This document shows positions 1-29,943 of a DNA stretch of 29,943 bases, piece after piece; within the stretch, counting starts at the first letter, position 1; each line of letters starts with the position of its first letter. Source of the DNA: a virus. The notes beneath the pieces are model-generated. The model did not search any database, was not told where the DNA came from, and saw only the letters and a program-made list of their open reading frames with translations. A program made the translations under genes and the position numbers. The stretch spans positions 1 through 29,943 of the IMG/VR virus record IMGVR_UViG_3300044695_001263; one strand, written 5' to 3'.

Positions 1-127
1 TAGTCTCAGGCCTTGAGTAGTCAGCTAGTATGTTGATGGTCTTCTCAATTCCTAACTGGTCCATGCGAGCTATCAAGTCAGTAGTGGTCAAGTAGCTTTC
101 ATAAATAACTGGCTCAATGTAGATGTC
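1..127. repeat. Left copy of terminal overlap (circular contig)
   Basis: These 127 bases are identical to the last 127 of the window. The repeat lies inside the terminase large subunit gene, and joining the two ends restores one uninterrupted reading frame. A repeat of exactly 127 bp fits the overlap an assembler with k=127 leaves on a circular sequence, so it is more likely a mark of circularity or circular permutation than a real packaged terminal repeat. Confidence 0.95.
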
Positions 128-883
128 TTTATCTCTCCAATAGACTCTGACCAATGCAGTGGGGTGATTGTAACCAAAGTCTAAGCCATAGACATAAGAC
201 GTAAACTTAGCTGGTCTATGCTTAACAAAGGACCAATTGCTGTAGATGTTGCTCTTAGAGATTGCTTTCTCTCCTAGTGCATAAATTTGATATTGTGCCT
301 CATCTGTTCTTTTCAAGTCTTCAATCTGTCTTTTGATACTCTCAGGTAGGAAGGGATTGTCTTTGTAAGTTGACTTGATTAGTATTGACTCCTCAGTTGG
401 TAGCTCATACAGCCATGAGTTGCTCTCAGATGGATTGTAGTCAAAGATTAGCTTTCCTTCTGTCCTCATGTTGAGCTGTGTGAAGTCATCATAGTACAGC
501 TCATTAGCTTCATTACACCAGGCAAGGTCACGCTTTCTACCTCTTATCTTTTGCTCATCATCCACTGAGAAGAACTCCACTATAGATCCATTGCCAAATG
601 TGTAGATGTGCTCAGACTTATTGTGCCTTGATACATCATAAATCTCAAGTGTCTTCATTATCTCTAAGAAGTCTCTCATCACAGTTGCTCTTAATGCTGG
701 GAAAGTCTTACGGATGATTGACACTACCTTGTTAGGATTCTGCAGACAGTAGACAATAATCAGCTGACATAGTGAGTAGGTCTTAGATGACCTTGAGCCA
801 CCCTCATTGATTATAAACCTATGCTCAGGGCTATTGAGTGCCTCATGATTCTTTTGAAAGATTACTGTGCTGTTTAACTCCAT
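2..883 (-). CDS. terL: Terminase large subunit, N-terminal part (gene crosses the contig join)
   Basis: This is the ATPase half of the DNA packaging motor, which pumps DNA through the portal into proheads and cuts the concatemer. From the ATG at 883 the frame is open to the window edge and continues in frame at the right end (29943..29548), giving about 383 residues, slightly short for PBSX-type TerL. Visible motifs are Walker A GGSRSSKT at residues 28-35, an acidic Walker-B-like stretch with catalytic Glu in DLAWCNEANEL, the motif LIFDYNPS, and the first RuvC-like nuclease aspartate in YGLDFGYN (D235). It follows TerS and a 55-residue gene; the start lies 41 nt inside that gene. It belongs to the late unit that starts from the promoter-like element at 1774..1787. 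Confidence 0.95.
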   Translation of the reverse strand, partial: MELNSTVIFQKNHEALNSPEHRFIINEGGSRSSKTYSLCQLIIVYCLQNPNKVVSIIRKTFPALRATVMRDFLEIMKTLEIYDVSRHNKSEHIYTFGNGSIVEFFSVDDEQKIRGRKRDLAWCNEANELYYDDFTQLNMRTEGKLIFDYNPSESNSWLYELPTEESILIKSTYKDNPFLPESIKRQIEDLKRTDEAQYQIYALGEKAISKSNIYSNWSFVKHRPAKFTSYVYGLDFGYNHPTALVRVYWRDKDIYIEPVIYESYLTTTDLIARMDQLGIEKTINILADYSRPET

Positions 884-1010
884 GTTCTATCCAACTTATT
901 TTTTCTAAACTATCTAATTCAGTAAGTTTACCATCTGAGTCAAAGTGCATAAAAGTAATTTTAACTCCTTTCAAGAAATCATTTTCCTCTTTTATTTTTG
1001 TTTTTTCCAT
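843..1010 (-). CDS. Small hypothetical protein between terS and terL (55 aa)
   Basis: A 56-codon frame starts at ATG 1010 (MEKTKIKEENDFLKGV) and ends at a TGA 41 nt inside terL. It fills the gap between TerS and TerL, has the same orientation and a similar codon style, and contains no known motif that I can name. It is charged, with a lysine/glutamate-rich start and a predicted mixed helix/strand character. Genes of this size between the terminase subunits are common in phages. The overlap with terL suggests translational coupling. The reality of the protein is likely but unproven; its function is unknown. Confidence 0.6.
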   Translation of the reverse strand: MEKTKIKEENDFLKGVKITFMHFDSDGKLTELDSLEKISWIEHGVKQHSNLSKES

Positions 1011-1063
1011 AGACAAATCATACCACTATTAGTAGTACTTATATTTATTATTATTAAGATATA

Positions 1064-1489
1064 TTACTCTTTATTAGAAGTAATAATATTAACTTTTATC
1101 TCAGAGATAGATTCACCTTTTGAAGTGGTATCAACTCTCTCAGTCAGGTTGTTTAGTCTTTGAGTTATGGATGGATTGTATTGACCAACCATGCCACCTT
1201 CAATCTGGTCATGTCGGATGGCCTCCTCTATGCGTGTACAGATTGTGGCATACTCAGAATATCTATCATCCTTGTTTGAGAAATAATCTGTTACTGTTGA
1301 ACCATTATCTGCAGCGTAACTTCTAAATCCTACTTGAGTCAATGGTCTCTCTAATGGGATAGCAGTTGCCTCACCGGTCTTATTAGAAAGTGAGTATTGA
1401 AATCTAGGATTAGCTTTGCACCAATCTCTGTAAGATACAAATAAGTCCCACATTGCCTCAGGGGTAGCTATGTATTTAGGCTTCGCCAT
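1064..1489 (-). CDS. terS: Terminase small subunit (gp3-like DNA-packaging protein)
   Basis: This 141-residue protein should recognise phage DNA and load the large terminase subunit for packaging. The layout matches the gp3-like small terminases of Bacteroidota phages: an N-terminal 'TPEAMWDLFVSYRDWCKANP' segment, the ERPLTQVGF motif near residues 47-55, YFSNK, and the C-terminal GGMVGQYNPSITQRLNNL followed by a TS-rich tail. The start ATG overlaps the end of the preceding 94-residue gene by 14 nt. Its position one small gene before terL supports the assignment. It is expected to be expressed late from the element at 1774..1787. Confidence 0.88.
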   Translation of the reverse strand: MAKPKYIATPEAMWDLFVSYRDWCKANPRFQYSLSNKTGEATAIPLERPLTQVGFRSYAADNGSTVTDYFSNKDDRYSEYATICTRIEEAIRHDQIEGGMVGQYNPSITQRLNNLTERVDTTSKGESISEIKVNIITSNKE

Positions 1490-1760
1490 TGTTTGACTCT
1501 TGCTCTTGTTTAACTTCTTCTAATCTCTCAACAAATTTCTTAGTGCGTTTCTTCTTCACTGGTACATCCTCAATTGCTGTGTACTCAATTACAATAGGCT
1601 CAGGAGTTACCTCTTCAAAAATTCTCTTCAATCCAGTAGTCATATAATAGTCAACTTTAGTCAAGTCAAGATTATCTACTACAATTGTCTTAGTGCCTTG
1701 AAATCTATCGTATATTTTCACAGTAGTTCCGATATACTCATCTTTAATTTTGTATGCCAT
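1476..1760 (-). CDS. Hypothetical late protein preceding terS (94 aa)
   Basis: I do not recognise the family. The protein begins MAYKIKDEYIGTTVKIYD, has a mixed alpha/beta-looking N-terminal two thirds, a KKKRTKK basic cluster around residues 69-75, and a glutamate/glutamine-rich tail. It is the first gene after the sigma-like factor and the first of the packaging unit; its ATG lies 13 nt beyond the late element at 1774..1787. It overlaps terS by 14 nt. Small proteins with this sort of sequence (a short 'YIG' beta region and a basic linker) recur near terminase or tail modules in Bacteroidota phages, but no job can be assigned from the sequence. Confidence 0.8.
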   Translation of the reverse strand: MAYKIKDEYIGTTVKIYDRFQGTKTIVVDNLDLTKVDYYMTTGLKRIFEEVTPEPIVIEYTAIEDVPVKKKRTKKFVERLEEVKQEQESNNGEA

Positions 1761-1764
1761 AATA

Positions 1765-2304
1765 TTACTTTTTATACCTATATTGTATCTCTTTGATATT
1801 TTGTTTTATTTCTTTGATTAGAAAGAAAGCTGATGTGTTATTGATATTAAAGTACTTAGCCAAAGATGTCTGAGTAGAGTAACCTTTGTCATAGTATGCC
1901 TCAAAGATAATCTTTTTTATTCTATCATCCAAAGAGTTACGGTATATCTCCACCATTGCCTTCTTGAAGTTATAACTCTCTTCTAAGTTCACTTTATGCT
2001 CAATGTCGCTTGAGTCATCTAATGAGTCACCTAGATACTCATGTGATCTATAGATGTCATCTTTTTTAGTCCTTGAACCTTGAGTCCATATCAGCTCATA
2101 CTTGATAGTGTTTAGTAGATAGCTTTTAGCCTTGTCTTCTGTTACCTCATCCATTTCTAGCTTAACACAATGAAGATAAGCATTATTAATGACAGCATCA
2201 GCTTCTATAGAGCTAGGAATTTTGAGTCGTTGAATAAAGTGCTTTGTGTATTTGAGCACCTCTGTGTAGTTTTTCTGCAAGTATTGGTCAAGCATTCTTT
2301 TCAT
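1765..2304 (-). CDS. Sigma-70-like (ECF-type) transcription factor, likely late-gene activator
   Basis: The 179-residue protein has the two-part layout of small sigma factors. Residues about 8-75 resemble region 2 (an acidic, aromatic helical bundle: DAVINNAYLHCVK ... AKSYLLNTIKYELIW). Residues about 125-175 resemble the region 4 helix-turn-helix (IFEAYYDKGYSTQTSLAKYF ... SAFFLIKEIKQNIKE). Its place between the replication/early genes and the packaging genes is typical for a late regulator. I infer that it directs RNA polymerase to the repeated TACAATATAGGTATG element, one copy of which sits in its own 3' end. The start may be ATG 2304 or the ATG three codons later; both overlap the preceding gene's end by a few bases. 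Without structure prediction, a non-sigma HTH protein remains possible. Confidence 0.7.
   Translation of the reverse strand: MKRMLDQYLQKNYTEVLKYTKHFIQRLKIPSSIEADAVINNAYLHCVKLEMDEVTEDKAKSYLLNTIKYELIWTQGSRTKKDDIYRSHEYLGDSLDDSSDIEHKVNLEESYNFKKAMVEIYRNSLDDRIKKIIFEAYYDKGYSTQTSLAKYFNINNTSAFFLIKEIKQNIKEIQYRYKK
1774..1787 (-). promoter_or_regulatory. Late promoter-like element, copy 5 (TACAATATAGGTAT)
   Basis: On the minus strand this reads TACAATATAGGTAT, identical over 14 bases to the elements that carry the start codons at 29518, 22209 and 16269. Here it lies inside the last codons of the sigma-like gene (encoding QYRY) and the next ATG is 13 nt downstream instead of being part of the element. 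This copy argues for a transcription signal, because sequence identity is kept where no start codon is present. Confidence 0.7.
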
Positions 2305-2491
2305 ACCAGGATAAAAAGTCCTTATACCACACCTTACGTCTCACTGTAGAGCAGAAACATTCTTTATCAATCACCTTAGTAGCTTTGACTTTCACTTGCT
2401 TGAGTTGATTCAATGACCTCTTAGTCATAATCTCAGCCTCAGGTAGTACTATTATTGATTCTATGAGTTGTATATCAGCTTGTTCAAGCAT
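2288..2491 (-). CDS. Small conserved phage protein with CFCS..RRK..YKD motif (67 aa)
   Basis: The frame could open further upstream, but that part is a shadow of the membrane protein gene before it; the ATG at 2491 (MLEQADIQLIES) leaves a modest 31-nt overlap. The C-terminal half, with ECFCSTVRRKVWYKDFLSWYE, is a pattern I recognise from small proteins of Bacteroidota phages that sit beside the LGCWKC membrane protein. The paired cysteines could bind a metal or form a disulfide. Function is unknown. The stop overlaps the start of the sigma-like gene, so the two are probably translated together. Confidence 0.7.
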   Translation of the reverse strand: MLEQADIQLIESIIVLPEAEIMTKRSLNQLKQVKVKATKVIDKECFCSTVRRKVWYKDFLSWYEKNA

Positions 2492-2688
2492 ACGGCAGTG
2501 AGTGAAGTAGCACATGCTACAGTTAATGATTGTGAATAGATTAATGCTGACCAAAATGACATACACTTCCAGCATCCAAGAGCTGTGTGTAGCCAGTCAG
2601 GTAGAATGAATTTATCAATGAAGTTCTGAATGGGCTCAAAGTTAGTGAACCACCAAGATACTACTAATGGAGTGATGTATGCTATCAT
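2461..2688 (-). CDS. Small membrane protein with GCWKCMSFW motif (75 aa)
   Basis: Two hydrophobic stretches are visible: one near the N-terminus (YITPLVVSWWF) and one near the C-terminus (FWSALIYSQSLTVACATSLTAV), with a polar loop and a CWKC cysteine pair just before the second. This is the layout of a small inner-membrane protein family found in many Bacteroidota phages and prophages; its role is not known to me. Its gene lies just after the HTH gene hairpin at 2722..2742 and overlaps the next gene by 31 nt. Confidence 0.72.
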   Translation of the reverse strand: MIAYITPLVVSWWFTNFEPIQNFIDKFILPDWLHTALGCWKCMSFWSALIYSQSLTVACATSLTAVCLNKLIYNS

Positions 2689-2721
2689 TTTGCTAAGTTA
2701 GTAATTATTTATAAACAACAG

Positions 2722-2742
2722 AAGGGAGCTGTTAACTCCCTT
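2722..2742 (-). terminator. Weak terminator-like hairpin overlapping a stop codon
   Basis: The minus strand reads AAGGGAG, a 7-nt loop and CTCCCTT, a perfect 7-bp stem, followed by CTGTTGTTTAT. The stop codon of the HTH gene lies in the loop. The U-rich tail is interrupted, so termination is probably partial; the hairpin may equally protect the mRNA 3' end. Confidence 0.5.
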
Positions 2743-2956
2743 GCTTTTGATACCAATTAAACCATTTGATGTAAAAGTCTTCAGATACTTTGTGATCGTT
2801 TAGAAATCTTGACATTTGTGTGTTTGTGACTCCTATGTCTTCAGCTATGTGACTCTGTTTATACCTGTTATTAATTCTTGATTGTATCTCTTCAATCATC
2901 CAGGTCTTTATGTTTGAGTCAAATTCTCTCAGATAGATTGTGATTGTTCTTACCAT
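2732..2956 (-). CDS. Small helix-turn-helix DNA-binding protein (74 aa)
   Basis: The central segment RYKQSHIAEDIGVTNTQMSR (about residues 31-50) fits a helix-turn-helix with the second helix after IGV, as in Cro/XRE-type proteins, followed by FLNDHKVSEDFYIKW. It is likely a DNA-binding regulator of phage genes. The size is that of a Cro-like regulator or a component of a larger complex. No obvious lysogeny partner is present nearby. Its start overlaps the preceding small membrane gene by 7 nt, and a hairpin covers its stop codon. Confidence 0.72.
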   Translation of the reverse strand: MVRTITIYLREFDSNIKTWMIEEIQSRINNRYKQSHIAEDIGVTNTQMSRFLNDHKVSEDFYIKWFNWYQKQGS

Positions 2957-3120
2957 AATTTGTAAAGATTATAAACATAGTAGATAAACACTAAGACAAA
3001 TACTACTATAACTCCAATGGTGCCAAACATCATATCAACACCATACATGAATAGAGCTACAAATATCACCCAGATTAGGCATACTACAGCCCAGATTCCG
3101 AACATTTTTAGCTTTTCCAT
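2950..3120 (-). CDS. Small two-helix membrane protein (56 aa)
   Basis: The frame starts at ATG 3120, which shares its A with the TAA stop of the DUF3127 gene (TAATG), and ends 7 nt inside the HTH gene. The protein has two hydrophobic helices, about residues 8-26 (IWAVVCLIWVIFVALFM) and 33-52 (GTIGVIVVFVLVFIYYVYN), separated by a short loop. It is an integral membrane protein of unknown function. The tight overlaps on both sides make it likely to be real. Confidence 0.72.
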   Translation of the reverse strand: MEKLKMFGIWAVVCLIWVIFVALFMYGVDMMFGTIGVIVVFVLVFIYYVYNLYKLW

Positions 3121-3395
3121 TAGAATAGTTTTGAGATAACTTTTAAAGCATTTAAGCTTACATAGTGTGTGCCATTGTATTCTCTACCTCTCAGCTCGAA
3201 TGTCACCTCTACTTGTTCATTCACCTGGATAAAGTCTAGTAGCTCAGTATTGTTATTGACTAATTGAAATTTCACCTCTTGAGGATACTTCTCATCTCCT
3301 ACCTTAAGGATAAATTCTTGTATCTTGAACTTTTCAGATACTTGTTTGAATGGCAGTTTACTTATAACTGTTCCTGTTGTTGTGTGTTGATTCAT
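3120..3395 (-). CDS. DUF3127 family protein, OB-fold single-strand-binding-like (91 aa)
   Basis: The start is taken at ATG 3395, 1 nt after the stop of the preceding gene, giving MNQHTTTGTVISKLPFKQVS. The sequence matches the DUF3127 pattern: TGTV near the start, SEKFKIQEFILKV, KYPQEVKFQLVN, and ELRGREYNGTHYVSLNALKV near the end. DUF3127 proteins are nearly confined to Bacteroidota and have an OB-like beta fold; in phages they are thought to bind single-stranded DNA. Its place in the same operon as the ERF annealing protein and exonuclease supports a role in replication or recombination. Confidence 0.82.
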   Translation of the reverse strand: MNQHTTTGTVISKLPFKQVSEKFKIQEFILKVGDEKYPQEVKFQLVNNNTELLDFIQVNEQVEVTFELRGREYNGTHYVSLNALKVISKLF

Positions 3396-3396
3396 G

Positions 3397-3585
3397 TTAT
3401 TTGTTTTTGATATAATCACTTAATTGTTTCTCTTCATGCTTGATAGCTTTCTTTACATTCTTTAGAAGTTTTTTACCTATCTCCATATTGTCAATTACAA
3501 ATTTTTTTCTTAGGTGTAGCTCTTCAATTGCAAACTCTTGTCCTTCAATCCATAAGTCTACTGACTTTTTAAAATCTTTATCCAT
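3397..3585 (-). CDS. Small helical hypothetical protein (62 aa)
   Basis: A strongly charged, lysine-rich, probably all-helical or coiled-coil protein starting MDKDFKKSVDLWIEGQEF. I do not recognise the family. It begins 20 nt after the T-rich end of the hairpin at 3605..3669, so its expression may depend on how much transcription passes that hairpin. The next gene starts 1 nt after its stop codon. Confidence 0.65.
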   Translation of the reverse strand: MDKDFKKSVDLWIEGQEFAIEELHLRKKFVIDNMEIGKKLLKNVKKAIKHEEKQLSDYIKNK

Positions 3586-3604
3586 ATTATTTGTTATTAA
3601 TTAC

Positions 3605-3669
3605 TTAAAAAACCCCTCCTTGTTATTCACATCAGTTTTAACTTCCCAGGTTTTAACTTAGGAGGGGTT
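3605..3669 (-). terminator. Long-loop terminator or attenuator hairpin
   Basis: The minus strand carries AACCCCTCCT and, after a 39-nt loop, AGGAGGGGTT, a perfect 10-bp stem followed by TTTT. The loop holds a direct repeat AAGTTAAAAC. With genes continuing on both sides in the same direction, this is best read as a partial terminator or attenuator. Confidence 0.65.
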
Positions 3670-3707
3670 GGCTTACCAGAGCCTATTTGTGAGCTTTTGC
3701 CGAGCCT

Positions 3708-3920
3708 CTATACTATTTTTTCAGGGAATGAATTTTCAAGTCTCATTTTTGCTATTTCAATCTCTGCTCTTATTGTTAGAGCTTTTGCATACTCATCAGC
3801 CATAGATGCTACAGTTGAGTGAGGTTGTACGTACTCAGCCGCATAGCCATTTCCGATTGCTGATAACAATCCTTGCATTGCAGCAATCATTGCATTTTGG
3901 TAAAATTCTTTTTCTGTCAT
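3708..3920 (-). CDS. Conserved small phage protein (70 aa)
   Basis: The protein MTEKEFYQNAMIAAMQGLLS... is helical, with a pattern (MQGLLSAIGN ... STVASMADEYAKALTIRAEIE) that I recognise from small early proteins of many phages, where a short 'QGLLA' helix precedes a 'YADAL' helix. No biochemical role is known to me. Its start overlaps the preceding 59-residue gene by ATGA. It is the last gene before the hairpin at 3605..3669, with a 38-nt GC-richer spacer between. Confidence 0.75.
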   Translation of the reverse strand: MTEKEFYQNAMIAAMQGLLSAIGNGYAAEYVQPHSTVASMADEYAKALTIRAEIEIAKMRLENSFPEKIV

Positions 3921-4096
3921 TTTGCTATTTTATAAAGGTTTAAAAATCTATCTGTACTACACTTAAATTCTTTGATAGGATTATCTGTAGTAGCTTGAGT
4001 CACTTGATAGGTGACCATGTACTTAGTTGCTTGAATAGGTACCACTAATTGATTCCTTGTTTCATTCTTGTACTGGCGGTTTATTTGTACTTCCAT
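3917..4096 (-). CDS. Small hypothetical protein (59 aa)
   Basis: The frame begins at ATG 4096 (MEVQINRQYKNETRNQLVV), 1 nt after the stop of the exonuclease gene, and ends in an ATGA overlap with the next gene. The sequence looks like a small beta-rich protein (QATKYMVTYQVTQATTD). The family is unknown to me. The seamless fit between its neighbours is the main evidence that it is translated. Confidence 0.68.
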   Translation of the reverse strand: MEVQINRQYKNETRNQLVVPIQATKYMVTYQVTQATTDNPIKEFKCSTDRFLNLYKIAK

Positions 4097-4097
4097 C

Positions 4098-4718
4098 TTA
4101 TTTGTTTTTTAATTGTTCAAGATATTCATTGTAGTAATTAGTGCAGTTGTACAGTCTCTCTGCTATCTTCTCCTCATCTTCTTGGCTGTAAGTATACTCA
4201 AGTACTGTGATTCGTTTCTTAGGATCAATGTGAGATACTTTGTGGATTGATTTATTATCCCAGTCAGAAAGCAAAAAGTCATCTGTATCAATCATGCAGT
4301 AGATTAACTCAGCTGATTCCTTGTCACATAGCATCATGTACCCTCTCAACTGCCATTCATAGTCTTTATTGATTCCTTCTGCTGCTATAGCTGGAAAAGT
4401 CTCTAAGGACCATGAAGTCTTAATGTCAATGATTGAATTGTCTAAAATAATGTCAGGTGTACCAATTAGACAGTCATTTTGTATAGTCTCTTCATTCTTG
4501 ATATAAAATGTATCTCTAATCTGATTGACTAACTCAATTGATTCATGCTCCCAGTCAGTGCCTTTCTGCATTGCTTTGGTAGAGATAAAAGAGTTATAGC
4601 CAAAGAAGTCCTCTTTTGCCTTGCTTGCGATATAAGACTTAGTAGTCTGACTCAATACTTCTGACTTAGTGCGTGACTCAGTCATTAATTTTCCTAGTGA
4701 TGATGGATGCCATTTCAT
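4098..4718 (-). CDS. YqaJ/lambda-Exo-like PD-(D/E)XK exonuclease (recombination)
   Basis: This 206-residue protein has the signatures of the YqaJ-type phage exonuclease: an N-terminal KWHPSSLGKLM, a GTDWEHE segment (residues 53-59) corresponding to the conserved acidic helix, GTPDIILDN with D89, and IDIKTSW with D98 and K100 forming the PD-(D/E)XK core. QLRGYMML matches the conserved glutamine helix. It should degrade one strand of double-stranded DNA to give 3' overhangs for the annealing protein. Its start overlaps the ERF gene stop by 4 nt (ATGA), the usual pairing of an exonuclease with a single-strand annealing protein. Confidence 0.85.
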   Translation of the reverse strand: MKWHPSSLGKLMTESRTKSEVLSQTTKSYIASKAKEDFFGYNSFISTKAMQKGTDWEHESIELVNQIRDTFYIKNEETIQNDCLIGTPDIILDNSIIDIKTSWSLETFPAIAAEGINKDYEWQLRGYMMLCDKESAELIYCMIDTDDFLLSDWDNKSIHKVSHIDPKKRITVLEYTYSQEDEEKIAERLYNCTNYYNEYLEQLKNK

Positions 4719-5218
4719 AATGCTTGTATTTGTTGTTTGGTTAGGTTAAAATCTGATTTCAATTTCTCTGCTGTGTACTTGCCTGACTCAATTGACTTAA
4801 GAGCTTCCTTGAATCTGTCATCTGTAAGAGTTGGCTTAGTGGCTGATGCGACTGAGTTACCATCATCATCTACAGCTTGAAGGCTCAGAAGTGATTGTAA
4901 AGTTGCTCTTCTGTAGTAGGTCGTTGCACTAATCATTTTTTGTGGATCAATATTGTCAGGCAATGTCAACCATGACTCTATCATTTCACCAGTCTCAATG
5001 TCAATTATCTGAGTGCTCAGTATCTTGTCATGGATAGGTTGTAATAGGAGCAGTCCATTCTCATGAAGGATAGGCTCAACTGTTTCTAGCAATGCGTTAA
5101 TATCAGCATAGCTCTTTTTAAAGTGAGGATTGGTGCTGTTCTTAACAACTTTGCCGATACTCATCTTTGCCTTATGGATCTTGGTCCACAATGGCACTTT
5201 GGTTACTTCTGTTTGCAT
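4715..5218 (-). CDS. erf: ERF-superfamily single-strand annealing protein
   Basis: The 167-residue protein carries the ERF family pattern: NPHFKKSYADINALLETVEP (residues 30-49), ENGLLLLQP, and ISATTYYRRATLQSLLSLQAVDDDGN (the conserved YYRR..L..LL.L...DDD motif, about 97-121). ERF proteins coat single strands and anneal complementary ends, acting in phage recombination and concatemer formation. It forms an operon with the exonuclease. A good host-type promoter (5240..5269) lies just upstream, giving a leader of only about 16 nt. Confidence 0.9.
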   Translation of the reverse strand: MQTEVTKVPLWTKIHKAKMSIGKVVKNSTNPHFKKSYADINALLETVEPILHENGLLLLQPIHDKILSTQIIDIETGEMIESWLTLPDNIDPQKMISATTYYRRATLQSLLSLQAVDDDGNSVASATKPTLTDDRFKEALKSIESGKYTAEKLKSDFNLTKQQIQAL

Positions 5219-5239
5219 GTATATATATTTAATTGTTTA

Positions 5240-5269
5240 CAAATGTAATAATTTTATTTAGTTGTGCAA
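5240..5269 (-). promoter_or_regulatory. Host-type promoter for the ERF-exonuclease genes
   Basis: On the minus strand TTG (5269-5267), a 19-nt spacer and TACATTTG (5247-5240) match the Bacteroidota sigma-A promoter form TTG-N19-TAnnTTTG. The expected start is about 6 nt downstream, near 5234, close before the ERF ATG at 5218. The -33 box touches the stop codon of the upstream 51-residue gene. Confidence 0.75.
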
Positions 5270-5425
5270 CTATTTTTCATTTAATTTCATGCACAGTTCA
5301 CAATATTCAATCATTTTATCCAGTGCTATCCCTACTTTTTTAGGATTTGGCATTTCTAATTCACCACTATTATCACGTCTCCATTTTTGCCAATAGATAA
5401 TCAATTCTAAGTCTTCTTGTGTCAT
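5270..5425 (-). CDS. Small hypothetical protein (51 aa)
   Basis: The frame starts at ATG 5425 in an ATGA overlap with the stop of the VRR-NUC gene and ends at TAG 5270. It begins MTQEDLELIIYWQKWRRDN and has a C-terminal helix with two cysteines (YCELCMK). Unknown family. The overlap and the way the gene fills the space up to the promoter at 5240..5269 support it. Confidence 0.65.
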   Translation of the reverse strand: MTQEDLELIIYWQKWRRDNSGELEMPNPKKVGIALDKMIEYCELCMKLNEK

Positions 5426-5982
5426 TGTATTGGAATTAATTGTTGTATTTCTTTTTGAAACGTTTCAAAGTCTACCCATCTACATAGGTAATAGATAGCT
5501 TTTGATTGTGTTAAATTTGATTGATGCTGTATTTGTTCTTTTCTTTGTCTATCACCTTTACTGGCTTTTAATTCAATTGCGAATTTTATACCATTTGGTA
5601 AAGTACCTTCCACGTCTGCCATCCCTTTATTGAGTCCTTTAAGAAAGAAACCACCTGATTTCTTACTAGCATCTTTTCTCCATCTACCTTCGCTGGATAC
5701 TCTCCTGACATCTAAACATCCATACATTACTATCATGTAGTCTTCAATAATTTTAGTAATAGCATTAGTATCATTTACTTTTTTAGTAGTTCCCCTGGTC
5801 ACCTTAGTGTATGGTATACCATTGTCATCTAGCAATGTTTCAGTTACTGTTTGAATTACATCTTTTGATTTTAACAACTTATGTCTCTTCTTATATTTCT
5901 TTTCAGTTGCTCCTAAAAATAAATGATTCTGACCTTTCATTTCTAAGTCAATACAAATCTTAGTGAATTCTTGAAGTGTCAT
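5422..5982 (-). CDS. VRR-NUC domain nuclease
   Basis: The frame is open to an ATG at 6030, but the ATG at 5982 makes an exact ATGA overlap with the preceding gene and is preferred (186 residues, starting MTLQEFTKICID). The C-terminal half has the VRR-NUC pattern: GLNKGMADVEG (aspartate at residue 123), FAIELKASKGD with E137 and K139 as the PD-(D/E)XK-like core, then RQRKEQIQHQ and the SKAIYYLCRWVDF helix. Stand-alone VRR-NUC proteins in phages often act as structure-specific (for example Holliday junction) nucleases; which substrate applies here cannot be read from the sequence. The N-terminal 100 residues are not recognised. Confidence 0.82.
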   Translation of the reverse strand: MTLQEFTKICIDLEMKGQNHLFLGATEKKYKKRHKLLKSKDVIQTVTETLLDDNGIPYTKVTRGTTKKVNDTNAITKIIEDYMIVMYGCLDVRRVSSEGRWRKDASKKSGGFFLKGLNKGMADVEGTLPNGIKFAIELKASKGDRQRKEQIQHQSNLTQSKAIYYLCRWVDFETFQKEIQQLIPIQ

Positions 5983-6200
5983 AGTTCTAAGTATATCATT
6001 TGTAATAATAATTCTTTTAAACTTAGACATGGACTTAAAGACTCTATGTCCTCTCTTTCAGTTACTGTACCAAAAGAGCCTTTAAAATTAGTAGTAAAAG
6101 ATAGTATAGTAAAGTGTCCATCATACTTTAATGTGGCTATTGTACACACTGTAGACATCAATTCATTGACATCCATTTGATCCATCATTTTTTTATTCAT
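5979..6200 (-). CDS. Conserved small phage protein (73 aa)
   Basis: The motif KYDGHFTILSFTTNFKGSFG (residues 26-45) followed by SLKELLLQ is one I recognise from small proteins encoded beside replication genes in Bacteroidota phages. It appears to be a small alpha/beta protein. The role is unknown. It overlaps the PrimPol-helicase gene and the VRR-NUC gene by ATGA on both sides, so the three are likely translated together. Confidence 0.75.
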   Translation of the reverse strand: MNKKMMDQMDVNELMSTVCTIATLKYDGHFTILSFTTNFKGSFGTVTEREDIESLSPCLSLKELLLQMIYLEL

Positions 6201-8443
6201 TTCTCTTCTATTTTTTTAATTAAATTTATTACTTGCTGTCTAGAAATACCTAGCTGTTCAGCTACTTTTGTTCTGTTAAAGTTACTATCTGACTTGTAGA
6301 TAGCAAGTAATTTATCATAGGTAGTCTCAGCTCCTTTCATGGCTGATTTAATATCTTTCAATTCAGCAGCTTCAATCTTTATTTTCTTGGCATTCATAAT
6401 AAAGTAGTTGCTTAACTTTTCAGCTTTAATAATACTATCTTTAGAGACTTCAATAACATTAACATTCTCATCAAAATTACTTGAAAATATATGAATTAAT
6501 AGAGCAAATCTAGGGATGTAACTCTTTTGCTTTGGATACATTGACTTAAGATATTCATTCTCCTCATCATTGTTTTGCTCCTTAGTAATTCTGTTAAAGA
6601 TACGCTTCCATTCTTCCTTAGCTTCTTGCTTGAATTTAACTGTGTTAGTGATTATTTTGCCATCATTATCTCGCTTAATAAATGCACTTTTTAAACCTTG
6701 ATAAAATCTAGTGATAGTGTTACTATACCACATGATATCAGCTATGTGCATTTCATTCTCATTGTATTCTTCAACCTTTGCATCAGGAAAGCTCAACAAC
6801 ATACGGTCTAAAAATCCATTATCCTTATTCTCATCTGTAGCAAATTGATTGAAGATACTTGGCTGAATACCTCCGAGCACTGGTATGAATGGTCTCTCAA
6901 TAAATGATCCTTTTCTAGTCATTCTATTCACAGATACTGACTTGCTACTCCAACATGATAGCCAAAATTCTAAATCAGATCCAGCTCTGTACTTATTCAT
7001 GTCTTTAAACCATCCAGCAAGCTCATCTTTAAATACTCCTACAGAATTATCTGACTCCTGGTGTAAGTCAACCAATGCCTCTAATGTAATATCATTAGCA
7101 ATAAACTGAGTCTTTTTAGGTTTCATTGGCTCAGGATGTTCTTCTTTCTCTTTCTTAGTTAAATCATTGTAGTAGTTGTATACTTCCATCTGATCAGAAT
7201 ATCTCTTTATCTCTTTGAAGTTCAATACATTCAATGGCTTAATGATATTGTCAATACTTGGAGTCTTACCTATACCAGCTCTACCTACTACAGCTAACCA
7301 AATTACACCAGGCTCAGTCCATCCTTTTTTAACTTCAATCTCATAGGTATTACCAACACAAACTGAAATTAACCAAAGTAAACTGCATCCCATGTAGTCA
7401 ATATTAGCATCTAATTTTTTGTTACATTCTAAAATGTAATGCTGTATTTCTTCTGGAAATATATCTAATGGAAAATCAATACCTGAGATAGGCAAAGGTT
7501 TATCAATCTTAGGTTTATCCTTTTCAATCTCTTTCTTTCTTCTAGATCCAAATCCTTGCTCATACAAATCCTTAGTAGCTTCTTTAAAGTCACCATTGTG
7601 CATCTTATGTGCATAAGCTACAAATGGACTTATTAGCTTCTCATGTGGATAAACTGTACCGGTAGAGAATAAATACATGCATCCACTATCTCTGAACACA
7701 CTACCTGAGTGAGCAGAAGTAGCTCCATGTCTTTTGATTAGGTAGTGATCTTTCTTTTGTCCATTGGTAGGGATAAAGAAGTCATCTTGAATAACAGACC
7801 AGATATCTGTTTTATCATTAAAATCTTGCCAAGGTGTCACCTCATCATCTGAGTATATCTTTGGCTCTTTCTTTGGCTCCTCTGGTGCTTTATCAATGTG
7901 ATTGTAAGCTGAGGATAAATTCCAAAGTGTTTGTCTATCCTCATCTGTGATAAATTGCAATTGAAAATAGGACTTAGTATTCTGATATCTTTTACCAGGA
8001 TAAACAAATACATAACCGCCAGTACCTCTACTTTCAATTACAGCCTCTTTATGTCCTTTAAGTTTAGCTATCTTAGTATTTCCTATTACTCTTTTAGACT
8101 TGTATAGAATGTGATAGCCTCCACTTTTAGTAACATAGACTGAAAATTTATTCTCAAAGTCTAAGATGTTATCTTTAAGAGTCTGATAGTATTCCTTCCA
8201 GAACTGATCCTTTTCTAATTGAGTTGAGAATACCTTAGTATCAACATCAATCACCTCTAATGATTCAAAGCCAGTGACTATTCCAATACCTTCTGTAGAT
8301 GTATCTCTAAGATTTTTTAAGAATTGTTCTTCTGTCAGTTTTTCTGATTGACATTCTTTCCATTTATGATTAGGGACTTTATTATCACCAATTGTTATAA
8401 CTGAAAAAAACTCTAGAAAATTTAATGCTTGTAATTCATCCAT
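6197..8443 (-). CDS. Replicative PrimPol-helicase fusion (AEP primase plus DUF3987 helicase)
   Basis: A 748-residue replication protein with several domains. Residues about 8-165 look like an archaeo-eukaryotic primase/PrimPol domain: IDVDTK with D66 and D68 as metal ligands, GGYHILYK with H111, and ESRGTGGYVFVYPG (137-150). Residues about 210-300 form a linker that may be a primase-C-terminal or zinc-free binding region. Residues about 325-700 match the DUF3987 helicase/ATPase, with Walker A GRAGIGKT (387-394) and a KDELAGWF Walker-B-like segment. The last 25 residues (TKVAEQLGISRQQVINLI) are a helix-turn-helix. It should prime and unwind phage DNA. The putative origin lies directly upstream and the gene has its own promoter and leader hairpin. 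Confidence 0.88.
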   Translation of the reverse strand: MDELQALNFLEFFSVITIGDNKVPNHKWKECQSEKLTEEQFLKNLRDTSTEGIGIVTGFESLEVIDVDTKVFSTQLEKDQFWKEYYQTLKDNILDFENKFSVYVTKSGGYHILYKSKRVIGNTKIAKLKGHKEAVIESRGTGGYVFVYPGKRYQNTKSYFQLQFITDEDRQTLWNLSSAYNHIDKAPEEPKKEPKIYSDDEVTPWQDFNDKTDIWSVIQDDFFIPTNGQKKDHYLIKRHGATSAHSGSVFRDSGCMYLFSTGTVYPHEKLISPFVAYAHKMHNGDFKEATKDLYEQGFGSRRKKEIEKDKPKIDKPLPISGIDFPLDIFPEEIQHYILECNKKLDANIDYMGCSLLWLISVCVGNTYEIEVKKGWTEPGVIWLAVVGRAGIGKTPSIDNIIKPLNVLNFKEIKRYSDQMEVYNYYNDLTKKEKEEHPEPMKPKKTQFIANDITLEALVDLHQESDNSVGVFKDELAGWFKDMNKYRAGSDLEFWLSCWSSKSVSVNRMTRKGSFIERPFIPVLGGIQPSIFNQFATDENKDNGFLDRMLLSFPDAKVEEYNENEMHIADIMWYSNTITRFYQGLKSAFIKRDNDGKIITNTVKFKQEAKEEWKRIFNRITKEQNNDEENEYLKSMYPKQKSYIPRFALLIHIFSSNFDENVNVIEVSKDSIIKAEKLSNYFIMNAKKIKIEAAELKDIKSAMKGAETTYDKLLAIYKSDSNFNRTKVAEQLGISRQQVINLIKKIEEK

Positions 8444-8458
8444 TCTGCATAATGTTTT

Positions 8459-8514
8459 AAAAAAGTAAAGCCCATTAATCTCCAGTGATGCAGCACTTTT
8501 GACTAATGAGCTTT
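8459..8514 (-). terminator. Attenuator-like hairpin in the PrimPol-helicase leader
   Basis: On the minus strand AAAGCTCATTA pairs with TAATGGGCTTT (11 bp with one G-U), enclosing an inner AGTG/CACT stem, and is followed by AC and six T residues. It lies after the promoter at 8570..8599 and only 15 nt before the ATG at 8443, so transcription into the gene must pass it. A conditional terminator controlling replication protein level is inferred. Confidence 0.6.
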
Positions 8515-8569
8515 AAATAATGTCCTAGTGACTATTAATTAACCTTCTGCATTGTTAATTTTCACTCAG

Positions 8570-8599
8570 CAAATATACTAATTTTCCTTAGATTACAAA
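8570..8599 (-). promoter_or_regulatory. Host-type promoter for the PrimPol-helicase
   Basis: On the minus strand TTTG (8599-8596), 18 nt and TATATTTG (8577-8570) match the Bacteroidota TTTG/TAnnTTTG promoter. The predicted start near 8564 gives a leader of about 120 nt that contains the hairpin at 8459..8514. The iteron array begins 9 bp upstream of the -33 box, so a protein bound there could control this promoter. Confidence 0.7.
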
Positions 8600-8607
8600 A
8601 AATAATT

Positions 8608-8785
8608 AGGTGTAAACTACTGTAAAGTGACTTTACACCTGACTTTACAGTAACTTTGTAGTATCTATAAGGGTTGTAGCCGTTTTAGGTGTAAAGTTTA
8701 CAGTAAAACTGATTTTAAAATTTTTTTTTTATTTTTTTTTTATTTCTCTACTGTAAAGTCACTTTACACTTTACACTTTACACCT
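8608..8785. other. Putative replication origin: iteron array with AT-rich tract
   Basis: Ten copies of the hexamer TTTACA or its complement TGTAAA start at 8611, 8621, 8632, 8644, 8690, 8697, 8752, 8763, 8770 and 8777. Many belong to longer palindromes such as CTGTAAAGTGACTTTACA and AGGTGTAAA...TTTACACCT, and the last three form a 7-bp tandem repeat. Between the groups, 8710..8745 is an almost pure A/T stretch with two long T runs, suited to unwinding. The array lies between the PrimPol-helicase and a DnaA-domain-IV-like gene. It may be the origin, an operator, or both. Confidence 0.65.
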
Positions 8786-9152
8786 GTCTTTCTATGTACT
8801 GATTGTTAGCTAATCTATCCTTGATTATCTTTAAATCTGTGGTGTTGTTACACTTGATAACATCCTCAAAGATAGAGTACTTAGGTAGTTGCACTGGTGG
8901 ATAAAGATAGTCTTTAATTGGTGCTATAGCATCATCATAAATTCTGTCACAACTTTGGAATTGATTGTCCACTTTTAGTCCATTGATGACAGTTGCATGG
9001 TGCTTATCCATCAATCTACCAATCTCTGACAGATTCATTCCTAATTTTTGGAGCTCAGAATAAACATAAGCTCTCTTGTAGATTAAGTCTCTATCTCTAC
9101 AGCTGGTGGTCAGGTTGTAAAGTTTAATCATGTATTTTAATTTCTCAATCAT
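8778..9152 (-). CDS. DnaA domain IV-like DNA-binding protein (124 aa)
   Basis: Residues about 27-62 (RAYVYSELQKLGMNLSEIGR then LMDKHHATVINGLK) match the C-terminal DNA-binding domain of the initiator DnaA, where 'LSxxEIGxxxxRxHxTVxxxxxK' forms the helix-turn-helix and contacts the DnaA box. No ATPase domain is present, so this is a stand-alone domain. The TAA stop is part of the first TTTACA iteron of the adjacent array. I infer that it binds those iterons, to start replication or regulate the PrimPol promoter. Its own start overlaps the preceding gene by 4 nt. Confidence 0.75.
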   Translation of the reverse strand: MIEKLKYMIKLYNLTTSCRDRDLIYKRAYVYSELQKLGMNLSEIGRLMDKHHATVINGLKVDNQFQSCDRIYDDAIAPIKDYLYPPVQLPKYSIFEDVIKCNNTTDLKIIKDRLANNQYIERQV

Positions 9153-9409
9153 AATATCTCTATTTGTGTTGATGTGACTTTGATTTCTTGTTGATTATGA
9201 AAAATAGTGTAGTAGTTTAAGTGCTCAGTAATTATAGGACATTTCTCATTTTGAAAGATGCATATCTGAGCTGGTGTAATTTCTTTAATGCTGTATCCCT
9301 TACCTTTGTATTTCTCAGACACATCATAAGCATCAGCTACTCCACCACTAACTACTATAAACAAGTCTTCTTTCTCTTTGTGTTGAAGTTTTAGTATTGT
9401 TCTTTTCAT
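9149..9409 (-). CDS. Hypothetical early protein (86 aa)
   Basis: The protein begins MKRTILKLQHKEKEDLFIVV and appears beta-rich (DLFIVVSGGVADAYD ... EIKVTSTQIEIL). It has two cysteines at ICIFQNEKCP. I do not recognise the family. ATGA overlaps join it to the third MKQTAV paralog upstream and to the DnaA-like gene downstream, so it is in the same early operon. Confidence 0.7.
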   Translation of the reverse strand: MKRTILKLQHKEKEDLFIVVSGGVADAYDVSEKYKGKGYSIKEITPAQICIFQNEKCPIITEHLNYYTIFHNQQEIKVTSTQIEIL

Positions 9410-9618
9410 ACTTTCTTAAATGTTTCGTTGTAGTATTCATGTGGGGTAATAAAATTACCTTGTGTTCCATTATTCCATCCATTACTATGAGCTCTAAGTA
9501 TCTGCTCCTTCTCCATTTCTTTGGCTTTTTGTATAGCTACTTTTACCCAATTCGGATTGTCTCCATATTCAGGCAATGTTAACTCTTTTTCTAACCAATC
9601 TACTGCTGTCTGTTTCAT
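9406..9618 (-). CDS. MKQTAV-family small protein, paralog 3 (70 aa)
   Basis: The protein starts MKQTAVDWLEKELTLP, has a QKAKEMEKEQI helix in the middle and ends HEYYNETFKKV. The same three blocks occur in the proteins at 9945..10187 and, in part, 10520..10759, so these are paralogs. The family is widespread in Bacteroidota phages as small early proteins of unknown role. The start overlaps a 26-residue membrane peptide gene by ATGA. Confidence 0.78.
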   Translation of the reverse strand: MKQTAVDWLEKELTLPEYGDNPNWVKVAIQKAKEMEKEQILRAHSNGWNNGTQGNFITPHEYYNETFKKV

Positions 9619-9695
9619 TTTATTCTTGTTATTAGTTTATAAATAAAAATTAACCAACTGACTGCAAACACAGTTAAACATACATCTTCTATCAT
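9615..9695 (-). CDS. Membrane micropeptide (26 aa)
   Basis: The 27-codon frame MIEDVCLTVFAVSWLIFIYK... ends LITRIK. It holds one hydrophobic helix (about residues 5-20) and a basic end, the shape of a single-pass membrane peptide. Its start overlaps the zinc-ribbon gene stop as ATGA and its stop overlaps the next gene's start as ATGA. This exact fit at both ends makes translation likely despite the size. Function unknown. Confidence 0.6.
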   Translation of the reverse strand: MIEDVCLTVFAVSWLIFIYKLITRIK

Positions 9696-9943
9696 TTGTC
9701 TTTTATTTGTTCTGTTAAAAATTCAATTAATTGTTTTGCTTCATTATTGTTTATGTAAAAATTTCCTTTATCAAAATCAAACTCTATTTTGTCAAGTCTT
9801 TTTGAAATAAATAATTTGTATTTTGGTATTATATCACCACAATCTAAACAATGATTATTTATCTTATCAGCTTCTTCAACTCTATGCGAACCACATAAGG
9901 TACAAACATTTGAGTTTTCATTATTTAATTTTAGTATATCCAT
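9692..9943 (-). CDS. Small zinc-ribbon protein (83 aa)
   Basis: Two cysteine pairs, CTLCGSH (residues 14-20) and CLDCGD (32-37), are spaced as in a zinc ribbon. The second half (DKIEFDFDKGNFYINNNEAK) looks like a small alpha/beta tail. It may bind nucleic acid or a protein partner. The gene starts 1 nt after the stop of the second MKQTAV paralog. Confidence 0.72.
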   Translation of the reverse strand: MDILKLNNENSNVCTLCGSHRVEEADKINNHCLDCGDIIPKYKLFISKRLDKIEFDFDKGNFYINNNEAKQLIEFLTEQIKDK

Positions 9944-9944
9944 T

Positions 9945-10187
9945 TTATTCTGATTTAAAGGTTTTATTATAATGTTCTTCTATATCAAAAAAACAACTGT
10001 TATTTTGTAAGCAAGTTTCAGCAAAGTCAATAGTATTTTCCTTTTCCATTTCTTTGGCTTGTTGAATTAATTTCAAATAATCTTCAACTTTAATTGAAAT
10101 GTTAATTCTGCCAATACTTGCATTCTCCCAAGAATCACCTTGCTGTTCAAGTTGTTCTATAAATTGTTCTACTGCTGTTTGTTTCAT
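9945..10187 (-). CDS. MKQTAV-family small protein, paralog 2 (80 aa)
   Basis: Starts MKQTAVEQFIEQLEQQGDSW, carries QQAKEMEKENT in the middle and ends EEHYNKTFKSE, each block matching paralog 3 at 9406..9618. Helical and acidic; function unknown. The last codons contain AACCTTTAAA, a short sequence repeated before other start codons in this genome. Confidence 0.76.
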   Translation of the reverse strand: MKQTAVEQFIEQLEQQGDSWENASIGRINISIKVEDYLKLIQQAKEMEKENTIDFAETCLQNNSCFFDIEEHYNKTFKSE

Positions 10188-10188
10188 C

Positions 10189-10518
10189 TCATTCTGTTTT
10201 AAAGGTTAATTCTTCGTTAGTAAATTCAAAATATAGGTTTTGAAGTTCATGTAAGTATTTAATTTTTTTGTAATAGTTTCCAATAACAAAATGTATCTCT
10301 AATGTTGTCACACCAAATGATACTCCTAAACTTTTATAGCCTAACTTTTCAAAATTTAACTTTGATTTTTTCAACCATTCTTCAGTTAGTGGAACTCCTT
10401 TCATACAAGGTAGTTCTCCACTTTCTCTCTGTGCAATAGTTTGCCCAGTTACAATTTCTAATTGTTTTCTTGAACAACCATAATAATAATTCCCAATTCT
10501 TAATTCCGTTGCTTTCAT
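10189..10518 (-). CDS. Conserved phage protein, 'MKATELRIGNY' family (109 aa)
   Basis: The pattern MKATELRIGNYYYG at the start, PLTEEWLKK in the middle and HELQNLYFEFTNEELTF at the end is a family I recognise from many Bacteroidota phages and prophages, always as a small early gene. No function is established to my knowledge. It looks like a mixed alpha/beta protein. It is packed between two MKQTAV paralogs with 1-nt gaps. Confidence 0.8.
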   Translation of the reverse strand: MKATELRIGNYYYGCSRKQLEIVTGQTIAQRESGELPCMKGVPLTEEWLKKSKLNFEKLGYKSLGVSFGVTTLEIHFVIGNYYKKIKYLHELQNLYFEFTNEELTFKTE

Positions 10519-10519
10519 T

Positions 10520-10759
10520 TTAATCTAAATTAGAATTGTTAATTACTTCAATGGCTTGACTTTTTAAATCTCTATCGTGTGGCATACCACCTTCACACGT
10601 TTCAATAAACAATCTACAAAATGCTAAAGATTTATTTAATTGTTGTTCTTTTTGTTTTTCAAATTCTAAAGCTTGTTCAATAGCTTCATGCCATTCTATT
10701 TGAGTTGGGTTAATATCTTGAAGTTTACTCATTAACCACTCTACTGCTGTTTGTTTCAT
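10520..10759 (-). CDS. MKQTAV-family small protein, paralog 1 (79 aa)
   Basis: The start MKQTAVEWLMSKLQDINPTQ matches the other two paralogs, and the following helix (IEQALEFEKQKEQQLNKS) resembles their QAKEMEKE block. The C-terminal part differs (CRLFIETCEGGMPHDRDL). Function unknown. ATGA overlap with the preceding 81-residue gene. Confidence 0.76.
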   Translation of the reverse strand: MKQTAVEWLMSKLQDINPTQIEWHEAIEQALEFEKQKEQQLNKSLAFCRLFIETCEGGMPHDRDLKSQAIEVINNSNLD

Positions 10760-11001
10760 GATAGTTGTTTCTTTGAGTCAATATTCTTAAAGATGTCAGA
10801 GTCTGAGTCTATCCTTCCAGTAGCCTTGATAAAGTCTACCTCCAGCTTAGCTGAGTTGATTATCACAGATCCAATTGAGCTGATAGCTTTTGCCTTATCT
10901 ACCTCTTCTTTTATCTGTTCATTACTTAAAGACTCATCATTAAGTCTTTCTAATGCTGCAAACATGTGGTCACGTAGATCACTAATTTTGTTTCTTGCCA
11001 T
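10756..11001 (-). CDS. Conserved small helical phage protein (81 aa)
   Basis: A helical protein beginning MARNKISDLRDHMFAALERL with the conserved block AKAISSIGSVIINSAKLEVD (about 37-56) and FIKATG, a pattern seen in early proteins of Bacteroidota phages. Possibly a small DNA-associated or oligomeric protein; nothing more specific can be read. It starts 20 nt inside the HNH gene. Confidence 0.72.
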   Translation of the reverse strand: MARNKISDLRDHMFAALERLNDESLSNEQIKEEVDKAKAISSIGSVIINSAKLEVDFIKATGRIDSDSDIFKNIDSKKQLS

Positions 11002-11602
11002 TGATTTTCTTGTTTAGTTTACTTGTTAATTTAATTATCTGTTGTATTTCTTCTGGGAATCTTTGGATGGTATTCCTTGCCATGTTATCTTTCATTGATA
11101 CCATTTCTAAGTTGCTAATGTCACAGTTCCTGGTGTTACCATCAATGAATCTAATCAAGCTACCTTTTGGTATTGGTCCATTGTGGTCTATCCATACTTT
11201 GTTGTGGTAAAGAATCCATTTGCTATCAGCTAACTTGTAGTACAGATATACTCTACCACTTAGGTCAGTATCTTTTCTCTCTACAATAGATCCATCTGGC
11301 CTCCAGTTGTGTGGTCTATTGCCTTTTTTCCACATTGTAGCTTTGACTTTCTCATAGGTTTCTGCTGGCATTTCTTTGCCCTTGTTAAATGGTACGTTGC
11401 CTTTTTTGAATCTAAACTTTTTACCACCTTCAATGAGATTTGTTCTACCAGAAGACTCTGACTGTTTAAATTCTAAGGTCTTTCTAAGGCCCATTGTAGA
11501 TGCTCTGCTAGCTACTTGAGAATAGCTTAGTCCTAAGTCATCAGCTATACCTTGAGTCCTTTCATGAGGAAATCTTTGTCTTATGATTTCATTCTGTGTC
11601 AT
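10982..11602 (-). CDS. HNH endonuclease with N-terminal DNA-binding region
   Basis: The 206-residue protein has an HNH core: WILYHNKVWIDHNGPIPKG (H133, H140, N141) and FIDGNTRNCDISNLE (N155, N163), followed by MARNT. Residues about 15-42 (GIADDLGLSYSQVASRASTM) look like a helix-turn-helix, and the FRFKKGNVPFNKGKEM stretch resembles the DNA-contacting modules of free-standing homing endonucleases. It probably nicks or cuts DNA, perhaps spreading itself between phages. It lies inside an early operon with no intron visible. Its start shows the AGCTATGA context shared by the three genes before it. Confidence 0.85.
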   Translation of the reverse strand: MTQNEIIRQRFPHERTQGIADDLGLSYSQVASRASTMGLRKTLEFKQSESSGRTNLIEGGKKFRFKKGNVPFNKGKEMPAETYEKVKATMWKKGNRPHNWRPDGSIVERKDTDLSGRVYLYYKLADSKWILYHNKVWIDHNGPIPKGSLIRFIDGNTRNCDISNLEMVSMKDNMARNTIQRFPEEIQQIIKLTSKLNKKINGKKQN

Positions 11603-11741
11603 AGCTGTTATAATTTTTTAAAGGCCAATTATTAAAATAAAAACGCATCACTATAATAGCTTGTTTCATTTTCTTTGTTCTAAACTTATTTTTGCAATAA
11701 ATTCTTTTAAACTGCAAAGCCTTAACATCCAATTCAATCAT
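11589..11741 (-). CDS. Possible small basic protein (50 aa)
   Basis: The frame MIELDVKALQFKRIYCKNKF... is lysine/arginine-rich and contains no motif I know. Its start is an ATGA overlap with the preceding gene, with GAGGAGCT just upstream, and its end overlaps the HNH gene by 14 nt. Position and start context favour translation, but the composition is not clearly that of a structured protein. Confidence 0.45.
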   Translation of the reverse strand: MIELDVKALQFKRIYCKNKFRTKKMKQAIIVMRFYFNNWPLKNYNSYDTE

Positions 11742-11911
11742 AGCTCCTCTACTTTATAACCATTATTAATATACCATTGTGGTGTCTCTGGTAGGTCATC
11801 ATGATACTTCTCATCTTGTAGGCATCCATTGTGGTCAAGGTAACAATACCACCAAAATCCACCTAACTCTTCTACTGAGTCCTCTAACCATACTCTGTGT
11901 GTATTTTTCAT
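11738..11911 (-). CDS. Small aromatic-rich hypothetical protein (57 aa)
   Basis: The frame starts at ATG 11911 with GAGGAGCT directly upstream, an unusually good Shine-Dalgarno-like sequence for this phage. The protein (MKNTHRVWLEDSVEELGGFW then WYCYLDHNG...) is acidic and rich in tryptophan and tyrosine. No family recognised. It ends in an ATGA overlap with the next frame. Confidence 0.62.
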   Translation of the reverse strand: MKNTHRVWLEDSVEELGGFWWYCYLDHNGCLQDEKYHDDLPETPQWYINNGYKVEEL

Positions 11912-11917
11912 AGCTCC

Positions 11918-12118
11918 TCAATTTTTAAGATTAATTCTGGCCATCTGTCCACTAGTAGGATGGCATGTTGTTGATCGTATGCCTTCACTATCTTGAAGGA
12001 CTTGTCTCTCATTGTGACTCTGTATGTTTTCATTTTTAGCTCTTAGGTAGTTAATGTATAGTAAGATGTTAAAGTGACCTCTCTTGGTCCAGTAACTTTC
12101 AATATCAGCTAAGTTCAT
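11918..12118 (-). CDS. Small hypothetical protein (66 aa)
   Basis: The frame is open to 12181, but the upstream part lies opposite phase within the zinc-peptide gene and is probably a shadow. The ATG at 12118 (MNLADIESYWTKRGHFNILL) leaves a 14-nt overlap and is preferred. The C-terminal half is polar with no clear fold (SEGIRSTTCHPTSGQMARIN). Family unknown. Confidence 0.55.
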   Translation of the reverse strand: MNLADIESYWTKRGHFNILLYINYLRAKNENIQSHNERQVLQDSEGIRSTTCHPTSGQMARINLKN

Positions 12119-12236
12119 GTTCTTCAATTTGTCCGTTGTTACATCCACACTCCTCTTCTGTGTAGTGAATTTCATTACCAAATGTGCAGTAGTGTACCTC
12201 TACAGTACCCTCTCCATTGCAGTCAGGGCAAATCAT
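12105..12236 (-). CDS. Zinc-binding micropeptide with DnaJ-type CxxCxGxG (43 aa)
   Basis: The 44-codon frame begins MICPDCNGEGTVEVHYC and continues to EEECGCNNGQIEE. CPDCNGEG is one DnaJ-type zinc-finger repeat, and CGCNNGQ supplies the second pair of cysteines, so a one-zinc peptide is expected. It starts in an ATGA overlap with the preceding gene. Such mini zinc peptides are common in phage early regions; their partners are unknown. Confidence 0.65.
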   Translation of the reverse strand: MICPDCNGEGTVEVHYCTFGNEIHYTEEECGCNNGQIEEHELS

Positions 12237-12466
12237 AGCTCACAAGTTTTAATGATTTTATACTGCTTATGCTTGAATTTACTTAGGTTTCTTCTCCTAG
12301 TAGGAGTAGTCAAGTTGAATTCTTTAATCATCATGTTGTAAGTATTCCAAATTGACTTCCATCTTGTTGCTGGCTCAGACTCTTTTCCAAAATGATCCAT
12401 TACAAATAGGTACATGTCCCAGCTTTTTTTCTCTTCTTGAATGATGTGATTAATTAAATTTTGCAT
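12233..12466 (-). CDS. Hypothetical early protein (77 aa)
   Basis: Begins MQNLINHIIQEEKKSWDMYL and is helical with many aromatic residues, ending in a basic segment (TPTRRRNLSKFKHKQYKIIK) that could bind nucleic acid. No family recognised. It is the first or second gene of the early operon and is followed by the zinc micropeptide through an ATGA overlap. Confidence 0.68.
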   Translation of the reverse strand: MQNLINHIIQEEKKSWDMYLFVMDHFGKESEPATRWKSIWNTYNMMIKEFNLTTPTRRRNLSKFKHKQYKIIKTCEL

Positions 12467-12467
12467 G

Positions 12468-12548
12468 TTACTTTGATTTAAGGGTTAAAATTTTTATAGT
12501 TGCTACTATGCTGTATAGTATTAATAAATAAACGATTTTTCCTTCCAT
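12468..12548 (-). CDS. Possible membrane micropeptide, first early gene (26 aa)
   Basis: The frame MEGKIVYLLILYSIVATIK... ends ILTLKSK and has one hydrophobic helix at about residues 5-19. The stop is 1 nt before the next gene's ATG. It is similar in size and shape to the micropeptide at 9615..9695 but not in sequence. It would be the most upstream gene of the early block. Confidence 0.45.
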   Translation of the reverse strand: MEGKIVYLLILYSIVATIKILTLKSK

Positions 12549-12640
12549 GTGTTTGGTTTTTTGTTAATAATTATGTAGCGAAGTTAAGAACTATTTTCAC
12601 TTATGTAAATTAATTAACATATTTTAACATTTACAAGGGT
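12549..12640 (-). other. Intergenic region before the early genes
   Basis: About 90 bp of very AT-rich DNA between the late terminator and the first early frame. The early promoter should be here. I see no good TTG-N19-TAnnTTTG pair; the closest -7 boxes are TACCCTTG at 12641..12634 (one mismatch) and weaker ones near TAGTTCTT. TTAATTAATTTAC is a further AT palindrome-like tract. Confidence 0.4.
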
Positions 12641-12674
12641 AAAAAAAGGGATAAACTATCACTAGATCATCCCT
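12641..12674 (-). terminator. Rho-independent terminator of the late lysis/structural unit
   Basis: The minus strand carries AGGGAT, an interior with an inner CTA/TAG pairing, then ATCCCT followed by seven T residues. It lies after the last late gene (12722..12997) and before the early genes, the right place to insulate the two. Confidence 0.8.
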
Positions 12675-12712
12675 CTTAGGTGTTATTGTAACCAAACAAT
12701 ATACATGCAGTA

Positions 12713-12720
12713 CAAATATA
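12713..12720 (-). promoter_or_regulatory. Isolated host-type -7 box (TATATTTG)
   Basis: TATATTTG matches the TAnnTTTG box exactly and starts 2 bp past the stop of the last late gene. No TTG box is found 18-21 bp upstream. If active it would make a short RNA of about 65 nt ending at the terminator at 12641..12674, or an early transcript when that terminator is passed. Confidence 0.35.
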
Positions 12721-12721
12721 C

Positions 12722-12997
12722 TTATTTTTTTCTTCTGAGAATTAATTTTATTAACTTTCCTACAAAGCCTGACTGCTCATTTACATCAACATTAACCTCT
12801 CCATTGTTCACTTGGACATCTACCTTCTCTGTATCTATTTTAAGGCTCTTAGAGTCACTTTCTTTATGAAAGTCTACGTCTACCTTAGGAGTGTCTACTT
12901 TAACCTCTGTAGTGCCATTTTTACGAGTAACTTTAACATCCACATTCTTAGTATCAATGTTGATATTAATGTCTTTTTTTTTCTTGGGTGTTTTCAT
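12722..12997 (-). CDS. Repeat protein with 20-residue period at the end of the lysis genes (91 aa)
   Basis: After a lysine-rich start (MKTPKKKKDI) the protein has three copies of [IV]DTxx-VDV exactly 20 residues apart (residues 14-23, 34-43, 54-63) and a fourth, shorter NVDV at 69-72, all with alternating hydrophobic residues typical of beta strands. The C-terminus (VGKLIKLILRRKK) is a short amphipathic, strongly basic helix. It directly follows the endolysin and precedes the terminator. Family not recognised; a role in lysis or in the cell surface is only suggested by position. Confidence 0.7.
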   Translation of the reverse strand: MKTPKKKKDININIDTKNVDVKVTRKNGTTEVKVDTPKVDVDFHKESDSKSLKIDTEKVDVQVNNGEVNVDVNEQSGFVGKLIKLILRRKK

Positions 12998-13513
12998 TTA
13001 TGCTTCGTTATTACTTATTATTCCTTGACTTGATAAATTTACTACTCTTACATTGGATGGCTGAGCTATTTTCCATGCTGTTCTTCTAGCTTGATGCAAT
13101 CTTACCTTAGCAATTCTCATCACATTCACCTGGTTGTTTTGGTTGCCACCTAGTACATGGTAGTGTGTTCTATCTTCACCAACATACAAGCCTACATGAC
13201 CACCACCATCTCTCTTGAATGTCAATACATCACCTAACATAGGAGTGTTTTCTTTTGTGCCATACTTAGCCCAGTTCAATGCCCACAATGGACCATCTAC
13301 TACCTCAACACCAGCTTTGTGAGCACAGTAAGCTATGAATAGACCACACCAGGGAATCTCATCATTAGTGTATGCCTTAAGTCCAAGCTCAATTGCCCAG
13401 GATAAAATGATAGGGTTGTGATTTTTACCTATAATTTCTCTAGTACCTATCAAACTGACAGCCTGCACTAGAATTCTTGGGCCAGTCTCTTGTTTTAGCC
13501 AGTTATAATTCAT
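12998..13513 (-). CDS. Endolysin, NlpC/P60-like (TIGR02594 family)
   Basis: The 171-residue protein matches the TIGR02594/NlpC-P60 type of phage peptidoglycan hydrolase: an early SLIGTREIIGKNHNP, then DEIPWCGLFIAYC with catalytic C56, MLGDVLTF, GGGHVGLYVG with H106, and LGGNQNNQVN. Such enzymes cut peptide bonds in the cell wall. No signal peptide or separate binding domain is visible, so it should need the holin to reach the wall. It follows the holin and a 24-residue membrane peptide, overlapping the latter by 11 nt. Confidence 0.86.
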   Translation of the reverse strand: MNYNWLKQETGPRILVQAVSLIGTREIIGKNHNPIILSWAIELGLKAYTNDEIPWCGLFIAYCAHKAGVEVVDGPLWALNWAKYGTKENTPMLGDVLTFKRDGGGHVGLYVGEDRTHYHVLGGNQNNQVNVMRIAKVRLHQARRTAWKIAQPSNVRVVNLSSQGIISNNEA

Positions 13514-13577
13514 AATAATTGATTACAATTATTCCTAATGTTATCCCACATGCAGCTCCTAACAAAAATTCTATCAT
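13503..13577 (-). CDS. 24-residue membrane micropeptide in the lysis cassette
   Basis: A 25-codon frame starts as an ATGA overlap with the holin stop (13577) and ends 11 nt inside the endolysin. The peptide MIEFLLGAACGITLGIIVIN plus YYEL is a single hydrophobic helix with small residues (GAACG) in its middle. The LGAAC stretch faintly resembles a lipobox, but the charged part normally before it is missing. It could be a small hole-forming helper, an antiholin or a spanin remnant. Confidence 0.55.
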   Translation of the reverse strand: MIEFLLGAACGITLGIIVINYYEL

Positions 13578-13777
13578 TTTTGCACTGTTAACTGTGATAG
13601 TGTAGCTCCAATTGTGCCAGCTGTGACTAAGTATCCAGCCATCTCTACTACAATAGTAGGTAGTGTGAATGGTGAAGTCAATAAGACAGCTCCAATAGTA
13701 CCAATAGTGATTGATAAGTTGCGGACTTTGATCCAAAAATTAGGTGTTTTGGCACACCATCTGTCTCTTAGTGTCAT
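13574..13777 (-). CDS. Holin (67 aa)
   Basis: The protein begins MTLRDRWCAKTPNFWIKVRN and has two hydrophobic segments, about residues 21-35 (NLSITIGTIGAVLLT) and 39-58 (LPTIVVEMAGYLVTAGTIGA), separated by a short loop. This is the layout and sequence style of holins of Bacteroidota phages. It should open the inner membrane for the endolysin encoded just after it. ATGA overlaps join it to the genes on either side. Confidence 0.75.
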   Translation of the reverse strand: MTLRDRWCAKTPNFWIKVRNLSITIGTIGAVLLTSPFTLPTIVVEMAGYLVTAGTIGATLSQLTVQK

Positions 13778-14067
13778 TTTACTAGTTGTATTTCTATTAA
13801 TTTCTTAACTGACTGAGTCAACTCACTAATGTGCTCAGCCAAATGTTTAATCTCAAGCTGTGTCATCTTCTCAATAGCATCACTTCTGTGCCTTGCCTCA
13901 TTATCTACCAAGTCAATTTTACCTTTAAGATGACTTACATCAGCGATGATCTCTTTCTGCTCACTTACCACAGCTTTTATATCACTATGTACATTCTTTA
14001 AAAAGTAACCTATCCCTGATAGTAGGATAGTTATTATAGTAAAAGCTATCTCATTGAATCCCATCAC
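13774..14067 (-). CDS. Membrane-anchored coiled-coil protein, probable lysis accessory (97 aa)
   Basis: A single N-terminal membrane helix (about residues 5-23, EIAFTIITILLSGIGYFL) is followed by a long heptad-like helix (HSDIKAVVSEQKEIIADVSH ... HLAEHISELTQSVKKLIEI). The topology resembles an inner-membrane spanin or an XhlA-type haemolysin accessory protein. It sits directly before the holin with ATGA overlaps on both sides, supporting a lysis role. A structural role cannot be excluded, since the gene before it is a head connector. Confidence 0.65.
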   Translation of the reverse strand: MMGFNEIAFTIITILLSGIGYFLKNVHSDIKAVVSEQKEIIADVSHLKGKIDLVDNEARHRSDAIEKMTQLEIKHLAEHISELTQSVKKLIEIQLVK

Positions 14068-14630
14068 AAAATAAGTATTGAATTATTATAACCATTCTCT
14101 CTCATCCCTCCACAATGGCATCCACTATGACATTGACCAACACAATCACAAGAGCACTCATCTATCATTGGTCTAAGGTCAGTGTCTCTATTAGTCTTAT
14201 CTGTGAAGCCAGGATAAATGTCTTTATTAGCTATTAAGTATCTGATTAATCTTTGCTCATAAAATGATGCCTTCTGTGCATAGTGCTCCATTCCAAATGC
14301 TACCTCACTTCTGCTCACAGATGCTGAGAAGTCACCAAACTGTGTCTGCAGTCCTTTGTTCTTTAACTGATAAGTCAAGCCAAAGATAGCATCCTCTGCA
14401 CTTCTCCAAGCTATTACTGGCTGAATAAAGGTAACAAGTGTCTCCTCATCATTTGTAAGAGTCTGAGCATTGTATGCAGCAAGTAGATAGTTGTAGTACG
14501 TGGTCCCAAGTATTGGCATCACTCTAAGCTGTGCCTGAGTAGCTATGTATGGAGTAACATCAGTCACATCTACATTGGCTGTGATTGGTGTGTTGACCTT
14601 AAGGTAAGTCTCTGTTATAAAATAGATCAT
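14064..14630 (-). CDS. Head-tail connector/adaptor-like protein (DUF6712-like) with Cys-rich tail
   Basis: The 188-residue protein follows portal with an ATGA overlap. Its first 150 residues are helical and carry the pattern ITETYLKVNTPITANVDVTD ... GTTYYNYLLAAYN ... WRSAEDAIFGLTYQLKNKG, as in DUF6712-type phage proteins thought to be head completion adaptors below the portal. The last 30 residues are different: six cysteines in the pattern CxCxCxxxCxxxCxC with two histidines (residues 159-173), which could bind metal. Assignment as a connector rests mainly on the family pattern and gene order. Confidence 0.68.
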   Translation of the reverse strand: MIYFITETYLKVNTPITANVDVTDVTPYIATQAQLRVMPILGTTYYNYLLAAYNAQTLTNDEETLVTFIQPVIAWRSAEDAIFGLTYQLKNKGLQTQFGDFSASVSRSEVAFGMEHYAQKASFYEQRLIRYLIANKDIYPGFTDKTNRDTDLRPMIDECSCDCVGQCHSGCHCGGMRENGYNNSILIL

Positions 14631-15934
14631 AGTGTTGGTGTTTCAGTTGGCATTACGTCACCACCTTCTATAGGGGGTAAAGATGCAAGAGCTCTCACTT
14701 CATTTGGAGTCATTGCATTAAGTACTTTTGTAGCCACCAATGGTGATAGTGAGTTGATAGCATCAGCTGTTTTACTAGCATCACCTTCAATCTCCACAAT
14801 TGTCTCATTGATAATTTGAAAGTTATTGATAGTGTATTCACCTGGTATCTTAGCAATCTCTAAAAGCTCATTAACTATCTCCTCAACTTGAGTTCTTAAT
14901 GGCATGACTACATTTTTCTCAAATATTACGTATGCTTGCTTGATGTCAGCTCCACCACCTAATGCACCAGTAGTGCGAACACCCATAAGGATAGGGTCAA
15001 TTGTGTGAGCAAAACAAATCTGTTCAGTGTTCAAAGCTGATGCCTCATGAAAGAGTTTATCATTGCCATTTGTTGGTAAAGATTCAATCTTAGGTAGTTG
15101 GTCCGATGAGTTTGCAAAGAATGCTACAGCCTTACCAGCATTAGCCGCACCTTTCAACCTATCAATTGTAGCCTTAATCATTGACTTCTCCTCTTCTGAC
15201 TGTGGTCTCTTAGGAAACATCATAGCAAAGGAAGGAAAGACACTATTTTGGATGTTACTTTTTGCGAAGTATGAAAGCTCACCACTCAGGAAAGCAAAGT
15301 TAAGAGCTGAGGTGTACTGTGGTAGTGAGTAATATTCTTGACCTAATGTCATTACTTCATACACATACAACTGCTCAGAGTCAGTATTGCTTGGATGGTA
15401 CTTTTTTATAGAAGTTACATCAATGCGAGCTGACCAATCATCACATAAGAAGTAGGTCTGTTTATCTCTAGCTACTCTGACCTTCTCAGGTGACACATTG
15501 TAGATTTTATATAGCTCTCTTTTTTTATTGTAGCACAGCTTGAAGTATACTCTGTGATGTACTATCAACTGCTGTGAGATAGCTCTATCTACTTTGCCTA
15601 ATTTAATCTTTTTCTCAAAGGTGTAGAGCTTGAGCTTGTCCTCATTGGTCATTCCTTCATTTCTTAAGGTGTAACCACCACCAACAACTGAATTTGTCTT
15701 AAAGTCAACTATTGCACCATGTAAAGGTGATGTATAGTACAGCTGATTAAGTAGCTCAGGGAAAAGATTATCCTGACCAAATGGAATATAGCCAGCCACC
15801 TGGTATCTACCATTGACATAAGGTAGTGATAAGTTAGCACCACCTACTTTACCAAATGGAGTACTGAAAGACTGATAGCCTTCTACTACTTCTGGTCCTT
15901 TGTTGTTGTTTATAAATCTACTATACCAAGCCAT
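14627..15934 (-). CDS. Portal protein
   Basis: A 435-residue protein with portal characteristics: SPLHGAIVDFKTNSVVGGGY (about 69-88) near the N-terminus, a central NVSPEKVRVARD beta region, and the C-terminal ASALNTEQICFAHTIDPILMGV followed by the GALGGGADIKQAYVIFEKNV helix and the long helix of the stem/crown region (MPLRTQVEEIVNELLEIAKI). It forms the dodecameric ring through which DNA passes and where terminase and connectors dock. The start codon shares bases with the stop of the preceding small structural gene. The family resembles PBSX/SPP1-type portals of Bacteroidota phages. Confidence 0.85.
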   Translation of the reverse strand: MAWYSRFINNNKGPEVVEGYQSFSTPFGKVGGANLSLPYVNGRYQVAGYIPFGQDNLFPELLNQLYYTSPLHGAIVDFKTNSVVGGGYTLRNEGMTNEDKLKLYTFEKKIKLGKVDRAISQQLIVHHRVYFKLCYNKKRELYKIYNVSPEKVRVARDKQTYFLCDDWSARIDVTSIKKYHPSNTDSEQLYVYEVMTLGQEYYSLPQYTSALNFAFLSGELSYFAKSNIQNSVFPSFAMMFPKRPQSEEEKSMIKATIDRLKGAANAGKAVAFFANSSDQLPKIESLPTNGNDKLFHEASALNTEQICFAHTIDPILMGVRTTGALGGGADIKQAYVIFEKNVVMPLRTQVEEIVNELLEIAKIPGEYTINNFQIINETIVEIEGDASKTADAINSLSPLVATKVLNAMTPNEVRALASLPPIEGGDVMPTETPTL

Positions 15935-16269
15935 TAGTCATAAATTGAGTTAGTTTGTGCTCCAGCCACTACCATTCTGCCTTCTTCTATCATTGTCAAT
16001 CCAGTTGGATCTAATGTAGGAGTAGAGCTTTCATAAACCTTATATCTGTACTGACCTTTTATAAAGTCAATATCTAAGGGATCAGTAATGGTGAATAGAT
16101 TAAATCTTGAGGGCCACAATGAAGTGTCAGCACCTTGCCAGTAAATTGGGTTAGGTGTTGTGTTAAACTCATCTTCAAACTCAAACAAGTAGTAAGCATT
16201 TGATAGTGTAGTGACCTCTGTTAAAGTCAGCACAAAACTATTGGTTGAGTCTTTCTCAAGATATATCAT
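15934..16269 (-). CDS. Small conserved structural protein before portal (111 aa)
   Basis: The frame is open 19 codons further upstream, but the ATG at 16269 is part of the late element TACAATATAGGTATG and is clearly the start (MIYLEKDSTNSFVLTLTEVT). The upstream extension would cross the promoter and the terminator arm. The pattern, with YYLFEFEDEF, SRFNLFTI and GQYRYKVYESS, followed by LTMIEEGRMVV, recurs in Bacteroidota phages as a small beta-rich protein beside the portal. It is probably a virion or assembly protein; the exact role is unknown. Confidence 0.8.
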   Translation of the reverse strand: MIYLEKDSTNSFVLTLTEVTTLSNAYYLFEFEDEFNTTPNPIYWQGADTSLWPSRFNLFTITDPLDIDFIKGQYRYKVYESSTPTLDPTGLTMIEEGRMVVAGAQTNSIYD

Positions 16270-16281
16270 ACCTATATTGTA
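16267..16281 (-). promoter_or_regulatory. Late promoter-like element, copy 4, containing a start codon
   Basis: Minus strand TACAATATAGGTATG, with the ATG at 16269 as the start of the 111-residue gene. It lies 20 nt downstream of the T run of the terminator at 16301..16329, so a new transcript must begin here. It opens the portal-connector-lysis unit. Confidence 0.75.
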
Positions 16282-16300
16282 CTTAGTAAAAATTTTAATT

Positions 16301-16329
16301 AAAAAAAAAGCCTTACATTTCTGCAAGGC
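16301..16329 (-). terminator. Rho-independent terminator after the tail tube gene
   Basis: Minus strand GCCTTGCA, loop GAAA, TGTAAGGC: an 8-bp stem with one G-U and a GNRA tetraloop, followed by nine T residues. It is the best terminator in the window and ends the protease-capsid-tube unit. Confidence 0.9.
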
Positions 16330-16354
16330 CTCTTTATCTATGGAGAAGAATAGA

Positions 16355-16891
16355 TTATGGAGCAGGAGTTAACAAAGCTGTAACTACAGATGCTTCAATT
16401 TGGTAAGCTAAAAATTCATTCTCTGCAAGCAAAGTGATTGAATACTTAGAACCATCTGCTCTAGCTGTACCAGAACCTTCACCAGTAGCAGTTAACTGCA
16501 AGTAAGGGAAGAACCAGTATAAGCCATTAGCATCTTGTACAATACCACTTAAGTACTGCTGACCAGAACCTAATACTTTAATAGCACTAGACTTGATTGA
16601 CTCACGTCTGTGAAACATTAGGTTAATAGTCTGAGTAACAAAAGAAGAACCATTGATTAAGTCAATGTTTGACTCTTCAGTGTAGCTTGATGTGTTTCTT
16701 CTGAATTCAAACTCAATAAATGGATCAGCTCCACCTACTAGGTCTAAGTTATCAATTAAGTAGTCATCAGCAGCGTCAACTGTCAATGTAGTCATGTCAA
16801 CATTATCTTGTTGATTGACGTAAAATTTATAAATACCACCAGTGTTGTTGTCACAACTTTTAAGGATGGTTTGAAGTGCATCACATGCCAT
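16355..16891 (-). CDS. Probable major tail tube protein (178 aa)
   Basis: The 178-residue protein follows the major capsid gene and is bracketed by two terminator-like hairpins, as expected for a highly expressed single structural gene. The pattern (GGIYKFYVNQ near the start, FEFRRNTSSYTEESNID, TINLMFHRRESIKSSAIKVL, GLYWFFPYLQLTATG, SKYSITLLAENEFLAYQI) fits the beta-sandwich tail tube proteins of Bacteroidota siphoviruses, with cumulative small residues and no helix-rich part. A capsid decoration protein is the main alternative. Upstream AACCTTTAAAACA is a short sequence also found before other starts in this genome. Confidence 0.62.
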   Translation of the reverse strand: MACDALQTILKSCDNNTGGIYKFYVNQQDNVDMTTLTVDAADDYLIDNLDLVGGADPFIEFEFRRNTSSYTEESNIDLINGSSFVTQTINLMFHRRESIKSSAIKVLGSGQQYLSGIVQDANGLYWFFPYLQLTATGEGSGTARADGSKYSITLLAENEFLAYQIEASVVTALLTPAP

Positions 16892-16913
16892 GTCTTTTTA
16901 TGTTTTAAAGGTT

Positions 16914-16941
16914 AAAAATAGGGGAGCACTTACTACTCCCC
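16914..16941 (-). terminator. Terminator-like hairpin after the major capsid gene
   Basis: Minus strand GGGGAG, a 9-nt loop and CTCCCC, followed by TATTTTT. A short but GC-rich stem with a modest T tail; it probably reduces rather than stops transcription into the next gene, since no late element lies in between. Confidence 0.65.
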
Positions 16942-16953
16942 TTGTATTAATGT

Positions 16954-17889
16954 CTAGTCAAAACATACATTGTATACAACAATCTCAGAAGGGTTTGTGT
17001 AGTGGAAACCAGCTTTCATGTTAGCACGAGTTCTCAAGTAAGGCTCAGCAACTGAATCAGACAAGTTAACTGCTTTCAATGCTTTTGAATCACCTTCTGC
17101 ATCAAATGCGTATACTAGGTTGTTTTTCAAAGTCAATACGATAGTGTTGTCAGGCATACCTTCACAAACTACTACATTGATTCCTAAGAAAGTCAATCCT
17201 AATGGTAAAGTCACATAAGTCTGAGTGTTACCTTGTGCAGCTTTCAACTCATAAGCATTAGCTACATTTGTTGAAACATACAATCTTAAGTCTGCTTTCT
17301 TACGTACAATAGATGCTGGTGCAGCGTTAACTACAGCCTCTAATACTGTCAATACATTTGATGTTGAGATAGCTCCTGAATACAATCCAGCTGCAATTTT
17401 AGCATCAGAACACAATTGAACTAAGTAACCATTACACAAAGACAATAATGCGTCTTCTGATGCGATGTCACCTTGCCATCTTAACAACTCTAAATCTTGA
17501 CCAATAACCATAGCCATTTCATTCCAGTAGTAAGACATGAAAGATGCAACAGTGAAGTCACCATTTGAGCCTTGAGACATTTGCAAAGCTAAGAAAGACT
17601 GCTCTAAGTCAAATTGACAAAGTTGAGCCATAGCTGATAAAGGACATACATCAATGTCAATTGCATCCAATGTATCTGTAGGAGCAGAGAAGTTACAAGT
17701 TGATGCTTGCAATAAGCTACCAAAAGTAACATTAGCTAATTTAGTTTTGCTCTTGATACCTGGTAAAGTTCTGAAGTTGTTAGCAATGTCAGGACTTGAT
17801 AAGTATGCTTTTGAATAAAACTCATCTGGGTTTGCACATAAAAGTGCGTTTGTCTCGATGTCTAGGTCGAATTTTAGGTTACGTGTCAT
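16954..17889 (-). CDS. Major capsid protein (HK97-like fold)
   Basis: A 311-residue protein directly after the protease-scaffold gene, in the standard order protease then capsid. It has the style of Bacteroidota phage capsid proteins: an N-terminal MTRNLKFDLDIETNALL arm, CQFDLEQSFLALQMSQGSNG, an E-rich helix (WNEMAMVIGQDLELLRWQGD), ADLRLYVSTNVANAYELKAA (spine/P-domain region), TFLGINVVVCEGMPDNTIVL (a typical late beta region) and a C-terminal PYLRTRANMKAGFHYTNPSE. Codons are well adapted, as expected for an abundant protein. Confidence 0.85.
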   Translation of the reverse strand: MTRNLKFDLDIETNALLCANPDEFYSKAYLSSPDIANNFRTLPGIKSKTKLANVTFGSLLQASTCNFSAPTDTLDAIDIDVCPLSAMAQLCQFDLEQSFLALQMSQGSNGDFTVASFMSYYWNEMAMVIGQDLELLRWQGDIASEDALLSLCNGYLVQLCSDAKIAAGLYSGAISTSNVLTVLEAVVNAAPASIVRKKADLRLYVSTNVANAYELKAAQGNTQTYVTLPLGLTFLGINVVVCEGMPDNTIVLTLKNNLVYAFDAEGDSKALKAVNLSDSVAEPYLRTRANMKAGFHYTNPSEIVVYNVCFD

Positions 17890-17890
17890 T

Positions 17891-18847
17891 TTATTTTGAT
17901 TTTGAAAATTTTACAAATTCTTTAAACTTTTCGTGAGCAGTCAATGCAACTGACTCAACTTCTTCTTCAGTCTCTACTGTGATGCTTTCCTCAATTTGAT
18001 TTTTAAGGGCAGCAATCATAGAGATAACTGAATTCATGTGCTCCTCTAATAAAGGTCTCACAATAGCAATAATAGCTTCAGCATCTACAGCTGGGTCAAT
18101 AGCCATAGCTACTTCTTCTGTTTCAGCTTCTTCTGTAGCTTGTGCCTCAGCATCAGCCACTTCTTCTTCCACAGCTGGATCAACTGATAACTCAGCCTCC
18201 ATCTCTGTAGGTACATCTTTAATCTCAACAACTTCTCCGTCTGTTACAACATAGATTTTGCCTTCAATTAGATGTTCTCCGTCAGGTAATTTCATAGTAT
18301 TTAATTTAATTTGTTCCGATAATTTCATACCTAAAAAGCCTTCTATAGAATAACCAATTTGTCCTGACTCTACAAGCTCATCATAGTAAGCTCTATCTGT
18401 TACTTGGCTATTCAACATCAATGTACCTTTTGGTACTTCAATACCATAAGTAGTGAATGCTTTGTCAGTTTTAGGACTATCAACTATCCAAGCCTCTAGG
18501 ATGTATGCTGGTACTTTTTCACTAGCATCATGCTCCAGGTTAAAGATGTCTTTGTTCTGTAGGTTACGCATGAACTTAGAATGGATTTGTTCAATTACTT
18601 CTACTGAGAATTCAGCATCATACTCTTCACCATCCTCATCCATTCTATAAATTTTCATAGGAATCATTGCTGGTGCAACTATCCTCATCTTAACAGAATC
18701 ACTAAAATGCCATAACACATTAGAGTTGAAAGCCATACCTTTAACCTTAATAGCAGGCTTAGAAGTAAAAGCAATCATTTCTATGCCTAAGTTCTCACCA
18801 TCAGCGTAGTCATCATCAATAGTTATTTTATAGACTGGTCTATCCAT
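17891..18847 (-). CDS. Prohead protease-scaffold fusion (XkdF-like)
   Basis: The N-terminal 170 residues match XkdF-type prohead serine proteases: FNLEHDAS (H106), AYILEAWIVDSPKTDKAFTT, VPKGTLMLNSQVTD and GQIGYSIEGF (S167), giving the His/Ser catalytic pair. Residues about 215-318 are acidic and alanine-rich (EEEVADAEAQATEEAETEEV) and end in a helix with a basic patch (HEKFKEFVKFSKSK), as in scaffold domains that bind capsid protein. The protein would guide prohead assembly and then remove itself. Its start codon forms the end of a late element. Confidence 0.85.
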   Translation of the reverse strand: MDRPVYKITIDDDYADGENLGIEMIAFTSKPAIKVKGMAFNSNVLWHFSDSVKMRIVAPAMIPMKIYRMDEDGEEYDAEFSVEVIEQIHSKFMRNLQNKDIFNLEHDASEKVPAYILEAWIVDSPKTDKAFTTYGIEVPKGTLMLNSQVTDRAYYDELVESGQIGYSIEGFLGMKLSEQIKLNTMKLPDGEHLIEGKIYVVTDGEVVEIKDVPTEMEAELSVDPAVEEEVADAEAQATEEAETEEVAMAIDPAVDAEAIIAIVRPLLEEHMNSVISMIAALKNQIEESITVETEEEVESVALTAHEKFKEFVKFSKSK

Positions 18848-18859
18848 GCCTATATTGTA
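18845..18859 (-). promoter_or_regulatory. Late promoter-like element, copy 3 (one mismatch), containing a start codon
   Basis: Minus strand TACAATATAGGCATG, with C for T at one position. The ATG is the start of the protease-scaffold gene. The divergent plus-strand genes start only 45 bp away, so the two promoters share this spacer. Confidence 0.7.
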
Positions 18860-18867
18860 AAACTTCT

Positions 18868-18875
18868 TATATTTG
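18868..18875 (+). promoter_or_regulatory. Host-type -7 box for the plus-strand pair (TATATTTG)
   Basis: TATATTTG matches TAnnTTTG exactly. No good TTG lies 18-21 bp upstream, so this is a half-site. A start near 18881 would give a leader of about 11 nt before the ATG at 18892. Confidence 0.45.
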
Positions 18876-18891
18876 TTAAAAATTAAAATCT

Positions 18892-19437
18892 ATGGTAACA
18901 ATACTAGGTAAAGAAGTACCTAATCAATTGAATGAATTGACAGTACAGCAGTTTGAAACAATCACAACTATTCATGGAAAAGTAGAGCTAGATGCAATTG
19001 ATAAGCATTTAGAAGTGTTTGAATTCTTAGGAGTTCCTACCATTGAATTTGATGATGTACAGATTGAAGAGTTCAAAGAAATAGTAAGAGCTTTCAATGA
19101 CATTCAATCAAAGCCTGAGTTAGTGAACACACTAGAATTGGATGGTTACACTTATGTTGCATTTGAGGATCAGTTCAAATTATCTGTTAAAGACACTAAG
19201 CACATTGAGAGAATTATGGCATCCAAGCACAAAGGATACATCTCTGAGTTATTAGCTGTTTTATTCAAACGTACTGACTTGACTAAAGCTGAGCACTATG
19301 TAGATGCACACATAAAGCTAAAAGCTAAAATGATTAGAGAGTTAAAAGCTGAGTTAGCAGTCCCATACCTGGTTGAAATTGGTCAGAAATTATCTAAACA
19401 AATGCCAAAGGATGTACCTACCGAAATCATGGAGTGA
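18892..19437 (+). CDS. Probable tail assembly chaperone, paralog A (plus strand, 181 aa)
   Basis: Begins MVTILGKEVPNQLNELTVQQ and contains repeated acidic-hydrophobic helices. The P-x-x-L/W-x-E-[LI]-[TD]-V-x-Q-[FY]-x-E start pattern, the central 'EFLGVPTIEFDDVQIEEFKE' and the later TYVAFEDQFKLSVKD are shared with the next gene, showing that the two are paralogs. Proteins of this pattern often sit near the tape measure in Bacteroidota phages, and I read them as the G-like tail assembly chaperone group. Both lie on the plus strand, against all other genes. Function is inferred from pattern and neighbourhood only. Confidence 0.6.
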   Translation: MVTILGKEVPNQLNELTVQQFETITTIHGKVELDAIDKHLEVFEFLGVPTIEFDDVQIEEFKEIVRAFNDIQSKPELVNTLELDGYTYVAFEDQFKLSVKDTKHIERIMASKHKGYISELLAVLFKRTDLTKAEHYVDAHIKLKAKMIRELKAELAVPYLVEIGQKLSKQMPKDVPTEIME

Positions 19438-20143
19438 GATTGATGTATTCCAATATAAAGAGGTCAGAGACTTATACAGTATTCAAGAAGTATTCAGTAG
19501 AGAGATTGAGATTCTCGCTGCACTAGCAGACATTAACTCTGAGGACATTGAAGACTTAGATATTGAAGAGGTCACTGTGATGCTGGCTGATATTAAGTAC
19601 ATTAATTCAGAGCCATCTAAGAACTTTAAGAGACAGCTTGATGACTATCATTATAAGCCACTAGATAAGTTAACCATTGGTGAGTATATTGACCTTGAGT
19701 TCTACTTTTCAAAAGACTACAATAAGCACATTGGTCACATTGCATCCATTATGTATAGGCAAAAGTCTACCAATGAATGGGGTGTGACTATTTATGAGCC
19801 GTATGCTTTCAGTCCAAGAGATAGACATGAGCTATTTGATGAGTATAAAATCAATGACATCTATGGAATTATTCCTGAGTTCATATCTTTTAGAGAGAAC
19901 TTCATGGATACCTATGGTAACTTATTCCATGACAATACTGCTGAGGATGATGATGAGGTAAGACCTACCAATAGTGAAGAGGCCAAAGAAATACAAAAAG
20001 AAAAGAGTCAGTTAAAATGGGGATGGGAAAGATTAATCTATTCTCTATGCAATGAAGACCTCACTAAGTTTGAAGAAGTCACTAACCTACCACTTATCAT
20101 GACCTTCAACATGTTAGCCATGAAGAAGGAATTAAACATCTAA
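19412..20143 (+). CDS. Probable tail assembly chaperone, paralog B (plus strand, 243 aa)
   Basis: The frame could extend back to a TTG at 19373, but the ATG at 19412 with CAAAGG in front gives a 26-nt overlap with paralog A and is preferred. MYLPKSWSEIDVFQYKEVRD aligns with the start of paralog A (PNQLNELTVQQFETI). The middle (REIEILAALADINSEDIEDL, then IEEVTVMLADIKYINSEPSK and LDKLTIGEYIDLEFYF) matches the same family. The C-terminus (TSEEAKEIQKEKSQ-like helix, then KWGWERLIYSLCNEDLTKFE) is longer than in A. It ends 12 nt inside the convergent gene at 20132..20581. A +1/-2 frameshift product joining A and B is possible but no slippery site was found. Confidence 0.6.
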   Translation: MYLPKSWSEIDVFQYKEVRDLYSIQEVFSREIEILAALADINSEDIEDLDIEEVTVMLADIKYINSEPSKNFKRQLDDYHYKPLDKLTIGEYIDLEFYFSKDYNKHIGHIASIMYRQKSTNEWGVTIYEPYAFSPRDRHELFDEYKINDIYGIIPEFISFRENFMDTYGNLFHDNTAEDDDEVRPTNSEEAKEIQKEKSQLKWGWERLIYSLCNEDLTKFEEVTNLPLIMTFNMLAMKKELNI

Positions 20144-20581
20144 TGGATAGCCTACTTTGAATCCTTCTGGTGGATCAAGTGCCTCAAATGTGTATGTTAT
20201 TCTTTGATTTTTCTCAAGTATCTCAGCCACTTTAAGCATTGGATAACGTTTTGTTAGCCATTCTGTGTACTGTGAGTATATTTCTGCTGTGATTCCTGAG
20301 TTGTTTAGCTCATTTGTAAAGGTGTTAACATAGTCTCTAGGAGTAATGACACCACCATTCCATAAGAAAGCACCATTGTTAAGGAAAATAAAGTAGTACA
20401 TTGCTACTATCTGTATTTCTAGCTTCTCAAAGCTGGTGATTTTAGCATTAATTCTGATAGATTCTACCAATGTCCCTTGACCATCTACTATATCATTCCT
20501 AAGTATTCTCTTAAGTATGTTAGCCATCCTTCTCCTGGTAGGATAGAGCACATTGAATTCACCATTTTTTGCGTATGCCAT
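20132..20581 (-). CDS. Conserved protein after the tail fibre gene (149 aa)
   Basis: MAYAKNGEFNVLYPTRRRMA and the later TAEIYSQYTEWLTKRYP form a pattern I have seen in Bacteroidota phage genomes at the end of tail operons. The middle (ESIRINAKITSFEKLEIQIV then AMYYFIFLNNG) may be a beta-sandwich or a small alpha/beta fold. Possible roles are tail completion or attachment of the fibre; neither can be shown. Its 3' end overlaps the convergent plus-strand gene by 12 nt. Confidence 0.72.
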   Translation of the reverse strand: MAYAKNGEFNVLYPTRRRMANILKRILRNDIVDGQGTLVESIRINAKITSFEKLEIQIVAMYYFIFLNNGAFLWNGGVITPRDYVNTFTNELNNSGITAEIYSQYTEWLTKRYPMLKVAEILEKNQRITYTFEALDPPEGFKVGYPLDV

Positions 20582-20742
20582 TAGATATAGAATGTTTTGG
20601 TTTCAAAATTATAATAAATATCTTTTTGCTCAGGGTTATCAAGTGTGCAAATTTGTTCAATAGCTGTTTGACCTTCTAACACTTCATTATCAAATTTAGC
20701 AAATAAGACTTTATTGGTAGTAGTTTCTATAATTGTGTACAT
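20581..20742 (-). CDS. Small conserved protein between tail fibre and 149-aa protein (53 aa)
   Basis: The frame starts at ATG 20742, 3 nt after the fibre stop, and ends with TAATG shared with the next start. MYTIIETTTNKVLFAKFDNE, followed by GQTAIEQICTLDNPEQKDIY, is a beta-strand-plus-helix pattern that recurs in small genes next to phage tail fibres. It may be a fibre-associated protein or chaperone. Confidence 0.75.
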   Translation of the reverse strand: MYTIIETTTNKVLFAKFDNEVLEGQTAIEQICTLDNPEQKDIYYNFETKTFYI

Positions 20743-20745
20743 AGC

Positions 20746-22209
20746 TTAAAAATTAGAGATGTCTAGTAGCTCTTGAGTAGTTGATTCACCGACTGCTGAA
20801 TTTGTAAAAGTTACAATTAGATATAAAGTACCTGAAGGAAGTGCAGCATCTAAGCCCACAACTGTACTTGTGCCATTGTCATTGATAACTCCAGTGGCCG
20901 CATTCAATCCTTTAATGTTACCACCTTCAATCTCAAATACTCTACTTATTGTAGCTAATCTAGTACCAGTAACAATAGTAGAACCAGTTGAAAGTATCTG
21001 AACTGCTCCACTTAGATTATTACTATTAGGACTTAGATAAGCTCTAATAGTACTTCCAGCAACTGCACCTTTTGTGATTCTTAAAGTATTAATCTTAAAG
21101 ATAGTGCCATTGCTCAAAGTAGCTAACTGAGTAGAACTAACAATAGTCTCAGATGTTGTGCCAGTTAAAGTGTAATTTGTTGTGACAGTTGTTTTAAACC
21201 ATCCTAAACCCGTTAGGATAGGTTTATTTTTCCAAAGTGAAGTTGAACTTTCATAAACCAAAGTTTCATTGTTGGCTGGTGCAGTTAATAATACATCATG
21301 TAACTCTCCTAGTTCATAACCATTTTGTATAGCATATAAGATACGACCATTTGTATTCTGTGATCGTGTAACTGTACCAATGAATACTGTGTGAGCTGGT
21401 TGCGTTGGGGGTGTTGTTGTTACTTGTCCTGCTGTTTGACTAAGCCATAATTTATCACCAATTGAATAAGCTGTGGTGTCTAAGTTGTTTACCTCTCCAC
21501 TTGTTACAACAAAGCCAGTAGCATCATTTGCAATATCTTCATAAACTGCTCCTAATGTTTTTGAGCTTGTAGCCTCAGTGTCTGCATCAGCTAACAATAT
21601 CTCAGGATAAGTACCACTTGAGCTTGAAGATTTTAAATAAACAATAGAACCTTTTACTACAGTTGCTCCAGTTTTATTGATAACTCCTACCATTTCTTTG
21701 CGTGATGACTCAACTATTCCATCATTGTCAGGGTCATAAACTGCCTTAGTCATGTAGTCACTTAGTACAGGTATATCTGATGTAGTTGCTATAGTGTAGC
21801 TCCCAGTTGTTTTATCAGGAAATTCAAGAATAACACCAGGATTGCTAACATTTGTATTCTGTAGTGAGCTTTCTTCAGCTCCAGTTCTCAAAGCTATTTC
21901 ACCAGTATCTCTCAATGTGACATGAGTGTTAGCTAATGTATTCTCTGTTCTTATATCTATTCCACTAACTGTAGTAGCTTCGTTAACTCCTGAAGTTATT
22001 GTAATTGAATTTGTAGTAGTGGAACCTATATCAGTAACTTGCTGTAAGTTCTGACTACCACCACCGCCACCAGCATTGATAATCTCTTGACCAGTTATGG
22101 AATAAGTGTCATAACCAGTGCCAGTAAGTACACTTACCTCAAGCAAATCTGTAGCTTGTAGGTTAGCTCCTTTCGGATTCATCTGTGATATCTTCTGTCT
22201 ACGTGCCAT
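20746..22209 (-). CDS. Tail fibre or spike protein (487 aa)
   Basis: The N-terminus (MARRQKISQMNPKGANLQAT, with DLLEVSVLTGTGYDTYSITG) is a common virion-attachment start in Bacteroidota phage fibres. A glycine run GGGGGS at about residues 48-53 follows, then threonine/serine/valine-rich beta repeats and small turns (NSITITSGVNEATTVSGIDI; LNTLANTHVTL-like repeats), as in trimeric fibres. The region around 180-330 has a compact beta domain (SIVYLKSSSSSGTYPEILLA, then SIGDKLWLSQTAGQV and FIGTVTRSQNTNGRILYAIQ). It likely binds the host surface. Its ATG belongs to a late element. Confidence 0.8.
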   Translation of the reverse strand: MARRQKISQMNPKGANLQATDLLEVSVLTGTGYDTYSITGQEIINAGGGGGSQNLQQVTDIGSTTTNSITITSGVNEATTVSGIDIRTENTLANTHVTLRDTGEIALRTGAEESSLQNTNVSNPGVILEFPDKTTGSYTIATTSDIPVLSDYMTKAVYDPDNDGIVESSRKEMVGVINKTGATVVKGSIVYLKSSSSSGTYPEILLADADTEATSSKTLGAVYEDIANDATGFVVTSGEVNNLDTTAYSIGDKLWLSQTAGQVTTTPPTQPAHTVFIGTVTRSQNTNGRILYAIQNGYELGELHDVLLTAPANNETLVYESSTSLWKNKPILTGLGWFKTTVTTNYTLTGTTSETIVSSTQLATLSNGTIFKINTLRITKGAVAGSTIRAYLSPNSNNLSGAVQILSTGSTIVTGTRLATISRVFEIEGGNIKGLNAATGVINDNGTSTVVGLDAALPSGTLYLIVTFTNSAVGESTTQELLDISNF

Positions 22210-22221
22210 ACCTATATTGTA
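22207..22221 (-). promoter_or_regulatory. Late promoter-like element, copy 2, containing a start codon
   Basis: Minus strand TACAATATAGGTATG with the ATG at 22209 starting the tail fibre gene. It directly follows the stop of the 150-residue gene (22222), so it begins a separate unit for the fibre genes. Confidence 0.75.
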
Positions 22222-22674
22222 TTAACCTGGTAAATTAGTTATAAGAGGCACCTGGCAATTGGTCCAATTACTTATGTCAACATCTAATGTCATCACCCAT
22301 CCTGCAGCATAGTCAAGTAGCTGATTATTCAATGGAGTGATTGATGGTGATCCAACAATATCAAAGGAATAATCATCACTAAAATTGAAATAGTTGATTA
22401 AGTCTACCAATATCTGATGGCAGTCTGACAATATCACTGTGATGTTAGCTCTATCCTTTTGGATGATATCTAAGCAATATACTTCTAAGCTGATAGTGTT
22501 TACATCCATTGTAGTAGATGCCACAATTGGAGTGATAAAAACCAAAGGATACCTCTCATCTTTAGTGGCAAAGTTAGGAAGTTGCTCATTGAAGTCACTA
22601 CCTACTTTCTTAACTTGTAGGTGATCGTTATAAAATGCTTCAATCTTGTTTATTAGTGCTTGATAACTGTTCAT
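22222..22674 (-). CDS. Conserved tail-associated protein (150 aa)
   Basis: An alpha/beta protein, MNSYQALINKIEAFYNDHLQ ... ERYPLVFITPIVASTTMDVN ... VYCLDIIQKDRANITVIL ... AGWVMTLDVDISNW. The order helix, then three to four beta strands, helix, then strands resembles tail terminator (gpU-like) proteins that cap the tail tube, and the length fits. The position after the tape measure is less usual for a terminator, so the call is tentative. The start overlaps the tape measure stop by ATGA. Confidence 0.6.
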   Translation of the reverse strand: MNSYQALINKIEAFYNDHLQVKKVGSDFNEQLPNFATKDERYPLVFITPIVASTTMDVNTISLEVYCLDIIQKDRANITVILSDCHQILVDLINYFNFSDDYSFDIVGSPSITPLNNQLLDYAAGWVMTLDVDISNWTNCQVPLITNLPG

Positions 22675-25235
22675 AATTCTGCGTTTCTTTGGATTCTGTT
22701 AACTCTATTCTGTGTTGATGTCATTTCAGTCTCACTAACTACAGCTGTGACTGTGAAGTTAGGAGTTGATTCGTCATTGTTTTGGTTAGCTCCACCAACA
22801 TTATTGAAGTTGTTATTGTTACCAAATAGGTTAGGAGTAGCCATTTGTAAGCTGTTATTGACTGCTGAACTACTTCCAGCTGTGTCAGGATTTGGAGCAC
22901 TACCACCACCCTCAAATGATGTACTTGTGATTGCTGCAATAGATGCTGCAGTTGCCGCTACTGATGCCGCTATTCTTATCCCAGATGCAATACCTAGCGT
23001 AAAGTCAGGAACTGATAAAATAGCTAAGATAGCTTGAGCCCCATTGATAGCAGCCATTGCTAAATTGAAAGCCTTTTGTTGTTCAAATTGTTTCTTTAAT
23101 AGCTTCTCTTCTTCTTTACTTCCCTTCTCAACATCTTTAAGTTTCTTACCAATACCAATAGCATTGACTGATGCAATAGCATTAGCCGCTTGTTTTGCAG
23201 TTTCAAAGCCTTGATCTATCATGTTGAAAATCTTAGCATTTGCTTGCTCTTCAATATCAATGATTTTCTCTTTGGTTGTTTCTTCAGCAACTATTCTAGC
23301 TTGTCTATATTTTTCTCTGATAGCTTCTTTTTCAGCTTCTGACAAATCAAGTGCAGCAAGTTCAGCTGTTTGTTGCAAATCTAATGTAGCTAACTCTGTT
23401 GCAAGGAATGACTGTTGTGCAGTTATCTGTTGCTCAGCTGTGCCTTTAAACCTATCAAGATTAAATTGCTCTTGTGACATTTTTGTCTCTTGAACTAATT
23501 TAGCAGCTGCAAGAATCTTAGCATTTTTATCATTCTCAATAGCTATAAGTTGGTTAGTAATAGCCTTAGTATCTTCAACTGCCTTAGCATTGATTTCTTT
23601 AATTTGTTGCTCAGTTAAATCTTTACCAGCTACAGCTTGTTTTCTCTCCTCTTCAATTAATTGCTTTTGAATCTCAAGTTTTTTAGTAGCATCTTGTTCT
23701 TCTAACATCAATGTCTTAATTCTTGATACAGCATCTTTATCAGCTATGGCTATTTTATCTGCTTCTAATTGGTCAATAGCTTGTTTAATCTGAGCATTCA
23801 TTGCTGAGACTGCAGTAGCTCTGTCCATTTCAGTTGCAAAGATTTTAGTCTTCTTGATGTTTAACTTTTCAAGCTCCTTAGATTCCTTAACCATTTGGTC
23901 AATTTTCATTTGGTCAATCTCTAGCTTTGTCTTACCATCAATAACGGCTTTATCCAGGTCAATCTTAAACTGAGCACGCATTGCTTTAAGATGTTTATCT
24001 TGTGCAGATTCTATCTTAGCATTTGCTTGTTTATTGTCTTCAACTCTCTTTTTATTGGATGCAGTTGTTAATTCAGTTCTTTGTTGCTCAAAGTCTTTTT
24101 GAGTTAATAATATCAATTTATCAATGTTAGCAACTGTCTCCCAGTCATCCAATCTTGAGGCTTCTCTTCTTTGTCTTTTTAACTTAGCAATAGCCTCAGC
24201 TTCTTGTATCTTTAAGATAGCTTTTGACCTTTCAGTCTCATCCTTGATTTGCTTAATATTTAGCATTTCAATCTGATGATTAATATCTTGAGCTAACTTT
24301 TTTCTATTGTTAGCTTGCTGGATAGCTAACTGGTTAATCTTGTTAATAGCAGCTGCCTCATCATCTTTTAACTTAAGATATTCTTTGGTTTGCTCCTCAT
24401 CCATCTCAGCAAGCTCACCCATTGCCTCAATTTGATCTTGTCTTTGTTGTTGCTTTCTTCTCTCCTCTTCAATCTGTAACTCTTCTAATGTAGCATATCT
24501 GTCAATCTCTACTCCTAACTGATCCTCTATTGATGATATTTCTTCAAGGCTTAAATCTTTGGTCACATCATATAAGCCTTTTCTAGCCTCCATTTCTTTT
24601 TCAATAGCTTTGATATTTGACTCAGATGCGGCCTTAACTGCCTCAGCATTTTCTTCTGCTGCATTATCTGTTAATCCTAACCAATCTGTCAGAGCTTTGA
24701 AGCCATTAATCAGTGCATTGATTGGAGCCATAAGAACACTAAGGACTTTCTCAAGTACTCCTATTTTATTTAAGAAAATAACTATTGCAGCAACTATAGC
24801 TACAATTACACCTACCAATAGAAATATAGGGTTAGCTAGTATCTGTACTCCTAACTTAACAAATGCACCACCCATGGTCTTAATAACACCAGTAAAGTTT
24901 TTAAATCCTGCAGCTATCTCTTTTGGATTAACACTACCTAATGCACTTGCAAAAACTTGAGCTTTTTGTTGAGCCTCAGCAAAGTCTAAGGATAGCAATG
25001 AGTCCTTGATACCACTTAATGAGTTGCTGACTTGTTCAAACTTAGAACCAGTAGCAAAGTTATTCACAGCCTCATTAGCATCAGATAGTTTATCTTTCAG
25101 CTCACCAGCTCTCTGTGATAACTGGGCAATTTGTTCTGGATCAGTTGCATCAGCAATAGCACCCTTTAACTCTCTTAACTCAGCTTTTATGGCACCTATG
25201 CCAGTTATCTTTAATGGTATCTCAACTTCATTCAT
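22671..25235 (-). CDS. Tape measure protein (854 aa)
   Basis: The largest helical protein in the late tail unit. Residues 1-70 are a short coiled region, a hydrophobic segment lies at about 132-155 (LANPIFLLVGVIVAIVAAIV), and about 250-690 is a long coiled coil rich in K, E, Q, A and I. The C-terminus has an alanine-rich segment (FNLAMAAINGAQAILAILSV, then SVAATAASIAAITS) and an asparagine-rich tail. This is the layout of tape measure proteins, which set tail length and help DNA entry. At 0.15 nm per residue it predicts a tail of about 130 nm. It overlaps the next and previous genes by 4-8 nt. Confidence 0.9.
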   Translation of the reverse strand: MNEVEIPLKITGIGAIKAELRELKGAIADATDPEQIAQLSQRAGELKDKLSDANEAVNNFATGSKFEQVSNSLSGIKDSLLSLDFAEAQQKAQVFASALGSVNPKEIAAGFKNFTGVIKTMGGAFVKLGVQILANPIFLLVGVIVAIVAAIVIFLNKIGVLEKVLSVLMAPINALINGFKALTDWLGLTDNAAEENAEAVKAASESNIKAIEKEMEARKGLYDVTKDLSLEEISSIEDQLGVEIDRYATLEELQIEEERRKQQQRQDQIEAMGELAEMDEEQTKEYLKLKDDEAAAINKINQLAIQQANNRKKLAQDINHQIEMLNIKQIKDETERSKAILKIQEAEAIAKLKRQRREASRLDDWETVANIDKLILLTQKDFEQQRTELTTASNKKRVEDNKQANAKIESAQDKHLKAMRAQFKIDLDKAVIDGKTKLEIDQMKIDQMVKESKELEKLNIKKTKIFATEMDRATAVSAMNAQIKQAIDQLEADKIAIADKDAVSRIKTLMLEEQDATKKLEIQKQLIEEERKQAVAGKDLTEQQIKEINAKAVEDTKAITNQLIAIENDKNAKILAAAKLVQETKMSQEQFNLDRFKGTAEQQITAQQSFLATELATLDLQQTAELAALDLSEAEKEAIREKYRQARIVAEETTKEKIIDIEEQANAKIFNMIDQGFETAKQAANAIASVNAIGIGKKLKDVEKGSKEEEKLLKKQFEQQKAFNLAMAAINGAQAILAILSVPDFTLGIASGIRIAASVAATAASIAAITSTSFEGGGSAPNPDTAGSSSAVNNSLQMATPNLFGNNNNFNNVGGANQNNDESTPNFTVTAVVSETEMTSTQNRVNRIQRNAEL

Positions 25236-28032
25236 AAACTCTAATTTCTATTGATGTGTTAACAAGCATATTATCTGATGGTGTAAAATTGTCATAAGTA
25301 TACAAAGTGATTGTATCCTCATCAAACCTTCTAGCAATTACTGTAGCAAAGTCACCACCCCCAGCACTAACATCAGCTGAGCCAGTTACTATAAATGTCT
25401 TATCTAGTGTGAAGGAATCAATCAACTCTAGTTTATAGACTCCAGTAGAAGTTCTTGAGAATGTAGGAACCTCACTAAATGTATTCTCTAATACTATTGC
25501 TGTAGGAGCATTTGTGCTTGATTGGTTAATCAAAGCTACATATTTCTTAAATGGTGCCACCACAGCTCCATTGATAGTGCCTGTGACTGTTAGGTTGTTT
25601 ATAACCATACCATCGTTACTCAATGTCTGACCATCACCTACTATGATTCCTTTTGTACCAGCTGTGACCACGTTGCCCTTACCAAAGACTTGAGCATTCG
25701 CACCTGGTAAGATGACATTGTTATTGAAAGTATTTCTACCTACCAATGCGTCAACACCTACTCCTATCATTACATCACCAAATGGCCTACCTAAGCCAGT
25801 CTTAAATGGTGCCAGGTCTATCTCAGTGTCAATACTGATTAGCTCTACCTTTGTAAGCTGTCGTTGGTTACCATTGTAGTCTTGAATCTTATTGATATTC
25901 CACCAGGAGTTATCAATATAAATCTTATCATTCAGCTTAAGTGATTGGATGTCTAGCTCAGTTAAGTCAAAGTAAGCTATCAACATTTTTCCTACATTAA
26001 TCTGATTGACTGTTCTTCTCCAGTATAGGTTGTATAGGTTGTTAGCTGTCAGTGATATAGGCTCATAGAAGTAAAAGTCATTAGTGCCAAAGTTGATATC
26101 AAAGCTAGGTGTCGACGCATTGTCGAAATGTCCCAACATTGGATAGTCAGTCAAGCCAAACTCTCCAGTAGTGCCAAAGTCTAAGATGTCAAATGGCTGA
26201 CATGATTGCAAGCCACCATCATACAAGATGCGGATGTTAGTGTTTGGTGATGCACCAATGATAGCTGGTACATAAGCTCCGAATGATGTCAAGAATACTG
26301 GTGTCGGAGAAAATATCAACTCCTGAGTAGATACATCCTTCACATACTCATTGTCAAAGGTATACTCTAGCTGACCATAAATCTCACTAGTAGCTTGAGT
26401 GTACATTGTGTTGAACTCATCTGTGTCAGGTGCATAAGTGAGCTTGAGCTTCTTGTTAGTTAAGTCAGGCAAAAATATTAACTGCTGGTCCTTATCCTTA
26501 GCTAACTTTCTACTCCAGTCCTTCTCAGCTCCTGAGTCATAGTACTCATCTCTGTGTCTTAAGATTAGGTTGTAAGGATTGTTAACATCTTGCTCAACAT
26601 ACAAGTTGTACATCTGTAGGATAGACTTAACAAAGTCAGACTGTTTTATCTCTTTTGGTACGTATTGATTGATGTTAAGTGTACTACCAGTTACTTGTAT
26701 GTTGTTGCTAGGTAGAATCACCATGTTAATAGATATCAAGTCAAGCACTACATTAACTGGTGCTAATGTAGGAGTCCCAGCAAATGTGTACCATAAAGTG
26801 TTGTAAGGTAATTGCGTATCATCAGTATAACTGTATACAGGATAAATCTCAACACCTATCTCAAGAATCTGAATATCTGATGCAGTGATTCCTAATATTA
26901 CACCATTGACAACTGCTGGAATAGTCAAGGTGTCTGAGAATGATAAGATAGTAGTATTGCCATTAGGTAGTGGTGAGCCAGTAAAGTAATTAACAATAAC
27001 ACTTGACCCATACACAATGATAGCATTTGTGTTACCAGCTACTTGTACTCTAGCATATACTCTATATTTTTTATATCCAAAATCTAAGAAAGTACCTGGT
27101 GTTCTCAATCTAGCATTACCTCCACTTGTGTTCTCTAATGTTATAGTTCCACCAATTGCTAAGCCATAGGAGTAATTCTCACTAGCCACAGCATTAGTAC
27201 TAAATGGTGTTGAATACTCACCAGTAGTAGGATCAAAGATATTCTGTGCATCTATAACCTCTGACCATCCTGAATCTATAAGCTCCTCAAATGTATTATT
27301 ATATCCAGTAGGTTGCACATAGCTTGTGGTCCATGTGTTGGTAGCCTCTACTCTATAGTCAGCATAATCTTGATCATTAGTGTCACCATTGTAAGGAATT
27401 AACAACTTATCAAAGTGAGCTGATGTTAAATCATTCCAGGTGTATGTGAAACCAGCCACAGCAAAGATTCTATCAAAGTAAGTCTTAGCATAGATTGCTG
27501 GCTTGAAGTCATTTGCATTGTAGTCATTGCTATTGATATACGGCATGACATACTTATAACCATCCACCACAGTGTTACTGAATGATGATGCAATATTAGT
27601 AGAGCTAAACACATGATCTAAGTCTGAGAAGTCTAAGTCAGTCAAGTTAGCATTTGTGATAGCTGTGAAGAACTCAGCTCTACTATCCTTGATTAGTACC
27701 TCATAGGTTACCTCATCTTCATACCTGGTGTTAGTTTGTAGCTTGTTGACACTTACCAACTGCAATAGTGCCTCATCTAAAATAGGTACTCCATTCTGAA
27801 TGACTTGACACTTTGTTAGTGTGTTGATGTTAAATGTGCCAGCTTGTATGTTTACATCATAGTAGTGACCAAGTAGGTCATTGTTATTCTTAGTGCCAGC
27901 TAATGTGATGGTCTTAGAGAATGTCCCCTTGCGTGAGGATAGATCTCTAATGTCACCAACACTGAATGTGATAGGTAGTGCAAGATTTTCTGATACATCA
28001 AGCACTCCATTAGGTAGAACTATTTTAACCAT
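25228..28032 (-). CDS. Large tail tip/central fibre protein (934 aa)
   Basis: A long beta-rich protein following the 497-residue tail protein. The N-terminal 200 residues (MVKIVLPNGVLDVSENLALP, then SFGDIRDLSSRKGTFSKTI-like text) resemble the tail hub or baseplate proteins of Bacteroidota siphoviruses. About 580-700 contain repeated beta segments with aromatic residues (NNLYNLYWRRTVNQINVGKM). About 755-830 has a VGVDALVGRNTFNNNVILPG, then NAQVFGKGNVVTAGTKGII stretch with short repeats typical of trimeric beta-helices. It is likely part of the tip that binds the host. The overlaps with both neighbours are 8 nt. Confidence 0.75.
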   Translation of the reverse strand: MVKIVLPNGVLDVSENLALPITFSVGDIRDLSSRKGTFSKTITLAGTKNNNDLLGHYYDVNIQAGTFNINTLTKCQVIQNGVPILDEALLQLVSVNKLQTNTRYEDEVTYEVLIKDSRAEFFTAITNANLTDLDFSDLDHVFSSTNIASSFSNTVVDGYKYVMPYINSNDYNANDFKPAIYAKTYFDRIFAVAGFTYTWNDLTSAHFDKLLIPYNGDTNDQDYADYRVEATNTWTTSYVQPTGYNNTFEELIDSGWSEVIDAQNIFDPTTGEYSTPFSTNAVASENYSYGLAIGGTITLENTSGGNARLRTPGTFLDFGYKKYRVYARVQVAGNTNAIIVYGSSVIVNYFTGSPLPNGNTTILSFSDTLTIPAVVNGVILGITASDIQILEIGVEIYPVYSYTDDTQLPYNTLWYTFAGTPTLAPVNVVLDLISINMVILPSNNIQVTGSTLNINQYVPKEIKQSDFVKSILQMYNLYVEQDVNNPYNLILRHRDEYYDSGAEKDWSRKLAKDKDQQLIFLPDLTNKKLKLTYAPDTDEFNTMYTQATSEIYGQLEYTFDNEYVKDVSTQELIFSPTPVFLTSFGAYVPAIIGASPNTNIRILYDGGLQSCQPFDILDFGTTGEFGLTDYPMLGHFDNASTPSFDINFGTNDFYFYEPISLTANNLYNLYWRRTVNQINVGKMLIAYFDLTELDIQSLKLNDKIYIDNSWWNINKIQDYNGNQRQLTKVELISIDTEIDLAPFKTGLGRPFGDVMIGVGVDALVGRNTFNNNVILPGANAQVFGKGNVVTAGTKGIIVGDGQTLSNDGMVINNLTVTGTINGAVVAPFKKYVALINQSSTNAPTAIVLENTFSEVPTFSRTSTGVYKLELIDSFTLDKTFIVTGSADVSAGGGDFATVIARRFDEDTITLYTYDNFTPSDNMLVNTSIEIRVYE

Positions 28033-29518
28033 TGATTGTGTCGTTGTTACCTATCCTTACTTGAATAGATTGCTTGATTAGATTCTTATTTCGTTGCTGA
28101 TAGACTTCAAAGTTGTTAGTCAAAACATTACAGCTGACATACTCAGTTGACTCAGGCACGTGAATTATACAGCCAGCCTCATCGAATAGTACAGCACCAT
28201 CTTCTGTGATGCGATAGAGTACATTCTTGATGTAAGTCTGTGGTGATGTCAGCAACTGCTGAAAGTATACACCCTCCTCCTCTGTCATAAAGTTGGTTGA
28301 TAAGTCAAATGTCTTAGTGACCTCAGTGTTTATGTTAACTGTACCTTGTTCATAACTTTTATATCCCCACTGACCATCAACAACTGCACCAGGTACATCT
28401 TGATTGTAAGTCTGTCTATTGATGTTGCCTCTCTCATAGCTCTTAAGCTGAAATGCAAAGCTACTCCATGAGCCTAATCTATCTAAGAACACAATGTGAC
28501 TTTCAGAGATTAACATTCGTCTGTCTATGTTTACCTTGTACTTGATTGATTTTTGTGTTGGTGTAAGTCCATCAACATACCAAACTTCATAGCTCTTAGT
28601 GTCATTCTTTACCAATGGAGCTGTGCCACTAATCAATGTAAGTGAACCATAGTTATTAGGACCAACTGCCACACCTTTGATAGTCTCAGTACCAGCTACC
28701 ACCTTAGAGAATAAATCTCCATTGTCATTTTGAAAGTATACCTTGCCAGCTGGTGCAACACCAAAGCCACGCATGTTTAACCATAAATCTTGACCAGGTG
28801 TTGAGCTAAATTCTTGAGGCTGGTCTGTTAACCATTCCTTAGTAGTACCGTCAAGCTCATAGTCAGTCTCATCCCAGTAAGGGAACTCAAGCCATGAATA
28901 TACACCATTGAAGACAAATTTGTCAAGTGTTGACTCTATGTCTAAGTCTATAGTCTTTCTTTTATCAGCATACTCAACAACTCCATTGATAGTAGCATCT
29001 GTTACTCCTGACCATAGAGCATTGATTGTGAAGTTAGTGGTGCCAGTTATAGCTATCACAGTATGAAGTCCCTCAACACCAGGATTGGCTACTCCACCAT
29101 CAGCTTGAGTGATATTCACCTGGTCACCTACTTGGAATGGATGAGTAGCTGTGATGCGTACATTACCACCATTATCTGTAAGTGATGCTGTGTAGCTCAT
29201 GTCAAAGATATACTCCTCACCAAACTTAACATCATAGCCAAAGTAACTATTGGATGCATCATAGAAAGTAGTGATTGAAGGATTGAAGTCAAAGCTCACT
29301 GAGTTGCTCAGTAGCTTAGATAAATCTTGCTCACCATAGCCAGTGCCAAATGTAGGTAGTGCTTTGTAGTATCCTATCCTTAGATTAGTCACTGAGTCAA
29401 ACACCTCAAATATGTATCTGAAGCCTGACTTATTCTTGTTAGTAGAGTCAATGATAAACTTGCACTCGTTATAAGCTGGAGTGAAGTCCTGAGGCTGTGC
29501 TATGATTGTTTGTGCCAT
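28025..29518 (-). CDS. Tail protein, first gene of the tail unit (497 aa)
   Basis: A beta-rich protein with an N-terminal part like distal-tail or baseplate proteins (MAQTIIAQPQDFTPAYNECK, then FIIDSTNKNKSGFRYIFEVF). Residues about 113-190 form a small inserted beta domain (NVRITATHPFQVGDQVNITQ, then HTVIAITGTTNFTINALWSG) that I have seen as a mobile module in several phage structural proteins. The C-terminal half repeats beta motifs with NYGSLTLISG and YEQGTVNINTEVTKTFDLST. Virion location is likely; exact position in the tail is inferred. Its ATG is part of the late element at 29516..29530. Confidence 0.72.
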   Translation of the reverse strand: MAQTIIAQPQDFTPAYNECKFIIDSTNKNKSGFRYIFEVFDSVTNLRIGYYKALPTFGTGYGEQDLSKLLSNSVSFDFNPSITTFYDASNSYFGYDVKFGEEYIFDMSYTASLTDNGGNVRITATHPFQVGDQVNITQADGGVANPGVEGLHTVIAITGTTNFTINALWSGVTDATINGVVEYADKRKTIDLDIESTLDKFVFNGVYSWLEFPYWDETDYELDGTTKEWLTDQPQEFSSTPGQDLWLNMRGFGVAPAGKVYFQNDNGDLFSKVVAGTETIKGVAVGPNNYGSLTLISGTAPLVKNDTKSYEVWYVDGLTPTQKSIKYKVNIDRRMLISESHIVFLDRLGSWSSFAFQLKSYERGNINRQTYNQDVPGAVVDGQWGYKSYEQGTVNINTEVTKTFDLSTNFMTEEEGVYFQQLLTSPQTYIKNVLYRITEDGAVLFDEAGCIIHVPESTEYVSCNVLTNNFEVYQQRNKNLIKQSIQVRIGNNDTING

Positions 29519-29530
29519 ACCTATATTGTA
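29516..29530 (-). promoter_or_regulatory. Late promoter-like element, copy 1, containing a start codon
   Basis: Minus strand TACAATATAGGTATG, with the ATG at 29518 starting the first tail gene. It lies 17 nt after the terL stop at 29548, so the tail unit is transcribed separately from the packaging genes. Confidence 0.75.
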
Positions 29531-29547
29531 TTTTTATTAGAATTCAA

Positions 29548-29943
29548 TTAGAAGGATAGATAGCTGTCATCTGTGAAGTATTCCTTCTTGATGTATGTTG
29601 CAGCGTATCTAATTGCATCCATAGCATCATCCCAAAGTTTGACTGGCTCATCTGTGATTGTGTCACCTATTTTCTTCCACTTATAATTCTCGTATTCCTT
29701 CTTGATAGCTGGATGGTCTTCACAGAATACACCAAAGGTCTTAATGTTATCTATCCCTTGCTTGACTACCTTGTTAGCATTCTCAATGTAATATCCAGCT
29801 CTGTCTATTTCAGCTATAGTCTCAGGCCTTGAGTAGTCAGCTAGTATGTTGATGGTCTTCTCAATTCCTAACTGGTCCATGCGAGCTATCAAGTCAGTAG
29901 TGGTCAAGTAGCTTTCATAAATAACTGGCTCAATGTAGATGTC
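29548..29943 (-). CDS. terL: Terminase large subunit, C-terminal nuclease part (gene crosses the contig join)
   Basis: This is the end of the gene that starts at 883. In the joined protein of about 383 residues it contributes the second RuvC-like aspartate in ADYSRPETI (D288) and the third in WDDAMDAIRYA (D361), completing the nuclease triad begun by D235. The frame is open to the right edge of the window, in phase with the left-end part. The stop is 17 nt before the late element of the tail unit. Confidence 0.95.
   Translation of the reverse strand, partial: DIYIEPVIYESYLTTTDLIARMDQLGIEKTINILADYSRPETIAEIDRAGYYIENANKVVKQGIDNIKTFGVFCEDHPAIKKEYENYKWKKIGDTITDEPVKLWDDAMDAIRYAATYIKKEYFTDDSYLSF
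29817..29943. repeat. Right copy of terminal overlap (circular contig)
   Basis: Identical to bases 1..127. See the left copy; removing one of them gives a 29,816-bp circle. Confidence 0.95.

Follow-up and report, generated by a model that had tools for sequence, protein, structure and literature searches.

A repeated, start-codon-joined element at late gene units of an uncultivated phage: a likely late promoter and its candidate phage-encoded sigma factor

A short element that recurs at the heads of five gene units in an uncultivated virus genome is most likely a phage late promoter. Our analysis of the window – the whole 29,943-bp virus record IMGVR_UViG_3300044695_001263 – leads us to propose with considerable confidence a specific form of this reading: the promoter would comprise AA[CT], a spacer of 15 or 16 nt and the core TACAATATAG, and would be read by host RNA polymerase equipped with an ECF-like sigma factor encoded by the phage itself at 1765–2304. 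A phage-specific late promoter had already been suggested by a sequence-only reading of this DNA. That suggestion is now supported by conserved gene borders, a second box at fixed distance, a terminator abutting one copy and a sigma-like gene matched to the element clade by clade.

The repeated element and its partner box

The record ends in a 127-bp direct terminal repeat and the genome is therefore probably complete; the terminase gene spans the record ends. The minus strand carries nearly all genes. Those of the early side extend from ~12.5 kb to ~1.8 kb and include PrimPol (6197–8443, minus strand; PF09250), ERF (4715–5218, minus strand; PF04404) and a single-strand-binding-like DUF3127 gene (3120–3419). 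The late genes comprise packaging, tail, fibre, protease-capsid, portal and endolysin genes, with a GP3-type small terminase (1064–1489) and the large terminase both in the packaging unit. Three further features of the minus strand deserve mention: an early-side gene at 8778–9152 with a weak match to the DnaA C-terminal helix-turn-helix (HTH; PF08299, 2.5e-5), possibly an origin-binding protein; an HNH endonuclease at 10982–11602 (PF13392), possibly a homing endonuclease; and an apparent small paralogous family at 9406–9618, 9945–10187 and 10520–10759 whose products start MKQTAV(E/D)W/Q. An Rfam scan of the window gave no match.

The host-type TTG/TAnnTTTG promoters previously noted on the early side are indeed present on the minus strand, as TTG-N-TATATTTG before the PrimPol gene (8570–8598) and TTG-N-TACATTTG before the ERF gene (5240–5269). 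Both are of the Bacteroidota primary form, TTTG/TAnnTTTG. The late element is of a different kind, as had been stated, and has no match to the TAnnTTTG −7 box of Bacteroidota sigma-A promoters. A search of the bacterial genome collection found no relative of the sigma-like protein or of the major capsid protein. The host phylum is probably Bacteroidota, as judged solely by the TAnnTTTG promoters and by which cultivated phages are the nearest relatives.

All five minus-strand copies of the element lie where they had been reported. Those heading the tail (TACAATATAGGT, 29516–29530), fibre (22207–22221) and portal-lysis (16267–16281) units are identical; the protease-capsid copy (TACAATATAGGC, 18845–18859) has a single mismatch, GGC for GGT; and the packaging copy (TACAATATAGGTATA, 1773–1787) is identical over the 14 bases 1774–1787. 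With up to three mismatches allowed, the window yields one additional match, at 21315–21329 within a coding gene. There are five occurrences of the core 10-mer, TACAATATAG, against 0.23 expected (maximum 2 in 100 dinucleotide shuffles), but a few other 10-mers also reach five copies, and the argument is thus one of placement and conservation rather than of repetition alone.

The placement is telling. That the element heads late blocks stands; that it lies merely upstream of their genes does not, since four of the five copies end in the start codon itself, the ATG of genes 28025–29518 (tail), 20746–22209 (fibre-like), 17891–18847 (protease-capsid) and 15934–16269 (portal-lysis) being the last three bases of the element. 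The fifth copy sits within the 3′ end of the gene preceding the packaging unit, with the ATG 13 nt downstream at 1758–1760. The element is always oriented as its gene is; it is not present before internal late genes, nor at borders that are not those of units. In addition, an intrinsic terminator of the capsid unit (16304–16335, minus strand; 14-bp stem and U-run) lies directly upstream of the portal-lysis copy, an arrangement that fits an independent transcript start at that point.

The copies had been thought to share no motif in their flanks. This proved wrong: every copy is preceded by AA[CT] at a spacing of 15 or 16 nt, as AAC in three and AAT in two. On the minus strand these putative −35 boxes are AAT at 29547–29549 (tail, spacer 16; AAC in relatives L155/L017 and L168/L081), AAC at 22238–22240 (fibre, spacer 16), AAC at 18875–18877 (protease, spacer 15), AAT at 16298–16300 (portal-lysis, spacer 16) and AAC at 1803–1805 (packaging, spacer 15). 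To assess how general the box is, seven clades supplied 56 non-redundant candidate heads, chosen by element and ATG with the upstream sequence ignored. AAC occurred at spacer 15 in 29 heads and at spacer 16 in 14 (43 of 56), and almost nowhere else; across spacers 14–17 the count was 44 of 56, where 8.6 were expected and 1000 shuffles gave no more than 20. Most heads without AAC were either clade A sites, with AAT or AAG instead, or unrelated genes at which the core matches by chance. The distance from the start of the −10 box to the ATG was 12–14 nt in 39 of 49 heads.

ECF sigma factors recognize AAC at −35 and CGT at −10 (PMC4153023). The element family has the former, about 15–17 nt from the −10 box; CGT is absent from the −10 box of the window and of clades A–G and appears only in the cultivated phage P12024S (below), for which reason we do not class the promoter as canonical ECF.

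The protease head has a further peculiarity. A host-type TATATTTG box on the plus strand (18868–18875) lies within the spacer of the putative late promoter and touches its AAC, so that two promoters of different type appear to overlap back to back; the box is kept in several clades, and two plus-strand genes (18892–20143) diverge from the protease unit at this point.

Loss of the element from close relatives that keep the genes would have spoken against a promoter, but around 130 related contigs retain it at the same gene borders while the flanks have diverged. Relatives were gathered through the major capsid protein (80) and as loci carrying the upstream, sigma-like gene at 65% identity or more (83). 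Major-base frequency at the tail head is 98% within the element against 66–74% in the flank (42 distinct relatives), and at the portal-lysis head 100% against 58% for the adjacent upstream 12 nt (43 distinct sequences). The protease head gives 95% against 86% for the adjacent spacer; the fibre head shows a weaker contrast, 81% against 63% for the adjacent spacer. All 83 of the 83 loci have the packaging copy; it lies within the 3′ end of the upstream gene and there specifies the conserved C-terminus IQYRY.

More distant relatives that keep the genes carry in its place, at the same borders, another element of the same geometry. These clade-specific −10 boxes, with the same AAC spacing, are TTTAATATAG in clade B, CTATTATAAG in C and CTATTCTAAG in E; at these borders clade D has CTATTATTTAG or CATTATAAG, and clades F and G have GACAATATAG. 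They were recovered by anchoring on homology; a blind 11-mer search upstream of all open reading frames (ORFs) was dominated in several clades by A-rich words.

The candidate sigma gene and its clades

The gene at 1765–2304 (minus strand), the last before the packaging unit, encodes a protein of 179 aa that is very likely a divergent sigma factor of the sigma-70/ECF-like kind, a judgement that rests on profile matches and a predicted fold. The window protein matches nothing at curated thresholds: its score against NCBIfam TIGR02937 is 18.6 bits (E 0.0012; curated cut-off 42.9 bits), and against Pfam Sigma70_ECF its E-value is 0.18. Of the 42 homologues, 30 nevertheless match TIGR02937 (best 1.3e-5), collinearly over residues 5–170 of 179, and the alignment of the window protein covers sigma regions 2 and 4, extending beyond the C-terminal HTH. 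An AF2 model built with the 42 homologues (mean pLDDT 80.1) predicts two helical domains, corresponding to regions 2 and 4, joined by a disordered linker at 76–98, with no region 3. Foldseek comparison of the model with the PDB returned sigma factors or sigma domains for nearly all of the top 50 matches, at E-values of at least 0.009, mainly ECF SigL, AlgU, sigma-E, sigma-H and sigma-28; isolated region-4 domains superpose at 2.3–3.4 Å over 60–70 residues. A sequence search of the PDB gave no credible match, and among cultivated phages no relative of the window protein was found.

A homologous sigma gene is present in every clade. One candidate exception, G003, was rejected as a sigma-less phage, its near-complete record stopping just past the terminase. 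The deepest split in the sigma tree separates {A,B,F,G} from {C,D,E} (support 99/98) and coincides with the split of −10 types. This congruence supports recognition of the element by the sigma-like protein; shared ancestry of the whole phages could yield the same pattern, and it therefore stops short of proof. Conservation of region 2 versus region 4 across the clades revealed no clear link to the change in −10 box.

Two observations concern the junction between the sigma gene and the packaging unit. At 1773–1787 the putative promoter overlaps the final codons of the sigma gene, so that the DNA element itself dictates the conserved C-terminal IQYRY of the clade A protein; the arrangement is similar in clade B, while in clades C–E the element follows the stop codon. 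Furthermore, in most relatives (L151, L129, L146 and L159, and clades B–E) an ORF of 50–56 aa with hydrophobic stretches follows directly after the sigma gene and opens the packaging unit; it could be anti-sigma or holin-like. In the window it is missing at 1760–1787, where ATG has become ATA and ~150 bp are gone.

Competing readings and the proposed mechanism

One question is what reads the element. Flavobacteria possess several ECF sigmas (PMC9723704), and the promoter might be read by one of these alternative host factors, with the phage protein acting as, for example, a late activator of the RinA/ArpU type, a role for which a weak match to a RinA-family model (best 6.8e-4) could be cited. 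We consider this unlikely. The phage protein aligns to both regions 2 and 4, over residues 5–170 of 179, and not to the C-terminal HTH alone; the element is clade-specific, varying among phages in step with the phage sigma, and lacks the CGT found in host ECF −10 boxes (PMC9723704).

Four of the five copies touch the start codon, which raises another reading: a signal for translation initiation, akin to a Kozak leader box, in a phylum that makes no use of Shine-Dalgarno sequences. Flavobacterium ribosomes are indeed sensitive to the bases immediately preceding AUG (PMC6847099). Internal late genes, however, are devoid of the element. It is, in addition, identical where the ATG is 13 nt away, as in the packaging copy and at the fibre head of two relatives (L056 and L060), and across clades it is conserved together with an AAC 15–16 nt further up. 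With a terminator at 16304–16335 just before the portal-lysis copy, a transcript must either start there or read through. Because internal genes go without the element, the distance to the ATG varies and the partner box is fixed, we regard a translation signal as very unlikely. That the element is an operator, or a processing or packaging site, for another DNA-binding protein of the phage (small HTH-like proteins are encoded at 2732–2956 and 8778–9152), left at these borders by ancestry, is highly improbable given the promoter-like fixed geometry to start codon and AAC, an orientation that always matches the gene, and its absence from borders that are not those of units.

Under the preferred reading, a late promoter served by the phage sigma, events would unfold as follows. 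Host-type TTG/TAnnTTTG promoters would start the early genes, of which the sigma gene is the last; its product would then activate the five late units – packaging, tail, fibre, protease-capsid and portal-lysis. Binding of the sigma to the element, the timing of these events and the exact 5′ ends of the transcripts are what we infer from sequence. In most units the −10 box begins 12 nt ahead of the ATG; transcription would therefore start at, or within a few nucleotides of, the start codon, and most late mRNAs would be leaderless.

Leaderless messages are a small minority in Flavobacterium, with which this prediction contrasts: 5.5% of mRNAs in F. psychrophilum (PMC9723704), while in F. johnsoniae 87% of leaders exceed 10 nt (PMC6847099). 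It is conceivable, and we offer it tentatively, that a widespread lineage of phages, probably infecting Bacteroidota, employs its own ECF-like sigma for late promoters fused to start codons, launching its structural genes on leaderless mRNAs, in hosts where such messages are rare, that enter translation by a distinct initiation route. If true, translation of the late genes would bypass the usual initiation route of host messages, constituting a second layer of take-over.

Known systems and wider meaning

What characterizes phage late-sigma systems – a phage sigma gene together with a phage-specific element that recurs at the late units – is found here, the sigma gene as a strong candidate. In phage T4, gp55 is the sigma for late genes and acts at TATAAATA late promoters, which have a short AT-rich −10; these promoters are without a −35 and require T4 gp33 and the sliding clamp. 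The window is like T4 in its candidate late-gene sigma and its short AT-rich −10, and departs from the −10-only design in possessing an AAC box at fixed spacing; counterparts of T4 gp33 and of the sliding clamp were not identified in the window. Another parallel is offered by phiEco32 and SU10, whose gp36 and gp32 are ECF-type sigmas working with host polymerase at middle and late promoters with a repeated AT-rich −10 (tAATGTATAtA) 6–8 nt before the start site (PMC4281155). A phage-encoded ECF-type sigma (a candidate in the window) and a repeated −10 element are common to both; host phylum and protein family differ, and only a −10 motif has been described for phiEco32/SU10, whereas the window has the fixed-spacing AAC box and a −10 that abuts the start codon. 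With ECF systems in general the window shares an AAC −35, a spacing of 15–17 nt and a predicted region 2 plus region 4 fold; its family is set apart by −10 boxes of the TACAATATAG or CTATTATAAG types, which lack CGT, and no anti-sigma was identified.

Phage-encoded late sigmas are thus already known (T4 gp55; phiEco32 gp36, PMC4281155), but the literature searched revealed neither a late promoter nor a late sigma described for Bacteroidota phages. As far as that literature tells, the novelty lies in a distinct sigma family and a bipartite, start-codon-joined promoter in phages that probably infect Bacteroidota. The work provides a concrete, testable sigma–promoter pair in an abundant uncultivated group and in a cultivated phage, P12024S, that is ready for use; naturally diverged sigma/−10 pairs over seven clades are material for learning how a sigma reads its −10 box and, in a phylum for which tools are few, a possible source of orthogonal promoter parts. 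Flavobacterium phage filifjonk9-1, in which no sigma is annotated and the late genes form one block, shows that the system is not universal.

The cultivated Nonlabens phage P12024S, whose portal is 24% identical to that of the window, offers a parallel. Its gp33 is annotated as a sigma-70 region 2 protein (NCBIfam matches SigE, 5.7e-8, and SigZ, 1.9e-7) and is encoded just before the packaging genes. Seven P12024S gene heads (179, 3031, 5412, 21280, 23961, 25201 and 26802) carry AAAAC or AAC, 16 or 17 nt, and then CGTTAATA or CGTTACTA (CGTTA[AC]TA), with the ATG 11–12 nt from the C. In the gp33 region of P12024S and P12024L we see an ECF sigma before the packaging genes, where the window has its candidate sigma, and the same AAC/−10/ATG geometry as in the window; unlike the window, P12024S has the canonical CGT in its −10. 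Profile comparison of the window sigma with P12024S gp33 detected no homology, and P12024S therefore lends support to the way of working, through a protein of similar role, and not to common membership. Published descriptions of P12024S/P12024L promoters were not found in the literature searched. In P12024S (L309, NC_018271), at 2980, 5365 and 23927 (minus strand), short ORFs bearing TATATTTG-like boxes run divergently opposite late heads, overlapping the AAC box, as at the protease head of the window.

Follow-up and report, generated by a model that had tools for sequence, protein, structure and literature searches.

A putative phage-encoded, ECF-like sigma factor and a bipartite late promoter element at start codons in a group of uncultured phages

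The window, that is, the whole stretch of DNA analysed (29,943 bases), is IMG/VR virus record IMGVR_UViG_3300044695_001263, a complete phage-like record with a 127-base direct terminal repeat at its ends. The gene of interest encodes a sigma-like protein (Table 1) and lies, as the preliminary description had placed it, between the early and the late genes. On one side, it closes a DNA-metabolism cluster (exonuclease phrog_5715, primase-helicase, resolvase-like), and on the other side, the terminase small subunit (TerS) and TerL genes are found, with the tape measure, capsid-like, head-protease-like and portal genes coming next round the circle on the same strand as the sigma-like gene. Within the early region, three small ORFs at 9599-9639, 10168-10208 and 10740-10780 have a common start, MKQTAVE/D, and a repeated surrounding stretch, and resemble a duplicated gene cassette; a similar one is present in the diverged relative L411.

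Table 1. Coordinates of the genes, protein domains and predicted regulatory features in the window (nucleotide positions unless residues are given).
Feature	Position	Strand	Remarks
Sigma-like gene	1765..2304	-	ATG start, 179 aa
Sigma-like protein, domain 1	residues 1-75		sigma2-like in the predicted model
Sigma-like protein, linker	residues 77-96		disordered, pLDDT <50 in the predicted model
Sigma-like protein, domain 2	residues 97-178		sigma4-like helix-turn-helix in the predicted model
94-aa ORF	1476..1760	-	first gene past the embedded promoter, window clade
Terminase small subunit (GP3_package / phrog_606)	1064..1489	-	profile match
Predicted late promoter -10, ATACAATATAGGTAT	1774..1788	-	codons 173-177 of the sigma-like gene, all frozen in 115 distinct genes
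-35-like box TAAAACA of the embedded promoter	1802..1808	-	codons 166-168; AAC 18 nt before AATATA
Predicted late promoter -10	29517..29531	-	abuts ATG (29518-29516) of 497-aa ORF; -35-like TTCTAAT at 29553-29547
Predicted late promoter -10	22208..22222	-	abuts ATG of 487-aa ORF (20746-22209); -35-like AAC at 22240-22238
Predicted late promoter -10, TTACAATATAGGCAT	18846..18860	-	abuts ATG of 318-aa head-protease-like ORF; -35-like AAC at 18877-18875
Predicted late promoter -10, GTACAATATAGGTAT	16268..16282	-	abuts ATG of 111-aa ORF upstream of portal; -35-like TTAATT
Intrinsic terminator-like hairpin with T-run	16304..16335	-	just before the 111-aa/portal promoter
Host-type (Bacteroidota sigmaA) early promoter, TTG-N19-TACATTTG	5240..5269	-	21 nt before 167-aa early ORF
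Host-type early promoter, TTG-N18-TATATTTG	8570..8598	-	upstream of the primase-helicase gene

The element (T)ACAATATAGGTATG is present in five copies in the window, all on the late (minus) strand. Four of them run into the ATG with which a structural-gene operon opens, and the fifth lies inside the last codons of the sigma-like gene (GAG ATA CAA TAT AGG TAT AAA AAG), which include ATACAATATAGGTAT at 1788-1774, so that the earlier assignment of a late element to the codons for QYRYKK is confirmed. The sequence ATACAATATAGGTAT is exact at three of the sites (1774-1788, 22208-22222 and 29517-29531), while one mismatch is found at 16268-16282 and two at 18846-18860. The A of the ATG is located about 7 nt past the -10 hexamer TACAAT in most copies. 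The 11-mer TACAATATAGG occurs five times, compared with 0.02 occurrences expected from first-order Markov sequences, which rules out a chance repeat as the origin of the element.

The copy before the 318-aa gene stands upstream of the capsid-like gene as well. At the portal operon, the terminator-like hairpin has an equivalent at the portal promoter in the relatives examined, and its location directly upstream of the operon implies that a new transcription start is needed there. A further terminator-like hairpin, at 16920-16942, precedes the 178-aa gene by no more than about 50 nt in the absence of a late promoter; similar hairpins are found in relatives, and transcription may end in part behind the capsid gene, or the RNA may be processed there. 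The start of the 318-aa gene (18846-18892) has an additional peculiarity, in that the -35 stretch TAACAAATATA reads TATATTTG, a host-type -7 box, on the opposite strand, just upstream of the plus-strand ORFs 18892-19437 and 19373-20143; divergent early-type and late-type promoters would overlap there, and the bases are kept in other genomes.

The element is part of a bipartite sequence, AAC-N17-19-AATATA, in which a -35-like AAC ends 17-19 nt before AATATA and thus 14-16 nt before TACAAT, in agreement with the spacing of about 15-17 nt of ECF-like bipartite promoters; two copies in the window have TAAT in place of AAC. Across the five promoter classes, AAC was found at the right spacing at the 497-aa gene in 19/25 cases, at the 487-aa gene in 9/9, at the 318-aa gene in 14/18 (where it is not independent evidence for a -35 box, because its bases double as the divergent TATATTTG of the plus-strand genes), at the 111-aa gene in 5/16 and at the sigma 3' end in 21/25. 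These fractions correspond to 31-100% per class, compared with 29 of 534 AATATA sites found elsewhere in these genomes (5.4%), and a search for AAC-N17-19-AATATA recovers most of the late promoter set of each genome together with a few other sites. It should be noted that a tandem pair of GTATGAAATATAGGTATTAA without the -35 AAC is present on the late strand of the early region in one relative (G012:C1, 4959 and 5009).

Codon usage within the sigma-like gene follows the same two boxes and is the most informative test of the bipartite layout. Among 115 distinct coding sequences, codon purity has a median of 0.61 over 50 conserved degenerate columns, while the codons of K167, Q174, Y175 and Y177 are wholly frozen and every Q168, I173 and R176 residue uses a single codon (CAA, ATA and AGG, respectively). 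The frozen codons coincide with the -35 (AAA CAA) and the -10 (ATA CAA TAT AGG TAT), the spacer codons between them vary, and full freezing is confined to the -35 (K167, Q168) and -10 (I173-Y177) boxes.

Most copies finish exactly in the start codon, as would be expected if the motif were a translation-initiation or RNA-processing signal on late start codons and no promoter. However, the distance between element and ATG varies (9, 11, 20 and 24 nt). In G011, G012 and G018 it amounts to 20 nt for the 497-aa gene, in G010, G013 and G017 to 11 nt for the 318-aa gene, and in the window clade to 24 nt for the sigma 3' end, whereas the spacing of -35 and -10 is constant; a box spacing that is kept while the distance to the ATG shifts favours a promoter over a translation signal. 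In addition, the motif is missing from other late gene starts, its AGG is too near the ATG for a Shine-Dalgarno sequence, the A at -3 is replaced by G, and at the portal operon a terminator stands just upstream. A signal of this kind is therefore exceedingly improbable, and the displaced copies together with the lack of A at -3 rule out a Shine-Dalgarno or Kozak-like sequence specifically. The start codon of the 111-aa gene in G010 and G013 is GTG rather than ATG. The resemblance to T7-like or mitochondrial-like promoters (ATATAGG/ATATAAG) was also considered, and no single-subunit phage RNA polymerase was found among the annotated genes of the window. The element almost certainly acts as a promoter.

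The sigma-like protein has hundreds of relatives in IMG/VR, and a tblastn search of 50,697 cultured phage records gave no match to it. Four groups of relatives were compared by protein identity, namely A (69-97%), B (42-49%), C (about 41-44%) and D (about 42-45%; the single contig L411). Elements were counted in up to 25 genomes or contigs, with groups A, B and C taken together for the 497-aa gene. The element was present at 25/25 starts of the 497-aa, 9/9 of the 487-aa, 18/18 of the 318-aa and 16/16 of the 111-aa gene, and at 25/25 sigma 3' ends, counts that are not independent within groups because the sequences have common descent. Of nine control gene starts, eight were without it (tape, p150, capsid, p178, portal, p188, p149 and terS); at the ninth, that of the 934-aa p934, the loose pattern met by chance two AATATAGTA look-alikes that lack the element, and one misplaced row came from a gene running over the end of its record.

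In group C, every copy of the element carries AATATAAGT and all copies read ACAATATAAGTATG, a change that converts R176 to K in the copy inside the sigma-like gene. Such a set-wise drift in diverged groups is the expected product of one shared reader. Group D has the sigma-like gene and has lost the copy at its 3' end together with the peptide QYRY, and it keeps AAC-N17/18-AATATA before the 318-aa and 111-aa genes, where the sites are homologous, as well as at the gene that follows p150 and upstream of another late gene. Thus, the notion that the gene contains a copy of the element in its own 3' end holds for the 25 of 25 sequences counted, but does not extend to the divergent L411.

The region past the embedded element differs between clades. 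In most relatives (L042-L077 and groups B and C), the ATG inside the element opens a short, membrane-protein-like reading frame, which overlaps the sigma gene in another frame (MKSVDIIGL..., MKPSQVISI..., MTISQ...), whereas in the window clade the 94-aa ORF is the first after the element. One record of 91.6 kb, L409 (IMGVR_UViG_3300044957_000168), has the sigma-late block at one end and might be a chimera, a concatemer or a larger phage.

The preliminary description had read region 2-like and region 4-like sigma parts into the protein, a view that structure prediction bears out and sequence comparison backs weakly. An AlphaFold model was built from an alignment of 23 family members of groups A-D and supersedes an earlier model from 15 close sequences, which was too poor (pLDDT 62.7). 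It has a mean pLDDT of 80.9 and two confident helical domains joined by a disordered linker, so that the predicted layout is that of ECF sigma factors (sigma2, linker and sigma4, without sigma3). Its fold is not unrelated to sigma factors, since the PDB matches are sigma factors almost exclusively and mostly of the ECF type, with 9n9q_C, a chain of what is described as an RNA-guided transcription complex, as the best match (Foldseek E=1.6e-3, prob 1.00), followed by Escherichia coli sigmaE (1or7, prob 0.98), Mycobacterium tuberculosis SigH and SigL, and AlgU. Region 4 of SigC alone reached a TM(target) of 0.60-0.62 against the model, while whole-chain TM-scores were low (0.3-0.35). The best matches in BFVD include viral structures annotated as sigma-70 region 2 or ECF. 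Several phage sigma factors and an uncharacterised homologue that is 39% identical are also found among the BFVD matches; the ECF sigma of Cronobacter phage GAP52 is among the weak fold matches (E=0.18).

At the sequence level, searches of Pfam, PHROGs, NCBIfam and PDB sequences and hhalign gave only sub-threshold matches to sigma factors. NCBIfam TIGR02937 matches residues 5-170 with E=0.0012 and 18.6 bits, below the cut-off of 42.9, and is found sub-threshold in six of the 23 family members (best 2.4e-4); TIGR02985 is found in five of the 23, likewise sub-threshold. The Sigma70_ECF profile gave E=0.18, PF07638 reached 12.1 bits (cut-off 21.1), and the hhalign profile-profile comparison with an ECF sigma set was not significant (P=0.07). 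Because the curated cut-offs are missed, the protein cannot be filed as a member of a curated ECF family. Nevertheless, its predicted fold is that of the ECF sigma factors, and it probably works like one of them.

A RinA/ArpU/Ltr-type late activator, which would use a sigma4-like DNA-binding domain to aid the host sigma holoenzyme rather than replace the host sigma, has to be weighed against this assignment. The RinA profile TIGR01636 matches seven of the 23 members (best E 0.0015, 16 bits, below the cut-off of 31.9), domain 2 is better supported as a separate-domain match (3hug), and the gene has the position typical of such activators, at the end of the early cluster and directly upstream of terS and the promoter in question. 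An activator is nevertheless unlikely, because a confident first domain is predicted, the full-length matches are proteins with both sigma2 and sigma4, the -10 (TACAATATAGG) differs from the host TAnnTTTG, and the -10 and the -35 both evolve as phage-specific elements. The protein is probably a true sigma factor.

Relatives that carry the element without the gene, which had been named beforehand as counter-evidence, were not encountered. The sigma-like gene lies within 3 kb of terS at all of 199 terS loci with enough upstream DNA, a sample that is biased towards the sigma-like gene, as many of the loci were fetched via that gene. In a less biased sample of 20 records picked by the portal gene, gene and element are found together in 14 of the 14 records of at least 26 kb; the three of the 20 that lack the gene are short fragments of 20-25 kb. 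No intact genome with a full element set but without the sigma-like gene was found among the records examined. Co-occurrence by itself cannot name the reader, which might instead be a host alternative sigma or a different phage protein, such as the 74-aa helix-turn-helix or the DnaA-C-like 124-aa protein, with the sigma-like protein having another role. Further helix-turn-helix proteins are indeed encoded nearby, and the 74-aa protein likewise has widespread homologues. However, the 74-aa protein was undetected in G011, G012, G016 and G018, in which the elements are present, while the sigma-like gene is found in all genomes, and the bipartite -35/-10 layout is a target of the sigma type; a different reader is thus quite improbable. 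The 179-aa protein very probably reads the element in some form.

The early genes carry a different class of promoter. Sequences of the form TTG-N17-23-TAnnTTTG lie between genes of the early region, and the sigma-like gene is located at the far end of the gene run behind the promoter of the 167-aa ORF. In several relatives, the sequence of this promoter recurs at a distance of 21 nt from an ORF that follows it. Matches to the stricter TTTG form are near the number expected by chance, and the individual early promoters are therefore less certain than the late ones. In Flavobacterium, TTG-N-TAnnTTTG is the housekeeping promoter consensus, A is preferred at -3 and most mRNAs have leaders (PMC6847099). 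The late element has neither TTTG nor TAnnTTTG, which rules out a host sigmaA promoter as its identity. No Shine-Dalgarno-like sequence is present at any of 33 ORFs. Since the early promoters conform to the Flavobacterium-type consensus, the phage host is probably a member of the Bacteroidota. The one contig of bacterial assignment, a group C phage contig in a pond MAG (L242; JAIXRY010000011.1), was dropped as a source of host information; sampled genomes from the phylum of this MAG measure 0.5-1.1 Mb, which points to Patescibacteria, and the phage contig was probably mis-binned there.

A separate, host-type promoter class on the early genes fits an early-to-late switch, and a switch operated by a phage sigma factor, as originally suggested, gains support from this class and from the concerted change of the element set. 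The sigma-like protein would be made together with the early/middle genes from host-type promoters, would join the host core RNA polymerase and would steer it to late promoters, about 3-6 per genome, that follow the pattern AAC-N17-19-AATATA-(GGT/AGT). Each late operon would have one promoter, namely the terminase operon, the tail genes from the 497-aa ORF, the 487-aa gene, head-protease/capsid and 111-aa/portal. The embedded promoter, which has both its -35 and its -10 within the final dozen codons of the sigma-like gene, would fire the packaging genes just downstream, in the window the 94-aa ORF, TerS and TerL. We infer the reader, its role as sigma factor rather than activator, the position of the transcription start, the timing of expression and the host, and also that the switch needs no other factor. 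The explanation as a whole, a diverged phage ECF-like late sigma acting on bipartite late promoters, is given a probability of roughly three in four.

Fusion of promoter and start codon leads to the prediction that late mRNAs are leaderless or nearly so, and from the sequence, leaderless late mRNAs are somewhat favoured. A bolder reading is that the sigma family is undescribed, that the whole late regulon is leaderless, and that the sigma 3' end serves as protein code and full promoter at once, so that the specificities of sigma and promoter are tied together in a single stretch of DNA and co-evolve; this remains tentative, at slightly less than even odds. The relatives make up a large group of small freshwater phages that are uncultured, and their divergent sigma-like protein most likely switches on the virus-building genes from a shared promoter.

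If this is true, it would define a transcription programme, with a host housekeeping promoter early and a phage sigma late, for a large group of uncultured phages with hundreds of contigs in IMG/VR. It would also provide a compact sigma-promoter pair from nature whose target is well defined, matched variants from four clades for studying the evolution of promoter specificity and, if the hosts belong to the Bacteroidota, a tool for orthogonal expression in that phylum, and leaderless late translation would become directly testable. What sets the system apart is that a promoter lies within the 3' end of the sigma gene and that promoter and start codon are fused.

Sigma factors that phages use for middle/late genes are known from phiEco32 (gp36, consensus tAATGTAtA) and phage 7-11 (gp47, bipartite GTAAtg-16-aCTA); the phiEco32-like sigma has been called ECF, and diverged relatives have diverged promoters (PMC8948821, PMC4281155). 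The present family would resemble them in the predicted joining of a phage-encoded sigma to host RNAP at a handful of late promoters, but differs in having no match in cultured phages, its own consensus, genomes of about 30 kb, promoters fused to start codons and one promoter embedded in the sigma gene. With RinA/ArpU/Ltr, it would have in common the activation of the late operon just downstream and has weak RinA profile matches; Ltrs, however, are described as activators of about 130 aa, whereas a two-domain sigma-like protein and several dispersed promoters are found here. An AAC in the -35 is a hallmark of ECF promoters (PMC4153023). The predicted two-domain fold with linker and this AAC are reminiscent of bacterial ECF sigmas (sigmaE, SigH, SigL and 9n9q_C), but the present protein is under all profile cut-offs and its -10 is AT-rich, AATATAGG, rather than of the CGT type. 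Phage late sigma factors are also represented by T4 gp55 and those of SPO1, and T4 gp55 needs the sliding clamp and has no -35 element. The concept of a phage late sigma is shared with both, while the presence of a -35 distinguishes the present promoters from those of T4 gp55. By analogy, the system thus appears in all probability to follow a known mode, the phage late sigma, realised in a separate sequence family with its own promoter.
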